The position numbers and the translations under genes are program-made. A model generated the notes under the pieces. It ran no database searches, was not told where the DNA came from, and worked only from the letters and a program-made list of their open reading frames with translations. A DNA stretch of 64,000 nt. Source: Pseudomonas benzenivorans (lineage in GTDB: Bacteria; Pseudomonadota; Gammaproteobacteria; Pseudomonadales; Pseudomonadaceae). The stretch spans positions 620,001 through 684,000 of the forward strand of contig NZ_CP137892.1 in the NCBI RefSeq assembly GCF_033547155.1, in the 5' to 3' direction. The number at the start of each line of letters is the position of its first letter. The first letter of the stretch is position 1. Shown piece by piece: positions 1-64,000 of the stretch.

Positions 1-1582
1 GGCGCAGCTGCGGCATTTCCGCAGCGTGCTCAAGGGCGAGCCCTGGAGCCTGCCGGCCGGCGCCCTGGAGGCCTTCGAGCCGGCCGGGCGCGAGGCGCTG
101 CTGGCCGTGTCCAGCCGGCCGCCGCTGAATCTCGGCGAGCAGATCCGCGCGCTCAAGGCCTACCCCTACGGCTGCCTGGAGCAGACCACCAGCGGCCTGT
201 ACCCGTCGCTCTACGCCGACGCGGCGAGCCTCGCGCGCCTGGGCCTGGAGGCCGAGCCGGAGGCGTCGCGCCGCCGTGCCATCGAATTGGGCATCGAACG
301 CCTGCTGGGCATGCAGCGCTACAACGGCAGTTTTGGCCTGTGGGGGGCCGACGGCGACGAGGAGTACTGGCTCAGCGCCTATGTCACCGATTTCCTCCTG
401 CGCGCCCGCGAGCAGGGCTTCGGCGTGCCGGCCGAGGCGCTGAAGAAGGCCAGCGAGCGGCTGTTGCGCTATCTGCAGGAGCGCAACCTGATCGAGGTCG
501 GCTACAGCGACGACGCCAGCCATAGCCGCTTCGCCGTGCAGGCCTATGCCGGTTACGTATTGGCGCGCAGCCGGCAGGCGCCGCTGGGCGCCCTGCGCAG
601 CCTGTTCGAGCGCCGCGGCGACGCCCAGTCCGGCCTGCCCCTGGTGCACCTGGCCGTGGCGTTGCAGAAGATGGGCGATGGGCCGCGGGCCGAGCAGGCC
701 CTGGCCGCCGGCCTGGCCCACAGTCGCGACAATCGCCACTGGCTGGGCGACTATGGCAGCGTGCTGCGCGACCAGGCACTGATCCTCGCCTTGCTCGAGG
801 AGCACGACCTGGCCGCCGGCAGCCGCGAGCAACGCTTGTTCGCCCTGGCCGACGAGGTGGCCGGCCAGCGCTGGCTCTCGACCCAGGAGCGCAACGCCCT
901 GTACCTGGCCGGACGCAGCCTGCTCGCCAAGCCCGAGTCGCCCTGGCAGGCCGGGCTCGAGAGCGGTGCCTTCGCGTTCGCCCTGAGCAATGCCCGGCCG
1001 GGCATCAAGCTGGACGGCGCCGAGCTGGCCGCGCCCCTGAGCCTGAGCCAGACCGGCGACGAGCCGTTGTACCAGCAACTGACCCTGTCCGGTTACCCGG
1101 TCGAGGCGCCGGCCGCCGGCGGCGAGAATATGCACATCTTCCGCGAGTACCTGAGCCTGGACGGCCAGCCGCTGGCGCTGGACGGGTTGCGCAGCGGCGA
1201 ACTGGTGCTGGTGCACCTGCTGGTGGAGGCCAAGCAGCGGGTGCCGGATGCCCTGGTGGTCGACCTGCTGCCTGCCGGCCTGGAGCTGGAGAACCAGAAC
1301 CTGGCGCAGAGCGCCGCGAGCCTGGCCGATGCCGGCCGCGCGGTGAAGGATTGGCAGAGGTCGATGGCCAATGCCCGGATCAAGCACCAGGAGTTCCGCG
1401 GCGACCGTTACGTCGCGGCGCTAGACGTCAGCCCCTACGAGGGCACGCACCTGCTGTACCTGGCGCGCGCCGTCACCCCCGGCAATTACGTGGTGCCGCC
1501 AGCGCAGGTGGAGTCGATGTACCGGCCGAACTGGCAGGCCCTCGGCGAGACGCCGGGGCGCCTGGTGGTCGAGGAACCTTGA
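1..1582 (+). CDS. Bacterial alpha-2-macroglobulin family protein, C-terminal part (5' end outside window)
   Basis: The frame is open from the first bases of the window, so only the last ~526 residues of a protein that is usually 1500 residues or more are present. The thioester motif CLEQ, in the context YPYGCLEQTT, is at nt 173-184. It is the Cys-Gln thioester that traps attacking proteases in A2M proteins. It is followed by the alpha-helical thioester-domain region and a C-terminal beta-rich receptor-binding-like domain. Bacterial A2M (YfhM type) is a periplasmic lipoprotein thought to protect the cell envelope after a breach. pbpC follows on the same strand after a small opposite-strand gene, the classic yfhM-pbpC pairing. 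The identification is secure; the N-terminal half, including any lipobox, cannot be seen. Confidence 0.93.
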   Translation, partial: AQLRHFRSVLKGEPWSLPAGALEAFEPAGREALLAVSSRPPLNLGEQIRALKAYPYGCLEQTTSGLYPSLYADAASLARLGLEAEPEASRRRAIELGIERLLGMQRYNGSFGLWGADGDEEYWLSAYVTDFLLRAREQGFGVPAEALKKASERLLRYLQERNLIEVGYSDDASHSRFAVQAYAGYVLARSRQAPLGALRSLFERRGDAQSGLPLVHLAVALQKMGDGPRAEQALAAGLAHSRDNRHWLGDYGSVLRDQALILALLEEHDLAAGSREQRLFALADEVAGQRWLSTQERNALYLAGRSLLAKPESPWQAGLESGAFAFALSNARPGIKLDGAELAAPLSLSQTGDEPLYQQLTLSGYPVEAPAAGGENMHIFREYLSLDGQPLALDGLRSGELVLVHLLVEAKQRVPDALVVDLLPAGLELENQNLAQSAASLADAGRAVKDWQRSMANARIKHQEFRGDRYVAALDVSPYEGTHLLYLARAVTPGNYVVPPAQVESMYRPNWQALGETPGRLVVEEP

Positions 1583-1589
1583 GGCGGCT

Positions 1590-1614
1590 CAGGCCCGCCG
1601 CGGCGGCGGGCCTG
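1590..1614. terminator. GC-rich stem-loop between converging genes
   Basis: A perfect 10-bp inverted repeat (CAGGCCCGCC / GGCGGGCCTG) with a 5-nt loop lies 7 nt after the A2M stop and just after the stop of the opposite-strand small membrane gene. No T-tract follows, so it may be a weak bidirectional terminator or only an mRNA 3'-end stabiliser. Confidence 0.5.
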
Positions 1615-1623
1615 CAGGCCGAG

Positions 1624-1917
1624 TCAGCCGATCAGGCCGCCGAGCAGCCACAGGCCCAGCAGCAGCCAGACGACCCCCATGAGGATGGCGCGGCGCAGAA
1701 AGGCGCGCACGGCGGCGTAGAGCAACAGCAGGCCGATCACCAGCACCAGGATGCCGAGCAAGGAGGGGGTGATGCCCAGGGCCTTGGACAGACCGCTGAT
1801 AAAGCCGCTGACGGCGTCGCCGAGTACGCCGAAGACGCCGCTCAAGGCCTCGACGACGAAGCGGATCAGGGTGCCGAGGGCCTGGCCGAGCCACTCGAAA
1901 AAGCCTTCTACATGCAT
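1624..1917 (-). CDS. Small two-segment membrane protein, unknown function
   Basis: 97 residues. The N-terminal half is amphipathic and glycine/alanine-rich, like a hydrophobic helix lying on or in the membrane. Residues ~52-67 and ~75-96 are two strongly hydrophobic segments separated by an Arg-rich turn (RAFLRR). No catalytic motif is visible. It sits between the A2M gene and pbpC on the opposite strand and ends next to a stem-loop, so it is an independent transcription unit. Hydrophobicity and normal codon use in this frame suggest a real gene; no function can be assigned. Confidence 0.65.
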   Translation of the reverse strand: MHVEGFFEWLGQALGTLIRFVVEALSGVFGVLGDAVSGFISGLSKALGITPSLLGILVLVIGLLLLYAAVRAFLRRAILMGVVWLLLGLWLLGGLIG

Positions 1918-2084
1918 GCAAGCGTTCCCATGAGCCTGGTGAAGTGCAGACGTCGGCCGGATTGCCGCCCGCAGCCTCGTCGCGAATGGCCGCTAGTGTG
2001 CCAGGCTTCGCCCTGCCTTGGCGCGTCGGCGCGGCGGTTCGTGGGGCTGCGGACGCGGCACCGCCTATGGCCAGGGAGCCCGGC

Positions 2085-4424
2085 ATGCCGCGCCTGAGTG
2101 GTTGGACCCGGTCGCGGTGCTGGCTGCTGGCCGCGGTGCTGTTCGGCGCGCTGCTGTGGGCGGCCGACCGCCTGTTCCCGCTGCCCCTGCCCGGGGACGA
2201 CCAGGCCCGGGTGGTGCTGGCCGAGGACGGCACGCCGCTGTGGCGCTTCGCCGATGGCGAGGGCGTGTGGCGCTACCCGGTCAGCCCGGACGAGGTGTCG
2301 CCCTATTACCTGGAGGCGTTGCTGACCTACGAGGACCGCTGGTTCTACCGCCATCCCGGGGTCAACCCCCTGGCCCTGGCGCGGGCCGCCTGGCAGAACC
2401 TGGCCGGCGGGCGGGTGGTGTCCGGCGGCAGCACCCTGTCGATGCAGGTGGCGCGCCTGCTCGATCCCCATTCCCGCTCGCTGGCCGGCAAGTTCAAGCA
2501 GCTGTGGCGCACCGCGCAGCTGGAGTGGCACCTGTCCAAGGACGAGATCCTCACGCTCTACCTCAACCGCGCGCCGTTCGGCGGCACCCTGCAGGGCGTG
2601 GCGGCGGCCAGCTGGAGCTACCTGGGCAAGTCGCCGGCCAGCCTGACCCGCGCCGAGGCGGCCCTGCTCGCGGTGCTGCCCCAGGCGCCCAGCCGCCTGC
2701 GCCCGGATCGGCACCCCGAGCGGGCCCGGGCGGCGCGCGACAAGGTGCTGGCGCGCCTGGTCGACTTCGGCGTGTGGCCCCGGGGGGCGGTCGAGGATGC
2801 CCTGGAGGAGGCGGTGCTGCTGGCGCCGCGCCGCCAGCCGCGACTGGCGCCCCTGCTGGCGCGGCGGCTGAACCGCCCCGGCAGCCCGGCGCTGATCCGC
2901 AGCACGATAGACGCCGCGCTGCAGCGCCGCCTGGAGGACCTGCTGCTGGGCTGGCGGGCACGCCTGCCGGAGCGTACCTCGGCGGCGATCCTGGTGGTCG
3001 AGCAGCCGAGCATGGCGGTGCGCGCCTACCTGGGCTCGGTGGATATCGGCGATGCCGCGCGCTTCGGCCATGTCGACATGATCGCCGCGCTGCGCTCGCC
3101 GGGCTCGACCCTGAAGCCCTTCCTCTACGGCATGGCCCTGGACGCCGGGCTGATCCATTCCGAGTCGCTGCTGCAGGACGTGCCGCGGCGCTATGGCGAC
3201 TATCGCCCGGGCAATTTTTCCGCCGGCTTCAGTGGTGCGGTGTCGGCCAGCCAGGCGCTGTCCAGCTCGCTCAACCTGCCGGCGGTGCAGCTGCTGGAAG
3301 CCTATGGGCCCAAGCGTTTCGCCGGCGAACTGCGGCATGTCGGGGTGCCCCTGGCCCTGCCGCCGCTGGCCGAGCCGAACCTGGCGCTGATCCTCGGCGG
3401 TGCCGGCAGTCGTCTGGAGGACCTGGTCGGCGGCTACAGCGCCTTCGCCCGCGGCGGCCGGGCCGCGCGTCCGCGCTTTCAGCCCGGCGATGCCTTGCGG
3501 GAGCGGCGCCTGCTGTCGCCCGGTGCGGCCTGGATCGTACGGCGCATCCTCGCAGGCCAGGCGCGGCCGGACCGCGATGCCCGGGCGCAGCTGCTGCAGC
3601 GCCCGACCCTGGCCTGGAAGACCGGCACCAGCTACGGCTTTCGCGATGCCTGGGCGATAGGCATAGGCCCTCGGCACCTGATCGGCGTGTGGATCGGTCG
3701 CCCGGACGGTACCCCGGTGCCCGGCCAGTTCGGCCTGGCCTCGGCCGCGCCGCTGCTGCTGCAGGTGCACGACCTGCTGGCCAATCGGGACAGCCAGCGC
3801 GGCATCGGCCTGCCGGCCGACCCGCAGCCGGACGAGGTCGGTGTGGCTGCGATCTGCTGGCCCCTGGGCCAGCCCCTGGACAAGGCCGACCCGAACTGCC
3901 GGCGCCAGCGCTTCGCCTGGACCCTGGCCGGCACTACGCCGCCGACCCTGCAGGCGACGGAACAACCCCTGGGCCTGGGGCTGTCGGAAACGATCTGGGT
4001 CAATGCCGCGGGGCGTCGGGTGGATGCCGGCTGTCCGGGCGCAGAGCCCCGCGTCATCGCCCTGTGGCCGGCGCCGCTGGAGCCCTGGCTGCCGCGCCGC
4101 GAACGACGCAGTGCGCGCCTGCCCGCGGTGGAGCCGAGCTGCCCGCCGCACCGGCTCGGCCAGGTCGCGCCGCTGGTGATAGTCGGGGTGCGCGACGGCG
4201 ACCGCCTGAGGCGCCCCGCCGGTAGCGCCGAGCCCCTGCGTCTGAGCCTGTCGACCCTGGGCGGCAACGGCCGGCGCTGGTGGTTTCTCGACGGTCGGCC
4301 GATAGGCGAGAGTGGCGCCGAAGCCCGCTTCAGCCACAGCTTCCGGCATGCCGGCCACTACCAGCTCAGCGTGTTGGACGAGGGCGGACAGACGGCCCAG
4401 GTGGGTTTCCGGGTCGGCGACTAG
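2085..4424 (+). CDS. pbpC: Penicillin-binding protein 1C, bifunctional peptidoglycan glycosyltransferase/transpeptidase
   Basis: 779 residues, the usual length for PBP1C. An N-terminal membrane anchor (~12-27) is followed by a GT51 glycosyltransferase domain with EDRWFYRHPG (catalytic Glu83) and GGSTLSMQ (114-121). The class A transpeptidase domain has STLK (nucleophile Ser341), SSLN (~394-397) and KTGT (Lys512). The C-terminal ~90 residues form the BiPBP_C domain typical of PBP1C. It polymerises and cross-links glycan strands in the periplasm, with a minor role compared with PBP1A/1B. Start chosen at ATG 2085, preceded by AGGGAG at a spacing of 6; the frame is open further upstream without a better ribosome site. 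It pairs with the A2M gene upstream, the usual bacterial A2M-PBP1C association. Confidence 0.95.
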   Translation: MPRLSGWTRSRCWLLAAVLFGALLWAADRLFPLPLPGDDQARVVLAEDGTPLWRFADGEGVWRYPVSPDEVSPYYLEALLTYEDRWFYRHPGVNPLALARAAWQNLAGGRVVSGGSTLSMQVARLLDPHSRSLAGKFKQLWRTAQLEWHLSKDEILTLYLNRAPFGGTLQGVAAASWSYLGKSPASLTRAEAALLAVLPQAPSRLRPDRHPERARAARDKVLARLVDFGVWPRGAVEDALEEAVLLAPRRQPRLAPLLARRLNRPGSPALIRSTIDAALQRRLEDLLLGWRARLPERTSAAILVVEQPSMAVRAYLGSVDIGDAARFGHVDMIAALRSPGSTLKPFLYGMALDAGLIHSESLLQDVPRRYGDYRPGNFSAGFSGAVSASQALSSSLNLPAVQLLEAYGPKRFAGELRHVGVPLALPPLAEPNLALILGGAGSRLEDLVGGYSAFARGGRAARPRFQPGDALRERRLLSPGAAWIVRRILAGQARPDRDARAQLLQRPTLAWKTGTSYGFRDAWAIGIGPRHLIGVWIGRPDGTPVPGQFGLASAAPLLLQVHDLLANRDSQRGIGLPADPQPDEVGVAAICWPLGQPLDKADPNCRRQRFAWTLAGTTPPTLQATEQPLGLGLSETIWVNAAGRRVDAGCPGAEPRVIALWPAPLEPWLPRRERRSARLPAVEPSCPPHRLGQVAPLVIVGVRDGDRLRRPAGSAEPLRLSLSTLGGNGRRWWFLDGRPIGESGAEARFSHSFRHAGHYQLSVLDEGGQTAQVGFRVGD

Positions 4425-4427
4425 CCC

Positions 4428-5219
4428 TTAGTCGGTCAGCGGCAGCCCGATGTTCGAGCCAGGAGCATTGGCCGGCTCGGCATAGCGCTCGAGGATGGCC
4501 TGCCAGGCCGGATCGTGGGGCAGGTGCTCGAGGATCGGCAGCAGGTAGCGGTACAGGGCCTCTTGCCCCGGGGGCAGCAGCAGGCGGCGGGCGAAGCGGT
4601 CGTGGGGTGTCGGCGAGACATGGAACAGGCCTTGCCAGCCTTCGCGTTCGACCAGGTAGTCCAGGGTCGAGCGGCTGACGATACCGACGTCGACGCGGCC
4701 CTTGAGTAGCATCAGCAGCACCTCGCGCTCGCCTGGGGTGTCGCTCCTCTCGATCTTGCCGGCAGCGACCCAGTCGTCGATGCCGTGGTAGCTAAAGCCC
4801 AGGACGCCGGCCAGGTGCAGGCCGCTGAGCGACTCCGGGCCGCGGTAGTTCAGGCCAGTCCCGGTCAGGGAGACGATCTCGTCCTGGTCCTGGTAGAGGC
4901 TCGGGGTCCAGAGGAACTTCTCCTGCGCCGGGTCCTGGAACCAGAGCGGATTCACCCCGATCACCACGCCGTCCAGGTGTCCGTGGTCGAGCTCGTGTTC
5001 GATACGGTTGCGCGGCAGGTATAGCGTTTCGAAGCGGTAGGCGTCGCCCTTGCTGTTGAGGTAGTCGGAGAAGTCGAAATACAGGCCCTGGCGTTGCTGC
5101 AAGTCGACGATGAAGGGGGGCTTGAGGTGGTAGGCATAGACCTTGATGTGCTGGCTGCCCTGCACCTGCGCCGAGGCCAGGCAGAGCGCCAGAAGAAAAC
5201 ATGCAAGGGTCGATTTCAT
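4428..5219 (-). CDS. Periplasmic solute-binding protein, family 3 (amino-acid type)
   Basis: 263 residues with a Sec signal peptide (MKSTLACFLLALCLASAQVQ, cleavage near 21). The mature part resembles SBP_bac_3 proteins (IKVYAYHLKPPFIVDL at the start, a GVVIGVNP segment in the first lobe). In Pseudomonas many such single-gene family-3 proteins are not linked to ABC permeases and may act as sensory or scavenging proteins. No permease or ATPase is adjacent, so no ligand can be assigned. It converges on pbpC with only 3 nt between stops. There is no obvious Shine-Dalgarno before the ATG. Confidence 0.8.
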   Translation of the reverse strand: MKSTLACFLLALCLASAQVQGSQHIKVYAYHLKPPFIVDLQQRQGLYFDFSDYLNSKGDAYRFETLYLPRNRIEHELDHGHLDGVVIGVNPLWFQDPAQEKFLWTPSLYQDQDEIVSLTGTGLNYRGPESLSGLHLAGVLGFSYHGIDDWVAAGKIERSDTPGEREVLLMLLKGRVDVGIVSRSTLDYLVEREGWQGLFHVSPTPHDRFARRLLLPPGQEALYRYLLPILEHLPHDPAWQAILERYAEPANAPGSNIGLPLTD

Positions 5220-5424
5220 GAAGTGCCCGGCTGGGTGCCCGGCCCGCCCGCGTGACTCCAGCGAATCGAGGCGTGCCTATCCCGGTATGAATCTCAGAAG
5301 CAGGGGCCGAGTCCCTTTCGGGCTGCTGTGTGTACGAGTGGTGACTGTGACTGTATGCATGGCCTGTCGTCAACTGTCGCGATGAGGAAGGGGGAGGGGG
5401 TAGTCGGTTGCTTCTGCGCGAGCT

Positions 5425-5469
5425 CCTGACAGGCGTAGAGCGGCCTTGCGCCGTTCTGCGCCTGTCAGG
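5425..5469 (-). terminator. Stem-loop after the lipoprotein operon
   Basis: An 11-bp perfect inverted repeat (CCTGACAGGCG / CGCCTGTCAGG) with a partly pairing interior lies 8 nt past the stop of the DUF799 gene. There is no T-run, so termination is inferred only from position and stem strength. Confidence 0.5.
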
Positions 5470-5476
5470 GCGTGTG

Positions 5477-6154
5477 TTACTGCGCCGTCAGCTGGTCGCG
5501 CATGGCTTGTGGCGCGCGAGGGCCGGGGAGGATGCCGTTGAAGGTGCCGGCGGTCAGCAGGCGCTGGCTGGTGATGCCGGCGATCTCGTGGCCTCGGTCG
5601 CTCAGGGTGTTGATGATCTGATTGACCGCGGCGGTGATCAGCATGCCGACCAGGCCGCCGCCGCTGTTGTTCTGGTTCTCCGCCGAGCTGGCCCGGGCGC
5701 TGCCTTCCCACAGCAGCTGGCCGTTGCGCAGATCGACCAGCTTGGCGTTGGCGGTCACCGCGACTTCGCTGGTCACCAGCTTGTAGCTGCTGCCGTATTC
5801 GCTGACCTCGATGTAGAGGGCGGCATCCGCGCCGAAGATCTCGTGCAGCTTGGCCGGTGGCACCATGTGCATTTCGTCGGCGTTCATCAGGCCATTCTGT
5901 TTGAAGGTCTCGTCCACCAGCGCCACCGGCAGGACGTAGTAGCCCGCTTCGGCGAGGGGCAGCGTGACATGGGACAGCAGGCTATAGCTGGCCTTGATGT
6001 CCGGCGACCGGTTGACCGGCGGCAGCACCAGGATGGAGGCCGGGTTGCTCTGCTTGAACGCGCTGTAGTCGTAGGGCGTGGGAGTGGCGCAGCCGCCGAG
6101 CAGGCCGGCCAACAGCAGCAGTGCAAGGGCTTTGCAGGGGTTGAAGCGCATCAT
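5477..6154 (-). CDS. DUF799 (GNA1162-type) lipoprotein
   Basis: 225 residues, lipoprotein signal ending LLGGC (lipidated Cys ~22). The body matches the DUF799/GNA1162 family of outer-membrane lipoproteins known from Neisseria: SILVLPPVNRSPDIKASYSLLS, VLPVALVDETFKQNG, and a C-terminal glycine-rich hydrophobic stretch (GGGLVGMLITAAVNQIINTL). The fold is TolB-N/CsgG-like. It is the last gene of a three-gene operon (CsgG family, DUF4810, DUF799) with 6-20 nt gaps, so the three lipoproteins probably form one outer-membrane assembly. Two adjacent ATGs (6154 and 6151) are possible starts. Family assignment is good; molecular role unknown. Confidence 0.85.
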   Translation of the reverse strand: MMRFNPCKALALLLLAGLLGGCATPTPYDYSAFKQSNPASILVLPPVNRSPDIKASYSLLSHVTLPLAEAGYYVLPVALVDETFKQNGLMNADEMHMVPPAKLHEIFGADAALYIEVSEYGSSYKLVTSEVAVTANAKLVDLRNGQLLWEGSARASSAENQNNSGGGLVGMLITAAVNQIINTLSDRGHEIAGITSQRLLTAGTFNGILPGPRAPQAMRDQLTAQ

Positions 6155-6160
6155 GGCGGG

Positions 6161-6523
6161 TTATCTCTCGGCGTTGCGCAGTAGGAAGTCCATGTAGGGG
6201 GCGGACTCGGGGAACAGGGTCTTCTCGGTCTCGAATTGCTGGCGGACCTGATCGGCCTTGCCGACTTCGGCGTAGAGCATGCCGAGGTGGGCATGGAAGC
6301 CGGGCGGTGGCACGGCGTCCTGGGCGCGTGCCTCCTGCAGGCTGGCTTCCAGGGCGGCGATCTGCTGCTCCGGGCCGCTGCCGTCGTTCTTGAAGTGTGC
6401 GTAGACCTGTTCCTGATAGCCGGCCCAGTGATAGAGCGGCTTGGGCTGGCTGACGCAGCCACCGAGCAGGGTGGCCGCGGCCAGGGCGAGCAGGGCGGCG
6501 TATGGCTGTTTCTGTTGGGGCAT
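6161..6523 (-). CDS. DUF4810 lipoprotein, middle gene of the CsgG-type operon
   Basis: 120 residues with a lipobox (LLGGC, Cys ~23). The mature part begins with PLYHWAGYQEQVY and continues as a TPR-like pair of helices (HAHLGMLYAEVGKADQVRQQFETEKTLFPES), typical of DUF4810. AGGA lies 6 nt before the ATG. Its tight placement between the CsgG-family gene and the DUF799 gene indicates co-translation and probable physical interaction. Function is not established for the family. Confidence 0.82.
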   Translation of the reverse strand: MPQQKQPYAALLALAAATLLGGCVSQPKPLYHWAGYQEQVYAHFKNDGSGPEQQIAALEASLQEARAQDAVPPPGFHAHLGMLYAEVGKADQVRQQFETEKTLFPESAPYMDFLLRNAER

Positions 6524-6543
6524 ATGCAGTCCTTCCCTGGAGA

Positions 6544-7206
6544 TTATTGCGCCGGACGCCAGGCGCCGGTGTCGACGCCGGAGACCAGGTTGTTGACCGC
6601 CTCGCGGATGGCCAGGTCGAGGACCTTGCCGTTGAGGGTGGAGTCATAGCTGGCGGTACCGCCGAAGCCGATGACTTCGCGATTGGACAGGCTGTACTCG
6701 CCGGCGCCCTGGACCGAATAGACCACCTCGGAGGTGGTGACGTCGACGATGTTCAGGTTGACCTTGGCATAGGCGATCTGGGATTTGGCGCGGCCGAGGA
6801 TGCCGAACAGCTGGTGGTCGCCGACTTCCTTGCGACCGAACTCGGTGACGTCGCCAGTCACCACGAAATTGGCCCCGCGCACTTGCTGGTGCTTCTTCGC
6901 GAAGGTGCTTTCCCGGGCGATTTCCGTGAGGTTGTCGCGGTCCAGCACGTTGAACCTGTTGGACTGTTGCAGGTGGGTGACCAGGATGGTCTTGGCCTGG
7001 CCGCCGAGGCGGTCGACGCCGTCGGAGAACAGGCCGCGCATGTAGCTGGAGCGGTTGTCGAACTTACCCACCGCGATGGGGCTGCGGGTGCCTTGGTAGG
7101 TGCTATGGGCGGAGGTCACCTTGGCGACTTCGAGGGTGCGCGATTGCTCGGTGGCGCAGCCGGCCAGCAGGCCGAGCAGACTGACGGCCAGTACCGTTTT
7201 CTTCAT
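6544..7206 (-). CDS. CsgG/HfaB-family lipoprotein, first gene of the operon
   Basis: 220 residues, lipoprotein signal (LLGLLAGC, Cys ~17). CsgG-domain features: AVGKFDNRSSYMRGLF near the start, LVTHLQQSNRFNVLDRDNL in the middle, FVVTGDVTEFGRK, and a C-terminal VLDLAIREAVNNLVSG helix. CsgG of E. coli is the curli secretion channel, but this shorter protein has no curli subunits near it and instead heads a CsgG-DUF4810-DUF799 operon found in many proteobacteria. It probably assembles at the outer membrane; the cargo or partner is unknown. Confidence 0.85.
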   Translation of the reverse strand: MKKTVLAVSLLGLLAGCATEQSRTLEVAKVTSAHSTYQGTRSPIAVGKFDNRSSYMRGLFSDGVDRLGGQAKTILVTHLQQSNRFNVLDRDNLTEIARESTFAKKHQQVRGANFVVTGDVTEFGRKEVGDHQLFGILGRAKSQIAYAKVNLNIVDVTTSEVVYSVQGAGEYSLSNREVIGFGGTASYDSTLNGKVLDLAIREAVNNLVSGVDTGAWRPAQ

Positions 7207-7752
7207 GGGAAGTTTCTCGTGATAGGGGATTTAGCGGTGCTCGAGCCCAGGGGCAGGGGCGTGCGCCACGGCCCGTGGCGTGGGCGCGGCGAGGGGGCTG
7301 CGGCGTGATGAAGCGGGGGAAACGCCTGTGGTGCATCCATGACCCTGGAATCCTTGTCCCGGCCAACAGCTGGAATGCGGCTGATCGGCTGTATTCGCGT
7401 GCAGGTGCCTGGGGAGGGGCCAACTTTATGGCGGCCACCGGTCCAGCCCTGGCGAGGCGGGCGAAGTCTACAAAAACCAGGGCCAAGTGGCCACTGGCCA
7501 GCGGTTGTTGCGCTACGCCCTCTGTGCGCTGGTTCTCGCTTGCCGGTGGCCTTTGGCTCGACTGCATCCGGCATCGGCCCCGGCCCTCGCCAGGGAGGGC
7601 ACTGCACCGCACGTCGGCTCGGCTCATGAGGGGCTTAACTCCCGTGGCCTACGGTCGATAACCGAGCAAGGCTGTCATGGCTCGATTTATCGTGCACAAT
7701 GCTGTATCCAAAAAATTGCCTGTATCTCGACAATAACAACGGGAGACTCTCC
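7207..7752. other. Intergenic region, divergent promoters, no gene recognised
   Basis: 546 bases between the divergent CsgG operon and a chemoreceptor gene. Open frames here have poor residue composition and no recognisable domain. The region must hold both promoters; I see no convincing -35/-10 pair or known RNA. GGGAGA at 7741-7746 is the ribosome site of the chemoreceptor. Confidence 0.5.
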
Positions 7753-9684
7753 ATGCGCCTCTGGCAACGCAGCATTCAGTGGCAACTGATCCTCAGCATG
7801 GGGGCGGCCCTGCTGGCCAGCATCCTGATCGTGGTGGCCATCTATTCGGCGCTGGTCAACCGCCTGGCCGAGCGCTACCTGGTCGAGGAGGCGTTGCCGG
7901 CGAGCGTCCTGGCGATCCGCAACGACCTGGAGCGGGTGCTCGCCGAGCCGCTCACCGCGGCGCGCGGCATCGCCCAGAACAGCCTGGTGGCGGACTGGCT
8001 GAACGGTGGCGAGGACGCCGCCCGGCGCGAGGCCTTCGCCCGCTACCTGGGCGGGGTGCAGGCACAGCAGAAGGCCCTGACCACCTTCATCGTCAGCCTC
8101 GACAGCGGCAACTACTTCACCGGCGAGGGACTCCAGCGCACCCTGCAGCGTGGCCCGGCGGACAACGCCTGGTTCTACGGCTTCGTCGACAGCGGCAAGG
8201 AGCGCTCGCTGGACATCGACATCGATCAGAGCAGCCGTCAGCCGACCCTGTTCATCAACCAGCGGGTCGCCGTGGGCGGCAAGACCCTGGGGGTGGCGGG
8301 CCTGGGTTTCAGCCTCGGCGCCATGTCGCAGATGATCCGCGACTTCCGCTTCGGCGAGGCCGGGCGGGTCTACCTGGTCAGCGCCGACGGTCGGGTCAAG
8401 GTGCACCCGCAGTCGGCATTCAACGACAGTCGCGAGCTGACGCAGTTGGTCGGCGCCGATACGGCCGCCGGGCTGCTCGGCAAGGGGCGCGAGGCGCTAC
8501 GCTTCGAGCGCGATGGTGAAGCCTTCCTGGCCATCGCCCAGCCGCTGCAGGCGCTGGACTGGCTGCTGGTCAGCGAGATTCCCGAGGCGGAAATCTACGC
8601 CGAGGCGCGCCAGGCCATGTTCACCAGCAGTCTGATCGGCGTCGCCGTGGCCCTGTTGTTCCTCGGCCTGGTGGTGCTGCTGGCCCGTGGCCTGGTGTGG
8701 CCGATTCGCCAGGTCACCGCCGCCCTGGTGGAGATCGGCGGCGGCGGCGGCGACCTGACCCGCCGCCTGGACGAGTCGCGGGGCGACGAGCTGGGCGACC
8801 TGGCCCGTGGTTTCAACCGCTTCATCGCCAGCCAGCGCAGCCTGATCGGCGACGTGCTGGCCACCAGCGAGCGTCTGCGTGGCGCCGTCGGCCAGGTCGC
8901 CCAGGTGGTGGAGAACACCGCCGGGCGCGCCGGCCGCCAGCAGGAGATGACCGACATGGTGGCCACCGCGGTGCACGAGATGGGCCTCACCGTGCAGGAG
9001 ATCGCGCGCAATGCCAGCAATGCCGCCCAGGCCTCCCACGAGGCCCGGGACGAGGCGCAGCAGGCGCGCCAGGTGGTCGGGCAGTCGATTGCCCATATCG
9101 AGCGCATGTCCACCGACATCGGCGGCGCGGCCGAGGCGGTCGGCGAGCTGGCCAACCAGGTGGCGTCGATCGACCAGGTGCTGGCGGTGATCCGCGGCAT
9201 TTCCGAGCAGACCAACCTGCTGGCGCTCAACGCCGCCATCGAGGCGGCGCGGGCCGGGGAGATGGGGCGCGGCTTCGCCGTGGTGGCCGACGAGGTGCGC
9301 ACCCTGGCCAGTCGCACCCAGAGCTCCACCGACGAGATCCAGGAGATGATCCAGCGCCTCAAGCAGGGGGCGGAAACCGCAGTCAGCTCCATGCACGCCG
9401 GCCAGGCCGCCACCGGCACCGGGGTGCAGGCCAGCCAGCGCACCGGCCAGTCCCTCGGCGCCATCACCGAGCAGGTGGAGCGGATCAGCGACATGAACAC
9501 CCAGGTGGCGGCGGCGACCGAGGAGCAGTCGTCGGTCACCGAGGAGATCAACCGCAACGTCCAGGGCATCGCCGACCTGGCCCATGCCACGGCCGGCGAA
9601 GTGCTGGCTTGCCGCGAGGATTGCCAGAGCCTGCGCGGCCTGGCCGAGGACCTGGCCAAGCAGATGGGCAGCTTCCGCCTCTAG
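7753..9684 (+). CDS. Methyl-accepting chemotaxis protein (dCache type)
   Basis: 643 residues. TM1 ~10-32, a periplasmic double-Cache-like ligand domain to ~285, TM2 ~290-316, a HAMP domain, then the long cytoplasmic signalling helices. The hairpin tip [18 protein letters not shown] (from ~482) is the conserved CheA/CheW contact region. It senses a periplasmic ligand and controls the chemotaxis phosphorelay. Start at ATG 7753, with GGGAGA 6 nt upstream; an in-frame ATG at 7699 has no ribosome site. No linked metabolic gene hints at the ligand. Confidence 0.92.
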
Positions 9685-9700
9685 CTATGAGGGCGTGGCC

Positions 9701-10822
9701 TCAGGCCAGCGCCAGGCGATTGCGCCCGGCGTCCTTGGCCAGGTAGAGCGCCGCGTCGACCCGCTTGAAGAAGGCCTCGGCGCTGTTGTCGAGCTCCGGG
9801 GCGAAGCAGCCGACGCCGAGGCTGGCGGTCAGCGGCAGGCTGTTGCCCTGCACTTTGAAGCCCTGGCGTGCCAGTTCCTGGCGAAAGCTCTCCGCCAGGA
9901 GCTTGGCCTGCTCCAGCGGGGTGTTGGGCATCAGCACGCCGAACTCCTCGCCGCCGAGGCGCAGCAGGGCGTCGCTCTCACGGCGGAACACCTGGCGCAT
10001 GCGTTCGGCGAAGGCGCTGAGGCAGGCATCGCCGCAGGCGTGGCCGTGTTCGTCGTTGATCCGCTTAAAGAAGTCGATGTCCAGCAGCACCAGGGACAGC
10101 GGCTCGTTCTGCCGGTGGGCGTTGGCCACCATCACCGGGAACAGGCTGTTGAACTGATAGCGGTTGCCCAACTGGGTCAGGCTGTCGGTGCGGCTGAGCT
10201 GTTCCAGGCTCTGCTGCTGCTCCAGCAGCTTGAGCTCCAGCTCCAGGTGACTTCGATAGATCTCGCGGTTGCGGCCAAGGGCGAAGACCAGGTAGCTGAG
10301 GTAGGCGAGCAGGGCGATAAAGTGTCCCCGTTGAGCCTGCCAGTCCAGGGCCAGGGCAAGCAGACCGGGCAGGTAGAGCAGGGGCAGCAGTAGCAGGGAC
10401 AGGTACCTGCGCATGGCCAGGTGGTACACGCTGGCGGTGCTGAAGGCGATGGTGGCCATCATGGCGATGACCCGCGAACCGGCGAAGTCCTCGTTGTACA
10501 GGGTCCAGCCCAGGGCCAGCCCCCAGCCCAGGGCGCCGAGCAGGATCAGGGTCCACTGGCGGTCGAGCCATAGCTGCAGGATCTGTCGGTTGTTCTGCGT
10601 CGGCAGGCGATGGGCCAGGCGCAGCAGCAGCAGCCCGCCGAAATAGGCGCAGCCGGCCAGGCCGAGGGCCAACTGCTCGCGCGGCTCGCCACTGATCAAC
10701 CACACGAGCAGCCAGGCAATCAGGTAGTAGATGCCGGCCAGTGTCGAGCGGGCACGAATGTCCTGGGCCTGGCGCCAGAGGGCGAAGGCCGCGGGGTCTT
10801 TGGGGAGCTCGCTGTGGGTCAT
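9701..10822 (-). CDS. Diguanylate cyclase with N-terminal membrane domain
   Basis: 373 residues from the preferred start. About six hydrophobic segments (~35-185) form an integral-membrane input domain. A short coiled coil (SHLELELKLLEQQQSLEQL) leads into a GGDEF domain with the active-site GGEEF. An RESD inhibitory-site motif (RxxD) precedes it by exactly five residues, so product inhibition by c-di-GMP is expected. It makes cyclic di-GMP from two GTP. Converges on the chemoreceptor gene. The start is uncertain: ATG 10822 opens directly on the conserved region, while an ATG at 10903 adds 27 poorly composed residues; neither has a strong Shine-Dalgarno. Confidence 0.9.
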   Translation of the reverse strand: MTHSELPKDPAAFALWRQAQDIRARSTLAGIYYLIAWLLVWLISGEPREQLALGLAGCAYFGGLLLLRLAHRLPTQNNRQILQLWLDRQWTLILLGALGWGLALGWTLYNEDFAGSRVIAMMATIAFSTASVYHLAMRRYLSLLLLPLLYLPGLLALALDWQAQRGHFIALLAYLSYLVFALGRNREIYRSHLELELKLLEQQQSLEQLSRTDSLTQLGNRYQFNSLFPVMVANAHRQNEPLSLVLLDIDFFKRINDEHGHACGDACLSAFAERMRQVFRRESDALLRLGGEEFGVLMPNTPLEQAKLLAESFRQELARQGFKVQGNSLPLTASLGVGCFAPELDNSAEAFFKRVDAALYLAKDAGRNRLALA

Positions 10823-10911
10823 GGCAAGGGATCGCAAAAACAGCCGAGTTAGAGCATAGCGTTTCTGCTGTGGGCGTTGCGCCAAATTGCCTGTTCGGCG
10901 CATTGGGGCTG

Positions 10912-10948
10912 CTGTCCCGGCCGAACCCGGAAGGCTCGGCCGGGACAG
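10912..10948 (-). terminator. Strong stem-loop after the universal stress protein gene
   Basis: A perfect 13-bp inverted repeat (CTGTCCCGGCCGA / TCGGCCGGGACAG) with an 11-nt loop starts 10 nt after the Usp stop. No T-run follows. It separates the SulP-Usp operon from the diguanylate cyclase gene on the same strand. Confidence 0.6.
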
Positions 10949-10957
10949 GGGGGCTCT

Positions 10958-11809
10958 TTAGCGCAGGATCAACAGCGGGCTGTCGCTGGAGCGCAGCAGG
11001 TGGCCGGTGGTGCTGCCGACCAGGAACTGGCGGATCCGCGAGTGGCCGTAGGCGCCCATCACCAGCAGGTCGATGCCGTGTTCGGCCTGGTAGGCGTGCA
11101 GGGTCGGCTCGACCTCGCCGGCGCGGATCGCCAGGCGGACCTCGCTGGCCGAGCCCTGCAGGGAGCGTTCGGCGGCCTTGAGCTGCTCCCAGGCATCGTT
11201 GGTGTCGGCGCCGACCATCACCAGATGGCAGGGCAGGCCCGCGAGCAGGGGGCTGGCGGCGAGCAGCTCGATGCCCTTGCGCGCGGTGGCGCTGCCGTCG
11301 AAGGCGAACATATAGCTCTGCGGCGCCTGGAATGCGCCGCAGCTGACCAGGATCGGTCGGGCCAGGGTGCGGATGGCGTTCTCCAGGTGGCTGCCGACCT
11401 GCTGGCCGAGGCTGGCGCTGGCCTCGCCCTGGCGGCCGATCACCAGCAGGCGGATGTCCTGCTGCAGCTCGGCCAGGCTGTCGACCAGCTCGCCATGGCG
11501 CTGGCGCAGCTGGGCATCGGCGATGCCGGCGGCCGCGGCGCGCGCCTTGGCCGCCTCGAGCATCAGGTGGCCCTGCTCCAGGGCCAGCTTGCTGCGTTTC
11601 TCGTCCAGCTCGGCCAGCTCTTCCAGCAGGTGTTCGCGGCTGCCCAGGCCGATGGTGCCGGACAGATCGCTGCGCTGCGGGTACTGCACCTGGTCCAGCA
11701 CATGCAGGAAGCTCAGCGGCGCGCCCAGGCGCTGGCTGGCCCAGGCGGCGTAGTCGCACACCGCCGGGGCGGCCGGGGAGGCGTCGATACAGGCCATTAC
11801 GTGGCTCAT
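10958..11809 (-). CDS. Tandem-domain universal stress protein
   Basis: 283 residues in two UspA domains (~1-145 and ~150-283). The second ends with the nucleotide-binding motif G-x2-G-x9-G-S (GAYGHSRIRQFLVGST). The first has a less regular version (GRQGEASASLGQQVGS). Such proteins bind ATP or AMP in the cytoplasm during stress or energy limitation. It lies 11 nt downstream of a SulP transporter gene, an arrangement found elsewhere, and is presumably co-transcribed with it. Confidence 0.9.
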   Translation of the reverse strand: MSHVMACIDASPAAPAVCDYAAWASQRLGAPLSFLHVLDQVQYPQRSDLSGTIGLGSREHLLEELAELDEKRSKLALEQGHLMLEAAKARAAAAGIADAQLRQRHGELVDSLAELQQDIRLLVIGRQGEASASLGQQVGSHLENAIRTLARPILVSCGAFQAPQSYMFAFDGSATARKGIELLAASPLLAGLPCHLVMVGADTNDAWEQLKAAERSLQGSASEVRLAIRAGEVEPTLHAYQAEHGIDLLVMGAYGHSRIRQFLVGSTTGHLLRSSDSPLLILR

Positions 11810-11820
11810 GGGGTTGCTCC

Positions 11821-13308
11821 TCAGTGGCCCATCAGGTTGTCGACGGCATCCGGCTTATCGTGCACGGCGAAGCGGTCGACGATGGTGGCGCTGGCCTGGT
11901 TGAGGCCCAGGACCTCGACTTCGGTGCCTTCGCGGCGCAGCTTGAGCACCACCTTGTCCAGGGACTCGACGGCGGTGATGTCCCAGAAGTGCGCACGCGA
12001 CAGGTCGATGCTGACCTTATCAAGGGCTTCCCTGAAGTCAAAGGCGCCGACGAACTTGCTGGCAGAGGCGAAGAACACCTGGCCCACCACCTTGTAACTG
12101 CGGCGGCGGCCGGCGGCGTCGATTTCGGAGTCGATGTACAGGAAGTGACCGATCTTGTTGGCGAAGAACAGCGCCGCCAGCAGCACGCCGACGAACACGC
12201 CGTAGGCCAGGTTGTGGGTATAGACGGTGACCGCCACCGTGGCCAGCATCACCAGATTGGTCGACAGCGGGAAGGTCCTGAGGTTGCGGATCGAGTCCCA
12301 GCTGAAGGTGCCGATCGACACCATGATCATCACCGCCACCAGCGCGGCCATGGGGATCTGGCTGACCCAGTCGCTGAGGAATACCACCATCAGCAGCAGC
12401 ACGGCGCCGGCCACCAGGGTCGACAGACGGCCGCGGCCGCCGGATTTCACGTTGATCACCGACTGGCCGATCATCGCGCAGCCGGCCATGCCGCCGAGCA
12501 GGCCGGAGGCGATGTTGGCCACGCCCTGGCCCTTGCACTCGCGGTTCTTGTCGCTGCCGGTGTCGGTCAGGTCGTCGAGGATGGTGGCGGTCATCATCGA
12601 TTCCAGCAGGCCGACCACGGCCAGGGCGGCGGCGTAGGGGAAGATGATCGCCAGGGTCTCGAAGGTCAGCGGCACCTCGGGCCAGAGGAATACCGGCAGG
12701 GTGTCCGGCAGCTCGCCCATGTCGCCGACGGTGCGGATGTCCAGGCCCATGAGCATGGCCACGGCGGTCATCGACAGGATGCACACCAAGGGAGAGGGAA
12801 TCACCTTGCCGACCCTGGGCACATAGGGGAACAGGTAGATGATGGCCAGGCCCGTGGCGGTCATGGCGTAGACGTGCCAGGTGACGTTGGTCAGTTCCGG
12901 CAGCTGGGCCATAAAGATCAGGATCGCCAGGGCGTTGACGAAGCCGGTGACCACCGAACGCGAGACGAAGCGCATCAGGCTGCCGAGCTTGAGGTAGCCG
13001 GCGCCGATCTGCAGCACCCCGGTGAGCAGGGTGGCGGCCAGGAGGTACTGCAGGCCGTGCTCCTTGACCAGGGTCACCATGACCAGGGCCATGGCCCCGG
13101 TGGCGGCGCTGATCATCCCCGGGCGGCCGCCGACGAAGGCGATCACCACGGCGATGCAGAAGGAGGCGTAGAGGCCGACCTTGGGATCGACCCCGGCGAT
13201 GATCGAGAAGGCGATGGCCTCCGGGATCAGCGCCAGGGCGACCACCAGGCCGGCGAGCACGTCGCCGCGGATGTTGAATAACCAGGTTTGTTTCAGGCTG
13301 TGCAGCAT
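11821..13308 (-). CDS. SulP-family inorganic anion transporter with STAS domain
   Basis: 495 residues. Ten or more membrane segments begin with [22 protein letters not shown], the SulP signature region. Further hallmarks are [18 protein letters not shown] and [20 protein letters not shown]. The C-terminal ~110 residues form a cytoplasmic STAS domain ([20 protein letters not shown]). Substrates in the family include sulfate, bicarbonate and dicarboxylates; none can be chosen here. Start at ATG 13308, with GGA 6 nt upstream; longer open frame upstream is not credible. First gene of an operon with the downstream Usp gene. Confidence 0.9.
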
Positions 13309-13541
13309 GGGCATTCCAGGGTGGTGATCGTGCGGGGCGGATCGAGGTTGACGACAAGGCAGCCGAGCGGCCCCTTGCCGTGGTGGATAGGGCAGTCGGG
13401 CGTCTGGGCGGGCTCCGTGGGTCGCAGGCCAGATGGCGACCGGCATAGAACCTTGGGCACAAAAAAGCCGCGTACCTTAGCACGCCAGGGGCCGGCCCGC
13501 ACTCGCCCGGCCTCGGCGGATCAGCTAGATGTCGGCGACGA

Positions 13542-13937
13542 TCAGCAGCCCGGCGCACTCGCCAAGGCTGAGTGGCGCCTCACGATAACTGACCCATCCG
13601 AGATGGTGAGGGCCATGCCCGGCTGGCCGGGTAGGCTCAATGCCCTCAGCTGCAGGGAGCCAAGGCGCGGACCGGCGAAGGCGGCGAAGAGGAAGAAGGC
13701 GCGAGCAGGTCGCCGCGTCAGTGCCACCAGCTCAAGCTCTTGGGCGCGGCGAGGCTGGGCGGCTCGCGCTGGGAGGGCCATGAGCTGCGCCAGGCGGCCG
13801 ACCAGGAAGGAGATCAGCGCGGCGCTGAGGGTGCCGGACACCTGCTTGGCCAATTGGCCGTTGGTGGCGGTTTTCCGCGGAAGGCAGGTGCCGGCGACGA
13901 AGGGGCGGGCGAGCAACCTCCAGATCGGGGCGGGCAT
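13542..13937 (-). CDS. Hypothetical protein, doubtful
   Basis: 131 residues with no recognised domain. The N-terminal half is Arg/Ala-rich; the C-terminal half (LQLRALSLPGQPGMALTISD) could form beta strands. AGGA lies 7 nt before the ATG. The competing plus-strand frames look worse, so if the segment is coding this is the best frame. It lies upstream of the SulP gene on the same strand with a ~230-nt gap. Composition leaves real doubt that it is translated. Confidence 0.35.
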   Translation of the reverse strand: MPAPIWRLLARPFVAGTCLPRKTATNGQLAKQVSGTLSAALISFLVGRLAQLMALPARAAQPRRAQELELVALTRRPARAFFLFAAFAGPRLGSLQLRALSLPGQPGMALTISDGSVIVRRHSALASAPGC

Positions 13938-14015
13938 TGCGGCATCCTACATCGGCAAGGGGCGAGGTTATGCCGCAATGTTTGTCTGGTTGGTCAGCTC
14001 TTCGACTCTAGGGCG

Positions 14016-14888
14016 TTAGGGCCACTGCATCTCGCCTTTGAGCACCTTGGCACTTAGTTCCAGGCTGCTGGCGTCGAGCAATGCCGGGTACTTGGCTTTC
14101 ATCGCCGCTATCAGGCTTTGGCTGTCCTTGGCTTTCGGCAGCTCGGCTTCCAGGGTGAGCAGGTAGTCGCGGGTGAAGCGCAGGTCATCCAGGTTCAGCT
14201 TGGGCTGGCCCAAGTAGTGGCTGGGGATCAGCATGGTCGGCTGCAGGGCTTCGAGCTGGTCGAGGGATTTGAGCCAGGACTGGCGCGCTTCAATGCTCTG
14301 GGCATCGGCAATCCAGGGATGAATGTTGGCGTAGGTGAGCACCCCGCCGACCACGGTTTTGATGCTGGGGATCCACAGGCTGGTGTGCTTGGGGTCGTGG
14401 CCGATCAACTGCAGGCGTTGCCCTTCCAGGGTCAGGCTATCGCCTTGTAGGGCTTGCGGCACCAGGGTGCGCTGCGGCGCACTGTCCTTGAGGATCGGCC
14501 CCCAGTACGCCAGCTTGGGCGCGCGGGTTCTCTCGATATAGGCGACGGTTTCTGGCGTTGCCAGCACCTTGGCCTCGGGGTAGGCGCGGGTCAGGGTGTC
14601 GAGGCCGAAGTAAAAATCCGGATCTCCGTGGCTGATAAAGATGGTGGTCAGGGTTTTACCGCTGGCCTGGATACGCTCGACCAGTTGCTGGGCTTCGCGG
14701 TTGGAGAACTGCGCGTCGATCAACATCACTTCGCGCTCGCCGCTGATCAGCGTCGAAGTAACCGGGAAAATGGCGCTTTCGCCTGGGTTGTACACCTCGA
14801 CGCTGAGCGGTTGCGCCAGGGCGGCGCTGGCGCCGGCGAGCAAGACGGCGCCAGCTGCAAGCTGGCGAACGATATGGGTAATGGACAT
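14016..14888 (-). CDS. Secreted MBL-fold hydrolase-like protein with altered metal-site motif
   Basis: 290 residues with a signal peptide (cleavage near ALAQ, ~26). The metallo-beta-lactamase fold shows VMLIDAQFS, then SHGDPDFYFG where typical members have HxHxDH, a later IPSHYLG, and PSIKTVVGG. The second and last histidines of the metal motif are Asp and Phe, a variant I believe is shared by a periplasmic subfamily of Pseudomonas MBL proteins. It may bind a different metal set or have changed chemistry. GGAGG lies 5 nt before the ATG. It is divergent from a LysR regulator 99 nt away, which probably controls it. Confidence 0.82.
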   Translation of the reverse strand: MSITHIVRQLAAGAVLLAGASAALAQPLSVEVYNPGESAIFPVTSTLISGEREVMLIDAQFSNREAQQLVERIQASGKTLTTIFISHGDPDFYFGLDTLTRAYPEAKVLATPETVAYIERTRAPKLAYWGPILKDSAPQRTLVPQALQGDSLTLEGQRLQLIGHDPKHTSLWIPSIKTVVGGVLTYANIHPWIADAQSIEARQSWLKSLDQLEALQPTMLIPSHYLGQPKLNLDDLRFTRDYLLTLEAELPKAKDSQSLIAAMKAKYPALLDASSLELSAKVLKGEMQWP

Positions 14889-14987
14889 GTGGACCTCCGT
14901 TTAAGTGGTGGGAGGAATGTTAGTTGCTTTAATTGGTGCAAAAACCCCCTTAAACTGCGCATGTTTATTGCGTATATCGAGCGAATA
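14889..14987. promoter_or_regulatory. Divergent promoter between MBL gene and LysR regulator
   Basis: A 99-nt AT-richer spacer between two divergent genes, the usual place for LysR-type T-N11-A operators. Candidate dyad-like sequence is TTAGTTGCTTTAATTGGTGCAA (from ~14918). The site assignment is inference from layout. Confidence 0.45.
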
Positions 14988-15887
14988 ATGGATCGGCTGA
15001 CGGCAACCCGGGTATTTGTCGAAGTGGTGGACAGGGGCAGCCAAACGGCGGCGGGCGAGGCGCTGGAGATGTCGCGGGCGATGGTTTCGCGCTACCTCGC
15101 CGAGCTGGAAGCCTGGGTCGGCGCGCGTCTGTTGCACCGCAGTACGCGCAAACTGAGCCTGACCGGTATCGGTGAGCAGCTGTTGCCGCAGTGTCGGGAA
15201 ATGCTCGCGGTGGCCGAAACCATGCAGGGCATCAGTTCGGGCAGCGATATCGCCCCGCGCGGCAACCTGCGTATCGCCTGCAGCCAATCCTTCGCCCAGG
15301 CCTGGCTGGTGCACCAGCTCAACGCATTCATCGGCCTGTACCCCCAGGTCGGTTTCGATCTGCTGATTGATAGCCAGGCGGTGAACCTGGTCGAGGCGCG
15401 GGTCGACTTGGCGCTGCGCATCACCAATCAACTCGATCCCAATCTGATCGCCCGCAAACTCGCGGTATGCCGCTCGGCGGTGTGCGCCACGCCGGTCTAT
15501 CTCAAGCGCCATGGCATGCCGCAGCGGCCTGAGGATCTGACGCAGCACAATTGCCTGAGCTACGCCTATTTCGGCCGCAGCATCTGGGAGTTCCAGCGTG
15601 ACGGCGAACCCTTCGCCGTCTCCGTCAGCGGCAACTTCAGCGCCAACGAGTCCATGGTGCTGCTCGAGGCCACCTTGGCCGATGCCGGTATCAGTATGCA
15701 GCCGCTGTACTCGGTCGCCGGGCTACTGCGTTCCGGGACGCTGGTGCGGCTGCTGCCCGAGTACCAACCCCAGGAGCTGGGCATCCATGCGCTCTATGGC
15801 ACCCGCCGGCAGATGCCGCCGGCGCTGCGCGCCTTGCTGGATTTTTTGCTTGAGCGGTTTGCCGAGCAGCCGGATTGGGACCGCTGA
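14988..15887 (+). CDS. LysR-family transcriptional regulator
   Basis: 299 residues starting MDRLTATRVFVEVVDRGSQ, with a winged helix-turn-helix (MSRAMVSRYLAELEAWVGA, LLHRSTRKLSLTGIG) and a LysR substrate-binding domain from ~90. It is divergent from the MBL-fold gene, so local control of that gene is the simplest reading. ATG 14961 would add nine residues; ATG 14988 is preferred because it opens on the conserved MDRLTA-type start. Inducer unknown. Confidence 0.9.
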   Translation: MDRLTATRVFVEVVDRGSQTAAGEALEMSRAMVSRYLAELEAWVGARLLHRSTRKLSLTGIGEQLLPQCREMLAVAETMQGISSGSDIAPRGNLRIACSQSFAQAWLVHQLNAFIGLYPQVGFDLLIDSQAVNLVEARVDLALRITNQLDPNLIARKLAVCRSAVCATPVYLKRHGMPQRPEDLTQHNCLSYAYFGRSIWEFQRDGEPFAVSVSGNFSANESMVLLEATLADAGISMQPLYSVAGLLRSGTLVRLLPEYQPQELGIHALYGTRRQMPPALRALLDFLLERFAEQPDWDR

Positions 15888-15891
15888 GTAA

Positions 15892-16380
15892 TTACAGCGC
15901 TTTATCGAACTGCAGCAGCGCCACCCGGCCGCCGTGCGGATCCCGACGCTCGACCAGCCCGCTGACTCGGTAGCCGAGCCTAGGGTAGAGCAGCAGACCA
16001 GCGCTGTTGGCGTTGAAGCAGGACACGCGCATGCGCTTGGCCTTGAAGTGTTCGCGGGCCAGGCCTTCCATCACCGCCACCAGGTACTGGGCCACGCCCT
16101 GGCCGCGGGCCCAGGGCGCCACCAGCAGATTGCCCAGGGCGCAGAAGTCGCCGTGCTGCCATTGGTAGAAGTTGGCGAAGCCGGCGACCCGCTCGCCGAG
16201 CAGGGCCACGGTGCTGTCACGCCGCTCGGCCATGGCCGCGGCCAACTGGGCGACGCTCAGCGGCCAGTCGGCTTTCGGATAGGCGAAGAACAGTTCCAAG
16301 GCGTTCTGGGGGAAGGCGACCACCTCGGCCAGGTCGGCGGCGCAGGCCGGGCGGTGGTCGAGGGCAGGGGATGGCGGCAT
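15892..16380 (-). CDS. GNAT-family N-acetyltransferase
   Basis: 162 residues. The acetyl-CoA motif A is LGNLLVAPWARGQGVAQYLV (RGQGVA pyrophosphate loop), followed by motif B around VSCFNANSAGLLLYPRLGY. Acceptor unknown. Start at ATG 16380, with AGGAG 8 nt upstream. It converges on the LysR gene, with 4 nt between stops. Confidence 0.88.
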   Translation of the reverse strand: MPPSPALDHRPACAADLAEVVAFPQNALELFFAYPKADWPLSVAQLAAAMAERRDSTVALLGERVAGFANFYQWQHGDFCALGNLLVAPWARGQGVAQYLVAVMEGLAREHFKAKRMRVSCFNANSAGLLLYPRLGYRVSGLVERRDPHGGRVALLQFDKAL

Positions 16381-16467
16381 CGCTGGGGCTCCTGTGCGCA
16401 GGGACCCCATTCATAGCAGCGCCGCGCCCGCTTGTCGCGCCGGCGGCGTGGATGCGCGGCCCGGGTC

Positions 16468-17025
16468 TCAGTGCGGCGGGTACTGGCCGAGCACCTCGGC
16501 CACCGTCCGGCGTAGCGCCGCGGCGCGCTCGGCCGGGCTGGGCGAACCTTCGCCCAGACTCTGCGCCGCGCTGCCGCGCCACACCAGCCGGCCGTCGCGG
16601 CCGTCGAACAGGTCGATCTGCAGGGTGCCGACCCGATAGTCGAGGGTGCGTGTCTCGACATAGCCCGGGCCGCCCCAGAAACCGCCCCAGTGGCCGTGCC
16701 AGGCGCCGCCGTAGTGGGTGCTGATCTGTTGCTGGCGCTGGTCGACTATCAGCCAGGTCTGCACCCGCAGGTCGCCGGTCGTGCCAGCGGCCGCCTGGCG
16801 CAGGCCGCGTTGTTCGAGTTGCGCGGCGATGGCGGCGCGCAGGCGCTGTTCGGTGAGATCGCTGTCGAGCCTGGGGTCGTCGGGCCGGTAGCGCACCGCC
16901 GGTTCCTGCCAGCTCCAGCTGCGGTAGGCGGCGAAGTCGCGGTTCGGGTCGAAGTCGCGGTCCAGGCGGCTGGTCTGGCAGGCCGCCAGCAGCAGGGCGA
17001 GCGACAACAGCAGGTACGGACGCAT
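16468..17025 (-). CDS. DUF4136 lipoprotein (second of a tandem pair)
   Basis: 185 residues with a lipobox (LALLLAAC, Cys ~16). DUF4136 features: DFAAYRSWSWQE, a pseudo-repeat LRAAIAAQLEQRGLRQA, and a C-terminal IDLFDGRDGRLVWRGSA strand pair. GGAGG lies 7 nt before the ATG. It follows a second DUF4136 gene by 12 nt; shared motifs (YRxWSWQE, DGRxVWxG) show they are paralogues from tandem duplication. Such lipoproteins are thought to sit in the outer membrane; function unknown. Confidence 0.85.
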   Translation of the reverse strand: MRPYLLLSLALLLAACQTSRLDRDFDPNRDFAAYRSWSWQEPAVRYRPDDPRLDSDLTEQRLRAAIAAQLEQRGLRQAAAGTTGDLRVQTWLIVDQRQQQISTHYGGAWHGHWGGFWGGPGYVETRTLDYRVGTLQIDLFDGRDGRLVWRGSAAQSLGEGSPSPAERAAALRRTVAEVLGQYPPH

Positions 17026-17037
17026 AAGCGAACCTCC

Positions 17038-17637
17038 TCAGGCCGGTGGATAACCCTGCAGGGCGCGCCGGCAGGCGGCGCGCAGGGCGTCGGCGCGTTC
17101 GGCCTGGCTGCCCGCGCTGGGCAATTCGGCGCGGCCTTGCCACACCGGCTGGCCGTCGCGGGCATCGACCAGGGTGATGTCGAGCACCAGCACCTCGATC
17201 TGGTAGGCGCGCTCCACGGGCATGCGGCCCCAGTAACCGGGGTAGTCGGCGTAGTAGCCGCGCCCGTAATAGCCCTCATAGCGGTCGATGACCTGGCGGA
17301 TGCGTTGCTCCCGGCGCAACTCGACACCGACCTCGAGGTCGGCGGCCGCGTCGCCACGGGCCGGGCGCAGGCCGCGCTGGTCGAGGGCGTTGCTCAGGGC
17401 CTCCTGCAGCAGCTCGGCACTGGCCCAGGCGCTGGCGGCCGGCGGGCGGCCCTCCTGCCAGCTCCAGTTGCGGTAACGGGCGTAATCGCGCGGGGCTGCC
17501 GGATAGGCGCTGAGATCCAGCTGCTGGGCGGCCTGCGCCGGGGCCGGCGGCAGCGGCAGGGACTGCGCGCGGTAAGGATTGGCGCCCTGGCAGGCGGCCA
17601 GCAGCAGGCACGGCAGCAGTATGGCTAAGCCCTTCAT
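17038..17637 (-). CDS. DUF4136 lipoprotein (first of a tandem pair)
   Basis: 199 residues, lipoprotein signal [16 protein letters not shown] (Cys16). It has the same core as its neighbour ([29 protein letters not shown]) plus a Tyr/Gly-rich insert ([18 protein letters not shown]). AGGGAGG precedes ATG 17637. It lies 10 nt after the stop of cmoM and 12 nt before the second DUF4136 gene, so all may be co-transcribed. Confidence 0.85.
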
Positions 17638-17647
17638 CGTCCCTCCC

Positions 17648-18397
17648 TCAGCGGGGGCGGCAGACCCAGTGCAGGTAGCGGCCCAGGCCGGCGAAGCTGG
17701 GGTGGCGGCGGTAGGCCAGTTCCATCTCCAGCAGGTCGATCGGCTCGGCCTTGGCCTGGAATTCCGGGGCCATGTAGTCGTGGAAGACCCGCACGCCACT
17801 CTGACTTTCGACCCGCCAGAGTGCGTCGAGTTGCGTCGCCAGCTCGCGCGGGTCCAGGGGCCGTTGCGGCGTCAGGCTGCGCTTCTCGCCGGCGAACTCG
17901 GCCTTGCGCAGCTTGCGGAAGTGGCCCTTGAGCAGGTTGCGGTAGATCAGCGCGTCCTTGTTGTAGAACGCCAGCGACAGCCAGCCGCCCGGCGCCGTGA
18001 GCTGGTGCAGCACCGGCAATATGGCCTGGGGCTCGGCCAGCCATTCCAGCACCGCATGGCAGACCACCAGATCGAAGGGCTGGTTGAGCTGGCCGAGCAG
18101 ATCCTGCCAGGGCGCCTGGATGAAGGTGGCCGGCTGGCCGGCGCCGGCGAAGCGCGCGCGGGCCCCATCGAGCATCGGCGCGGCCGGTTCGGCCAGGGTC
18201 ACCAGGTGACCGCGGCCGGCCAGCCACAGCGCCATGTGGCCGAGGCCGGCGCCGATATCCAGCACGCGCAGCGGGCGGTCCGGCAGGGCCTCGGCCAGGT
18301 CGGCCTGGAGCACCGCGAGGCGGATCGCGCCCTTGGCGCCGCCGTAGATCTTCTCGGCGAAGCGCGTGGCCAGCTCGTCGAAGTGGCGGTCCTTCAT
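17648..18397 (-). CDS. cmoM: tRNA 5-carboxymethoxyuridine methyltransferase
   Basis: 249 residues, class I SAM methyltransferase. Motif I is [28 protein letters not shown] and [20 protein letters not shown] are typical of CmoM (formerly SmtA). CmoM methylates cmo5U34 to mcmo5U in several tRNAs in the cytoplasm, helping decoding of G-ending codons. Its start overlaps the stop of the upstream MazG-like gene by 4 nt (ATGA), so the two are translationally coupled. Confidence 0.82.
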
Positions 18398-18699
18398 GGG
18401 GCGAAGCGTCGTTCGCTGTCGGCCAGCTTGGCGCGCACCGCCTGCTCCAGGTCGATGCCCAGCTCGCTGCACAGCAAGAGCAGATAGAGGACGATGTCGC
18501 CGACCTCCTGGCCGGCGTGCGCCAGCTGCGCGGGGGCGAGCTGGCGCGACTGTGCCTCGCTGAGCCACTGGAAGATCTCCACCAGCTCGGCCATCTCCAC
18601 GCTGGCGGCCATGGCCAGGTTCTTCGGGCTGTGGAATTGCCGCCAGTCGTTGCGGTCGCGGATGGCGTGCAGGCGGGCGGTGAGTTCGGCGAGGTCCAT
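18394..18699 (-). CDS. MazG-like nucleotide pyrophosphohydrolase
   Basis: 101 residues of the compact all-alpha NTP pyrophosphatase fold. The metal site EMAE (35-38) and EVGD (65-68) matches the ExxE...ExxD motif of dCTPase/RS21-C6-type enzymes. It probably hydrolyses non-canonical or excess dNTPs to NMP and pyrophosphate. It overlaps cmoM by 4 nt and is the first gene of that operon. Confidence 0.85.
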   Translation of the reverse strand: MDLAELTARLHAIRDRNDWRQFHSPKNLAMAASVEMAELVEIFQWLSEAQSRQLAPAQLAHAGQEVGDIVLYLLLLCSELGIDLEQAVRAKLADSERRFAP

Positions 18700-18810
18700 G
18701 GGGCTCCGGCGGTGACGGTCGGCTGGAGGCGCATTGTTTCATGGCCTCCCGACCGCTGCCAGAGCCCTGCCCGGGGCCGCGGACGGCTCCGGGTGTCCGG
18801 CGTTGCAGCC

Positions 18811-19827
18811 CTACTGGGCTTGCCAGGCGTACCAGCGTTGGGCGATGGCCTCGCCGTGCTTGCTCCAGTATTTGAAGTCCAGGGTCACCTGGCTGTCGCC
18901 GTGGGCGCTGGGCAGGCTGTCGGCCAGCACCTTGGGTACCCGGCTGGTACTGTCCAGGTTGACCGGCGCATAGCCGCTGAGCATGGCGAAGTCCGCCTGG
19001 GCCTGGGGGCTGCTGGCGAAGCCGAGGAAGCGCTTGGCCGCCTCGGCGTTCTTGGCGCCGCGGGGGATCACCAGGAAATCGCCGCTGACCAAATTCTGCT
19101 GCCAGCCGATGCCGATCGCCGTGCTGCTCTGCTGCAGGGCGTTGATCCGGCCGTTCCAGAACATGCCCAGGCTGGCCTCGCCGGAGGTCAGCAGACGCTG
19201 GGACTCCTCGCCGCTGTCCCACCAGAGGATCTCGGCCTTGATGCGCTCGAGCTTGGCGAAGGCGCGATCCAGGTCCAGCGGGTAGAGGCGCTCGGCGGCG
19301 ACGCCGTCGGCCAGCAGCGCCATCTCCAGCACGCCCGGGCTCGGCCATTTATACAGCGCGCGTTTGCCGGGGAAGTTGGCCGTGTCGAACAGCGCGGCCC
19401 AGCCCTGGGGAGGCGCCGCCAGATGCTCGGTGTTATAGCCGAGGACGAAGGAGAAGTAGAAGGAGCCCACGGCGTACAGGGTGACGAAGCGCGGGTCGAT
19501 CTGCGGCTGGGCGATCTGCTTGAAGTCCATGGGTTCGAGCAGGCCTTCGCGGCCGGCGCGCAGGGCGAAGTCGGGTTCGACGTCGACCACGTCCCAGGTC
19601 ACCTCGCCACTCTCGACCATGGCCTTGAAGGCGGCGTAGTCGGTGGGCCCGGCCTGCTTCACGGCGATGCCGGTGGCGCGGCTGAAGGGCTCGGCCCAGG
19701 CCTTCTGCTGGGCCGCCTGGGTCGAGCCGCCCCAGCTGACGAAGGTCAGGCTCTCCTGGGCCTGCGCGACTTGAACTGCCATCCACAAGGCGCCCAACAG
19801 GACGACCACCGGCCTTGCCAACCCCAT
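18811..19827 (-). CDS. Orphan PotD-type ABC substrate-binding protein
   Basis: 338 residues with a signal peptide (cleavage near VAQAQES). It resembles periplasmic proteins for polyamines and related cationic amines: SLTFVSWGGSTQAAQQKAW at the mature start, DVVDVEPDFALRAGREGLLE, GYAPVN near the C-terminus. No permease or ATPase gene is nearby, so uptake would need subunits encoded elsewhere. GGAG lies 7 nt before ATG 19827. A copy of the TGGTATACC operator family lies 65 nt upstream, tying it to the catabolic cluster that follows. Likely ligand is an amine or betaine; this is inference. Confidence 0.85.
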   Translation of the reverse strand: MGLARPVVVLLGALWMAVQVAQAQESLTFVSWGGSTQAAQQKAWAEPFSRATGIAVKQAGPTDYAAFKAMVESGEVTWDVVDVEPDFALRAGREGLLEPMDFKQIAQPQIDPRFVTLYAVGSFYFSFVLGYNTEHLAAPPQGWAALFDTANFPGKRALYKWPSPGVLEMALLADGVAAERLYPLDLDRAFAKLERIKAEILWWDSGEESQRLLTSGEASLGMFWNGRINALQQSSTAIGIGWQQNLVSGDFLVIPRGAKNAEAAKRFLGFASSPQAQADFAMLSGYAPVNLDSTSRVPKVLADSLPSAHGDSQVTLDFKYWSKHGEAIAQRWYAWQAQ

Positions 19828-19891
19828 AACCAAACTCCCTCGTCATGCTGTGCAGCCATCCCGGGATGGTGTGCGTTGTAATTATGGGATT

Positions 19892-19906
19892 CGGTATACC
19901 AGTATG
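19892..19906. promoter_or_regulatory. GntR operator-like site, copy 1 (divergent member)
   Basis: CGGTATACCAGTATG, related to the TGGTATACCATAATAC sites further on. The core GGTATACC is intact but the right arm differs. It lies 64 nt upstream of the binding-protein gene. Weakest of the six sites. Confidence 0.5.
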
Positions 19907-19992
19907 CCGGACTGCATGCCTAGACCGAGTGCACATTTATGCGATCTGGTTATTAGCATCCTGTCGCGGATGCGCATCCCCGCGGCCGAACG

Positions 19993-20021
19993 AAAAAAGC
20001 CGGATCATCGCTGATCCGGCT
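19993..20021 (-). terminator. Rho-independent terminator of the LLM monooxygenase gene
   Basis: On the minus strand a 10-bp perfect stem (AGCCGGATCA / TGATCCGGCT) with a 4-nt loop is followed by six T. It lies 23 nt after the stop of the LLM gene, a clear intrinsic terminator that isolates this gene from the binding-protein gene. Confidence 0.88.
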
Positions 20022-20044
20022 CTTCTGTACTGCTCAGCTGGGGC

Positions 20045-21088
20045 TCAGCGGAAGGCCGGCACCACGTGCTGGATGAACAGCGCCAGGGACTTCTTCTTTT
20101 CCTCGTGGGACAGGCCGTTGTCGGCCCAGAAGCTGAACTCGTCGACGCCCAGCTCCTGGTAATGGCGGATGCGCGCGATGATCTCCTCGGGGGTGCCGAT
20201 CATGGTGTTCTTGTGGATGTTCTCCAGCTCGAACTCTGGGCGCTCCTTGAACTTCTCCTCGGGGCTCGGCGCCAGCAGGCCGTTGACCGGGGTCTGCTTG
20301 TTGCCGAACCAGGCGTCGAAGGTGCGGTAGAAGCGCGAGATGGCCTGGGCGCCGACCCTCCAGCCTTCGCTGTCTTCTGGGCTGTGCACGTGGGTATGGC
20401 GCAGCACCATCAGTTGCGGGCGCGGCACCTCCGGGTTGTTGGCCAGGGCGGTCTCGAACTTGTTCATCAGGTCGACCACTTCCTCGTCGCCCTTCATCAG
20501 CGGGGTGACCATCACGTTGCAGCCGTGCTTCACCGCGAAGTTGTGCGAGTCGGGGTCGCGGGCGGCGATCCACACGGGCGGGCCAGGCTGCTGCACCGGC
20601 TTGGGCGAGGAGGTGGCGGTGGGGAACTTCCACAGCTCGCCGTCGTGGGCGTAGTCGCCCTGCCACAGGGCCTTGACCACCGGGACCATCTCGCGCAGGT
20701 GCTGGCCGCCGGAGGAGGCCGGCATGCCGCCGGCCATGCGGTCGAATTCGTACTGGTAGGCGCCGCGGGCCAGGCCCACTTCCATGCGCCCGTTGCTGAT
20801 CACGTCGAGCAGGGCGCATTCGCCGGCGACGCGGATGGGGTGCCAGAACGGCGCAATGATGGTGCCGGCGCCGAGGCGGATGGTCGTGGTCTTGCCCGCC
20901 AGGTAGGACAGCAGCGGCATGGGGCTCGGCGAGATGGTGTATTCCATCGCGTGGTGTTCGCCGATCCAGACGGTGCTGAAGCCGCCGGCCTCGGCCATCA
21001 GGGTCAGTTCGGTGAGATTCTCGAACAGTTGACGATGGCTGATCTGCTCGTCGTAGCGCTCCATGTGCACGAACAAAGAAAACTTCAT
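20045..21088 (-). CDS. LLM-class (bacterial luciferase-like) flavin-dependent monooxygenase, TgnB-like
   Basis: 347 residues, a complete luciferase-like TIM barrel: MKFSLFVHMERYDEQISHR at the start, WIGEHHAMEYTISPSP, LGAGTIIAPFWHPIRVAGE, SNGRMEVGLARGAYQYEFDR, and GTPEEIIARIRHYQELGVDE near the end. Such oxygenases use reduced FMN delivered by a separate reductase. The N-terminal motifs look to me like the oxygenase component of trigonelline monooxygenase (TgnB, Acinetobacter), which opens the pyridinium ring; this is recognition from memory, not a search. AGG lies 8 nt before ATG 21088. It has its own promoter region with a GntR operator and its own terminator, divergent from a chemoreceptor gene. 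Confidence 0.88.
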   Translation of the reverse strand: MKFSLFVHMERYDEQISHRQLFENLTELTLMAEAGGFSTVWIGEHHAMEYTISPSPMPLLSYLAGKTTTIRLGAGTIIAPFWHPIRVAGECALLDVISNGRMEVGLARGAYQYEFDRMAGGMPASSGGQHLREMVPVVKALWQGDYAHDGELWKFPTATSSPKPVQQPGPPVWIAARDPDSHNFAVKHGCNVMVTPLMKGDEEVVDLMNKFETALANNPEVPRPQLMVLRHTHVHSPEDSEGWRVGAQAISRFYRTFDAWFGNKQTPVNGLLAPSPEEKFKERPEFELENIHKNTMIGTPEEIIARIRHYQELGVDEFSFWADNGLSHEEKKKSLALFIQHVVPAFR

Positions 21089-21220
21089 GACGCTTACCTC
21101 GAACCTGGGTGTAGTCGGCCTCGACACGGGGTTGGCCGCGGGGGTTAAGAGCGCTGCGCGCTGCATCGATGTGAGCCTGCGGCGATGGCTGATACCCCAG
21201 CACAAGACGCCGCCTCTCGC

Positions 21221-21243
21221 GTATTATTGGTATACCATAATAC
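21221..21243. promoter_or_regulatory. GntR operator, copy 2, between LLM oxygenase and chemoreceptor
   Basis: GTATTATTGGTATACCATAATAC: a palindromic core TGGTATACCA (21228-21237) with GTATTA/TAATAC outer arms. The 17-mer TGGTATACCATAATACG is identical to copies 4 and 5. It lies in the divergent spacer, 57 nt before the chemoreceptor ATG and 132 nt before the LLM ATG, so one repressor could control both. The minus-strand arm reads TATTAT, a possible -10 element. Confidence 0.75.
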
Positions 21244-21300
21244 GTAATATCCGCAAAATCTTTCTGCCCACCGGATAGCCCCTCAGAACAAGGATAGAGG

Positions 21301-23247
21301 ATGAACATCAAGCAAAAACTCACCCTGGCCTTCGCGGTCATCGCCTGCGTACCGGTCATCCTGGTTGCCGTGTTGATCGTGCTCAACCTGCGCAGCGAGG
21401 CGCGCACGGGCTTTCTCGACAGCAGCGGCCGGGAGATTCGCCAGGTCGACAACGCCATGCAGCTGTTCTTCCAGGGCATCAGCCAGAACGTCGAGTTTCT
21501 CGCCGATCACCCGCGGCTCGCGGCCATCGACGGCGGGCTGAAGAGCTATGTCGCGGCGGATGCCGCCGCCACGCCCATGGGCGCGCAGGACCGGCGCCTG
21601 TTCGAGCTGTTCGCCGGCCTGGCCGCCAGCCATCCGGCCTATGCCTACCTGTCGCTGGGCACCCAGGAGGGCGGTTACGTGTTCTGGCCCGGCGATCCCA
21701 AGCTCAGCGGCTACGACCCGCGCAGCCGACCCTGGTACCGGCGGGCCATGGCCCAGCCCGGCCAGACCCAGCGTACCGAGGCCTACTACTGGGCCGCCGA
21801 CGACGTGGTGCTGGTCAGCACCGTGCGCAGCTTCGCCAATCGCCTGGGCAACCCGGGCGGGGTGGTGAATATCGACGTGTCGCTGCAGCAGCTGACCGAC
21901 ATCGTCAAGCAGATCAAGCTGGGCGACAGCGGTTACCTGATGCTCATGGAGCGCGACGGCACGGTGCTGGTCGACCCCAGCGAGCCGGCGCACAACTTCA
22001 AGCCGTTGCGCGAACTGGGTGAGGCCTATGCCCGGCTCGGCAGTGCCGATCGGGGCCTGGTGGAGGTCGAGCTGGACGGCGAGCGCTACATGGCCCATGT
22101 CTGGCCCTCCGCGCAGCTGGGCTGGCGCTTCGTCGGCCTGGTGCGCGAGAGCGAGGTGATGAGCGGCGCGACCCGCCTGACCTGGGGCATCGCCCTGATC
22201 GCGGTGCTGCTGGCGCTGCTGTTCGCCGGCGTCGGTGCCTGGTTCGCCGGCCTGCTGGTACGGCCGATCCGCGCGGTGACCGGCAGTCTGGAGAGCATCG
22301 CCCAGGGCGAGGGCGACCTGACCGGCAGCCTGACGGTGCGCGGCCGCGACGAAACCGCGCAACTGGCCGGCTGGTTCAACCAGTTTCTCGGCGCCATCCG
22401 CCAGCTGATCCAGCGCATCGGCCAGGCGGCGGTGCAGATCCACCGCGCCTCCGGCAGCTCCAGCAGCCTGGCCGCGGAGATGGCCGAGGCCGCCGGGCGC
22501 CAGCGCGAGGCGGTGGACATGGTCTCCACCGCCTTCCACGAGATGGTCATGACCGCCAACGAGGTGGCGCGCTCCTGCAGCCAGGCCGCCGAGTCCGCCG
22601 AGAACGGCCAGCGCCAGGCCCACGACGGCCAGCGCCAGATCGATGCGGCGGTCGGCAGCGTCAACCAGCTCAGTCGGGAGATCGAGCAGTCCGCCGACGC
22701 CATGCTGCAGCTGGAGCAGGACAGCAGCGACATCCAGTCGATTCTCGGCACCATCCGCTCGATCGCCGAACAGACCAACCTGCTGGCCCTCAACGCGGCC
22801 ATCGAGGCGGCCCGGGCCGGCGAGCAGGGGCGCGGCTTCGCGGTGGTCGCCGACGAGGTGCGCGCCCTGGCCAAGCGCACCGCCGATACCACCGGCGAGA
22901 TCGACGACCTGCTCGGCAAGCTGGCCCAGCGCACCCAGCAGATGGGCGTGCAGATGCGCGGCAGCCTGACGGTATCCCAGCAGAGCGTCGGCTCGATCAA
23001 TGCGGCGAGCGCCAGTTTCGAGCAGATCCGCGAATCGGTGGACGTGATTCGCGACATGAACAGCCAGATCGCCACCGCCGCCGAGGAGCAGCATCAGGTG
23101 GCCGAGGACATCAACCGGCACATCAGCCAGATCCACGGCGATGCGCAGCTGGTGGCCGAGCTGGCCGGCTCCACCCGCGATGACGCGCAGCGGCTCACCG
23201 GTCTGTCCGACGAGCTCAACGCCCTGGTCCGGCGTTTTCGCACTTGA
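21301..23247 (+). CDS. Methyl-accepting chemotaxis protein inside the catabolic cluster
   Basis: 648 residues: TM1 ~8-30, a periplasmic dCache domain ([13 protein letters not shown] motif and VVNIDVSL), TM2 ~292-318, HAMP, then signalling helices with [18 protein letters not shown] (~488). GATAGAGG directly precedes the ATG. It is divergent from the LLM monooxygenase gene and shares an operator region with it, so the receptor probably senses the pathway substrate or a product and is made only when the pathway is induced. It is similar in layout to the receptor at 7753 but clearly different in its ligand domain. Confidence 0.92.
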
Positions 23248-23346
23248 GCGGGGGCGCCCCGTTCCCGGCATGGGTGCCGGGAGCGAGGCGATCGGAGGAT
23301 GGGGGCAGAGGTCGCCGTGGCGGCGACCGGAGGGCGTCGCGGGGCG

Positions 23347-23832
23347 TCAGGCGAAGGCTTGCAGGGCGCCCATCTTGCCGCGGCAGTAGACCATCGGGAT
23401 CACCTCCTGCTGCGGCACTATGAGGTTCTTCACCGCGCCGACCAGGATGGCGTGGTCGCCGCCCTCGTATTCGCGCCACAGCTCGCACTCGATGATCGCC
23501 GTGGCCTTGCTCAGGATGGGGTTGCCCAGCTCGCTGAGGGTCCACTCGATGCCCTGGGCCTTGTCGCTGCCCTTGCGGGCGAAGGCATAGGCTTCGCCCT
23601 GCTGCTCGGCCGACAGCAGGTGGATGGCGAAGCGCTTGCGCTTGATCAGCGCCGGGTAGGAGTCGGAGCTGTAGTTGGGGCAGAACAGCACCAGGGCCGG
23701 GTCCATCGACAGGGAGCTGAAGGCGCTGGCGGTCATGCCGACCAGCCCGCCGTTATCGTCCAGGGTGGTGATCACGGTGACGCCAGAGGGGAAGGAACCC
23801 ATGACTTGTTTGTAGGCACTTGCATCGATCAT
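23347..23832 (-). CDS. Flavin reductase-like protein 1 (TgnA-like)
   Basis: 161 residues of the HpaC/FMN-binding split-barrel family: MGSFPSGVTVITTLDDNGGL at the start, GMTASAFSSLSMDPALVLFC for flavin binding, and ECELWREYEGGDHAILVGAV. It reduces FMN with NAD(P)H and hands it to a monooxygenase partner. GGAGG lies 8 nt before ATG 23832. It aligns without gaps with the second copy at 28942 (121 of 161 residues identical by hand count). It lies downstream of its own operator (copy 3) and is transcribed toward the chemoreceptor gene. Confidence 0.9.
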   Translation of the reverse strand: MIDASAYKQVMGSFPSGVTVITTLDDNGGLVGMTASAFSSLSMDPALVLFCPNYSSDSYPALIKRKRFAIHLLSAEQQGEAYAFARKGSDKAQGIEWTLSELGNPILSKATAIIECELWREYEGGDHAILVGAVKNLIVPQQEVIPMVYCRGKMGALQAFA

Positions 23833-23920
23833 CTGGGAGACCTCCGGAGACATGCTGCACCCGGCAGCGCAGGGGAAGGAGTCGGGGGTCGCCACCAGGC
23901 GGGTGGCGCGTTGTGTCTGA

Positions 23921-23936
23921 TGGTATACCGTAATAC
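23921..23936. promoter_or_regulatory. GntR operator, copy 3, before flavin reductase 1
   Basis: TGGTATACCGTAATAC, one mismatch to the 16-base consensus. It lies 88 nt upstream of the flavin reductase ATG. Confidence 0.7.
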
Positions 23937-23957
23937 TGGCTATGCAAGCGCTTTAGT

Positions 23958-23984
23958 CGCCTGTCGGCGATCCGCCGACAGGCG
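23958..23984 (-). terminator. Stem-loop after the RibB gene
   Basis: A perfect 12-bp inverted repeat (CGCCTGTCGGCG / CGCCGACAGGCG) with a 3-nt loop lies 73 nt after the RibB stop. No T-run. It probably separates RibB transcription from the next operator and flavin reductase gene. Confidence 0.6.
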
Positions 23985-24057
23985 TAGCGGCCACCCTGTC
24001 CCGGCGTGCGCGCTGTCGGCCGGCGGGCGGCCCATGCCGAGGGCCGCCTGACGGCGC

Positions 24058-25167
24058 TTAGGCGCCGAAGGTCAGGGTTTCCACCACTTCCAGGTCGTAG
24101 CCGGTGAGGCCGGCGTACTTCAGCGGGGCGCCGAGGTGGCGCAGCTTGCCGACGCCGATGTCCTGGAGGATCTGCGCGCCGGTGCCGACCTCGGAGTAGA
24201 TGCGCGACTGCGAGCGGTTGAACTGCTGGCGCGGCTGGGTCAGTTGCGGCACCCGCTCCAGCAGGGCCTGGGACGACTCGTTGTTGGCCAGCACCACCAC
24301 CACGCCGCGACCTTCCTCGGCGACCTTCTGCAGCGCCGCCCACAGCGTCCAGTTCTGCGGTCCGGTGTATTCGGCGCCGACCAGGTCGCGCAGCGGGTCG
24401 ATCACGTGCACCCGCACCAGAGTGGGGACGTCGCGCTCGATCTCGCCCATGACCATGGCCATGTGCACGCCGCCTTCGATGCGGTCCTCGTAGGTGATCA
24501 GGCGGAAGTCGCCGTGCACGGTGGGCAGCTCGCGCTCGCCGATGCGGGTCACGGTGTGCTCGGTGCTCAGGCGGTAGTGGATCAGGTCGGCGATGGTGCC
24601 GATCTTGATGCCGTGCTGGGCGGCGAATCTTTCCAGATCGGGGCGGCGGGCCATGCTGCCGTCCTCGTTCATCACCTCGACTATGACCGACGCCGGGCTG
24701 AAGCCGGCCAGGCGCGCCAGGTCGCAGCCGGCCTCGGTGTGCCCGGCGCGGTTGAGCACGCCGCCGTCGCGGGCGCGCAACGGGAAGATGTGCCCGGGCT
24801 GCACCAGGTCCTCGGCCTTGGCGTCCGGCGCCACGGCGGCCAGCACGGTGCGCGCGCGGTCGGCGGCGGAGATGCCGGTGGTCACCCCGCTGGCGGCCTC
24901 GATGGAGATGGTGAAGGCGGTGGAGAAGGCGCTGCTGTTGCTCGGTACCATCTGCTCCAGTCCCAGGCGCTGGCAGTGCGCGTCGGTCAGGGTCAGGCAG
25001 ATCAGGCCGCGGGCCTCGCGGGCCATGAAGTTGATCGCCGCCGGCGTGCAGCGTTCCGCCGCCAGCAGCAGGTCGCCCTCGTTCTCGCGGTCTTCGTCGT
25101 CGACCAGCAGGACCATCTTGCCCTGGCGGTAGTCCTCGATGATTTCTTCGATGCTGTTGAATGCCAT
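24058..25167 (-). CDS. ribB: 3,4-dihydroxy-2-butanone-4-phosphate synthase with degenerate GTP cyclohydrolase II-like domain
   Basis: 369 residues. The N-terminal ~205 residues are a complete DHBP synthase: [16 protein letters not shown] (metal/substrate acids), [32 protein letters not shown]. It makes the 4-carbon unit of riboflavin from ribulose 5-phosphate. The C-terminal ~160 residues resemble RibA, but where GTP cyclohydrolase II has its zinc cysteines and GDVFGSxRCDC loop this protein reads [19 protein letters not shown], so that activity is lost, as in other pseudomonad RibB proteins. Its place inside a flavin-monooxygenase cluster, behind a GntR operator, suggests an extra copy that raises FMN supply on demand. 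Confidence 0.88.
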
Positions 25168-25214
25168 GCCAGTGCTCTCGGGGTTGCGATGGATGAGGAT
25201 GTGCGGCAGGCTTT

Positions 25215-25231
25215 ATGGTATACCATAATAC
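25215..25231. promoter_or_regulatory. GntR operator, copy 4, between ribB and DUF1330 gene
   Basis: ATGGTATACCATAATAC, followed by CG, with the full consensus 17-mer. It lies in a 91-nt divergent spacer, 47 nt from the RibB ATG and 27 nt from the DUF1330 ATG. The spacer is too short to hold an FMN riboswitch. Confidence 0.75.
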
Positions 25232-25258
25232 GCACAAGTGACGAATAGCGGAGGCAGG

Positions 25259-25552
25259 ATGAAGGCTTACTGGATCGCCCATGTCGAGGTGACGGACCCC
25301 GAGCAGTACGGCGAATACACCCGGCGGGCGCCGGCGGCGTTCGCCAAGTACGGCGGCACCTTTCTCGCCCGCGGCGGCCGCGCCCAGGCGCTGGAGGGGC
25401 GGGCGACGCCGCCGCGCAACGTGGTCATCGAGTTCGACTCCTACGAGCAGGCGTTGGCCTGCTACAACTCGGCGGAGTACCAGGAGGCCTGCGGCCACCG
25501 CCAGGGTGCGGCGGTCGCCGAGGTGATCATAGTCGAAGGCTGCGCGCCCTGA
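25259..25552 (+). CDS. DUF1330 small protein (dimeric alpha-beta barrel)
   Basis: 97 residues of the DUF1330 family: MKAYWIAHVEVTDPEQYGEY at the start, AKYGGTFLARGGR in the middle and VVIEFDSYEQALACYNSAEY before the end. The fold is the ferredoxin-like dimeric barrel also used by small monooxygenases and isomerases. GGAGG lies 4 nt before ATG 25259. It is divergent from ribB and shares its operator. Role in the pathway unknown; handling of a reactive ring-opened intermediate is possible. Confidence 0.85.
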   Translation: MKAYWIAHVEVTDPEQYGEYTRRAPAAFAKYGGTFLARGGRAQALEGRATPPRNVVIEFDSYEQALACYNSAEYQEACGHRQGAAVAEVIIVEGCAP

Positions 25553-25563
25553 GGGCGCTGGGT

Positions 25564-25581
25564 CCGGCCCGCGAGGGCCGG
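25564..25581. terminator. Stem-loop between converging DUF1330 and NUDIX genes
   Basis: A perfect 7-bp GC stem (CCGGCCC / GGGCCGG) with loop GCGA lies 11 nt after the DUF1330 stop and 5 nt after the NUDIX stop on the other strand. Probably bidirectional; no T-run. Confidence 0.5.
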
Positions 25582-25586
25582 CGGCC

Positions 25587-26150
25587 TCAGCGGATAAAGT
25601 GCACCTTGCCGCTGTCGTCGTTGCCGATGTAGATGCCGTAGACCCCGGCCTGGCGCTCCTCGATGTAACGCTCGAGGATCTGCCGGATGGCCGGGTAGTA
25701 GATGCTTTCCCAGGGAATTTCCTCGGGGGCGAAGAAGCGGTAGTCGAGGGTCTCCGGACCGAAGCTGCCGGTCACTTCCACCACCACGGCGCGGAAGATG
25801 ATGTACACCTCGCTGATCTTCGGCACGCTGAAGATCGAATAGGGCGAGACGATGTCCGCGCGCACCCCGGTCTCCTCCCACACCTCGCGCAGGGCCGCCT
25901 GCTCGGTGGTCTCGCCACCTTCCATGAAGCCCGCCGGCAGGGTCCAGGTACCGGGGCGCGGGGCGATGGCGCGCTGGCACAGCAGGTACTTGCCGTCCTG
26001 TTCGATGATGCAGCCGGCGATGATCTTCGGGTTTTCGTAGTGGATGTAGGCGCAGTCCGCGCACATCAGCCGTTCATGGCTGTCGCCGGGCGGTACCCGG
26101 CGGCTCAGGCGGTCGGCGCCACACTGGGGGCAGAAGCGCGGGGCGGGCAC
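25587..26150 (-). CDS. NUDIX hydrolase with N-terminal zinc ribbon
   Basis: 187 residues from a GTG start at 26150. The zinc ribbon CPQC...CADC precedes a NUDIX domain with the box GFMEGGETTEQAALREVWEE (GX5EX7REUXEE). This architecture is close to NudC-type NADH/FAD/ADP-ribose pyrophosphatases. GTG is chosen because it is 4 nt after the stop of the upstream GntR gene and keeps the first zinc pair; the only later ATG would cut the ribbon in half. It is coupled to the regulator gene. In this setting hydrolysis of FAD to FMN, or clearing of damaged nucleotide cofactor, is conceivable but unproven. Confidence 0.85.
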   Translation of the reverse strand: MPAPRFCPQCGADRLSRRVPPGDSHERLMCADCAYIHYENPKIIAGCIIEQDGKYLLCQRAIAPRPGTWTLPAGFMEGGETTEQAALREVWEETGVRADIVSPYSIFSVPKISEVYIIFRAVVVEVTGSFGPETLDYRFFAPEEIPWESIYYPAIRQILERYIEERQAGVYGIYIGNDDSGKVHFIR

Positions 26151-26154
26151 GGCC

Positions 26155-26907
26155 TCAGCGTCCGATGCGCGGGTCTTTGAGGGCGATCGGCGTGGCGATC
26201 TCGCGGGGCGTGCCGGCGTCGTCCTGCTTGGACCTGAGGTAGTCCAGGGCCACCTTGGCGGCGGCGCGCACATGGTCCACCGAAGCCTGGTGGGCGGCCA
26301 GCGGGTCGCCGCTCTTGATCGCCGCGACGATGCGCTCCATCTCCTGGTTGCTGCTGCCGCGGCGGTTGGCCTGGGACACCGAGGTGGCGCGCAGGTAGCT
26401 GATGCGCGCCTGCAGCTGGCGCAGCTGGGTGGCGGCGATGTGGTTGCCGGAGCCTTCCAGCAGCACGTCGTAGAAGCCCTGCACCGAGTCGAGCACCTGC
26501 TGCAGCTCGCCCTCCTCGAGCACCCGACGGTTGTCCTCCAGGGCGCGCTCCAGGGCGCGGATGTCCTTGGCCTTGGCGTTGAGGGTGAACAGCTGGACGA
26601 TCAGGCCCTCGAGCACGCAGCGTAGCTCGTAGATGTCGCGGGCGTCCTCCAGGGTGATGATGGCCACCCGCGGGCCGCGGGCGTCGGCGAACTCCACCAG
26701 GCCCTCGGACTCCAGGTGGCGCAGGGCCTCGCGCACCGAGGTGCGGCTGACCCCGAGGCGGTCGCACAGGTCGCGCTCGACCAGGCGGTCGCCGGGCAGC
26801 AGCTGGAAGTTCATGATGGCGCTGCGCAGCTTATCCAGCACGATCTCGCGCAGGGTAACGGGGTTGCGATTGACCTTGAAGCTATCGTCGAGGGGCAGGC
26901 GTTTCAT
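26155..26907 (-). CDS. GntR-family regulator (FCD/FadR subfamily) of the catabolic cluster
   Basis: 250 residues. The N-terminal winged helix (~18-85) contains LPGDRLVERDLCDRLGVSR, TSVREALRHLESEGLVEF and a wing (DARGPRVAIIT). The C-terminal ~150-residue FCD domain is all helical and binds the effector. FadR-subfamily regulators usually repress until a ligand binds, and recognise short palindromes of the TGGTNNNACCA kind, which fits the TGGTATACCA sites around it. GGA lies 4 nt before ATG 26907. Its own promoter shows no such site, so it may not be autoregulated. The downstream NUDIX gene is coupled to it. Confidence 0.92.
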   Translation of the reverse strand: MKRLPLDDSFKVNRNPVTLREIVLDKLRSAIMNFQLLPGDRLVERDLCDRLGVSRTSVREALRHLESEGLVEFADARGPRVAIITLEDARDIYELRCVLEGLIVQLFTLNAKAKDIRALERALEDNRRVLEEGELQQVLDSVQGFYDVLLEGSGNHIAATQLRQLQARISYLRATSVSQANRRGSSNQEMERIVAAIKSGDPLAAHQASVDHVRAAAKVALDYLRSKQDDAGTPREIATPIALKDPRIGR

Positions 26908-26935
26908 GGATTCCGCTCTGGTTGAGACTGTCCGT

Positions 26936-26975
26936 AAAAAAGCAAAAAGCACCCAGATCCTGGATCGAGGGTGCT
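26936..26975 (-). terminator. Rho-independent terminator before the GntR gene
   Basis: On the minus strand a bulged stem (AGCACCC / GGGTGCT, with inner GATCC/GGATC) is followed by T5 and then T6. It lies 25 nt after the stop of the carboxymuconolactone-decarboxylase-like gene and ends that operon. Confidence 0.85.
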
Positions 26976-26999
26976 CGGGATGCTTCCTTCAGCCAGTTG

Positions 27000-27389
27000 T
27001 TACGGTTGGCTTTCGGCATCGGCCTCGGCGAAAGCCTCGCGGGCGATGCGGAAACTGTCCACGGCGGCTGGCACGCCGCAGTAAATGCCGACCTGAAGCA
27101 GGATCTCGCGAATCTGCTCACGGCTCAGGCCGTTGCGCAGGGCGCCGCGGATATGCAGCTTCAGTTCGTGCGGGCGATTGAGTGCCGAAATCATCGCCAA
27201 GTTTATCATGCTGCGTTCGGCCAGGGACAAACCCTCGCGGCCCCACACGTGGCCCCAGCAGTACTCGGTGACCAGCTCCTGCAGGGGGCGGTTGAAGTCG
27301 TCGGCGTTGTCGATCGACTTACTGACATAGGCCTCGCCCAGCACCTGGGTGCGGATCGCCAGGCCCTTCTCGTACTTGTCGTTGCTCAT
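27000..27389 (-). CDS. Carboxymuconolactone decarboxylase-family protein
   Basis: 129 residues with the CMD fold: REGLSLAERSMINLAMISAL, RPHELKLHIRGALRNGLSRE and VGIYCGVPAAVDSFRIA. It lacks the CxxC of AhpD-type members and is closer to PcaC-like gamma-carboxymuconolactone decarboxylases. GGAG lies 6 nt before the ATG. It is the second gene of an operon with the succinate-semialdehyde-type dehydrogenase (25-nt gap). It may decarboxylate or isomerise a lactone intermediate of the pathway; this is inference. Confidence 0.87.
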   Translation of the reverse strand: MSNDKYEKGLAIRTQVLGEAYVSKSIDNADDFNRPLQELVTEYCWGHVWGREGLSLAERSMINLAMISALNRPHELKLHIRGALRNGLSREQIREILLQVGIYCGVPAAVDSFRIAREAFAEADAESQP

Positions 27390-27414
27390 GCTGCTCTCCT
27401 TCGGGGGCGGGCCG

Positions 27415-28866
27415 TCACAGGCCGCCCATCAGGGTGTATTTGATCTCGAGGTAGTCCTCGATGCCGTACTTGGAGCCTTCGCGCCCCAGGCCCGAGGCCT
27501 TGACCCCGCCGAAGGGCGCCACCTCGGTGGAGATCAGCCCCTCGTTGATACCGACCATGCCATATTCCAGCGCCTCGCTCATGCGCCAGGCGCGGCCCAG
27601 GTCGCGGGTGTAGCAGTAGGCCGCCAGGCCGTACTCGGTGTCGTTGGCCAGCTGCACGGCCTCGGCTTCGCCGCTGAAGCGGAACACCGCGGCCAGCGGG
27701 CCGAAGGTCTCCTCGCGGGCCACCTTCATCTCCAGGCTCAGGTCGGCCAGCACCGTGGGCTGGAAGAAGCCGTGGCCCAGGGCGTGGCGCTCGCCGCCGC
27801 AGAGCAGGCGCGCACCCTTGCCCAGGGCGTCCTGCACGTGGTCTTCGACCTTGGCCACGGCACGCTCGTTGATCAGCGGGCCCTGGGTGACGCCGGACGC
27901 GAAGCCGTCGCCGACCTTGAATTCGGCCACTCGCTCGGCCAGGCGGGTCACGAACGCCTCGTAGATGCCCTCCTGCACCAGGAAGCGGTTGACGCACACG
28001 CAGGTCTGCCCGGCGTTGCGGTATTTGGCGATCAGCGCGCCCTCGACCGCACGCTCCAGGTCGGCGTCGTCGAAGACGATGAACGGCGCGTTGCCGCCCA
28101 GCTCCAGGGAGACCTTCTTCAGGGTGTCGGCGCACTGGGCCATCAGCAGCTTGCCGATCGCCGTGGAGCCGGTGAAGGACAGCTTGCGCACCGCCGGGCT
28201 GGCGGTCAGCTCGCCGCCGATGGCCACCGCGTCGCCGGTGATGACGTTGAAGATGCCCGCCGGGACGCCGGCCTGTTCGGCCAGGGCGGCCATGGCCAGG
28301 GCGGAGAAGGGCGTCTCCGGCGCCGGCTTGACGATGCACGGGCAGCCGGCGGCCAGGGCCGGGCCGGCCTTGCGGGTGATCATCGCAGCGGGGAAGTTCC
28401 ACGGGGTGATGGCGGCGACCACGCCGATCGGCTCCTTGCTCACCACGATGCGCGCATCGCCCTTGTGGCTGGGGATGGTGTCGCCGTAGATGCGCTTGGC
28501 TTCCTCGGCGAACCATTCGATGAAGCTGGCGGCATACAGGACCTCGCCCTTGGCCTCGGCCAGCGGCTTGCCCTGCTCCAGGGTGAGGATTTCGGCCAGG
28601 GCGTCGGCGTGCTCCAGCATCAGCGCGTGCCAGCGCTTGAGGACGGCGCTGCGCTCCTTGGCGGTGCGCGCGCGCCAGGCCGGCCAGGCGGCGTTGGCGG
28701 CGGCGATGGCGCGCTGGGCTTCGGCGCTGCCCATGTTCGGCACCCGGCCGATCAGGGCGCCGTTGGCCGGGTTGAAGATGTCCTGGGTGGAGGCGTCCTG
28801 GGCGTCGCACCATTGGCCGTCGATATAGGCCTGCTGGCGGAACAGTTGCGCGGCTGCTGGGGTCAT
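27415..28866 (-). CDS. NAD(P)-dependent succinate-semialdehyde dehydrogenase-type ALDH
   Basis: 483 residues, GabD type: PWNFPAAMITRKAGPALAAG, general base Glu255 in LELGGNAPF, nucleophile Cys289 in NAGQTCVCVNR, and a C-terminal EVAPFGGVKASGLGREGSK. The GQTCVCxNR context is characteristic of succinate- and glutarate-semialdehyde dehydrogenases. It would convert the C4 product of ring cleavage to succinate, equivalent to TgnE in the trigonelline route. GGAG precedes the ATG. It is preceded by a terminator and followed closely by the CMD-family gene. Confidence 0.9.
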   Translation of the reverse strand: MTPAAAQLFRQQAYIDGQWCDAQDASTQDIFNPANGALIGRVPNMGSAEAQRAIAAANAAWPAWRARTAKERSAVLKRWHALMLEHADALAEILTLEQGKPLAEAKGEVLYAASFIEWFAEEAKRIYGDTIPSHKGDARIVVSKEPIGVVAAITPWNFPAAMITRKAGPALAAGCPCIVKPAPETPFSALAMAALAEQAGVPAGIFNVITGDAVAIGGELTASPAVRKLSFTGSTAIGKLLMAQCADTLKKVSLELGGNAPFIVFDDADLERAVEGALIAKYRNAGQTCVCVNRFLVQEGIYEAFVTRLAERVAEFKVGDGFASGVTQGPLINERAVAKVEDHVQDALGKGARLLCGGERHALGHGFFQPTVLADLSLEMKVAREETFGPLAAVFRFSGEAEAVQLANDTEYGLAAYCYTRDLGRAWRMSEALEYGMVGINEGLISTEVAPFGGVKASGLGREGSKYGIEDYLEIKYTLMGGL

Positions 28867-28876
28867 GTCGGCTCCG

Positions 28877-28921
28877 AAAATAAAAAAGGGGCCGCCACCA
28901 GGGTGAACGGCAGGCGACCCC
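28877..28921 (-). terminator. Rho-independent terminator between flavin reductase 2 and the SSADH gene
   Basis: On the minus strand a stem GGGGTCGCC / GGCGGCCCC (one mismatch) with a 16-nt loop is followed by TTTTTTATTTT. It lies 20 nt after the flavin reductase stop. Confidence 0.8.
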
Positions 28922-28941
28922 GAAAAAGTCTGCGATCCGGC

Positions 28942-29427
28942 TCAGGCGATGGCGGGCAGGGCGCCGAGCTTGCCGCGGTGATAGACCATGGGCGTGACCT
29001 CGGTCTCGGGCAGGATCAGGTTCTGCACCGCGCCGACGATGATGGCGTGGTCGCCGCCGTCGTACTCGCGCCACAGCTCGCACTCGATGATCGCGGTGGC
29101 GTTGTTCAGCAGCGGGTTGCCCCGCTCGCTGAGGTGCCAGTCGATGCCCTTGGCCTTGTCCTTGCCCTTGCCGGCGAAGGCGTAGGCCTCGGCCTTCTGC
29201 TCGGCGGACAGCAGGTGGATGGCGAAGCGCTTGCTGGCGCAAAGCACCGGGTAGGAGTCCGAGGCGTAGTTGGGGCAGAACAGCACCAGCGCCGGGTCGA
29301 TGGACAGGGCGCTGAAGGCGCTGGCGGTGATGCCGACGATGCCGCCGTCCTGGTCGAGGCAGGTGACCACGGTGACGCCGGAGGGGAAGGAGCCCATCAC
29401 CTCTTTGTAAATGCCGGGTTCGATCAT
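28942..29427 (-). CDS. Flavin reductase-like protein 2 (TgnA-like paralogue)
   Basis: 161 residues, same family and length as the protein at 23347 and identical to it at 121 positions by hand count. Conserved segments include MGSFPSGVTV, CPNYASDSYP, RFAIHLLSAEQ and TAIIECELWREY. Differences cluster at residues 3-9, 61-66 and 141-150, possibly changing partner or flavin preference. It is the last gene of the operon DUF1185-hydrolase-ALDH-reductase. Either this copy or the first should serve the LLM monooxygenase; two copies for one visible oxygenase is unusual. Confidence 0.9.
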   Translation of the reverse strand: MIEPGIYKEVMGSFPSGVTVVTCLDQDGGIVGITASAFSALSIDPALVLFCPNYASDSYPVLCASKRFAIHLLSAEQKAEAYAFAGKGKDKAKGIDWHLSERGNPLLNNATAIIECELWREYDGGDHAIIVGAVQNLILPETEVTPMVYHRGKLGALPAIA

Positions 29428-29459
29428 TTTTGCTCTCTCTGAATACGGTTGCGGTGCGC

Positions 29460-30941
29460 TCAACGCATCACGAAGGGGTCGGCCATGGGCGCCTGCGAGA
29501 GGTTGATCCACACCGTCTTCTGCTCGGTGTAGGCGAGCACCGAGTCGATGCCGCTCTCGCGACCGTAGCCGCTGTTCTTGAAGCCGCCGATCGGCGCCAT
29601 GGCCGAGACCGCGCGGTAGGTGTTGACCCAGATGATGCCGGAGCGCACGTCGCGGGCCAGGCGGTGGGCGCGGCCCAGGTCGCGGGTCCAGATGCCGGCG
29701 GCCAGGCCGAACTGCGAGTCGTTGGCGATGGCCAGGGCCTCGGCCTCGTCCTTGAAGCGGATCACCGAGGCGACCGGGCCGAACACCTCTTCCTGCATGA
29801 TCTTCATCGAGTTGCTGTCGCACTCGAACAGGGTCGGCTCGTAGTACCAGCCGTTGCCCTCGATCTGCGGGCGCTTGCCGCCCAGGCGCAGCTTCGCGCC
29901 TTCGGCCAGGGCGTCGGCGACCAGGCCTTCGACCACCGCCAGCTGCTGCGCGGTGGCCATGGGGCCCATCTCGCTGCTGTCGTCCTGCGGGTTGCCGATG
30001 CGGATGCGCCGGGCGCGCTCGACCAGGCGCTCGACGAATTCGTCGTAGATCGCGTCCTGTACCAGCAGGCGCGAGCCGGACACGCAGCTCTGCCCCGAGG
30101 CGGCATAGATGCCGGCGACGGCGCCGTTGATGGCGCTGTCCAGGTCGGCGTCGGCGAAGATGATGTTCGGCGACTTGCCGCCCAGCTCCAGCGACAGCTT
30201 GGCGAAGTTCTCCGCGCTGCTGCGCACCACGTGGCGGGCGGTGGCGGCGCCGCCGGTGAAGGCGATCTTGCGCACCAGCGGGTGGCGGGTCAGCGCGGCA
30301 CCGGTGCTCGGGCCGTAGCCGGTGACCACGTTGACCACGCCCGGCGGAATGCCGGCTTCCAGGGCCAGGCGGGCCAGCTCGAGGATGGTCGCCGAGGCGT
30401 GCTCGGAGGGCTTGAGCACCACGGTGTTGCCGGCGGCCAGGGCCGGTGCCAGCTTGATCGCGGTGAGGTACAGCGGGCTGTTCCAGGGGATGATCGCCGC
30501 CACCACGCCGAGCGGCTCGTGCACCGTGTAGCCGAACATGTCGGTCTTATCCAGCGGCAGGGTGCCGCCTTCGAGCTTGTCGGCCAGGCCCGCGGTGTAA
30601 TGGAAGAACTCCGGCAGGTAGCCGACCTGGCCGCGGGTCTCGCGGATCAGCTTGCCGTTGTCGCGGCTCTCCAGCTGGGCCAGGCGCTCCTTGTTCTCGG
30701 CGATCAGGTCGCCCAGGCGACGCAGCAGCTTGCCCCGGGCGGTGGCCGTCAGGCCGCGCCAGGCCGCGCCGTCGAAGGCCGCTTGCGCGGCCTGCACGGC
30801 GCGCTCGACGTCGGTTTCGGCGGCGTCGGGCAGCTCGGCCCAGGGCTCGGCATGGGCCGGGTCGAGGCTGTGGAAGGTCTTGCCGGAAAGGGCATCGACC
30901 CATTGGCCGTCGATGCACATCTGAAAGCGCGTGAGTGTCAT
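29460..30941 (-). CDS. NAD(P)-dependent aldehyde dehydrogenase (TgnC-like candidate)
   Basis: 493 residues: IPWNSPLYLTAIKLAPALAA, Glu252 in LELGGKSPNIIF, nucleophile Cys286 in ASGQSCVSGSRLLVQ, and a C-terminal APIGGFKNSGYGRESG. The GQSCVSGSR context is unlike betaine-aldehyde or semialdehyde enzymes and fits dehydrogenases of unusual carbonyl or hemiacetal intermediates. In the trigonelline pathway a dehydrogenase of this family (TgnC) oxidises the hydroxybutyrolactone ring-opening product. Its ATG overlaps the stop of the hydrolase gene by 4 nt, indicating coupled translation. Confidence 0.9.
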   Translation of the reverse strand: MTLTRFQMCIDGQWVDALSGKTFHSLDPAHAEPWAELPDAAETDVERAVQAAQAAFDGAAWRGLTATARGKLLRRLGDLIAENKERLAQLESRDNGKLIRETRGQVGYLPEFFHYTAGLADKLEGGTLPLDKTDMFGYTVHEPLGVVAAIIPWNSPLYLTAIKLAPALAAGNTVVLKPSEHASATILELARLALEAGIPPGVVNVVTGYGPSTGAALTRHPLVRKIAFTGGAATARHVVRSSAENFAKLSLELGGKSPNIIFADADLDSAINGAVAGIYAASGQSCVSGSRLLVQDAIYDEFVERLVERARRIRIGNPQDDSSEMGPMATAQQLAVVEGLVADALAEGAKLRLGGKRPQIEGNGWYYEPTLFECDSNSMKIMQEEVFGPVASVIRFKDEAEALAIANDSQFGLAAGIWTRDLGRAHRLARDVRSGIIWVNTYRAVSAMAPIGGFKNSGYGRESGIDSVLAYTEQKTVWINLSQAPMADPFVMR

Positions 30942-31771
30942 GCAACGATCCCCTCTGCTGGGTTCTCTATGGTCTGGGCGCGATGGAGGAAGTCGAGCAG
31001 CAGCTGGTTGACCAGGCGCGGCGACTCTACCGGCATCATATGCCGCTGCTCGGCGAGTACGGCGACCTCTGCGCCGGGAATGCGCGCGGCCAACTCGCGG
31101 GCCATCTGCGGAGTCGAGCCGGGGTCCAGCTCGCCGGTGGCGATCAGGGCCGGCACGCGGATGCCGTGCAGGGCATCGGCCCGGTACATGTCCTGGGTGG
31201 CGAACAGCTCGTAGGTGGTCAGGTAGCCCTGCGGATCGTTGCTGGCCAGGGTCTGGCGCAGCGCGGCGATCTGCGCCGGGTTGGCCGCCTGGTATTCGCG
31301 GCTGAACCAGCGCGCCAGGGCCGCCTCGGCGTTGGCGTTGGGGCCGTGCTCGGCGACCTGGCGGGCGCGTTCGATCACCCCGGCGCTCTGCTCCGGGCTG
31401 CGGTTGAACACGCTGTTGAGCACCACCAGGCCGCCGGTGCGCTGCGGGTAGTGCAGGGCGAAGGCCCGGGCGATCAGACCGCCCATGGAGAAGCCGATGA
31501 TGCTGGCCTGAGCCAGTTCCAGGTGGTCGAGCAGCTCGAGCAGCTGCTCGGCATAGCCGACCAGGTCCGTGCCGCTGGCCGGGCGTGGGCTGGCGCCATG
31601 GCCGAGCATGTCGTAGGCGATGACCCGGTAGTGCGGAGCCAGGCCGACGATCTGTCCGCCCCACATCTCTTTATTCAGGCCTACGCCGTGGATCAGGACC
31701 ACGGGTTGGCCTTGGCCGGTCGCCAGGTAGCTGGTGCCGGCGGGGGTGCGTTCAGCGGTGAGTAGTGTCAT
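30938..31771 (-). CDS. Alpha/beta-fold hydrolase (TgnD-like candidate)
   Basis: 277 residues with the canonical triad: Ser95 in GFSMGG, Asp216 in ATGELDPGST, His244 in EQRHMMPVE, and the oxyanion segment VLIHGVGLNKEMW. In the vitamin B6 and trigonelline pathways alpha/beta hydrolases split an acyl-aminomethylene-succinate to succinate semialdehyde, CO2, an amine and a carboxylate; this enzyme is placed where such a step is needed. GGAG lies 5 nt before the ATG. It is second in the operon, 24 nt after DUF1185, and overlaps the next gene by 4 nt. Confidence 0.9.
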   Translation of the reverse strand: MTLLTAERTPAGTSYLATGQGQPVVLIHGVGLNKEMWGGQIVGLAPHYRVIAYDMLGHGASPRPASGTDLVGYAEQLLELLDHLELAQASIIGFSMGGLIARAFALHYPQRTGGLVVLNSVFNRSPEQSAGVIERARQVAEHGPNANAEAALARWFSREYQAANPAQIAALRQTLASNDPQGYLTTYELFATQDMYRADALHGIRVPALIATGELDPGSTPQMARELAARIPGAEVAVLAEQRHMMPVESPRLVNQLLLDFLHRAQTIENPAEGIVA

Positions 31772-31795
31772 GGGCGCTCCTGCACTGACCGGTGA

Positions 31796-32395
31796 TTACT
31801 GAGCCTGCTGGGCTTGCTCGGCGGCCAGTTCTTCCAGGTCGATGTAGCGGCTGCCGATGCGCGGGTGCAGGCGGCCACCGTCGGAGGCGCCCAGGACCAC
31901 GACGATCTCGTCGGCGCGCGGTGCGTCTTCGATCTGCATTTCCAGGGTGACGTAGTGCGAGCGTGCGCCTTCGTCGTCCTTGTGCATCATCGGGATCTGG
32001 ATCGAGGTGCCAGGGCCGCCGCGCTTGTTGGTGAAGCTCAGGTAGCTCTTGGCGTTCACCGCCTGGCGGTAGTGGTTGCCGAAGCGCAGGTTGTGGATCA
32101 CCGCGGAGGCGTGCTCGATCTCGCCGTCGGCGCCGACCACGGCGGCCTTGCCGTAGGCTTCGATCTTGTCGGCGCCGCCAATGGCGGCGCTCAGGCGCTC
32201 GACCATCAACGCACCCAGCTCGGAGGCGTGGGGGTTGAGTTCGGAGCGGATATCTTCGACGAAGCCGCGGCCGGCCCAGGGGTTCTTCATCACGACTGCC
32301 AGGCCGACCATGGTGATCGGCTTGTCGGTGGCCTTGCCACCTTCGATAAGGGTTTCTTCCACGTAGCTGACGATCTTGCGGATTTCGAAGCTCAT
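31796..32395 (-). CDS. DUF1185 (amino acid synthesis family) protein
   Basis: 199 residues of the AA_synth/DUF1185 family: MSFEIRKIVSYVEETLIEGG at the start, VVMKNPWAGRGFVEDIR, ASAVIHNLRFGNHYRQAV and KRGGPGTSIQIPMMHK. Its biochemical function has not been established to my knowledge; members recur in catabolic operons beside hydrolases and dehydrogenases. AGGAG lies 6 nt before the ATG. It is the first gene of the four-gene operon with a consensus GntR operator 45 nt upstream, so it should be among the most strongly induced proteins and deserves a biochemical role in the pathway. Confidence 0.88.
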   Translation of the reverse strand: MSFEIRKIVSYVEETLIEGGKATDKPITMVGLAVVMKNPWAGRGFVEDIRSELNPHASELGALMVERLSAAIGGADKIEAYGKAAVVGADGEIEHASAVIHNLRFGNHYRQAVNAKSYLSFTNKRGGPGTSIQIPMMHKDDEGARSHYVTLEMQIEDAPRADEIVVVLGASDGGRLHPRIGSRYIDLEELAAEQAQQAQ

Positions 32396-32440
32396 GAGGC
32401 TCTCCTGGCTGCTGAAGGGGGGGCATCTAAGTCGGTATCA

Positions 32441-32456
32441 TGGTATACCATAATAC
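32441..32456. promoter_or_regulatory. GntR operator, copy 5, before the DUF1185 operon
   Basis: TGGTATACCATAATAC, followed by CG, with the full consensus 17-mer. It lies 45 nt upstream of the DUF1185 ATG, so repressor bound here would block the promoter. A second partial half-site (GGTATCA) adjoins it on the left. Confidence 0.78.
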
Positions 32457-32496
32457 GACTTGTGCAAATCCTGTTGCAGTCGAGGTGCGACAGGGG

Positions 32497-33057
32497 GTGG
32501 CGCCTGTAGTGGAGGGCGAGCCTGTGGCTTCCCCGCTGGCAGGCACCCTGGCGATGTTCAGCTATCCGCTGATCTACCAGTTCTCCGGCATGAGCGAGCA
32601 GGCGTTCGGCATCTATATAGGCAGCACCGTGCACGAGGTGGCCCAGGCGGTCGCCGCCGGGGAGGCCGTAGGCGGCGAGGCGCTGCAAGCGGCGGTGGTG
32701 GTCAAGCTGATCCGGGTGATGATGCTCGCGCCCTTCATCCTGCTGCTCAGCACCTTCCTGGCGCGCCGCGGTGACGGCGAGGGCGGTGGCAAGCTGGTGA
32801 TCCCCTGGTTCGTCCTGGGCTTCGTCGCCGCCGCCGGCAGCAACAGCCTGCAGGTCTTGCCGCCGGCACTCATGCCGGCCATTCGGCTCGTCAGCCAGTT
32901 CACCCTGGCCATCGCCATGGCCGCCCTCGGCGTGCAGACGCGCTGGAGCACCATTTGTCAGGCGGGCGCCGGGCCCATGGTGCTGGCGCTGATCCTGTTC
33001 CTGCTGCTGATCGTGGGCGGTTTTTTCCCCAATCAATGGCTGATCGGCGCGCGCTAG
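32497..33057 (+). pseudogene. 5'-truncated yeiH (UPF0324 putative sulfate exporter family)
   Basis: About 185 residues match only the C-terminal half of YeiH-family membrane proteins (full length ~340): FGIYIGSTVHEVAQAVAAGE, LIRVMMLAPFILLLSTF, IPWFVLGFVAAAGSNS, LAIAMAALGVQTRWS. Similarity stops abruptly near 32497, about 40 nt past operator copy 5, and the preceding bases are operator DNA, not YeiH sequence. By eye there also seems to be a short internal deletion before AMFSYPLIYQF. The N-terminal half is not elsewhere in the window. This looks like a remnant left when the catabolic operon joined this locus. Confidence 0.8.
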
Positions 33058-33164
33058 CTAGGCGGCGCTCCGTCGGATAGTTCTGGGGGCAAGAGGAGGT
33101 GCCGTAACGAGGCCACAGGCGGTTGCGTCAGAGTCTTTATCGCTGGGTGTCGAATGGGTTTACC

Positions 33165-33189
33165 GTATTATGGTGTGTGGTATACCATG
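33165..33189. promoter_or_regulatory. GntR operator, copy 6, before the BCCT transporter
   Basis: GTATTATGGTGTG overlaps a following TGGTATACCATGG: an intact core TGGTATACCA (33178-33187) with an extra GTATTATGG half-site on its left. It lies ~124 nt before the transporter start. The double half-site may bind two dimers. Confidence 0.7.
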
Positions 33190-33312
33190 GTCGGAGCGAT
33201 TGCTGCTGCCTGCAGCTCTCTGGTTGCAGAGGGCGCGGGGGCCACAGTGCCCCTCGCGGTCGCGACAAGCACCTATGTGTGTCCCATACAAAAATAAGGA
33301 GGAGGCGCGCTC

Positions 33313-34884
33313 GTGAGCGAACATCCTATGCAAGGCACCCAGCGTCTGTTCGCAGGCGTCAATCCGACGATGGCCATCTCATCCCTGGTGATGGTGCTGG
33401 CCTTCGTGCTGTTCACCGTGTCCTACAGCGAGCTGGCCAACGGTCTGTACACCGGCATCAAGCAGTGGATCGAGAGCTCCCTGGGCTGGTATTACGTGGC
33501 CGTGGTCAGCGGCGTGTTGTTCTTCACCTTCTGGGTCGGGCTCAGCCGTTTCGGCAACCTGCGTCTGGGGCGCGAGGACGAGCGCCCGGAATTCAGCAAC
33601 TTCTCCTGGTTCGCCATGTTGTTCAGCGCCGCGGTCGGTACCGGCCTGCTGTTCTGGAGCATCGCCGAGCCGCTGATGCACATGCAGGGCAACCCCTTCA
33701 TGGACATGGCCGGGGTCGCAGCGAATACGCCGGAAGCGGCGCAGATCGCCCTGCGCGTGACCATGTTCCACTGGGGTCTGCACGGCTGGTGCATCTACAT
33801 CATCGTCGGCCTGGTCCTGGCCTACTTCACCTACCGACGCGGCCTGCCGCTGACCGTGCGATCGGCGCTCTACCCGCTGATCGGCGAGCGCATCTACGGC
33901 CCCATCGGCCATGCCGTCGACCTGCTGGCGATCTTCAGCACCCTGTTCGGCACCGCCACCACCCTGGGGCTGGGCGTATCGCAGATGAACGCCGGTCTGA
34001 ACTACATGTTCGGCGTCGAGATCTCCACCGCCAACCAGCTGATCCTGATCGCCGGGACCGCGGTGGTCGCCACCCTGTCGGCGGTCTCCGGGGTGCGCAA
34101 GGGCATTCTCTGGCTCAGCGAGTGGAACATCCGCCTGAGCAGCATCCTCTTCCTGTTCCTGCTGCTGGCCGGGCCGACCGTGTTCCTGCTGGGTCTGTAC
34201 GCCACCAGCCTGGGCGACTACCTGGCCACCTTCATCCCCATGGGTATGTGGACCGACTCCAACCCCGAGCGGCAGTGGCAGGGCTGGTGGACCATCTTCT
34301 ACTGGGGCTGGTGGCTGTCCTGGGGCCCGTTCGTCGGCATGTTCATCGCCCGCATCTCCCGTGGCCGCACCGTGCGCCAGGTAGTCCTGGGCGGCATGCT
34401 CGCCTCGACCCTGGGCGCCTTCCTGTGGATCGTGATCATGGGCGGTACCGGCGTGTCGCTGCAGCTGGCCGGCGCCATCGACCTCAACGCGGTGGCCAAC
34501 TCCGACGTGACCATGGTGCTGTACAAGACCATCGAGGGCCTGAACGTGTCCTGGGCGACCATGGCCATGGCCGGCCTGGCGACCCTGATGATCATCAGCT
34601 GGTTCGTCACCTCGGCCGACTCTGCGACCCTGGTGATCTGCACCATCCTGTCCATGGGCAACCAGAACCCGCCGCAGCGCTTCCGCGTCATCTGGGGTCT
34701 GGGCCTGGGCGCCCTGGCCGGCGTGCTGCTGCTGGCCGGCGGCCTGAAGGGCCTGCAGGCGGCCACCATCGCCGCGGCGCTGCCGTTCTCCGTGGTGCTG
34801 CTGGTGATTTGCTACAGCCTGGTGCGCGCGCTGCATCAGGAAGAGGGCGAGGCGCTGTGCGCCCGCGCCGTCCCGGGCGCCTGA
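33313..34884 (+). CDS. BCCT-family betaine/carnitine/choline transporter
   Basis: 523 residues, twelve predicted membrane segments. The BCCT signature GWWTIFYWGWWLSWGPFVG is intact, with the Trp-rich substrate box. FSAAVGTGLLFWSIAEPL and GLGVSQMNAGLNYMFG are also family hallmarks. These carriers import zwitterionic quaternary ammonium compounds; trigonelline and homarine are such betaines. Start at GTG 33313 because AAGGAGGAGG lies just upstream; the next ATG would remove five residues. The N-terminus is short and there is no long C-terminal osmosensing tail, pointing to substrate uptake for growth instead of osmoprotection. Preceded by operator copy 6. Confidence 0.93.
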   Translation: MSEHPMQGTQRLFAGVNPTMAISSLVMVLAFVLFTVSYSELANGLYTGIKQWIESSLGWYYVAVVSGVLFFTFWVGLSRFGNLRLGREDERPEFSNFSWFAMLFSAAVGTGLLFWSIAEPLMHMQGNPFMDMAGVAANTPEAAQIALRVTMFHWGLHGWCIYIIVGLVLAYFTYRRGLPLTVRSALYPLIGERIYGPIGHAVDLLAIFSTLFGTATTLGLGVSQMNAGLNYMFGVEISTANQLILIAGTAVVATLSAVSGVRKGILWLSEWNIRLSSILFLFLLLAGPTVFLLGLYATSLGDYLATFIPMGMWTDSNPERQWQGWWTIFYWGWWLSWGPFVGMFIARISRGRTVRQVVLGGMLASTLGAFLWIVIMGGTGVSLQLAGAIDLNAVANSDVTMVLYKTIEGLNVSWATMAMAGLATLMIISWFVTSADSATLVICTILSMGNQNPPQRFRVIWGLGLGALAGVLLLAGGLKGLQAATIAAALPFSVVLLVICYSLVRALHQEEGEALCARAVPGA

Positions 34885-34934
34885 GGCCCGGACAACCTAG
34901 GCGTCGCCGCTGGTTCGGGGTGACGCCACTGGCC

Positions 34935-34977
34935 GGCCCGCGAGGTCCCTTGTCATCGACGAAGGGCCTCGCGGGCC
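34935..34977. terminator. Long GC-rich stem-loop after the BCCT gene
   Basis: GGCCCGCGAGGTCCCTT pairs with AAGGGCCTCGCGGGCC (one bulged base) around a 10-nt loop, starting 51 nt after the BCCT stop. Very stable but without a T-run; terminator or mRNA end-stabiliser. Similar GC palindromes follow up to 35065. Confidence 0.6.
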
Positions 34978-35079
34978 GCGCCGTTCTGGCGCCGTTCGCG
35001 CTACAGTGGCGGCCTGCTTCATCGGCCGGCCCGCGGGCCGCTCGCAACGAGGGCTCGCGGGCCCGATAAGGATGTTGGC

Positions 35080-35853
35080 ATGAGCCTGGACGTGCACCTG
35101 CTGTTTCTGCTCTGCGTGGCCCTGGCCACCTTTGCCCAGTGCCTGACCGGTTTCGCCTTCGGCCTGATTCTCATCGGCCTGGTGGCCATCCTGCAGCTGA
35201 TACCGCTCGGCGAAGTGGCGGTGGTGATCAGCATCCTCACCCTGGGCAATGCCCTGGTCACGGTGGCCGGCCCCAAGCCGCAGCTGGATCGGCGCATCCT
35301 CATGCCCCTGTTGATCAGCAGCCTGCTCGGCGTGTGCCTGGGCATCTGGGGGCTCGGTGCCCTGGATGGCCGGCAGATCGCTTGGCTGCGCCTGTTGCTC
35401 GGCGGGGTGATTCTCGTCGCCAGCCTGATGCTGGTGGTACAGAGCAAACCGCGCGAACGGCTGTCCGGGGCGCCGGCGTTCTGGGTGGCCGGCGGCCTCT
35501 GCGGCGTGCTCAACGGCCTATTCTCCAGCGGCGGGCCGCCGATCGTCTATCACCTGTATCGCCAGCCCCTGGGGTACGAGCTGATCCGCAACACCCTGAT
35601 CACCGTATTCGCCTGCAACGCGGCCATGCGCCTGGGCCTGGTGGCGGCCCAGGGCGAGCTGTCGCTGACCACCCTGTGGCTCAGCGCCGAGGCCCTGCCG
35701 CTGGTCATGTTGCTCAGCTGGCTGGTGCGCCGCTATCCGCCGAAGCTGTCGCTGCGCACGGTACGTTGGCTGGTCTTCGCACTGCTGGTGCTGGCCGGGG
35801 GCAGCCTGATCGCCGAGGCCCTGCCCGAGCTGCTGGCCCTGTATCGGGGTTGA
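35080..35853 (+). CDS. TauE/SafE-family permease
   Basis: 257 residues with about eight membrane segments. The TauE/SafE pattern is visible in the N-terminal repeat (ATFAQCLTGFAFGLILIGLV) and its C-terminal counterpart (GGLCGVLNGLFSSGGPPIVY, with the conserved GPP). Members export or import sulfonates, sulfite or other organic acids; no substrate can be assigned. It lies 195 nt after the BCCT gene beyond a strong stem-loop, so it is probably a separate unit. No GntR-type site precedes it. Confidence 0.85.
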   Translation: MSLDVHLLFLLCVALATFAQCLTGFAFGLILIGLVAILQLIPLGEVAVVISILTLGNALVTVAGPKPQLDRRILMPLLISSLLGVCLGIWGLGALDGRQIAWLRLLLGGVILVASLMLVVQSKPRERLSGAPAFWVAGGLCGVLNGLFSSGGPPIVYHLYRQPLGYELIRNTLITVFACNAAMRLGLVAAQGELSLTTLWLSAEALPLVMLLSWLVRRYPPKLSLRTVRWLVFALLVLAGGSLIAEALPELLALYRG

Positions 35854-35860
35854 GGCCGCC

Positions 35861-36892
35861 TCAGTCTGCCAGCTGTTCGCGGCGCAGCAGCGCCGCCTTG
35901 CGGGCCGTGCCCCAGCGATAGCCCCCCAGCGTGCCGTCGGCCGCCACCACCCGGTGACAGGGCACCAGCAGGCCCAGGGGATTGCTGGCGCAGGCCCGGG
36001 CCACGGCACGGGGGTGGCTGCCGAGCGCGGCGGCCAGTTCGCCGTAGCCGCGGGTCTGGCCCGCTGGAATCTGCCGCAGCGCCTGCCACACCTGCTGCTG
36101 GTAGGCCGTACCGCGTAGGTCCAGGGGCAGCCGGGCGGCGCGCTCGGGCTCTTCGATCTGCGCCACCACCCGTTGCAGCCAGTCGCCCAGGCCGGCGTCG
36201 TCGCGTTGCAGCTCGGCGGCGGCGAAGCGTTGGCGCAGCTCGTCTTCCAGTTGCGCGACCTCGTCGCCGAACAGCAGGGCGCACACCCCCTTGGCGCTGG
36301 CCGCCAGCAGCAGCTGGCCGAGCGGGCAGGGGGCGATACCGTAACGCAGGTATTCGCCGGCGCCGCCACGGCGGCGTTGCGCCGGGCTCAGGCCGTCGTC
36401 CCGCTCGTACAGCGCGCGGGTGCCGGAGTAGCCGGCCGCCAGCGCCGCGTCCAGCACCGAGTCGGCCCGGGGCAGGCGCGCCTCCAGCGCCGCGCGTCGC
36501 TGAGCGTCGATCCAGGCCTTGGGCGTCAGCCCGGTGCGGGATTTGAAGGCCCGTACCAGATGGGAGGGCGACAGGCCGATGCGTGCGGCCAGCTGCGCGA
36601 GGGTCGGGGTGGGCTGCAGTTCGCCGAGCAGCTGGCAGGCGGCGGCGACCAGCTCATCCAGCTGTTCGGCCGGGCTGGCGCCCTGAGGCGTGCAGCGCCG
36701 GCAGGCACGGAAGCCGGCGGCCTCGGCGCTGGCCGCGTCGGGGTGAAAGCTGACGTTGGCGCGCAGCGGTCGCCGCGCCGGGCAGCTCGGCCGGCAGTAG
36801 ATGCCGGTGGAGCGCACGGCGAAGACGAACTGGCCATCATAGGCGGCATCGCGGCTGCAGACGGCTTGCCAGCAAAGGTCGGGGTCGAGCAT
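35861..36892 (-). CDS. ada: Bifunctional Ada: DNA-repair methyltransferase and transcriptional activator
   Basis: 343 residues with the full Ada order. The N-terminal zinc domain has the methyl-acceptor Cys (STGIYCRPSCPAR) and RACRRC. A central AraC helix-turn-helix follows (TLAQLAARIGLSPSHLVRAF). The C-terminal O6-alkylguanine transferase carries LLVPCHRVVAADG (acceptor Cys in PCHR). It removes methyl groups from phosphotriesters and O6-methylguanine and, once methylated, activates the adaptive response. It converges on the TauE-like gene with 7 nt between stops. Confidence 0.94.
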   Translation of the reverse strand: MLDPDLCWQAVCSRDAAYDGQFVFAVRSTGIYCRPSCPARRPLRANVSFHPDAASAEAAGFRACRRCTPQGASPAEQLDELVAAACQLLGELQPTPTLAQLAARIGLSPSHLVRAFKSRTGLTPKAWIDAQRRAALEARLPRADSVLDAALAAGYSGTRALYERDDGLSPAQRRRGGAGEYLRYGIAPCPLGQLLLAASAKGVCALLFGDEVAQLEDELRQRFAAAELQRDDAGLGDWLQRVVAQIEEPERAARLPLDLRGTAYQQQVWQALRQIPAGQTRGYGELAAALGSHPRAVARACASNPLGLLVPCHRVVAADGTLGGYRWGTARKAALLRREQLAD

Positions 36893-37115
36893 GGCGCGGC
36901 TCCGTGGGACTATGGTTCGATTGTCGGCCCTGCTGGCGCCGTCGCCAATCCGAATCGCGCTTTCAAAATGCGCTCAGCGCCAGGTCAGTATTTGCGGGCG
37001 CCTGGACGGCTCACGGGCCGCACGATGGTCGCTGCGGGCTGGGCGCTGCGGGCCGATTGCCGTATAAGGGGCGGCATTAGCGCATTGGCCAGCCTAGGAG
37101 CCGCGATCCACACCG

Positions 37116-38003
37116 ATGAAGACACCCAAACGTATTGAACCCCTGGTCGAGGATGGTCTGGTCGACGAGGTCATACGCCCACTGATGAGCGGCAAGGAGG
37201 CCGCGGTGTTCGTGGTGCGCTGCGGCGACGAGTTGCGTTGCGCCAAGGTCTACAAGGAGGCCAACAAGCGCGGCTTTCGCCAGTCCGTGGAGTACCAGGA
37301 GGGCCGCAAGGTGCGCAACAGCCGCGACGCGCGGGCCATGGCCAAGGGCTCCAAGTACGGCCGCAAGGGCCAGGAAGACGCCTGGCAGAACGCCGAGGTG
37401 GCGGCGCTGTTCCGCCTGGCGGGCGCCGGGGTGCGGGTGCCCAAGCCCTACGACTTCCTCGAGGGCGTGCTGCTGATGGAACTGGTCGACGACGGCGAGG
37501 GCGGCGTGGCGCCGCGGCTCAACGACGTCGACCTGCACCCGGAGGACGCCCGCGAGTTCCACGCCTTCATGATCCAGGAAGTGGTGAAGATGCTCTGCGC
37601 CGGCCTGGTGCATGGCGACCTCTCCGAGTTCAACGTGCTGCTCGGCCCCGAGGGGCCGGTGATCATCGACCTGCCCCAGGCGGTGGATGCGGCCGGCAAC
37701 AACCACGCGTTCAAGATGCTCGAGCGCGACGTCGGCAACATGGCCGCCTACTTCGGCCAGTTCGCCCCGGAGCTCAGGTACACCAAGTACGCCAAGGAGA
37801 TGTGGGCGCTGTACGAGGAAGGCAAGCTGACCCCGGACAGCCGGCTGACCGGCGAGTTCGCCGAGCCCGAGGACGCCGCCGATATCGACGCGGTGATGCG
37901 CGAGATCAAGGCCGCCCTGGCCGAGGAAGCACGGCGCCAGGCCCTGCTCAATGCCGAGGAGGCGCCCGCCGGCGCCGAACCGCCGCCGCCCTGGATGCAG
38001 TGA
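37116..38003 (+). CDS. RIO1-type serine protein kinase
   Basis: 295 residues. RIO kinase signatures: MSGKEAAVFVVRC (flexible nucleotide loop), CAKVYKEANKRGF (catalytic Lys), HGDLSEFNVLL (catalytic loop) and VIIDLPQAVD (metal-binding DLPQ). The C-terminal 40 residues are acidic and Ala-rich, ending in a Pro run. Pseudomonads have one such kinase; in eukaryotes and archaea RIO proteins act in ribosome maturation, while the bacterial role is poorly known. The gene stands alone with a ~220-nt upstream region. Confidence 0.9.
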   Translation: MKTPKRIEPLVEDGLVDEVIRPLMSGKEAAVFVVRCGDELRCAKVYKEANKRGFRQSVEYQEGRKVRNSRDARAMAKGSKYGRKGQEDAWQNAEVAALFRLAGAGVRVPKPYDFLEGVLLMELVDDGEGGVAPRLNDVDLHPEDAREFHAFMIQEVVKMLCAGLVHGDLSEFNVLLGPEGPVIIDLPQAVDAAGNNHAFKMLERDVGNMAAYFGQFAPELRYTKYAKEMWALYEEGKLTPDSRLTGEFAEPEDAADIDAVMREIKAALAEEARRQALLNAEEAPAGAEPPPPWMQ

Positions 38004-38048
38004 TCCCCTCCCGGCGGCCCGCCCCCAGTCGGGGCGCCGCCCCTTCGC

Positions 38049-38969
38049 TCAGCCGCTCGCCGCCAAGGCCTCGAGAAAGCTCTCCAGCACCAGGTGCGGG
38101 CGGCGGCCCTTGCGCGTCACCGACGCCAGGCTGAGGTCGTAGTAGCGCGTGCCGGGTTTCAGCGCGCGCAGGCGGCCCTGCTGGACCCAGGCCGCGGCGT
38201 AGTGGTCCGGCAGGTAGCCGATATAGCGTCCGGTGAGGATCAGGAAGGCCATGCCCTCGCGGTCCGAGGCGCTGGCGGTGCAGTTGAGCTGCTGATAATG
38301 GCTCTGGATTTCCGGCGGCAGGCGGAAGGTCGGGGCGATGGCGTCCTGGGCATCCAGGCGCGCGTCCTCCAGCTCCCGGTCGTCGACGTAGAACAGCGGA
38401 TGGCCCACCGCGCAGTACAGCAGCGAGCGCTCGTCGTACAGGCTCTGGTACTCCAGCCCTGAGAGGGCGCCGGCCTGGGGCACCACGCCGATGTGCAGGC
38501 GGCCGTCGAGCACCCCCTGTTCCACCTCGCTCGGCGGCGTCATGCGGATATGGATGCGCACCTCCGGTCCGCGCTCCTTGAGGCGCGCCAGGGCGTGGGT
38601 GATGCGCATGTGCGGCACCGTCACCAGGTTGTCGGTCAGGCCGATGTTCAGCTCGCCGCGCAGGTGCTGGTGCAGGCCGTTGACCTCGGTGCGAAAGCTC
38701 TCCAGCGCCGCCAGCAACTGCTGGGTCGACTGGTACACCTCGCGGCCTTCCTCGGTCAGGGCGAAGCCGGCGCGGCCACGCTGGCACAGGCGCAGGCCCA
38801 GGCGCTGCTCCAGGTCGCTCATCTGCTGGCTGATGGCCGAGCGACCGATGCCCAGCACGCTCTCGGCGGCGGAGAAACCGCCGCATTCCACCACGCTGCG
38901 AAACAGCTTGAGCAGGCGGATCTCGAAGTCGCTGACCTGGGCCAGCGGGACCGGGCGGTGGGTGGTCAT
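38049..38969 (-). CDS. bauR: LysR-family activator of beta-alanine catabolism
   Basis: 306 residues: helix-turn-helix FSAAESVLGIGRSAISQQMS with LGLRLCQRGRAGFALTEEG, and a substrate-binding domain from ~95. It is divergent from a beta-alanine:pyruvate transaminase gene with the order bauR-bauA-bauC, as known in P. aeruginosa where BauR activates the pathway in response to beta-alanine. The name rests on this context plus family. Confidence 0.85.
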   Translation of the reverse strand: MTTHRPVPLAQVSDFEIRLLKLFRSVVECGGFSAAESVLGIGRSAISQQMSDLEQRLGLRLCQRGRAGFALTEEGREVYQSTQQLLAALESFRTEVNGLHQHLRGELNIGLTDNLVTVPHMRITHALARLKERGPEVRIHIRMTPPSEVEQGVLDGRLHIGVVPQAGALSGLEYQSLYDERSLLYCAVGHPLFYVDDRELEDARLDAQDAIAPTFRLPPEIQSHYQQLNCTASASDREGMAFLILTGRYIGYLPDHYAAAWVQQGRLRALKPGTRYYDLSLASVTRKGRRPHLVLESFLEALAASG

Positions 38970-39089
38970 TGGTTTAGCGTCCAGTTAACTAAAGATTAAA
39001 AGAGTTGTGTTTTACTGACTTTATGCCCGTGGCACCTTTACTCGCAAGTACCCCACACAAGAACACCGCCCTTCCTTGCGAGGCCGCCG
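38970..39089. promoter_or_regulatory. Divergent bauR/bauA promoter region
   Basis: 120 nt, AT-rich next to bauR (TTAACTAAAGATTAAAAGAG), the expected place of BauR-binding T-N11-A sites. No single operator can be fixed by eye. Confidence 0.5.
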
Positions 39090-40436
39090 ATGAACATGCC
39101 GCAGACCGCCACCCCGTCCCTGGCCAGCCAGCTCAAGCTGGATGCCCACTGGATGCCGTTTTCCGCCAACCGCAACTTCCAGCGCGACCCGCGCCTGATC
39201 GTCGCGGCCGAAGGCAGCTGGCTGACCGACGACAAGGGCCGCAAGGTCTACGACAGCCTGTCCGGCCTGTGGACCTGCGGCGCCGGCCACTCGCGCCAGG
39301 AGATCCAGGAGGCGGTGGCCAAGCAGCTCGGCACCCTCGACTACTCGCCGGGCTTCCAGTACGGCCACCCGCTGTCGTTCAAGCTGGCCGAGCAGATTGC
39401 CGACCTGATGCCGGGCAGCCTCAACCACGTGTTCTTCACCGGCTCCGGCTCCGAGTGCGCCGACACCGCGGTGAAGATGGCCAGGGCCTACTGGCGCCTG
39501 AAGGGCCAGCCGGCCAAGACCAAGCTCATCGGCCGTGCCCGCGGCTACCACGGCGTCAACATCGCCGGCACCAGCCTCGGCGGCATCGGCGGCAACCGCA
39601 AGATGTTCGGCCAGTTCATGGACGTCGACCACCTGCCGCACACCCTGCAGCCGCACCTGGCCTACACCCCGGGCATGGCCGCAACCGGCGGCGTCGAGCT
39701 GGCCAACGAATTGCTCAAGCTGATCGAACTGCACGACGCCTCGAACATCGCCGCGGTCATAGTCGAGCCGATGTCCGGCTCGGCCGGGGTCATCGCGCCG
39801 CCGGTGGGCTACCTGCCGCGCCTGCGCGAGATCTGCGATCAGCACAACATCCTGCTGATCTTCGACGAGGTGATCACCGCCTTTGGGCGCATGGGCAAAT
39901 GGAGCGGCGCCGAGTACTTCGGCGTGACCCCGGACATCATGAATACCGCCAAGCAGATCACCAACGGCGCCATCCCCCTGGGCGCGGTGATCGCCAGCAG
40001 CGAGATCTACGACACCTTCATGCAGCAGCCCTCGCCCGAGCACATGGTCGAGTTCGCCCACGGCTACACCTACTCGGCCCACCCGGTGGCCTGCGCCGCC
40101 GGCCTGGCCTCGCTGGAGCTGCTGGGGCGCGAGAACCTGGTGCAGCAGGCCGCCGAGCTGGCGCCCCAGTTCGCCGCGGCCCTGCATGACCTCAAGGGCG
40201 CCAAGCACATCGTCGACATCCGCAGCTGCGGCCTGGCCGGCGCCCTGCAGATCGCCCCGCGTGACGGCGACCCGGTGATCCGCCCGTTCGAGGCCGGCAT
40301 GGCCCTGTGGCAGGCCGGCTTCTACGTGCGCTTCGGCGGCGACACCCTGCAGTTCGGCCCGACCTTCAACGCCAGGATGGACGACCTCGACCGCCTGTTC
40401 GGCGCCGTCGGCGAGACCCTGAACAAACTGGATTAA
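39090..40436 (+). CDS. bauA: Beta-alanine:pyruvate (omega-amino acid) transaminase
   Basis: 448 residues, class III PLP aminotransferase. Schiff-base Lys288 in NTAKQITNGAIPLG, cofactor aspartate in LLIFDEVITAFGRMG, and the N-terminal LKLDAHWMPFSANRNFQRDPR typical of omega-amino acid:pyruvate transaminases. It converts beta-alanine and pyruvate to malonate semialdehyde and alanine; polyamines and other omega-amino acids may also serve. GAGG lies 6 nt before ATG 39090, with a second ATG at 39096. bauC follows after 114 nt. Confidence 0.94.
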   Translation: MNMPQTATPSLASQLKLDAHWMPFSANRNFQRDPRLIVAAEGSWLTDDKGRKVYDSLSGLWTCGAGHSRQEIQEAVAKQLGTLDYSPGFQYGHPLSFKLAEQIADLMPGSLNHVFFTGSGSECADTAVKMARAYWRLKGQPAKTKLIGRARGYHGVNIAGTSLGGIGGNRKMFGQFMDVDHLPHTLQPHLAYTPGMAATGGVELANELLKLIELHDASNIAAVIVEPMSGSAGVIAPPVGYLPRLREICDQHNILLIFDEVITAFGRMGKWSGAEYFGVTPDIMNTAKQITNGAIPLGAVIASSEIYDTFMQQPSPEHMVEFAHGYTYSAHPVACAAGLASLELLGRENLVQQAAELAPQFAAALHDLKGAKHIVDIRSCGLAGALQIAPRDGDPVIRPFEAGMALWQAGFYVRFGGDTLQFGPTFNARMDDLDRLFGAVGETLNKLD

Positions 40437-40496
40437 GCCCCAGGCTGGATCGGGACGCGTAGTCGGCGCCTTATCCACCCACAGACAAGACCGCAC

Positions 40497-40526
40497 GGTG
40501 GATGAGCTTCGCCTTATCCACCCTAC
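40497..40526. repeat. Palindromic intergenic repeat (GGTGGAT...ATCCACC)
   Basis: Imperfect stem between bauA and bauC with the ending ATCCACCCTAC shared with copies near 42181 and 44579. Typical pseudomonad dispersed repeat; may act as an mRNA hairpin. Confidence 0.6.
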
Positions 40527-40550
40527 AGAATTCGATTAACGGAGAAGCCC

Positions 40551-42047
<1,497 letters not shown>

Positions 42048-42069
42048 GCCTTGCTAGGGTGGTAACGCA

Positions 42070-42102
42070 AGAGGCCAGTCGCGAGACTGGCCTTCTTGTT
42101 TT
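42070..42102 (+). terminator. Rho-independent terminator of bauC
   Basis: Perfect 9-bp stem AGGCCAGTC / GACTGGCCT with loop GCGA, followed by TCTTGTTTT, starting 22 nt after the stop. Confidence 0.9.
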
Positions 42103-42180
42103 GTGGGGCAACGCCTGATTCGACCTGCGTCGCGTAGGATGCGGTTGAGCGCAGGGATAGCCATCAACTCCCTCGAATCA

Positions 42181-42227
42181 AGGGTGGACAGGCTGCGCGT
42201 TGTCCACCCTAGGGATATCCAGGCTAC
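42181..42227. repeat. Dispersed palindromic repeat, copy with GATATCCAGGC tail
   Basis: Perfect 10-bp inverted repeat AGGGTGGACA / TGTCCACCCT around GGCTGCGCGT, followed by AGGGATATCCAGGCTAC. The copy near 44579 has the same stem and the same GATATCCAGGC tail, so the unit extends past the hairpin. Confidence 0.7.
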
Positions 42228-42248
42228 TTGCTCATCCCATTCTACGGG

Positions 42249-43286
42249 CTATCCCAGCAACAGCACGCTCACGCCGCCCAGGTACAGCAGCAGAATGGCG
42301 ACGCCCTCCACGCCAATCCGCGCGATACCGCGGCGCTCCCGGCGAATCAACCCCATGATCAGCACGCCGGACATGAGCAGGGTCAGGGCGATCCAGAAGG
42401 CCGAATCGGCGGATATCGCGTGGTAGATGGAGCCCGGCCGGTAGGCGATGTCCGACGCGGCGATGAACAGCACATCGAAGGCATTGCCGCCAATGATGCC
42501 GCCCACCGCGAGGGTCAGCGCGCCACGGCGGACGGCGGCGATCGAGGTGACCAGCTCGGGGATGGAGGTGCTGATCGCCGTCAGCATCACACCGACGACC
42601 GTATGGCTGATACCCGCCCGTGCGGCAATCACCGTGGCCGCCGGCTCCAGCACCCAGCCGGCGATGCCCAGTACCAGCATCAGCAGCGCGAACTCCTTCC
42701 ACAGGCGCGCCAGGCTGGGCATCTGGCTGATGTCGTCCGGTTGGTCCTGACGGGTGTCGCGGGTGATGTCCGGGTGCCACTGGGGGAAGTGCTGAGCCCC
42801 CCGCACCAGCCACAGGCCATAGGCATAGAAGGCGAACAGCAGCGGGGTAGAGGGGTGGATATGCCAGAGGGTGGCGTCCGGCAGGTAGATGGTTAGCAGC
42901 ACCAGGGCCAGCAGGGAGATCAACAAGGCGTTCTGCATCATGTTCGGCACGGACGCCGCCGCATGTTCCAGATTGGCCCGCGGGTACGCCAGGTCCGACA
43001 ACACCAGAAAGAAGGTTTGCACGGCGATCCCGCCCAGGGCATTGCTGACGGCCAGTTCGGCATGGCCGTTCCAGGCGGCGGTGACCGACAGCACCGAACC
43101 GCCCAGCGAGGTCGAGGCGCCCAGCAGCACGGCGCCGGCCGCCGCCTCACCGATACCGGTCTGGTCGGCCAGCTGATCCACCACCCGGGTGATGCGCGTC
43201 CCCGCGAGGGCAATGACCAGGGCGCACAGGCCGAATACGCCGAGGCCTTGCAGCAATGTCCAGCTGTCAGGGTTGAAGAGAGACAC
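42249..43286 (-). CDS. Calcium/sodium:cation exchanger family (CaCA) membrane protein
   Basis: 345 residues, ~10 membrane segments in two inverted halves. The alpha repeats are visible: GAVLLGASTSLGGSVLSVTA in the first half and TAISTSIPELVTSIAAVRRG in the second, with acidic and Ser/Thr ion-site residues; the first repeat lacks the usual Glu. GGNAFDVLFI follows as in CaCA carriers. Start at GTG 43286, with AAGGAG 5 nt upstream. The ion cannot be predicted with confidence. Confidence 0.85.
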   Translation of the reverse strand: MSLFNPDSWTLLQGLGVFGLCALVIALAGTRITRVVDQLADQTGIGEAAAGAVLLGASTSLGGSVLSVTAAWNGHAELAVSNALGGIAVQTFFLVLSDLAYPRANLEHAAASVPNMMQNALLISLLALVLLTIYLPDATLWHIHPSTPLLFAFYAYGLWLVRGAQHFPQWHPDITRDTRQDQPDDISQMPSLARLWKEFALLMLVLGIAGWVLEPAATVIAARAGISHTVVGVMLTAISTSIPELVTSIAAVRRGALTLAVGGIIGGNAFDVLFIAASDIAYRPGSIYHAISADSAFWIALTLLMSGVLIMGLIRRERRGIARIGVEGVAILLLYLGGVSVLLLG

Positions 43287-43365
43287 AGGTGCTCCTTGAT
43301 CCGTAGGCGGCGTGTATCGGGCTGGCCAGTGGCCTCGGCCCATGGGGCAGACCCGCCCCGATCCG

Positions 43366-43515
43366 CCTAGCAGGCCGTTGAAAAACTACCTACGTTGGCA
43401 ATACTGCGTTAAAAACGGCCTCAAAATGCTCATTTACAGCACGTAAACTCCGCTTTTTCGGCCGTTTTTGCCTTGTCTTGCCTGCCTCGCCTACGTTTTT
43501 CAACGGCCTGCTAGG
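43366..43515. mobile_element. 150-bp palindromic MITE-like element
   Basis: Bounded by perfect 20-bp terminal inverted repeats (CCTAGCAGGCCGTTGAAAAA and its complement). Inside lies a second nested inverted pair, AAAAACGGCC (43411) and GGCCGTTTTT (43460). No open frame. The CTAG at both ends could be part of the repeat or a target duplication. Structure matches a non-autonomous element moved by a transposase in trans, or an mRNA-folding repeat. It sits 80 nt before the exchanger start, between genes. Confidence 0.75.
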
Positions 43516-43583
43516 AAAACTGTAGCGGCTAATGCGCATCAGCCCCGGCGCGCTTGGCGCGAGGCAACCGGCAGTTGCCAGTT

Positions 43584-43615
43584 CGTAGGATGGGGCGAGC
43601 ACAGCGACACCCATC
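43584..43615. repeat. Short imperfect palindromic repeat
   Basis: GTAGGATGGGGCGAGC...CACCCATC, an inverted GATGGG/CCCATC unit of the kind scattered through pseudomonad genomes; a related GTAGGATGCGGTTGAGC unit lies near 42135. Confidence 0.5.
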
Positions 43616-43625
43616 GGGGCTCCCG

Positions 43626-43781
43626 TCAATCTTCGCCGCGCTCTCCGGCATCGATGTCCGTCCCCTCGCCACCCGCCCAATCCCCCGGCAACAAGCCCTC
43701 CCGTGCATAACGATGGAACGACGGCCACGGCCAATCGGCCACCCGCAGCACCTGCCCGTGCTTGCGCGGGTTGTGGTTGAT
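43626..43781 (-). pseudogene. C-terminal remnant of a REP-associated tyrosine transposase (RAYT)
   Basis: About 51 codons, [19 protein letters not shown] then SSF-like [17 protein letters not shown], match the C-terminus of RAYT (TnpA_REP) proteins, normally ~150 residues. The catalytic HUH and Tyr regions are missing: the sequence is cut exactly where a REP palindrome begins (43782). Clearly a dead fragment, left from the enzyme that spreads REP sequences. Confidence 0.8.
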
Positions 43782-43880
43782 GGTTCCCACGCTCAGCGTG
43801 GGAACCCCTACGGGGGCGCTCTGCGTCCCGCAGACGCGGAGCGTCTGTGGCTGCGTGCTCACGCAGAGCGTGGGCACGAT
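43782..43880. repeat. REP cluster
   Basis: Perfect palindrome GGTTCCCACGCT-C-AGCGTGGGAACC (43782-43806), a middle stem GACGC/GCGTC (~43832-43845), and an inverted copy GTGCTCACGC / GCGTGGGCAC (43855-43877). Two facing REPs of the GTTCCCACGCT class, as in a BIME, directly abut the RAYT remnant. Confidence 0.8.
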
Positions 43881-43961
43881 CAGAATATGGGCTACTTGCT
43901 ATGCTGCCGCGCGTGAATCATTGGATTCACCGAAGGTGGAGTCGCATCAAGGAGCGGTGGA

Positions 43962-44393
43962 ATGACAAACGAATACAACATCGCGCTGGTGATCGGCGCC
44001 GGGCTCAGCCTGCTGGCGGCGCTGATGCATCTAGGGGTGATCATGGTCGGCCCTGCTTGGTATCGCTTGTTTGGCGCTGGCGAGCGCTTTGTGCAGGCGG
44101 CCCAGGCCGGACGCTGGTTTCCTGCGGTGGTCACGGCGGGAATTGCCCTGATACTCGCTACATGGGCGGCGTATGCGCTGTCCGGTGCTGGGGTGATCGA
44201 GCCCTTGCCTCTGCTGCGCCCTGCATTGTGCGCGATTACCTTGGTCTATCTGCTGCGTGGTCTGTTGGGACCGTTCGCCTTGGCCGGCACTGGGCACAGC
44301 GTTCGCTTTATCGTGGTCAGCTCGGCGATATGCCTGGTCTATGGGCTGGTGCATCTGCTGGGCGTGGTGCAAATGTGGGGAGCGTTGGCCTAG
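43962..44393 (+). CDS. Small four-helix membrane protein, unknown
   Basis: 143 residues with four hydrophobic segments (~8-28, ~52-73, ~80-103, ~112-140). No catalytic motif or recognised domain; the pattern is that of a small integral membrane protein seen in several proteobacteria. AAGGAG lies 7 nt before the ATG. It stands alone in a repeat-rich stretch. Confidence 0.7.
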   Translation: MTNEYNIALVIGAGLSLLAALMHLGVIMVGPAWYRLFGAGERFVQAAQAGRWFPAVVTAGIALILATWAAYALSGAGVIEPLPLLRPALCAITLVYLLRGLLGPFALAGTGHSVRFIVVSSAICLVYGLVHLLGVVQMWGALA

Positions 44394-44409
44394 GGGCGCG
44401 TTTTCTCTT

Positions 44410-44525
44410 TGGTTACTTTCTCTTGCGCGCCGGGCGTCGCTACGCGAGCAAAAAGAAACGGAGCGAAGCGGAGTAAACAGCCGCAGGCTGGCCCGAAGGG
44501 TGAGCGAAGCGAATCAAGTAACTCG
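44410..44525. repeat. Possible dispersed repeat with GGTTACTT/AAGTAAC ends
   Basis: The ~110-bp segment after the membrane gene starts TTTGGTTACTTT and ends CAAGTAACTCG, with an internal TTTCTCTTG / CAAAAAGAAA near-pair and GAGCGAAGCGGAG units. No gene. Could be a degenerate MITE. Confidence 0.35.
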
Positions 44526-44578
44526 GCGTAAGGGCGAAAAGCATTGTGGCGGATCTATGCAGGTTTCGTGAGATCGAA

Positions 44579-44624
44579 GGTGGACAAGCTTCGCGTTGTC
44601 CACCCTACAGATATCCAGGCCACA
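44579..44624. repeat. Dispersed palindromic repeat, second copy with GATATCCAGGC tail
   Basis: GGTGGACA / TGTCCACC stem around AGCTTCGCGT, followed by CTACAGATATCCAGGCCAC, homologous to the copy at 42181. It ends directly before the stop of the 5'-nucleotidase gene on the other strand. Confidence 0.7.
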
Positions 44625-44630
44625 TGTTGG

Positions 44631-45617
44631 TCAAGGCTCCACAAGTTTTTTGGGGTCATTAACTAATGTCAGTTCGAGGGTTGCTTGGTCCTCTAAGAAT
44701 TTTCTCAGTGGTGAGTTTGTTTTGTATGGCACCTGGCTTGATGGGACAATTTTTGACGCGGGCTCTACATGGACTTTTTGGTCATCAAAAAATATGTGTG
44801 GGCGCAATGCTTTAAGTATTTTGTCCTTGGGTAGCCCTCCAAGAAAGAAAGCTTGATCCACATAGACGTTCCAGTTGCGAAGGGTTTTTATTACTCGTAC
44901 ATGCGCCGGGCTGTTCCTGGCGGTTACAATAGATATTTTAATTGGAGATGTCTCAGAGCCGATCTCCTTGTGAATTGTTGACAGCACGCGAATGAATTTT
45001 GCGAAGGGTCCATCTTTTAGTTCTATGTCTTCGTTGTTTAGTTCGTTGGTTTGGAATTGCCTCATTCCTCTGGTTTTGTATATATATTCGGACTCCTCTG
45101 AGAAAATTACTGCGTCGGCGTCAAATGCAAAACGAATTCTCTCCTCGTCTGGCAGGTAGTCGGAGGGTGGGTCATAGATAGTTGCTGCAGCACATTGCTC
45201 TGTATCAATGGCGGTTTGTACATCCTCACTGTGTTTGGTCAAGAGTAGGTCTACATCGAATGCTTGGAGAAATGGGGCAAGGGATTCTCCACCTGAGAAG
45301 GCTGATCTTGTTATGTCAAGATTGTAATGCTTTATTGAGTTGTGTATCCGTAGGCCGGTGTCGGGGGAGTTTTTTGACATCACTATTACTTCTACTAGGC
45401 GCTGCCCTGGTTGTTTTGAGTATTTGTTGAGTTTTAGGAGGGCTTCGACTAAAAAGTATGCGGCGCCTTTTTCTAATACTACATCTTCGTGCTCGAGTTG
45501 GTAGGTCCTGTAGTCGTCAATGGTCCCGGTTTCGAATACTATATTTTCTTTTTCTAGGTTGAAGAGCGCTCTAGATGAAACGCCAATTACTAAGGTGTTT
45601 TTAAAGTCAATGGCCAT
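44631..45617 (-). CDS. Cytosolic 5'-nucleotidase (cN-I/PF06189 type), AT-rich
   Basis: 328 residues of the 5'-nucleotidase family: AIDFKNTLVIGVSSRALFNL at the start (catalytic-type Asp), VIVMSKNSPDTGLRI, FDADAVIFSEESE, and FFLGGLPKDKIL with IFFDDQKVHVE near the end. It would remove phosphate from nucleoside monophosphates in the cytoplasm. Base composition is visibly AT-richer than every neighbour, with A/T-ending codons, which points to recent acquisition. Start at ATG 45617; a GTG at 45632 is possible. Flanked by repeats on its 3' side. Confidence 0.88.
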   Translation of the reverse strand: MAIDFKNTLVIGVSSRALFNLEKENIVFETGTIDDYRTYQLEHEDVVLEKGAAYFLVEALLKLNKYSKQPGQRLVEVIVMSKNSPDTGLRIHNSIKHYNLDITRSAFSGGESLAPFLQAFDVDLLLTKHSEDVQTAIDTEQCAAATIYDPPSDYLPDEERIRFAFDADAVIFSEESEYIYKTRGMRQFQTNELNNEDIELKDGPFAKFIRVLSTIHKEIGSETSPIKISIVTARNSPAHVRVIKTLRNWNVYVDQAFFLGGLPKDKILKALRPHIFFDDQKVHVEPASKIVPSSQVPYKTNSPLRKFLEDQATLELTLVNDPKKLVEP

Positions 45618-45686
45618 GGACTGAGGGCTCACTAATTGATCTGTTTTGGGCTTGCAAAGGACCGTCTATGTTTTGGGGCGTCGTAT

Positions 45687-46493
45687 TTATTTTTCTGTTT
45701 TGCGATTCCGCACATACAACGCCTCACCCCCCGTCGCACTGCTCCCGCGCACCTGCAACTCGAAGCGCTTGGCCTGGCCCTTGATCAGGTCGCTGAGCTT
45801 CTTGAAGCCATAGAGGCGCGCGTCGAAGGCCGGGCGCAGCTTGCTGATGTTCTGCCCGAGCACACCCAGTTCGACCCAGCCGTCCTCGTCGTCGATGTCG
45901 TCGATCAGTTTGGCGATGAAGTCCACCGGCACCTTCTGCGGTTTCTTCTTGGCGGCGGGCTTGGCCGGTTCGGCGGGGGCGGGGGCCTTGGCTTTGTCGC
46001 CATTGGCGGGCGGTTCGTCCACGGCCTGGGCCGCGTCGGCACGGAGGATCTCGGTGTAGATGAACTTGTCGCAGGCCGAGACGAAGGGGGCGGGGGTCTT
46101 CTCCTCGCCGAAGCCGTACACGGTCAGGCCTTCCTCGCGCAGGCGGGCGGCCAGGCGGGTGAAGTCGCTGTCGCTGGAGACCAGGCAGAAGCCGTCGAAG
46201 CGCCGGGTGTAGAGCAGGTCCATGGCGTCGATGATCAGCGCGCTGTCGGTGGCGTTCTTGCCGCGGGTGTAGGCGAACTGCTGGATCGGCTGGATGCTGT
46301 GGTCGAGCAGCACCTGCTTCCACTTGCCGAGGTTCGGCTGGGTCCAGTCGCCGTAGATGCGCTTGACGCTGGCGACGCCGAACTTGGCGATTTCCTCGAA
46401 CAGGCCCTCGACCATGGCGGCCGAGGCGTTGTCGGCGTCGATCAGCACGGCGAGGAGCTTCTGTTGCTGCGGGGCGCTGGGTTTGGCGGCCAT
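45687..46493 (-). CDS. NYN-domain (PIN-like) protein with C-terminal LOTUS-like domain
   Basis: 268 residues. The NYN nuclease-type domain has acidic motifs VLIDADNASA, ATDSALIIDAMDLLY and LVSSDSDFTRLAARLREEG. An Ala/Lys/Pro linker (~150-185) leads to an OST-HTH/LOTUS-like domain (VPVDFIAKLIDDIDDEDGWVELGVLGQ, FDARLYGFKKLSDLIKGQ). Such proteins are thought to act on RNA. AAGGA lies 6 nt before ATG 46493. Confidence 0.88.
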   Translation of the reverse strand: MAAKPSAPQQQKLLAVLIDADNASAAMVEGLFEEIAKFGVASVKRIYGDWTQPNLGKWKQVLLDHSIQPIQQFAYTRGKNATDSALIIDAMDLLYTRRFDGFCLVSSDSDFTRLAARLREEGLTVYGFGEEKTPAPFVSACDKFIYTEILRADAAQAVDEPPANGDKAKAPAPAEPAKPAAKKKPQKVPVDFIAKLIDDIDDEDGWVELGVLGQNISKLRPAFDARLYGFKKLSDLIKGQAKRFELQVRGSSATGGEALYVRNRKTEK

Positions 46494-46686
46494 GGTCGGT
46501 CCTTGATAGGTGCGTGTCCCGAACATACTGCGGATGCTGTCACGGCGCCATAGGGAGCCGCTGGCTGCGGCGGTGGATAGGCGGAATCTGCACTTTGCTT
46601 GATCTGTGCCGGGGTTTGCCGCGGCACGGGGCCCTATAGTCCCGCGCTGTTATTCACCCGCGATCAATCAGAAAAGGACTTCCGCC

Positions 46687-47346
46687 ATGCGTGCGTTCGC
46701 CCTTGCATTGCTCTGTTGCCTCGCCAGCCTGGCCCAGGCCAGCAACGAGGCGATGCAGCGTTTCAATCAGTTATCCGCCGACCCGCTGTTGCGCCAGCAG
46801 GCCTACGAGGCCGGCCACGAGCGCATCCGCTTCTGCGGCAATTGCCATGGCGAGAACGGCAACAGCCGGCGCCCGCACATCCCCAACCTGGCGCAGCAGA
46901 ATCCGGTGTACCTGTTCAATGCCTTCGAGAAGTTCGCCAGCGGCGAGCGCACCGACTATGTGATGTCCAAGCTGGCGCCGAACCTGAGCCTGGAGGACAG
47001 GGTCAACGTGGCCATCTATTTCGGCCAGCAGCAGTTGCAGGGGCACGACGAGGCGGTCGACCCGGTGCTGCGCCAGGCCGGCGAGGCGACCTTCAAGACG
47101 CTCTGCACGGGCTGCCACGGGGTGAACGCCGAGGGCCGCGACAATACCCCGCGCCTGGCCGGCCAGCCGGCCGAGTACCTGCGCCGGGCCCTGACCCGTT
47201 TCCGCGACAAGGACCCGAGCCGTGCCGGCTCGGTGATGATGACCATCGCCGACGGCTTCAGCGAGCAGCGCATCGCCGCGCTGGCCGCCTACCTGCAGCA
47301 GTTGCAGCCGCAGGCCGAACTCAGCGTGGGGGAAGTACGCCGATAG
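46687..47346 (+). CDS. Dihaem cytochrome c4-like protein
   Basis: 219 residues with a signal peptide (cleavage near LAQASN). Two haem-binding motifs, CGNCH and CTGCH, each start a cytochrome c domain; Met ligands are plausible in the MSKLAPN and MMTIADGF segments. It carries electrons in the periplasm, probably to a terminal oxidase. AAGGA precedes ATG 46687. Its last 26 nt overlap the 3' end of the converging hydrolase gene. Confidence 0.9.
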   Translation: MRAFALALLCCLASLAQASNEAMQRFNQLSADPLLRQQAYEAGHERIRFCGNCHGENGNSRRPHIPNLAQQNPVYLFNAFEKFASGERTDYVMSKLAPNLSLEDRVNVAIYFGQQQLQGHDEAVDPVLRQAGEATFKTLCTGCHGVNAEGRDNTPRLAGQPAEYLRRALTRFRDKDPSRAGSVMMTIADGFSEQRIAALAAYLQQLQPQAELSVGEVRR

Positions 47347-48196
47347 CGTGCAGGCCCTGTTCGATCAGCCGGTGACAGCCGGCGGGGTTTTCCAGCGGCA
47401 GCAGGTGGCCGTGTTCCAGGTCCTCCAGGAACTGGGTTTGCGGGCAGCGCCGTTGCCATTCCTGCCACAGCTGTTCGCTGAAGAACACCGAGGGTTTGCC
47501 GCGGATCGCCACGCAGGGCATCGGCAGGCGCTGCAGCTGCGCCATCACGTTCGGCGGCTGGGTGTAGTTGTGCGCTTCCCAGTGTTTGGGGAAGGCCAGC
47601 TGCACCTGGCCGTCGGCGCCCTCCACCAGTCCATGCTCGGCCAGCGCCTGCAGCGCCTCGGGACCGAAGCGCTTGTAGCCGCGGGCGTTCTGGTAGTGCT
47701 GAAGGAACGCCTGGCGGTCGGGCCAGCGGTCGGCTTTGCGCAGGGTGCTCCTGGCCGGGTCGGTGCGGTTCATCAGCGCCTTGGGCAGCCAGCGCACCAG
47801 CCGCGCCAGGGCGGGGGAGACCATGGCCGGTTCGATCAGCACCAGCGCCTTGAACAGCTCGGGGCGCTTGGCGGCGGCGAGGATGGTGGAGGTGGCGCCC
47901 AGGGAGTGGCCGATGCCGATGATCGGCGCCTGGTACTCCTGCTCGATGAAGGCGATCAGGTCGTCGGCATACAGCTGCCAGTCGCGTCGCCGCGGCGGCG
48001 GGCCGATGTCCGGCCAGGTCGCGCGGCAGGCCAGGCCGCTGAGCGCCAGGCTGCCACTCAGGCGACCGAGCAGCGGCTCGTAGACCCGCAGCGGAAAACC
48101 GTTGGCGTGGTAGAAGTGGGCGGGCGCGCCCTGGTTGCTGCAGTGCAGCCACTGCGCATTGGCCGGCAAGCGCGCGGCCGCGGAGCTGGGTTTCAT
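47321..48196 (-). CDS. Alpha/beta-fold hydrolase
   Basis: 291 residues. YHANGFPLRVYEPLL begins the fold; nucleophile Ser in GIGHSLGATST; a C-terminal His in EHGHLLPLE. Family members are esterases, lipases or haloperoxidase-like enzymes; substrate unknown. ATG 48208 is four codons upstream with too short a ribosome spacing; ATG 48196 is preferred. It overlaps the cytochrome gene tail by 26 nt in opposite orientation. Confidence 0.85.
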   Translation of the reverse strand: MKPSSAAARLPANAQWLHCSNQGAPAHFYHANGFPLRVYEPLLGRLSGSLALSGLACRATWPDIGPPPRRRDWQLYADDLIAFIEQEYQAPIIGIGHSLGATSTILAAAKRPELFKALVLIEPAMVSPALARLVRWLPKALMNRTDPARSTLRKADRWPDRQAFLQHYQNARGYKRFGPEALQALAEHGLVEGADGQVQLAFPKHWEAHNYTQPPNVMAQLQRLPMPCVAIRGKPSVFFSEQLWQEWQRRCPQTQFLEDLEHGHLLPLENPAGCHRLIEQGLHAIGVLPPR

Positions 48197-48396
48197 GGTC
48201 TTTCTCATGGCCTGCGGAACGTGCGGATCACAGTAGGGATTGGCGGGGAACGAGGCAAAGGGGGATCGCGCCAGAATGCAGGGGCAACTGTCCTTTCGCG
48301 GCCATCCGGCCGCCGGTCAGCGGACGGGGCCGTGGATTGGGTACAATCCCCGGCCCTTTTCCGCGCCACGCCTGGCGCGCTCTGCCGAGGTTGCCC

Positions 48397-48963
48397 ATGT
48401 CGCCCCTTGAACTCTGCGCCGCCACGCTCGGCGTGATCGCCGTCTGGCTGACGGTCCGACAGAACATCTGGTGCTGGCCGGTCGGTCTGGTCATGGTGTT
48501 GATGTACAGCTGGATCTTCTTCGAGGTGAAGCTGTATTCGGACATGCTCTTGCAGGGGGTGTACGCCGGCTTGCAGCTCTACGGCTGGTGGCAGTGGCGG
48601 CGCGGCGGCGAGCAGCACCAGGGCCGCGAGGTCAGTCGCCTGAGCGCCGCCGGCCTGGCCTTGAGCCTGGCCATCGGCGCCGCCGGTAGCCTCGGCCTGG
48701 GCTACCTGATGGCCACCTACACCGATGCCGCGGCGCCCTGGCTGGATGCCGCGCTGACCGGCTTCAGCCTGGTGGCCCAGGTGTGGATGGCGCAGAAGCG
48801 CCTGGAATGCTGGCCGTTGTGGCTGGCCCTGGATGTGGTGTTCGTCGGCCTGTTCGTGCACAAGGCGCTGTACCCCACTGCGGTTCTCTACGGGCTGTTC
48901 TGCCTGCTGGCGCTGTACGGCTGGCAGAGCTGGCGGCGCGCCCCGGCCCTGGCCCGCGCATGA
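48397..48963 (+). CDS. pnuC: Nicotinamide riboside transporter PnuC
   Basis: 188 residues, seven membrane segments. The PnuC core is clear: WLTVRQNIWCWPVGLVMVLM, YGWWQWRRGG, and ECWPLWLALDVVFVGLFVHK, with the Trp/Asn binding-site residues. It admits nicotinamide riboside by facilitated diffusion, driven by phosphorylation inside. GAGG lies 6 nt before ATG 48397. The stop overlaps the start of the kinase gene by 4 nt (ATGA), coupling uptake and trapping. Confidence 0.92.
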   Translation: MSPLELCAATLGVIAVWLTVRQNIWCWPVGLVMVLMYSWIFFEVKLYSDMLLQGVYAGLQLYGWWQWRRGGEQHQGREVSRLSAAGLALSLAIGAAGSLGLGYLMATYTDAAAPWLDAALTGFSLVAQVWMAQKRLECWPLWLALDVVFVGLFVHKALYPTAVLYGLFCLLALYGWQSWRRAPALARA

Positions 48964-49508
48964 GGGTGCTGGTGCTGACCGGCCCGGAGTCGAGCGGCAA
49001 GAGCCGCCTGGCCCAGGTTCTGCAGGCGCGCTTCGGCGGCCTGGTGGTCGGCGAGTACGTGCGCCACTTCATCGAGCAGCAGGGGCGTGACACCTGCTAC
49101 GGCGACATCGAGGCCATCGCCCGGGGCCAGCTGGACTGGGAGGACCGCGCCCGCGCCAGTGCGCCGCCGCTGCTGATCCTCGACACCCACCTGCTGAGCA
49201 ACCTGCTGTGGAGCCGGACTCTGTTCGGCGACTGCCCGGTTTGGCTCGAGCCGGCCCTGCTGGCGCGGCGCTACGACCTGCACCTGCTGCTCGACCCGCG
49301 CGGCATGCCCTGGGTCGACGACGGCCAGCGCTGCCAGCCGCACCTGGCCGAGCGCCTGCGCTTCCACCGGGGCTGCCGCGACTGGTTGCAGGCCCACGGC
49401 CAGGCCGTTGTCGCGCTGCAGGGCGACTGGCCGGCGCGTGAGCGCCAGGCCCTGGCTCGGGTCGGCGCCTGGCTGGGCGAGCCGGAGCGGCGTGAGTCGG
49501 GGGATTGA
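48960..49508 (+). CDS. NadR-type ribosylnicotinamide kinase
   Basis: 182 residues. Walker A GPESSGKS (8-15), GEYVRHFIEQQG, and LLILDTHLLSNLLWS with a Walker-B-like acid. It corresponds to the C-terminal kinase domain of E. coli NadR without the repressor and adenylyltransferase parts. It phosphorylates nicotinamide riboside to NMN. Coupled to pnuC, so the two form a minimal NAD precursor salvage unit; NMN is then adenylylated by an enzyme encoded elsewhere. Confidence 0.9.
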   Translation: MRVLVLTGPESSGKSRLAQVLQARFGGLVVGEYVRHFIEQQGRDTCYGDIEAIARGQLDWEDRARASAPPLLILDTHLLSNLLWSRTLFGDCPVWLEPALLARRYDLHLLLDPRGMPWVDDGQRCQPHLAERLRFHRGCRDWLQAHGQAVVALQGDWPARERQALARVGAWLGEPERRESGD

Positions 49509-49763
49509 GGCTGGTCTAGGTGGCTTCCGCCTGTTTCCCAGTGGGGCTCACACCGCCCGGCGGCCTGCGCTTGCGCCGCCGATAGGCTACTGGCTAAATG
49601 ATGGCGTTATAGGCCTTCGTGCGGCGCTGCCCTGGGTCGACGAGCGGCCGAGGGCCCATAACAAAAACAGCGAGCCCGCTGTCTAAGCATGGGGTTGCCC
49701 CCTGTGCCTGCGCGTCGGCAGGGATACGAGCCGCGAGCGCGTGCCTGCAGTCGAGACATCGCA

Positions 49764-51740
49764 ATGACCATCGAGAAAGCCGATGCAGTGCCGGCGCGCA
49801 GCTCGCTGCGAACCCTGATCATCGTGCGTGGCGCGCTGCGCAGCCTGGTCATCGCCGGGCTGTTGTGCGTGGCCAGCTACTTCCATGTCGTGAGCATCCT
49901 CGAGGAGGAGCTGGTCGAGCAGCTCGAGCAGTTCATCGCCGAGCGCGGCCTGCGCGATTCGCAGCAGTTCCTGCAGAGCGAGCGCCATCATCTGGCCGTC
50001 GAGCAGGCCCTGCTGGAGCAACTGCAGGCGGTGTCGATCCCGGCCGGCGCGGCGTTGTTCGACGACTATTTCGAGCCCTGGGCCGATGGCACCTGGCGTA
50101 CCCGGCGCGGCTGGTACGACGGCCAGTTGGCCAGGGACGGCCTGCAGCACCGCGGCTTCACCGGCTTTATCGGTCGCGACGTGGCGCTGACGCCCGAGCT
50201 GCGCCAGCGCGCCGCGCTCATCGCCGCCATCCTCGAGTGGTACGGCACGGCCTGGACCGCCACCGGGCAGTACATCAACTACTACCTGTCGGCCCCGGAG
50301 AACCTGCTGGTCGGTGAGTTCGTCGGTCTGCCCTACCTGCATCAGGTGCCGGCCGACAGCTATTTCCCCGACGAGATATTCGTGTCCCTGGCCAACCAGG
50401 CGCAGAACCCCGAGCGGCGCACGGTGTGGAGCCACTTCTATTTCGATGAAACCGCGAAGCTGTGGATGGTTAGCAGCCTCAGGCCGGTCTACCTGGAGGA
50501 GCGTCTGGTGGCGACCCTGGGCCAGGACATCCTCCTGGACGAGTTCATGCAGCGCACCCTGCGGGATGCCCGGGAGGGCACCGACAACCTCGCCTTCGAC
50601 GGCGAGGGCACCTTGATCGCCTACGAGCCGCTGCTGGCCGATATCCAGGCCGCCGGGGGCACGCTGAAGATCGATGCAAGCCGCCCGGGACTGCAACGCA
50701 TCTACCAGGCCGTCAGGGCCCAGGGGCGGCACAGCGGCGTCACCGAGACCGATGAGGCCTTTCTCGCCTACACGCGCATCGACGGGCCGGGCTGGTATCT
50801 GGTCAACATCTATCCCAAGCAGTTGCTGCAGGACAAGGCCCTGGCCGCCGCGGCGATCATCCTCGGCATCGCCTTGCTTGGCCTGCTCTCGGAGTTCGCC
50901 GTGCTCTGGCTGTTGATTGCGCGCTATGTGCTAGCGCCCTTGCGGCGCTTCGTGACGGTGACCGAGAAGGTCGGGCAGAACGGTTTGGCCGAGCTGCGCG
51001 ACAGCGACCTGCCGCAGCGGCAGGACGAATTCGGTCTGTTGGCCAGCCGCTATCGAGAGACGGCGCGGGAGCTGGAGGAGTCCCGCCGGGCGCTGCTGGC
51101 CGCCAACCGCGATCTCGACGCCCAGGTCGCCAGGCGCACCGCAGAGCTGACCCAGGCCAACGAGCGGCTGGCCCGGTTGGCCACCATCGACGAGCTGTCG
51201 GGGTTGTACAACCGGCGTCAGTTCCACAGCCTGGTGCCGCTGGAGCTGGCACGCCTGGGCCGTCTGCAGAAGATGCCGCCATGGGTGACGCTGGCGATAG
51301 TCGATATCGACTATTTCAAGCGGGTCAACGATGCCCATGGGCATGCGGCCGGCGACGAGGCGATCCGCCGCATGGGCGCGTGCCTGGCGCAGCTGTACCG
51401 GCGTGCCGGCGATTACTGCTTTCGCCTGGGCGGCGAGGAGTTCGCCCTGTTTTCCAGTGGCGAGCCGGTCGCCGCCGCGGTGCTGGAGAAGACGGCGGCG
51501 CAGTTGCTGAATGCGGTGCGTCAGCTGGAGATCCCGCTGGCGGGTTCGACGGTGTCCTGCAAGTTGACGATTTCCCTGGGCATCGTCCATGCCCAGGTCG
51601 TGCCTGGCCTGACCCTGGAAAGCCTGTACAAACTGGCCGACGACGCGCTCTACGCCGCCAAGGCGGGAGGGCGTGACCAGGGCCGGATTGTGCTGCTCGG
51701 CGCCGAGCCCGCTCGCCACATTGAGCGGGACGTGCGTTGA
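49764..51740 (+). CDS. Membrane diguanylate cyclase with Cache-like sensor and HAMP
   Basis: 658 residues. TM1 ~25-48, a ~320-residue periplasmic sensor domain of Cache type (LWMVSSLRPVYLEERLVATL, GPGWYLVNIYPKQLL), TM2 ~370-395, HAMP, a coiled coil (AELTQANERLARLATIDEL), and GGDEF with active site RLGGEEFALF. RAGD five residues before GGEEF is an intact inhibitory site. It makes c-di-GMP in response to an external signal. Start at ATG 49764 before conserved sequence; the frame is open from 49689. The 255-nt upstream region shows no other gene. Confidence 0.92.
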   Translation: MTIEKADAVPARSSLRTLIIVRGALRSLVIAGLLCVASYFHVVSILEEELVEQLEQFIAERGLRDSQQFLQSERHHLAVEQALLEQLQAVSIPAGAALFDDYFEPWADGTWRTRRGWYDGQLARDGLQHRGFTGFIGRDVALTPELRQRAALIAAILEWYGTAWTATGQYINYYLSAPENLLVGEFVGLPYLHQVPADSYFPDEIFVSLANQAQNPERRTVWSHFYFDETAKLWMVSSLRPVYLEERLVATLGQDILLDEFMQRTLRDAREGTDNLAFDGEGTLIAYEPLLADIQAAGGTLKIDASRPGLQRIYQAVRAQGRHSGVTETDEAFLAYTRIDGPGWYLVNIYPKQLLQDKALAAAAIILGIALLGLLSEFAVLWLLIARYVLAPLRRFVTVTEKVGQNGLAELRDSDLPQRQDEFGLLASRYRETARELEESRRALLAANRDLDAQVARRTAELTQANERLARLATIDELSGLYNRRQFHSLVPLELARLGRLQKMPPWVTLAIVDIDYFKRVNDAHGHAAGDEAIRRMGACLAQLYRRAGDYCFRLGGEEFALFSSGEPVAAAVLEKTAAQLLNAVRQLEIPLAGSTVSCKLTISLGIVHAQVVPGLTLESLYKLADDALYAAKAGGRDQGRIVLLGAEPARHIERDVR

Positions 51741-51746
51741 CGGGGC

Positions 51747-52472
51747 TCAGTGTTCCCAGCGGCGGTGGATGGCCTCCAGCTCGCCCGTGCTCCGCAGGCG
51801 CTCCAGGGCATCGGCGAAGAGGTCGGCGCGCTGCTGGTCCTCCTGGCCGAAGGCGACGTAGCGTGGCATCTCCACCAGGGGCTGTGGCAGCACGCGCACC
51901 CGCTGCTCGGCATTCAGCTCGCGGGCGAAATAGAGTAGCTGGGTGCGGTCGCCGACTATCACGTCGAAGCGCCCGGCCAGCAGCATGGCCACCAGCTGCC
52001 GCGGGGTCTGGGCGATGGCGTCGCGACGCAGCTCGGCGCGGTCGAACGCGGTCTCGTAGGCATAGCCCTCGACCTGACCGATCCGGTAGGGCGCCAGGTC
52101 GCTCAGCTGTCGCCAGTCCTCCAGCGCCGTCTTGGATGTGGTCATGAATACCGTGGTGCCGGTGCGCAGGGGGCCGACCAGCCGATACTGGGCCCGGCGC
52201 TCCGGGGTGCCGGCGAACTGGAAGGCCATGGTGGCTTCGCCACGTTCGAGCATGGCCTTGACCCGCAGCCAGGGATACAGGCGCAGGTGGTAGTCGACGC
52301 CTGCGGCCTGCAGCACGGCGTCGACCAGCTCGACGTCCAGCCCCAGGGGGGCGTCATCGTCGGGGGCTACATAGCTGTAGGGGGCGAACTGCTTGTCGCC
52401 GACCACCTGCCATGGCTCTGCCAGCGACGGGGCGCAGAGGGCGAGGAGCAGGCAGCACAGCAGTAAGCGCAT
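51747..52472 (-). CDS. Periplasmic solute-binding protein, family 3
   Basis: 241 residues with a signal peptide (cleavage near SLAEPW). It has typical SBP_bac_3 sequence: FAPYSYVAPDDDAPLGLDVELVDAVL split by the usual ligand loop, and RIGQVEGYAYETAFD, VAMLLAGRFDVIVGD. No permease is linked. It converges on the diguanylate cyclase gene with 6 nt between stops. Periplasmic proteins of this type sometimes feed ligands to Cache receptors; the placement beside a sensor cyclase makes that a fair guess. Confidence 0.83.
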   Translation of the reverse strand: MRLLLCCLLLALCAPSLAEPWQVVGDKQFAPYSYVAPDDDAPLGLDVELVDAVLQAAGVDYHLRLYPWLRVKAMLERGEATMAFQFAGTPERRAQYRLVGPLRTGTTVFMTTSKTALEDWRQLSDLAPYRIGQVEGYAYETAFDRAELRRDAIAQTPRQLVAMLLAGRFDVIVGDRTQLLYFARELNAEQRVRVLPQPLVEMPRYVAFGQEDQQRADLFADALERLRSTGELEAIHRRWEH

Positions 52473-52578
52473 CGGTGGGTTCCAGCTGGCGAGTGATCAA
52501 GCATGGCGCCCGCGCCAGTCGCGGGCAATTGCGGACGCTCGACGGTTCAACGGTAGTTGTTTCCGGCCGCTTTTGCAC

Positions 52579-53304
52579 TCAGCCGCTGTGTCGCGGGGCG
52601 TCGCCGGCGTGGCGCAACGGCGTGCAGCGCTGCCGGTCGATGGCGCCGACATAGGGGTTGCCGTGGCCCATGACGCAGCCGACCTGCTGGTTGCGCCAGC
52701 GTTCCCAGTCGCTGACCGGGTACAGGCGGTGCCAGGCCTCGTAGGTGCGCCGGTCCTGGCGCGACAGGCGCAGCCGGTAATGGTCGGCCATATACAGGTA
52801 GATGCGCGCCGAGGCGCCGCGGGCCGGCTCCGGTGGCATGGCGGTCCTGGCCTTGAAGTCGACGCGCATCGGACAGGCGCCGTACTGCTTGGGGCTGGCC
52901 CCGAGCATGCCCAGGGCATAGTTGGAGCGGTCGCCATTCACTTCACCGATGCTGGGCACCAGGTTGTGCAGGTCGGCCTCGGCGGCGCGGAATACCGGGT
53001 CGTTGCGCGTGCAGTTCTTGCGCCCGCCCTGCTGCCAGCACTGGCGCTGATGGCCGATCACCCAGGCCGGCACCACGTGCTCCCACTCCAGGCGTTGCGC
53101 GCGGCGTGGCTGCTTGCGCGGGACATAGCCGCAGCTGGCCAGGTCCACCCGGTTGCCCTGGTAGGCGCAGCCACAGTAGAAGGTGGTCTGTTGCGGGGCG
53201 TAGAGCTTCCAGGCGATCTTCTTGGCGGCGGTGAAGCTTTGCGGGGCATCGGCGTGGGCGGGGAGGGTGAACAGCAGGCACAGCAGGACAAGCAGGCGGG
53301 GCAT
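52579..53304 (-). CDS. endA: Endonuclease I family extracellular/periplasmic nuclease
   Basis: 241 residues with signal peptide MPRLLVLLCLLFTLPAHA. Endonuclease I hallmarks: EWEHVVPAWVIG (catalytic His), EADLHNLVPSIGEVNGDRSN (metal and active-site Asn), and several paired cysteines. It cuts double-stranded DNA in the periplasm or medium. The start at ATG 53304 places the signal peptide at the N-terminus. Confidence 0.92.
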   Translation of the reverse strand: MPRLLVLLCLLFTLPAHADAPQSFTAAKKIAWKLYAPQQTTFYCGCAYQGNRVDLASCGYVPRKQPRRAQRLEWEHVVPAWVIGHQRQCWQQGGRKNCTRNDPVFRAAEADLHNLVPSIGEVNGDRSNYALGMLGASPKQYGACPMRVDFKARTAMPPEPARGASARIYLYMADHYRLRLSRQDRRTYEAWHRLYPVSDWERWRNQQVGCVMGHGNPYVGAIDRQRCTPLRHAGDAPRHSG

Positions 53305-53424
53305 AGACGGCTCTGGGCAAAAAAAGCCGCGCATGATAACCGCTGCCGGAGGCGAGCGGGAGCGTCTAGGACGCAGTTTTCACCCTGTGCCGACACCCCT
53401 GGCGGGGCGCCGGAGGCAAAGGCG

Positions 53425-53769
53425 TCAGACCTTCCTGACGAACTCGGACTTGAGCTTCATCGCACCGATGCCGTCGATCTTGCAGTCGATGTCGTGATCG
53501 CCGTCGACCAGGCGGATGCTCTTGACCTTGGTGCCGACCTTGACCACCAGTGAGGAGCCCTTGACCTTGAGGTCCTTGATCACGGTGACGCTGTCGCCGT
53601 CCTGCAGGGGATTGCCCACCGCATCCTTGATCACCCGGGCGTCGTCATCGGCGTCCGGCGTCTCGGTGTTGGCGGACCACTCGTGGGCGCACTCGGGGCA
53701 GACCAGCAGCTGGCCGTCTTGATAGCTGTATTCGGATTGACACTGGGGGCAGGGTGGCAGGGTGCTCAC
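53425..53769 (-). CDS. yjdM: Zinc-ribbon protein YjdM (PhnA-like)
   Basis: 114 residues from GTG 53769, with AGGAG 5 nt upstream. An N-terminal zinc ribbon CPQC...CPEC is followed by the SH3-like PhnA domain ([40 protein letters not shown]). Despite its old name it is not part of phosphonate breakdown; function unknown. No phn genes are nearby. Confidence 0.9.
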
Positions 53770-53868
53770 TGGGGCTCCTCGGGGACGCTGAGGTGGGAAG
53801 CCGCACAGTGTATAGGGATTTGCCGCCCTTGCGGGCACCGCGCCCGATCGGGGCGCGGCCCGCGACGA

Positions 53869-54249
53869 CTACCAGCGGGGGCGGTAATGGCCGTGCCGAT
53901 GATGGCGGTGGTGCCGGTGATAGTGCGGGCGATGCTGATGCTTGTACTGATGCGCTCGGTAGCCGTAGTGCGGTACCACCACCCGTGGGTAGCTCCGATA
54001 GTAGGGCCGTGGCGAGTAGTAGTCCGGATAGGGCTCCTCGTAGTAACGATAGTGGTGCGGCGGTGGGCCGATCTCGACGTACACCGGCACGCGCTCGTAG
54101 CGGCTGTTGGCGACGATCACGCCGCCGATCACCGCGCCGACCACGGCCCCGGCAATTGCGGCGTCGCGGCCGGAACCACGGGCCGAGGCGTCAGCGCTGA
54201 ACACCAGGCTGGCAAGCAGCAGAGTCAGTAGGGGAATGCGACCAAACAT
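53869..54249 (-). CDS. Secreted glycine-zipper protein with His/Tyr-rich tail
   Basis: 126 residues. Signal peptide to ~22 (ADASA), then a glycine-zipper segment AAIAGAVVGAVIGGVIVANS that may insert in the outer membrane. The last ~65 residues are packed with Tyr, Pro, Arg and ~20 His (HYHRHHRHHRHGHY). The His-rich tail could bind metal ions. Many pseudomonads have such envelope proteins; function is not known. Confidence 0.8.
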   Translation of the reverse strand: MFGRIPLLTLLLASLVFSADASARGSGRDAAIAGAVVGAVIGGVIVANSRYERVPVYVEIGPPPHHYRYYEEPYPDYYSPRPYYRSYPRVVVPHYGYRAHQYKHQHRPHYHRHHRHHRHGHYRPRW

Positions 54250-54397
54250 GGACGGACCTCCTTCTACGGTCGGCAGGTGCCGGTTAAATTTCGACCACTG
54301 TCGCCGGCGAATATCGCGCCCGGGCTAGGTAAAGCTTGTGTAAAGCCGCCGGTTGCCGCCTCGCGGCGAGCCTGGTGAGGGGCGCCGCGCCGGGCCC

Positions 54398-55165
54398 TCA
54401 GTCGTATTCGGCTTCCGCGTGCTCGCCCAGCAGGCGGCGCTGCCGGGGCGTGCAGGCGGCCAGCACCGCGGGGTTGAAGCGCCAGGCCAGATAGGGCGAG
54501 AACTTCTGCGCGACCATGCGCCGGCCGTAGTGCACCTGCAGCAGGTAGCGGCTGCGGTCTGTCGTGCGGTTGCGGCTGCCGGCGTGCCACAGCTCGCTGC
54601 GCAGCATCAGCACGTCGCCGGCCCGGCACAGCACCGGCTGCGCCGGGGTGCCCTGCCAGCTATCCTCCCCCGGCCGCGGTCCCCGTCCGGCACGGTGGCT
54701 GCCGGGGATCACCAGGGTGGGGCAGAGGTCGGCGTCGATGTCGTCGAGGTACAGCTGGGCGGTGCAGATCTGCATGGGCAGCGCGAAGCCCGGGTCGGCC
54801 AGCAGCGCCGGCGGCAGCTGCAGCACCAGGTAGTCCAGGTGCAGCGCGGCGCCGACGAAACCGGGGTGGCAACGCCAGGCGGTCTGGCCGATCACGTGGC
54901 AGTCGGTGCCGAGGGCCGCCTCGGCCAGTTCGATCACCCCCGGCGGGTCGAGGTAGGGCAACCACAGCGGGTCGCGGTTGAACACGCACTTGTAGTGGTC
55001 CAGCAGCCCGCTGTAATCCCAGTGCTGCGGTTGCAGGCGGTCGATGGCCGCGCGCAACTCGGCCACCTGTGGCGCCTCCAGCACCCCGGGCAGCAGGACG
55101 AAGCCGCGCCCGTGCAGGGCACGCAGGCGCGCCGCGGTCAAGGCGGGGGCGGGGCTGTCCGGCAT
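54398..55165 (-). CDS. Phytanoyl-CoA dioxygenase (PhyH) family Fe(II)/2-oxoglutarate oxygenase
   Basis: 255 residues: GRGFVLLPGVLEAPQVAEL at the start, the HxD metal pair in ALHLDYLVLQLP, a distal His in LRSELWHAGSRNRT, and an Arg for 2-oxoglutarate (RSRYLLQVHY). It should hydroxylate a small molecule using 2-oxoglutarate; substrate unknown. GAGGAG precedes ATG 55165. Divergent from the MscS gene. Confidence 0.87.
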   Translation of the reverse strand: MPDSPAPALTAARLRALHGRGFVLLPGVLEAPQVAELRAAIDRLQPQHWDYSGLLDHYKCVFNRDPLWLPYLDPPGVIELAEAALGTDCHVIGQTAWRCHPGFVGAALHLDYLVLQLPPALLADPGFALPMQICTAQLYLDDIDADLCPTLVIPGSHRAGRGPRPGEDSWQGTPAQPVLCRAGDVLMLRSELWHAGSRNRTTDRSRYLLQVHYGRRMVAQKFSPYLAWRFNPAVLAACTPRQRRLLGEHAEAEYD

Positions 55166-55332
55166 CGGCGGGCTCCTCGGGCGGCGCCGGGGCGGAGCGC
55201 CGCACCCCTTGAGCGTAGCCGAGCGCGGCTGCCGCCGGTCGAGCACGCGGCGCCTGCCCGACCGGAACGGGCGGCTATCCTCAGGGTATCGGCCGCCCCA
55301 GGCCGCCCCTAACCGCAGCGCAGGCAGCGAGC

Positions 55333-56301
55333 ATGCAACTGGACGAGTTCACCGGCAACCTCCTCGAGACCCTGTGGCGCTGGGCGACCACGCCCTGGCT
55401 GCAGATCGGCGAGACCGACCTGCACCTGGCGCGGCTGATCGGCCTGGCGCTGATCCTGTTCTTCGCCTGGTGGCTCTCCTCCCTGTTGGAGCGCGGCCTG
55501 CGCAATGTCGCGGCGCGCAGCAAGGGCACCCACATGAACTCCTCGGGGATGTATGCGCTGACCCGCATCATCCGCTATGCGGTGTGGATCATCGGTACCC
55601 TGGTGGGCCTGCGCTACCTGGGCCTGGACCTGACCAACATCGCCCTGGTCGGCGGCGCCATCGGCGTCGGCATCGGCCTGGGCCTGCAGAACATCTTCAG
55701 CAATTTCATCTCCGGATTGATCCTGCTGCTGGAGAAGACCCTCAAGGTCGGCGACTTCGTCGATCTGCAGTCCGGGGTGATGGGCCGGGTCACGGAGATC
55801 GGCATGCGCTACACGCGCATCACCACCAACGATCTGGTCGACATCATCGTGCCGAACTCCGAGTTCGTGACCGGTCGGGTGACCAACTGGAGCTTCGACG
55901 AGAAGTTCCGGCGCATCCACGTGCCCTTCGGCGTGGCCTACGGCAGCGACAAGCACAGGGTCAAGGCCGCCGTGCTCAAGGCGGTGGAGGCGGTGCCCGG
56001 CTGCATCACCAGCCTGCCGGGGCGGCAGCCGGATGTGTGGTTGACCCGCTTCGGCGACAGCAGCCTGGAGTTCGAGCTGGTGGTCTGGGTCGAGCACGAC
56101 CTGATGATCTCCCCCGGTGCCACCCATGCCCGCTTCATGTGGGCCATCGATGATCAGCTGCGCCTGGCCGGAGTGGAGATTCCCTTCCCCCAGCGCGACC
56201 TGCACCTGCGTTCCGGCAGCCTGCGCCTGGACCTGGGCGAGGGGCAGCGGCTGCAGGTTTCCGGCGCGCCGCCGCGCGACGACGAGCCGGGGGCCGGTTA
56301 A
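55333..56301 (+). CDS. MscS-family mechanosensitive channel
   Basis: 322 residues: three membrane segments, with the pore-lining TM3 containing GGAIGVGIGLGLQNIFSNFI and the following LLEKTLKVGDFVDL and DIIVPNSEFVTGRVTNWS of the MscS beta domain. It opens on membrane tension and releases solutes during osmotic downshock. C-terminal cytoplasmic part ends in a short acidic tail. Confidence 0.92.
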   Translation: MQLDEFTGNLLETLWRWATTPWLQIGETDLHLARLIGLALILFFAWWLSSLLERGLRNVAARSKGTHMNSSGMYALTRIIRYAVWIIGTLVGLRYLGLDLTNIALVGGAIGVGIGLGLQNIFSNFISGLILLLEKTLKVGDFVDLQSGVMGRVTEIGMRYTRITTNDLVDIIVPNSEFVTGRVTNWSFDEKFRRIHVPFGVAYGSDKHRVKAAVLKAVEAVPGCITSLPGRQPDVWLTRFGDSSLEFELVVWVEHDLMISPGATHARFMWAIDDQLRLAGVEIPFPQRDLHLRSGSLRLDLGEGQRLQVSGAPPRDDEPGAG

Positions 56302-56671
56302 CCCAGGCGACGAGCTGCAGGCGACCAGGCGCGCTGGTCTTTCGCACAAAACCCATGGATATCAGTCATTTGGCCTTCCGCTTGGGAATTGTCTGGGTGG
56401 CTAACGTAATTTTGACTTGCCCGCCCTCGGCAACTAATACCTTAGGTACGCTCCGCAGAGGAGCGCACCACGCGCCGCAGGCGGGGCGTCGGGCCGGTGC
56501 ACCGCTAGGGCAAAGGTGCGTGGTCCGCCCGCCGCGACCGGCCTCGCGCGGCGCCTCGTTCAAGCCTGCTTCCGGGAGCCGCTGGCGTGCCTGCGCGCGT
56601 GCCGCCGTGCCCGGCCGCTGGGCGTGTTGCGACCTTGCCCTTTCGGCGTCGCACAGGAGGAGGGCGGTGAG
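56302..56671. other. Intergenic region upstream of the multihaem gene
   Basis: 370 nt. No credible gene on either strand: the frames present lack recognisable composition. AT-richer 56350-56450 could hold a promoter. CTCCGCAGAGGAG (56451-56463) is a short palindrome. AGGAGGAGGG (56655-56664) is the ribosome site region of the next gene. Confidence 0.5.
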
Positions 56672-58159
56672 ATGGCCGGCATGCAGGACAGAGGCGCAAG
56701 GGTTCGCTCGACCCTCATCGGTCTCCACTGCGGGGCTCTGGTGCTGCTGGCGGCGACCCTGTTCGCCGCCCTGGTCGCGGTCGACCTGGTGCTGGGCGAC
56801 GAGCAGCCCGTTGCCGCGCAGGCGGGCAACGACAAGTGGCTGGAGCCGGCTCGCAGCCGCTTGATGCAGGCGCGCGAAGCCCTACCCTTCTTCCCGCATC
56901 GGGCCAACACCCGGGGCAATGTCGTGCTGCAGCCGCAGGACTTCGAGAGCGCCGAGCTGTGCGGCGCCTGCCACACCGAGATCTACCGCCAGTGGCGCAG
57001 CTCGATGATGGCCCAGGCGTGGGACGAGCCGGTCTATCGCGCCCTGCTCAAGCTGGCCAGCGAGGCCACCGAGGGACGGGGGGACACCTTCTGCACCGGC
57101 TGCCATTCGCCGGTCGGCCTCACCACCGGGCAGATCACCACCGCGCTCAACCGCTCCTCGGTCGAGGACAGCGCGCGGGATCATCCGCTGCCGGGCGTCG
57201 ATTGCGAGAGCTGCCACAACATCAGCGCCCGTACCGGGCTGGACAACGGCGCCTATGTCATGACGCCCCGGGCCCACGGTCGCCCGACCAAGTTCGGCCC
57301 GCGCCAGGATGCCGTGTCGCCCTACCACGACACCGTCTACTCGGCGCTGCATACCCGCTCGGACTTCTGCGCCACCTGCCATAACGTCACCCACCCGTTC
57401 AGCAGCGTGGCGGTGGAGCGCACCTACGACGAATGGCTGGAGAGCGCCTACAGCCTCAACGGCGAGACCTGCCAGGACTGCCACATGCCGGGCTTCGCCG
57501 GCCGCGCGGCAAGCATGGGGCCGCAGCGCGAGCACGTCGCCTCGCACTGGTTCAGCGGCGCCAATGCCACGCTGCTCAGTCATCTGGGCCGGGAAGAGGC
57601 GGCGCAACGCGCCCGCGACTTGCTGGCACGGGCGGCCCGCATCGAGTTCGAGGCCCTGCCGGAGCGGGTGCGGCCCGGGCAGGACGTCAGGCTGGCGGTC
57701 AGGGTGAGCAATGTCGGCGCCGGCCACAAGCTGCCGACCGGCTTCCCCGAGGGCCGCGAGATCTGGATCGACCTGCGCGTGAGCGATGCCCGCGGGCGCC
57801 AGGTCTACCGCCTGGGGGCGGTCAGGGACGGCGAGACCGAGGCCGGTACGCGCAACTTCAAGGTGCACCTGGGGGATAAGGACGGCAACGAGCTGGACAT
57901 CGAGGTGTGGAACGCCACGCAGATCCTTTCCGACAACCGCATCCTGCCCAAGGGCTACATCGTCCGCGAGTTCAGCTTCCGGGTGCCGGCCGATGCCGTC
58001 GGGCCGCTGAGCCTGCGTGCGGACCTGAACTACTGGCCGTTCTCGCAGAAGCTCGCCGACTTCCTGCTCGGCGCCGGGGCGCTGCAGGTGGAGGTCACGC
58101 GCATGACCCAGGCCCGCGCGCGCCTGGCCTTGAGCCGCGAGCTGGCCCGCACCCCCTAG
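56672..58159 (+). CDS. Membrane-anchored pentahaem cytochrome c
   Basis: 495 residues. One N-terminal membrane segment (~12-38) anchors a periplasmic domain with five CxxCH haem motifs: CGACH (from residue 97), CTGCH, CESCH, CATCH and CQDCH. The arrangement resembles cytochrome c554-type multihaem proteins (doublecys CxxCH spread over ~190 residues), followed by a ~200-residue beta-rich domain without haem motifs. It probably shuttles or stores electrons, perhaps in nitrogen-oxide chemistry. It precedes, in opposite orientation, a cytochrome P460 gene. Exact redox partner unknown. Confidence 0.88.
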   Translation: MAGMQDRGARVRSTLIGLHCGALVLLAATLFAALVAVDLVLGDEQPVAAQAGNDKWLEPARSRLMQAREALPFFPHRANTRGNVVLQPQDFESAELCGACHTEIYRQWRSSMMAQAWDEPVYRALLKLASEATEGRGDTFCTGCHSPVGLTTGQITTALNRSSVEDSARDHPLPGVDCESCHNISARTGLDNGAYVMTPRAHGRPTKFGPRQDAVSPYHDTVYSALHTRSDFCATCHNVTHPFSSVAVERTYDEWLESAYSLNGETCQDCHMPGFAGRAASMGPQREHVASHWFSGANATLLSHLGREEAAQRARDLLARAARIEFEALPERVRPGQDVRLAVRVSNVGAGHKLPTGFPEGREIWIDLRVSDARGRQVYRLGAVRDGETEAGTRNFKVHLGDKDGNELDIEVWNATQILSDNRILPKGYIVREFSFRVPADAVGPLSLRADLNYWPFSQKLADFLLGAGALQVEVTRMTQARARLALSRELARTP

Positions 58160-58186
58160 GCGGTGCGGGCAGCCCGGCGCGTGGCG

Positions 58187-58735
58187 TCAGGGCTTGGCGA
58201 GGGTCGGGTAACCCTGGCTGAACACCCAGTCGCTCTGCTGCGCCGGCACATGGCAGCCGCGGCAGGTCTCGGCGAAGCCCTTGGACACGTTGGCGGCGGG
58301 GTTCTTCGCTTCGTACAGCCCCCAACCCCAGCCCTCGGCCCAGTGCGGGTTGTCCGGGAAGCGGCCCTGGCGGTCCTTGACCATGACGAACCAGACGTTG
58401 GCGTCTCCGGCCCACTGGGCCTGGCCGGTGGTCTGCGGCCCTTGTTCGACCGCGCGAATCTCCTTGATCAGCACCGCGCCGTCGGGGAACGCCCCGGTCT
58501 TGCGGTAGGCCGCGACGGTTTCCGGCTGGGTGTAGACGTCATGGAAGCCATAGCCCGGGGCCTGCTGGTCGGCGACCACCCAGGAACCCAGGTGAATCCA
58601 GGTGCTGCGCGCATCGGCGGGCAGGCGAATGTCGCCCTTGGCGTCGACGTAGGTGCTGAAGGTCTGTTCGGCCAGGTCCGCCCCCTGGGCCGACAGGCTG
58701 GTCAGGGCGATGGTGAGAGCCACTAAGGGTTTCAT
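58187..58735 (-). CDS. Cytochrome P460-family haem protein
   Basis: 182 residues with a signal peptide (cleavage near SAQGAD). P460 family features: HLGSWVVADQQAPGYGFHDVYTQPE, AVLIKEIRAVEQG, WFVMVKDRQGRFPDNPHWAEG, and one c-type haem motif CRGCH near the C-terminus. Cytochrome P460 oxidises hydroxylamine and NO in ammonia oxidisers; in heterotrophs it may detoxify them. AGGAG lies 7 nt before the ATG. Its neighbour is a pentahaem cytochrome, which supports an electron-transfer pair. Confidence 0.87.
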   Translation of the reverse strand: MKPLVALTIALTSLSAQGADLAEQTFSTYVDAKGDIRLPADARSTWIHLGSWVVADQQAPGYGFHDVYTQPETVAAYRKTGAFPDGAVLIKEIRAVEQGPQTTGQAQWAGDANVWFVMVKDRQGRFPDNPHWAEGWGWGLYEAKNPAANVSKGFAETCRGCHVPAQQSDWVFSQGYPTLAKP

Positions 58736-58785
58736 GGCATGACTCCTGTGTTGCGGTGGGTGGCGGCGCCCAGGGCGCCGCGGCG

Positions 58786-59325
58786 TTACAGGGCGGCGGG
58801 CACCGGCGGGAAGTCGATGTCGGTGTGCGCCAGGTTATTAGTGAAGTTGGTCAGCACGTTGAGCGCGACCTGGGCCACCACCTCGAGGATCAGGCCGTCG
58901 TCCAGCCCGGCTTCGCGGGCGGCGACCAGCTCTGCGTCGCTGAGCCGGCCGCGTTGCGCGAGGAGGCGTGCAGCCAGTTCGGCGACGGGCAGCTCCCCGG
59001 CACTGGCGGTGCGGCCGGCACGGGCGGCGAGCAGTTCCTCGCCATTCAGACCGGCCCCCTTGCCCAGCAGGCTGTGGGCGCTCAGGCAGTAAGCGCAACC
59101 GTTGGCCTGGGCCACGGCGAGGGCGACGAGTTCCCGCTGACGTGCACTCAGACGGCCCTGACCGAGGGTGTCCGACAGGCCCAGGTAACCCTGCAGCGCC
59201 GCAGGCGCCTGGGCCAGGGTGGTGAACAGGTTGGGCAGCATGCCGAGCTTGCCTTTGACGGCGCTGAGGGCGGCGGCGGTTTGGGCGTCGGCGTGGCTGA
59301 GATCGAGGGGGGCGATACGGGGCAT
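58786..59325 (-). CDS. AhpD/CMD-family peroxidase-related protein
   Basis: 179 residues with the AhpD-type redox motif in CAYCLSAHSLLG (CxxC...H). The remainder is the all-helical CMD fold. Such proteins are alkylhydroperoxidases or disulfide reductases. AGGAG lies 7 nt before ATG 59325. It is followed by the P460 gene after 50 nt and is divergent from an AraC regulator, which probably controls both. Confidence 0.88.
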   Translation of the reverse strand: MPRIAPLDLSHADAQTAAALSAVKGKLGMLPNLFTTLAQAPAALQGYLGLSDTLGQGRLSARQRELVALAVAQANGCAYCLSAHSLLGKGAGLNGEELLAARAGRTASAGELPVAELAARLLAQRGRLSDAELVAAREAGLDDGLILEVVAQVALNVLTNFTNNLAHTDIDFPPVPAAL

Positions 59326-59427
59326 GGTGTTTCTCCTGTGTGATAGCCGGATGGCTGAGTTCACTTTGACGAAGAGGTCGAGATTAGTGATGATGATTAG
59401 TCTCGGAAATCATGCAGATCGTATCGA

Positions 59428-60255
59428 ATGGATCGTCTTTCGCCCTTGCTGGCGCGTTTCGCCCTCAGCGCCCAGGTGTTCCACAGCGGGCCGCTGTGCG
59501 GACTCTCCGAACACTTCGACGGCGACAGCTTTGGCCGTCTTCACCTGCTGCGCAGGGGCCGCCTGCGCGTCTCCGGCCCGCACATCCGCAGCTACCAGAT
59601 CGATCAGCCCACGCTGTTGCTGTTCCCGCGGCCCTGCGGCCACCGCCTGGAGGGCGAGGGGCCGGACGGCGCCGAGCTGCTCTGCGCCACATTCGATTTC
59701 GGCGGCGGCTTGGGCAACCCGTTGGTGCGGACCCTGCCCGGCGAGCTGCTGGTGCCCTTGCAGGCAATCCCCAGCCTGGAGCCGGTGCTCGACCTGCTGT
59801 TCGACGAGGCCTTCGCCGACCATTGCGGACGTCAGGCGGCCATCGATCGTCTGGTCGAGTACGTGCTGATCCTGCTGATGCGCCATGCCATGGATGCCAA
59901 CCTGCTGCGGGTCGGCATCCTCGCCGGTCTGGCCGAGCCACGCCTGGCCAAGGCGATCAACGCCATGCACGAGCAGCCGCAGGCGACCTGGACCCTGGCG
60001 AGCCTGGCCCAGCGCGCGGGCATGTCGCGGGCCCGCTTCGCGGTGAACTTCCGCGAGGCGGTGGGCATGACCCCGCTGGACTACCTCACCGAGTGGCGCC
60101 TGAGCCTGGCCAAGGGCCTGCTCAAGCAGGGCAAGCCGCTGGGGTTGGTGGCGCCGGCCGTCGGTTACACCAGCCCGGAGGCGTTGTCGCGGGCGTTCAG
60201 CCGCTATGTCGGGCAATCGCCGCGGGACTGGCGCAAGGAGCTGGGGGCGCCTTGA
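59428..60255 (+). CDS. AraC-family transcriptional regulator (cupin type)
   Basis: 275 residues. An N-terminal cupin-like sensing domain (RLHLLRRGRLRV, LLLFPRPCGHRLEG, ATFDFGGG) and a C-terminal pair of helix-turn-helices (WTLASLAQRAGMSRARFAVN, PAVGYTSPEALSRAFSRYVG). Divergent from the AhpD-like gene, so it likely regulates that gene and cytochrome P460. No clear Shine-Dalgarno; ATG 59428 opens on conserved sequence. Confidence 0.9.
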   Translation: MDRLSPLLARFALSAQVFHSGPLCGLSEHFDGDSFGRLHLLRRGRLRVSGPHIRSYQIDQPTLLLFPRPCGHRLEGEGPDGAELLCATFDFGGGLGNPLVRTLPGELLVPLQAIPSLEPVLDLLFDEAFADHCGRQAAIDRLVEYVLILLMRHAMDANLLRVGILAGLAEPRLAKAINAMHEQPQATWTLASLAQRAGMSRARFAVNFREAVGMTPLDYLTEWRLSLAKGLLKQGKPLGLVAPAVGYTSPEALSRAFSRYVGQSPRDWRKELGAP

Positions 60256-60546
60256 GGCGAGGCGGGTTATTCATTGGCTATAAGCGAGCGGTTCGTTATT
60301 TTTATGATTGTCTTAAAGCATTGGAAATCAATGGCTTGCCGTTATTGTGGTCTGGTTATAGGGCTTTGCCGGCTTCTTGACGTCTGCGCGCTGCGCAGCT
60401 AAACCGATAAAACGGTAGGGGTGTAATACGTATGACCACGCTTGCCGTTGGCGGAGAAGAAGTTGCATCGGCTGGGACGCCTGACCATAGAGAATGACCG
60501 TCGAATCCGGCGGTTCGACGGATCTCAGCAAAGGGCAGGACGATAA
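60256..60546. other. Intergenic stretch, partly AT-rich
   Basis: 291 nt. 60285-60420 is clearly AT-richer than the surroundings (GTTATTTTTATGATTGTC), without a recognisable gene, repeat or hairpin. AGGACGATAA precedes the possible ORF at 60547. Confidence 0.45.
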
Positions 60547-60924
60547 ATGGGCAGCAAGAGCAGTACCGGGTTGCCGGGTGGTCATCCGCGCGCATCACGT
60601 GCGATGCCCAGTCGTTATGCGGGGAGTGATACCGGGCATTGGTCCGATGCCGACGCACCACTGATCGCCGGACACTATCTGACCGGCCTCCTGCGGGACG
60701 CGAGCAGTCCGGATCACGGCGCGCGCCTCCTGCTTGCCCTGCACCAGCCACCTCGGGCGCTCTCCTGGGGGCTATCCCTGATGACCTGGTTCCGTGGCGT
60801 CTGGCTGTGGCTGAAGCACGCACTCGGCGGATCGGCCGGTACCATGGCGACGACCGCACCCTGCCTTTCCGCCACGCGGCGCCTGAGCCCTGGCGGCTGG
60901 CGGCCAGGGCGGGGGACTCACTGA
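60547..60924 (+). CDS. Hypothetical protein, doubtful
   Basis: 125 residues; central part HYLTGLLRDASSPDHGARLL looks helical and LSLMTWFRGVWLWLKHALGG is a Trp-rich amphipathic segment. No known domain. AGGACGATAA gives a usable ribosome site. The last 30 residues look non-natural (Arg/Gly/Pro-rich), so even if translated the protein may be decaying. Confidence 0.35.
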   Translation: MGSKSSTGLPGGHPRASRAMPSRYAGSDTGHWSDADAPLIAGHYLTGLLRDASSPDHGARLLLALHQPPRALSWGLSLMTWFRGVWLWLKHALGGSAGTMATTAPCLSATRRLSPGGWRPGRGTH

Positions 60925-60989
60925 GACGCCTGAGGCTCGGCCTTTCGACTCAAGTCCACGGGCGCGTGGGAGCACGGACGCCGCCGTCT

Positions 60990-61475
60990 TCAGGGCGTGG
61001 TCCTGGGGGCCGGCCAGTGCAGCACGCCCTGGTCCTCGAAGCGGGTCGTGCCGAACAGCCCGCCCGCCAACTTGCCGCTCAACGCATAGGGTAGCCCTTG
61101 CCCCGGCTGATAGCCGGCAGCTCCCCAGGCCTGGCGCATGGCGGAGAAGGCGGAAATGCTCACCGGTACACTGAGCAGCGCCTCGCCGAAGCGCGGCACC
61201 TGTCCTTGCTGGTCGCTCACTCCGCTGGCCAGCGGCTGACCGTTGACCTCCAACTCCAGCGCCACGCCGTCGTAGTCGAGTGCCGCATCGTTGGGGTTCT
61301 GAATCCGCAGTTTCAACGCGAAACGCATCTCCAGGCCCTGCCCCGGGAGCGGCTCCAGACCGACAAGATCGATGCGCAGCGGATCGCGCAGAGCCAGGGT
61401 GCCGCAGGCGGAAAGGGTTCCGGCCAGTAGCAGCGACAGCAGGGCGTGCAGCAGGAGGCGTGGGCTAGCAGGCAT
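60990..61475 (-). CDS. LEA14-type (water stress/hypersensitive) lipoprotein
   Basis: 161 residues, lipobox LLAGTLSAC (Cys ~24). The LEA-2/WHy fold is seen in IDLVGLEPLPGQGLEMRFAL, LRIQNPNDAALDYDGVALEL and VPVSISAFSAMRQ. A single domain of this type in bacterial lipoproteins is linked to desiccation or envelope stress. It lies downstream of ssrA on the same strand, separated by the tmRNA terminator. Confidence 0.87.
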   Translation of the reverse strand: MPASPRLLLHALLSLLLAGTLSACGTLALRDPLRIDLVGLEPLPGQGLEMRFALKLRIQNPNDAALDYDGVALELEVNGQPLASGVSDQQGQVPRFGEALLSVPVSISAFSAMRQAWGAAGYQPGQGLPYALSGKLAGGLFGTTRFEDQGVLHWPAPRTTP

Positions 61476-61579
61476 GGAGGGGGATTCCGCGACGGGCTGT
61501 GGCTAGAGCATAGAAGAGCCTGCGGGGCCGGTCAGCGGCGCGGTGTGTCATTGCGGCTATCGACACTTTTTCGACACCC

Positions 61580-61617
61580 AAAGAAAAACCCCTGAAAAAC
61601 GCTAGGCTCTTCAGGGG
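61580..61617 (-). terminator. Rho-independent terminator of tmRNA
   Basis: On the minus strand CCCCTGAA pairs with TTCAGGGG (61589-61596 and 61610-61617), followed by TTTTTCTTT. It begins 7 nt after the tmRNA 3' end. Confidence 0.93.
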
Positions 61618-61623
61618 CTTATT

Positions 61624-61981
61624 TGGTGGAGCCGGGGGGATTTGAACCCCCGTCCGCCAGTTCTCCGCTATCGGTTCTACATGCTTAGCCATCTCTATTG
61701 AGTTAACTCATCGCGGCCCGAGTGGCAGGGCGCTTTGAGCGAGCTGTATGAGTTTTAGCCGTTACGTCTACAGCGAACTTGGCGGCGATCCTGTTCTATA
61801 TGACTGACCAAATCTTCGGGTTTACAGGCATCCCCTAGGGTCAGCTAGCGGCACTTAGGCGGCTAGAGCGTAGTTGTCGTCGTTGGCAACTATAAGTTTG
61901 CAGCAGCGAATTTACGAGTTCTGCTACCAGCTCGGCATGCCCCTCAAGTTTTGCTACCGGCGTCGAATCCTAATCGGCCCC
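61624..61981 (-). ncRNA. ssrA: Transfer-messenger RNA (tmRNA, 10Sa RNA)
   Basis: 358 nt. The 5' end GGGGCCGATTAGGATTCGAC and the 3' end with TTCAAATCCCCCCGGCTCCACCA pair as the tRNA-like domain with encoded CCA; the T-arm GGTTCAAATCC is visible. The internal reading frame encodes the tag ANDDNYALAA and stop. It rescues stalled ribosomes with SmpB and marks the aborted protein for ClpXP. Confidence 0.97.
61855..61887 (-). other. ssrA: tmRNA tag-coding frame (ANDDNYALAA, stop)
   Basis: Ten sense codons and TAA inside ssrA: GCC AAC GAC GAC AAC TAC GCT ... GCC TAA. The product is the pseudomonad proteolysis tag with LAA end. Confidence 0.95.
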
Positions 61982-62131
61982 AAAACTGTCGTGGGTAAAG
62001 CTAGGACGCGCAGTGTACGGCATAGGTTCCGCGGCGTCGACCCGGCGATGTCCGTTCGGACGCGGGATCCCGAGTGCGGCTATGATTAGACACCTGAGTT
62101 TCAGTCATGTCTTTGGGACGAGACCTTACCT

Positions 62132-64000
62132 ATGCCGCGCGCGTCGCGTTATCCCTTGCGCCAGTGGATCTGGCGCGCCTTTGTACAGAGTGCGTTGATC
62201 CCGCTGATCCTGGTCGAGTCGGTGCTGATTACCATCTATTTGCTGAGCAATGCGGCGATTCGCGATGCGCAGATCGGTTACTTGCAGCAGAGCGCGCTGG
62301 GGGACCTGGCGGCGGCCGTGGCCCGTGAGGGGCAGGTAATCGACAGCCGGCTGCGGGCGGTCGAGGCGCAGGTGCAGATTTTTCGCGATGCGACGTTGCA
62401 GGCGCTGCAGAACACCGGCTTCCAGCCCGATGAGCTGGAGCGTCAGCGCCACGCCTCGACTGCCAGTGGGGTGTACTACAGCCGCAGCGACGACGGCCGC
62501 GCGGCGTCCTTCTACGCCAACAGCACACCCGCGGAACGGCAGGATCGTGCCAAGGCCCTGCGGCTGTCGCAGATCGACCCGCTGATGCGCTCGATCCGTG
62601 CGGCCAATCCGCTGGTCGCGGCGGTCTATTTCAACAGCTGGGACAGCTACAACCGCATCTATCCCTTCTTTATGACCCCCGAGCAGTATCCCCATGACAT
62701 GGTGATACCCGACTACAACTTCTATTACCTGGCCGACGCTCGCCACAATCCGGAGCGCAAGGTGGCCTGGACCGATGTCTATCTCGACCCGGCCGGCCAG
62801 GGCTGGATGATGTCGGCGGTCGCCCCGGTGTATCAGGGCGAGTTCCTCGAAGGCGTGGTGGGGTTGGACATTACCGTCGGCCAGATGCTTACGGAGATCG
62901 GCGAGCTGGACGTGCCCTGGCAGGGCTACGCGATGTTGGTCAGCCGCGATCACAACATCATGGCGCTGCCGCAGGCCGGTGAGCGGGATTTCGGTCTGCG
63001 CGAGCTGACCGAGTACTCCTATGCCGAGGCGGTGCGCCGCGAGGTGCTCAAGCCCGAGGACTTCCGCCTGGACAAGTACGCCGACCTGCAGCCGCTGCTG
63101 CAGGCCATGGCGGCGGGGCAGAACAAGGTACAGGAGGTGCAACTGGGCGGGCGCAATCGCCTGGTGGCCTGGAGCGAGATTCCGCAGACCGGCTGGCGCC
63201 TGCTGCTGGTGGTGGACGAGGAGCAGATCTTCAGCGAGACCAACCGCCTGGCCGAGCGCTACCTGCAGATCGGTTACCTGCTGATCGTCGGCCTGGCCCT
63301 GTTCTATCTGCTGTTCTTCGCCTGGATGTGGTGGCGTTCGCGGCATCTGAGCGATCAACTGGTACAGCCGATTGCCGGTATCGGCGCGATGATGCGACGG
63401 ATCGGCCAGGGGGATTTCCATCCCAGCGCGCCCGCCAGCCAGATTGCCGAGCTGAGCTCCATGGCGCAGGCGGTGCAGCATACCGGTGAGCAGCTGCAAG
63501 CCAGCGAGACCGAGCGCCGTCAGGCGCAGCGGATTCTCGAGCTGGTGCTGGAGAGCACCACCGAGAGCTTGTGGGAAGTGGATTCGCTGAACATGACCAT
63601 CAAGCTCAGCGGCCGCTTCCTCAAGCGCTTCGGTCTGAGCCAGGAATGCATGACCCTGAGCGAATTCAATCAACGCATGCATCCGGACGACCTGGAGCGC
63701 ATTCGTCACCTGCGCGGGCAGTTCGCCAGCAGTGGCGAAGACCAGTTCGAGGCCGAGTACCGTTACGCCGACGCCCGCGGTGAATATGCCTGGTTACTCA
63801 GCCGCGGCAAGGTGCTGGAGCGCGATGCGCAGGGGCAGGTACTGCGCATCGCCGGCACCCATGTCGACATCACCCGGCTCAAGCAGGCCCAGGAGGAGCT
63901 GCGCCGCGCCAGCCTGGAGGCCCAGGCGGCCAGCCAGGCGAAGAGCCGCTTCCTGTCGAGCATGAGCCATGAGCTGCGTACGCCCTTGAACGCGATCTAT
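62132..64000 (+). CDS. Hybrid-type sensor histidine kinase, N-terminal 623 residues (3' end outside window)
   Basis: Open from ATG 62132 to the window end. TM1 ~18-42; a periplasmic double-Cache sensor domain (WMMSAVAPVYQGEFLEGVVG, TGWRLLLVVDEEQIF); TM2 ~381-403; HAMP; a PAS fold (LVLESTTESLWEVDSL, GEYAWLLSRGKVLERDAQGQ); then the dimerisation H-box FLSSMSHELRTPLNAIY with the phosphorylated His. The catalytic ATPase domain and any receiver lie beyond the window. Start chosen for the conserved frame; GAG ~10 nt upstream is a weak ribosome site. Divergent from ssrA. Confidence 0.9.
   Translation, partial: MPRASRYPLRQWIWRAFVQSALIPLILVESVLITIYLLSNAAIRDAQIGYLQQSALGDLAAAVAREGQVIDSRLRAVEAQVQIFRDATLQALQNTGFQPDELERQRHASTASGVYYSRSDDGRAASFYANSTPAERQDRAKALRLSQIDPLMRSIRAANPLVAAVYFNSWDSYNRIYPFFMTPEQYPHDMVIPDYNFYYLADARHNPERKVAWTDVYLDPAGQGWMMSAVAPVYQGEFLEGVVGLDITVGQMLTEIGELDVPWQGYAMLVSRDHNIMALPQAGERDFGLRELTEYSYAEAVRREVLKPEDFRLDKYADLQPLLQAMAAGQNKVQEVQLGGRNRLVAWSEIPQTGWRLLLVVDEEQIFSETNRLAERYLQIGYLLIVGLALFYLLFFAWMWWRSRHLSDQLVQPIAGIGAMMRRIGQGDFHPSAPASQIAELSSMAQAVQHTGEQLQASETERRQAQRILELVLESTTESLWEVDSLNMTIKLSGRFLKRFGLSQECMTLSEFNQRMHPDDLERIRHLRGQFASSGEDQFEAEYRYADARGEYAWLLSRGKVLERDAQGQVLRIAGTHVDITRLKQAQEELRRASLEAQAASQAKSRFLSSMSHELRTPLNAIY

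Follow-up and report, generated by a model that had tools for sequence, protein, structure and literature searches.

The DNA analyzed was a window of 64,000 nt from Pseudomonas benzenivorans (GCF_033547155.1, NZ_CP137892.1, positions 620,001 to 684,000 of the forward strand), and all positions given below refer to this window. A gene cluster occupied 18.8 to 34.9 kb. Its catabolic operon on the minus strand started with a DUF1185 gene (31796–32395, PF06684), the product of which shared 55% identity with its counterpart in Acinetobacter baylyi. The genes for an alpha/beta hydrolase (30938–31771; 34% to A. baylyi), an aldehyde dehydrogenase with the motif GQSCVSGSR (29460–30941; 53% over 491 aa), flavin reductase 2 (28942–29427, PF01613), a succinate-semialdehyde dehydrogenase or SSADH (27415–28866; 71%), a CMD-family protein (27000–27389, PF02627; 78%), and, as last but one gene, a TgnR-like GntR/FCD regulator (26155–26907; 36%) were located on the same strand, as was a NUDIX hydrolase gene (25587–26150). 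Also in minus orientation were genes for a second RibBA (DHBP synthase/GTP cyclohydrolase II, 24058–25167, PF00926 plus PF00925, NF009132), flavin reductase 1 (23347–23832, PF01613), an LLM flavin-dependent monooxygenase (20045–21088, PF00296), and a periplasmic solute-binding protein (18811–19833). The plus strand encoded a DUF1330 protein (25259–25552, PF07045, 132.7 bits), a chemoreceptor (MCP, 21301–23247), and a BCCT betaine carrier (33313–34884, PF02028, 593 bits). Every gene named in a previous sequence-only reading was present, including an extra RibB, which is the bifunctional RibBA; the inventory was nevertheless incomplete, since it missed the NUDIX gene and the 3' fragment of a YeiH gene (32440–33057) between the catabolic operon and the BCCT gene.

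The LLM protein should be the TgnB-type oxygenase component, with ring cleavage as its predicted reaction. It shared 51.0% identity over 347 aa with the protein of A. baylyi DSM 14961 and 51.6% over 347 aa with the annotated tgnB product of Acinetobacter sp. PK01. Among the 120 LLM homologues listed, four (76 to 79% identity) carried the JGI name “trigonelline monooxygenase”; “MFMB dehydrogenase” was found on 2 of the 120 listed homologues of the aldehyde dehydrogenase, and “MFMS hydrolase” on 2 of 120 for the hydrolase (82 and 88%). Most entries of these three lists bore general names, some of them sulfonate-monooxygenase-like; the JGI names are homology transfers. The sequence-only reading had regarded a grouping of the LLM protein with sulfonate monooxygenases as speaking against its own proposal, and an identity as the alkanesulfonate monooxygenase SsuD was rejected at 36.5 bits against a model cut-off of 518, a comparison made by model score and not by phylogeny, the LLM tree having been built without an SsuD sequence. 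In this tree, the P. benzenivorans protein was placed on a branch apart from the Acinetobacter and rhizobial oxygenases, with values of 100/99 for the latter group and 86/40 for the fork on the P. benzenivorans side.

Reductase 1 corresponds to the reductase domain of TgnA only; the two PF01613 proteins of the cluster align with that domain of the A. baylyi protein (38%), its C-terminal half is missing from both of them, and a separate NUDIX gene is present instead. The aldehyde dehydrogenase was assigned as TgnC-type, a predicted MFMB dehydrogenase, and the hydrolase tentatively as TgnD-type, a predicted MFMS hydrolase with 34 to 37% identity to TgnD proteins and a gene adjoining that of DUF1185 as in tgn clusters. 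Among 60 of the 337 matches to solved structures, the best relative of the hydrolase was the 3-oxoadipate enol-lactonase 2XUA, and none of these 60 was named (E)-2-(acetamidomethylene)succinate hydrolase. The TgnE-type SSADH scored 725 bits with TIGR01780 (cut-off 646) and 804 bits with PRK11241 (cut-off 828). The DUF1185 protein is of the type designated TgnF in the part of PMC7913881 consulted. Relatives of all six Tgn proteins were encoded in the cluster, with identities to A. baylyi ranging from 34% (hydrolase) to 71% (SSADH), and the DUF1330 protein shared 51% with its counterpart in A. baylyi DSM 14961 and 52.7% with that of PK01. As to further use of the methylamine expected from the pathway, no protein of the P. 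benzenivorans genome exceeded the cut-off of TIGR03105 (GlnT/GmaS-type). The previous statement that the known core pathway is exceeded by the accessory genes was correct for RibBA, the separate NUDIX protein, and the second reductase, which are genuine additions, but not for DUF1185 as a TgnF homologue nor for the CMD, DUF1330, and GntR genes, which are also present in the Acinetobacter cluster.

The solute-binding protein belongs to Pfam family SBP_bac_8, is spermidine/PotD-like, and was 55 to 57% identical to the binding proteins of tgn-type clusters in Sinorhizobium meliloti and Paraburkholderia. No permease or ATPase gene was located beside it, and the best relative of a cluster-type ABC permease in the genome reached 40% identity. 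The chemoreceptor gene is divergent from the oxygenase gene. Its dCache_1 sensor domain (Pfam) had 6MNI as the nearest solved structure (377 bits over 269 residues), named PscC in PMC8694187, and PscC of Pseudomonas syringae binds GABA and L-proline according to an excerpt of PMC9452764. An assignment as a dCache_1AM amine receptor was ruled against: in the alignment to PctA, the six positions of the amino-acid motif described for that receptor, Y121, R126, W128, Y129, Y144, and D173 in our own count, were all kept. The protein looks like an amino-acid receptor. The gene reported earlier is present, but it is no evidence for betaine sensing because the protein is closest to a GABA/proline receptor.

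A palindrome recurs within the cluster. Predicted GntR operators were located between the LLM and chemoreceptor genes (21225–21240), upstream of the gene for reductase 1 (23918–23933), between the RibBA and DUF1330 genes as the perfect sequence TTATGGTATACCATAA (25213–25228), 43 bp before the DUF1185 gene (32438–32453), and upstream of the BCCT gene (33175–33190), the last with at most two mismatches in the core and four in the 16-mer. With up to two mismatches, the 4.5-Mb genome contained the core five times, always within the cluster, compared to two places for the reversed pattern as a control. In a survey of 199 Pseudomonas genomes, the palindrome with one mismatch was found in 110 of the 112 genomes with the oxygenase and in 3 of the 87 without it, and the reversed pattern matched in 3 of the 199. 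With three mismatches allowed, a palindrome-like site preceded the DUF1185 gene by 30 to 70 bp in 72 of the 79 named tgn-type loci, among them that of A. baylyi (reversed pattern, 0/79), and the tgn clusters in which similar sites occurred belong to both Acinetobacter and Alphaproteobacteria. This conservation leads to the prediction that the palindrome serves as operator for the GntR protein encoded in the cluster and that its five copies may switch on the catabolic enzymes together with the uptake and chemotaxis genes and the second RibBA. This regulatory logic is the new part of the present analysis.

The DUF1185, hydrolase, aldehyde dehydrogenase, reductase, GntR, and NUDIX genes occurred together in all 14 Pseudomonas-family relatives with DUF1185 in the 40-kb stretch. 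These were drawn from 21 relatives carrying a complete or partial LLM ortholog, the four stretches with a 44% LLM protein being left out, and in the others of the 21 the block was located elsewhere or truncated at the border of the stretch. Because this six-gene block was kept together in 14 of 14 cases and the palindrome (core, up to two mismatches) was restricted to this region of the genome, the cluster is more than a chance assembly. The trigonelline-like reading proposed before was supported by the similarity of the LLM protein to the annotated tgnB product, the relatives of all six Tgn proteins, and the putative operator common to tgn clusters. As judged from these similarities, the cluster is probably the Pseudomonas form of the catabolic cluster for trigonelline, the plant betaine N-methylnicotinate, the ring of which is likely opened and converted to succinate under a predicted GntR operator present in five copies, and trigonelline is the best-supported substrate.

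RibBA, the separate NUDIX protein, and the second reductase are the marks of this Pseudomonas form, and their role may be the supply of FMN. The second RibBA was 60% identical to the housekeeping copy. A single FMN riboswitch was detected in the genome. It precedes the housekeeping ribBA operon, and no such element was detected before the second RibBA. The NUDIX protein possesses a zinc-ribbon N terminus (PF14803 plus PF00293, 3CNG-like) and an intact Nudix box, as did all 17 standalone relatives found, and its gene was kept with the catabolic block in relatives. It is predicted to free FMN from FAD. Hydrolysis of NADH or another nucleotide instead is a serious alternative that falls somewhat short of an even chance: the best NCBIfam match was the NAD(+) diphosphatase model, albeit at 47.9 bits far below the cut-off of 158, and NADH pyrophosphatases were among the solved relatives. 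The NUDIX-like domain of TgnA-type proteins, with a degenerate box, is however fused to a flavin reductase, which points to a flavin as substrate. The protein AtNUDX23 contains the same zinc-ribbon domain as the NUDIX protein of the cluster. It is an FAD pyrophosphatase according to an excerpt of PMC9678776.

A further possibility, a rather unlikely one, is that linkage or shared regulation keeps the second RibBA and the NUDIX gene, for instance for riboflavin export or nucleotide clean-up, and that flavin supply has no relation to the pathway. None of the 80 named tgn-type loci from Acinetobacter to Alphaproteobacteria contained RibBA, so extra flavin synthesis is no general need of the pathway; 4 of the 112 oxygenase-bearing Pseudomonas genomes lacked RibBA as well, and NUDIX hydrolases act on many substrates, 3CNG as the nearest solved relative being listed as “undetermined” in the portion of PMC5389931 consulted. 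Nevertheless, RibBA tracked the oxygenase (108/112 genomes with it, 1/87 without), sometimes from a distant position on the map, it carries a predicted operator in P. benzenivorans, the NUDIX-like domain was joined to a reductase in TgnA-type proteins, and a riboflavin kinase takes the place of RibBA in the Arthrobacter cluster. These data allow the tentative proposal that the breakdown of the betaine is coupled to FMN on demand by a single GntR regulator with a single 16-bp operator, both conserved between Pseudomonas, Acinetobacter, and rhizobia: a riboswitch-free RibBA would escape FMN feedback, and the zinc-ribbon NUDIX protein would convert FAD to FMN beside the reductase, the same NUDIX domain having been fused to the reductase with loss of the box in the TgnA line and a riboflavin kinase being used instead in the actinobacterium.

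That a different pyridine acid, N-methylated or not (homarine, N-methylnicotinamide, or a pyridinium alkaloid), is the target of the same chemistry, with trigonelline as a poor substrate or none, is improbable: the Pseudomonas/actinobacterial LLM branch (about 52% identity to the Acinetobacter/rhizobial one) and the low identity of the hydrolase to TgnD speak against the trigonelline reading, a second cluster type in 4 of the 199 Pseudomonas genomes (43 to 44% LLM identity) indicates diversification of the gene set, and 7 of the 14 mapped relatives showed no SSADH gene within the cluster, but the putative operator and the regulator type are those of the Acinetobacter tgn clusters, suggesting the same inducer, and the SSADH in the operon fits a succinate-semialdehyde product, so that homarine, the pathway of which runs through N-methylglutamate, is the less likely substrate, its breakdown involving Mgd according to an excerpt of PMC13390433.

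With trigonelline as the substrate, the BCCT carrier, and perhaps also the binding protein, would import the betaine. The catabolic steps via MFMB, MFMS, and succinate semialdehyde to succinate are those of the Acinetobacter pathway. The reductase would produce FMNH2, with which the LLM oxygenase may cleave the C5-C6 bond to yield MFMB, the aldehyde dehydrogenase would oxidize MFMB to MFMS, the hydrolase would split MFMS to give succinate semialdehyde, methylamine, formate, and CO2, and SSADH with the help of DUF1185 would yield succinate. GntR may act as a repressor that also controls its own gene and is relieved by trigonelline or by a pathway intermediate. With RibBA, more riboflavin would be made in the absence of FMN feedback, and the NUDIX protein would convert FAD to FMN; together they may keep an oxygenase that consumes FMNH2 from depleting the flavin of the cell.

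Plants and coffee contain trigonelline in abundance; to our knowledge, the pathway has been elucidated only in Acinetobacter. The palindrome offers a means of finding trigonelline regulons across many genera and a direct way to test for the signal of the regulator. Should FMN indeed be supplied by RibBA and the NUDIX protein, the cluster would represent a catabolic regulon that produces its cofactor itself and does so without riboswitch feedback, which could be exploited in the engineering of FMNH2-dependent monooxygenases.

The tgn cluster of Acinetobacter (A. baylyi DSM 14961; PK01 plasmid NZ_CP094644.1) likewise encodes all six Tgn families, GntR, CMD, and DUF1330, with tgnA, tgnB, and tgnC named in the annotation of PK01. 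The palindrome is located ca. 50 bp ahead of its DUF1185 gene, perfect in PK01 and with two mismatches in A. baylyi; that before the SSADH gene has two and one, respectively. A single 310-aa reductase, the C-terminal half of which aligns with the NUDIX-like halves of other reductases and gave no direct match to the P. benzenivorans NUDIX protein in either strain, and a cytosine-permease-type carrier (PK01) without RibBA contrast with the two single-domain reductases, the separate NUDIX protein with an intact box, RibBA, BCCT, and MCP of the Pseudomonas form. On pSymA of S. meliloti (CP073679.1), DUF1185, hydrolase, reductase, LLM (51.6%), and aldehyde dehydrogenase genes are likewise arranged in one row, which includes an SBP/ABC transporter (SBP, 57% to that of P. 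benzenivorans), and a palindrome-like site with two mismatches precedes the DUF1185 gene. Its reductase differs in being near-identical to 3RH7 (675 bits, whole length) and having the C-terminal half; no RibBA match was obtained, and GntR appeared only as a tblastn match (41%) missing from the listed annotation. Plasmid pDCT5 of Arthrobacter dokdonellae encodes an LLM protein 74% identical to that of P. benzenivorans, SSADH, a NUDIX protein (distant, 31% over 56 aa), two DUF1185 proteins, hydrolase, aldehyde dehydrogenase, GntR, and a reductase. That cluster differs by a SnoaL-reductase fusion, a cytosine permease, and a riboflavin kinase in the place of RibBA, and it yielded no CMD or DUF1330 match and no palindrome at up to four mismatches. 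Compared to PscC of P. syringae, finally, the P. benzenivorans chemoreceptor is distinguished by its gene adjoining that of a trigonelline-type oxygenase, with a predicted operator between them.

The minus-strand gene row from 32395 down to 25587, on a 4.5-Mb single-contig genome (G000) of which the window is a part, encodes the DUF1185 protein, alpha/beta hydrolase, aldehyde dehydrogenase (ALDH), flavin reductase 2, SSADH, CMD, GntR, and NUDIX proteins and is read as an operon. It is flanked by BCCT, DUF1330, and dCache chemoreceptor (MCP) genes on the plus strand and by RibBA, flavin reductase 1, LLM oxygenase, and solute-binding protein (SBP) genes on the minus strand. All genes listed in the sequence-only reading were correct, and the NUDIX gene had been overlooked. 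The protein relatives place the genome in Pseudomonas; the hydrolase, for example, was 96% identical to a protein listed under Pseudomonas lalucatii. Between the predicted operator and the BCCT gene, a YeiH-type gene (32440-33057) matched only the C-terminal half of the family (PF03601 positions 153-304) and looks like a remnant; no YeiH match was found in the 40 kb fetched from G138, the nearest relative.

The pathway steps and names of intermediates used here follow the general pathway background or database product names. A tblastn search of plasmids identified a cluster annotated as tgnA, tgnB, and tgnC in Acinetobacter sp. PK01, with an LLM 51.6% identical to that of the window. With PK01 tgnB as the query, at least 592 stretches matched the pattern; 559 of them encoded a relative, and the nearest 80 were kept as “named loci,” an uneven sample because it was chosen by nearness to PK01 TgnB. 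Among the 80 was Acinetobacter baylyi, the species of the original trigonelline pathway work, represented by DSM 14961 and not by that laboratory strain. Identities of its products to the window proteins were 51% for the LLM, 38% for the reductase domain, 53% for the ALDH, 34% for the hydrolase, 71% for the SSADH, 55% for the DUF1185 protein, 78% for the CMD protein, 51% for the DUF1330 protein, and 36% for GntR. In PMC7913881, a DUF1185-type protein is described as homologous to TgnF, and A. baylyi TgnF stimulates the TgnE-dependent oxidation of succinate semialdehyde. Together, these matches and the TgnF homology therefore indicate the full six-protein Tgn set, and from these comparisons trigonelline is the likely substrate of the cluster. 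JGI names of the trigonelline pathway were carried by a few close homologues, 4 of 120 for the LLM and 2 of 120 each for the hydrolase and the ALDH among the matches listed, most of which had general product names.

A palindromic site may connect these genes. The motif TTATGGTATACCATAA occurred four times in the window with up to 3 mismatches (0.01 expected), and its 14-base core with up to 2 mismatches was found at five palindromic places genome-wide, all inside the cluster, compared to two places for the reversed control pattern. The five sites precede DUF1185 (by 43 bp), BCCT, RibBA/DUF1330, flavin reductase 1, and LLM/MCP; the binding-protein gene lacks a separate site and would be transcribed with the LLM gene. 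The GntR protein of the cluster is the predicted binder, and the GntR proteins have much of the DNA-binding region in common.

In the maps, read by eye, a site with the TGGTATACCA core stood directly before DUF1185 in 14 of 14 Pseudomonas-family relatives with DUF1185 in the fetched stretch. Across 199 Pseudomonas genomes, a site with at most one mismatch was present in 110 of the 112 genomes with the oxygenase (not found in G043 and G080) versus 3 of the 87 without it (G058, G076, and G113), with a Fisher p of 9e-50 that ignores kinship; the reversed pattern was present in 3 of the 199. In this split, G044 and G119, which possess only a divergent LLM type (44%), were counted as “without,” and G046 and G080, with incomplete LLM matches, as “with.” Anywhere in the 80 named loci, a site was found in 21, 58, and 75 at one, two, and three mismatches (reversed pattern, 0, 0, and 2), leaving five with none. 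At 30 to 70 bp before DUF1185, the numbers were 20, 37, and 72 of 79 (reversed pattern, 0 in each case), with no site in seven loci at three mismatches.

Flavin supply may be part of the Pseudomonas clusters. The cluster RibBA was 60% identical to the housekeeping copy, upstream of which the single FMN riboswitch found in the genome is located, with an ORF in between read by eye as riboflavin synthase; no FMN riboswitch was found in the window. A cluster-type RibBA occurred in 108 of the 112 Pseudomonas genomes with the oxygenase (not found in G007, G021, G096, and G107) versus 1 of the 87 without it (G076), and in none of the 80 named loci, which range from Acinetobacter to alphaproteobacteria.

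The window NUDIX protein has a Zn-ribbon and an intact Nudix box, which was also intact in 17 of 17 standalone relatives found, including those of G392 and G328, and missing in the four fused relatives of the 44% LLM clusters. All 79 TgnA-type reductases examined had an ORF of at least 260 aa without a Nudix box, and a Pfam search of four TgnA-type reductases of 308 to 312 aa yielded no NUDIX domain. Both protein types are nevertheless linked by a common C-terminal tail in the alignment, by tblastn matches of the window NUDIX to the reductases of Leisingera (30% over 145 aa, 4e-10) and Paraburkholderia (27%, 8e-8), and by a match to residues 184-314 of 3RH7 (5.1e-5); no tblastn match was obtained in PK01, Sinorhizobium meliloti, or A. 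baylyi. Of 79 loci, 37 had the match within the reductase ORF and 17 had the best match elsewhere; the remainder had none. In 17 Burkholderia-group loci (L126, L127, L129, L140, L151, and 12 others), a NUDIX-like stretch was located several kilobases from tgnA, perhaps a second reductase-NUDIX protein. That the window NUDIX converts FAD to FMN is a reasoned guess, since its nearest solved relative, 3CNG, is given as “undetermined” in PMC5389931; alternatively, it may have a role with NADH. A structure prediction from the single sequence had a mean pLDDT of 41.

As an alternative to trigonelline, the homarine pathway was dropped because SSADH sits in the operon, and a sulfonate monooxygenase was dropped on the score of the LLM to the SsuD model. 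Whole-genome searching of G000 found no protein above the cutoff of TIGR03105 (GlnT/GmaS-type), so methylamine released by the trigonelline pathway may not be assimilated via the N-methylglutamate route. In PK01 (L093, 1456-8410), sarcosine-oxidase genes, folD, and purU lie next to the tgn cluster, a set that would be suited to processing the methyl and formyl carbons.

BCCT identities were 86 to 96% in five mapped relatives, 68% in G392, and 53% in G473. In many relatives, the genes for reductase 1 and RibBA are separated by one for a second SBP, accompanied in the one read closely (G069) by ORFs read by eye as ABC ATPase and permeases. The best relative of this permease in the window's genome was 40% identical; a complete cluster-type ABC importer was therefore dropped, leaving the window SBP without an importer beside it. 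The chemoreceptor sensor domain was closest to PscC with the amino-acid motif kept, and a betaine-type receptor was dropped. PscC of P. syringae binds GABA and L-proline (PMC9452764), and amine-type sensor domains have been described, with trigonelline bound by none of the domains tried (PMC10104139). A site adjacent to the chemoreceptor gene suggests co-regulation but does not point to any known ligand.

In a 33-row LLM tree, the window protein grouped with those of Pseudomonas, Nitrincola, Gibbsiella, and actinobacteria, and those of Acinetobacter, Paraburkholderia, S. meliloti, Leisingera, G473, and G322 formed a separate group (support, 100/99); the fork joining the window's side with G392 and G328 was weak (86/40). 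Six of the 120 listed homologues were added, and G080 (broken) and the Pseudomonas genomes G015, G011, G062, G043, G022, G146, and G065 were left out. The 43 to 44% LLM of four Pseudomonas genomes was far outside both groups, with a warning that the long branches of the S. meliloti and 44% groups meet. In these four (G119, G048, G129, and G044; L081-L088), the second cluster type comprises this LLM, a reductase-NUDIX fusion, ALDH, hydrolase, CMD, DUF1185, and SSADH; the TGGTATACCA core was absent from all four stretches. These clusters probably act by the same chemistry on a different ring compound.

Among the papers listed from a limited literature collection, none gave an account of a trigonelline cluster in Pseudomonas or of its operator. 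No site was found at four mismatches in G473. The Arthrobacter cluster (LLM, 74%) also lacked a site at four mismatches. Its GntR is more divergent, its NUDIX is of a different kind, and it encodes a riboflavin kinase; it also has a flavin reductase with a fused SnoaL-like domain (L095, 6493-7431) and a tautomerase gene adjoining the LLM gene. The window cluster combines a Pseudomonas-specific build with a widely conserved site, for which a prior description was not found; A. baylyi has its own site with two mismatches 54 bp before DUF1185 and another with one mismatch before SSADH.
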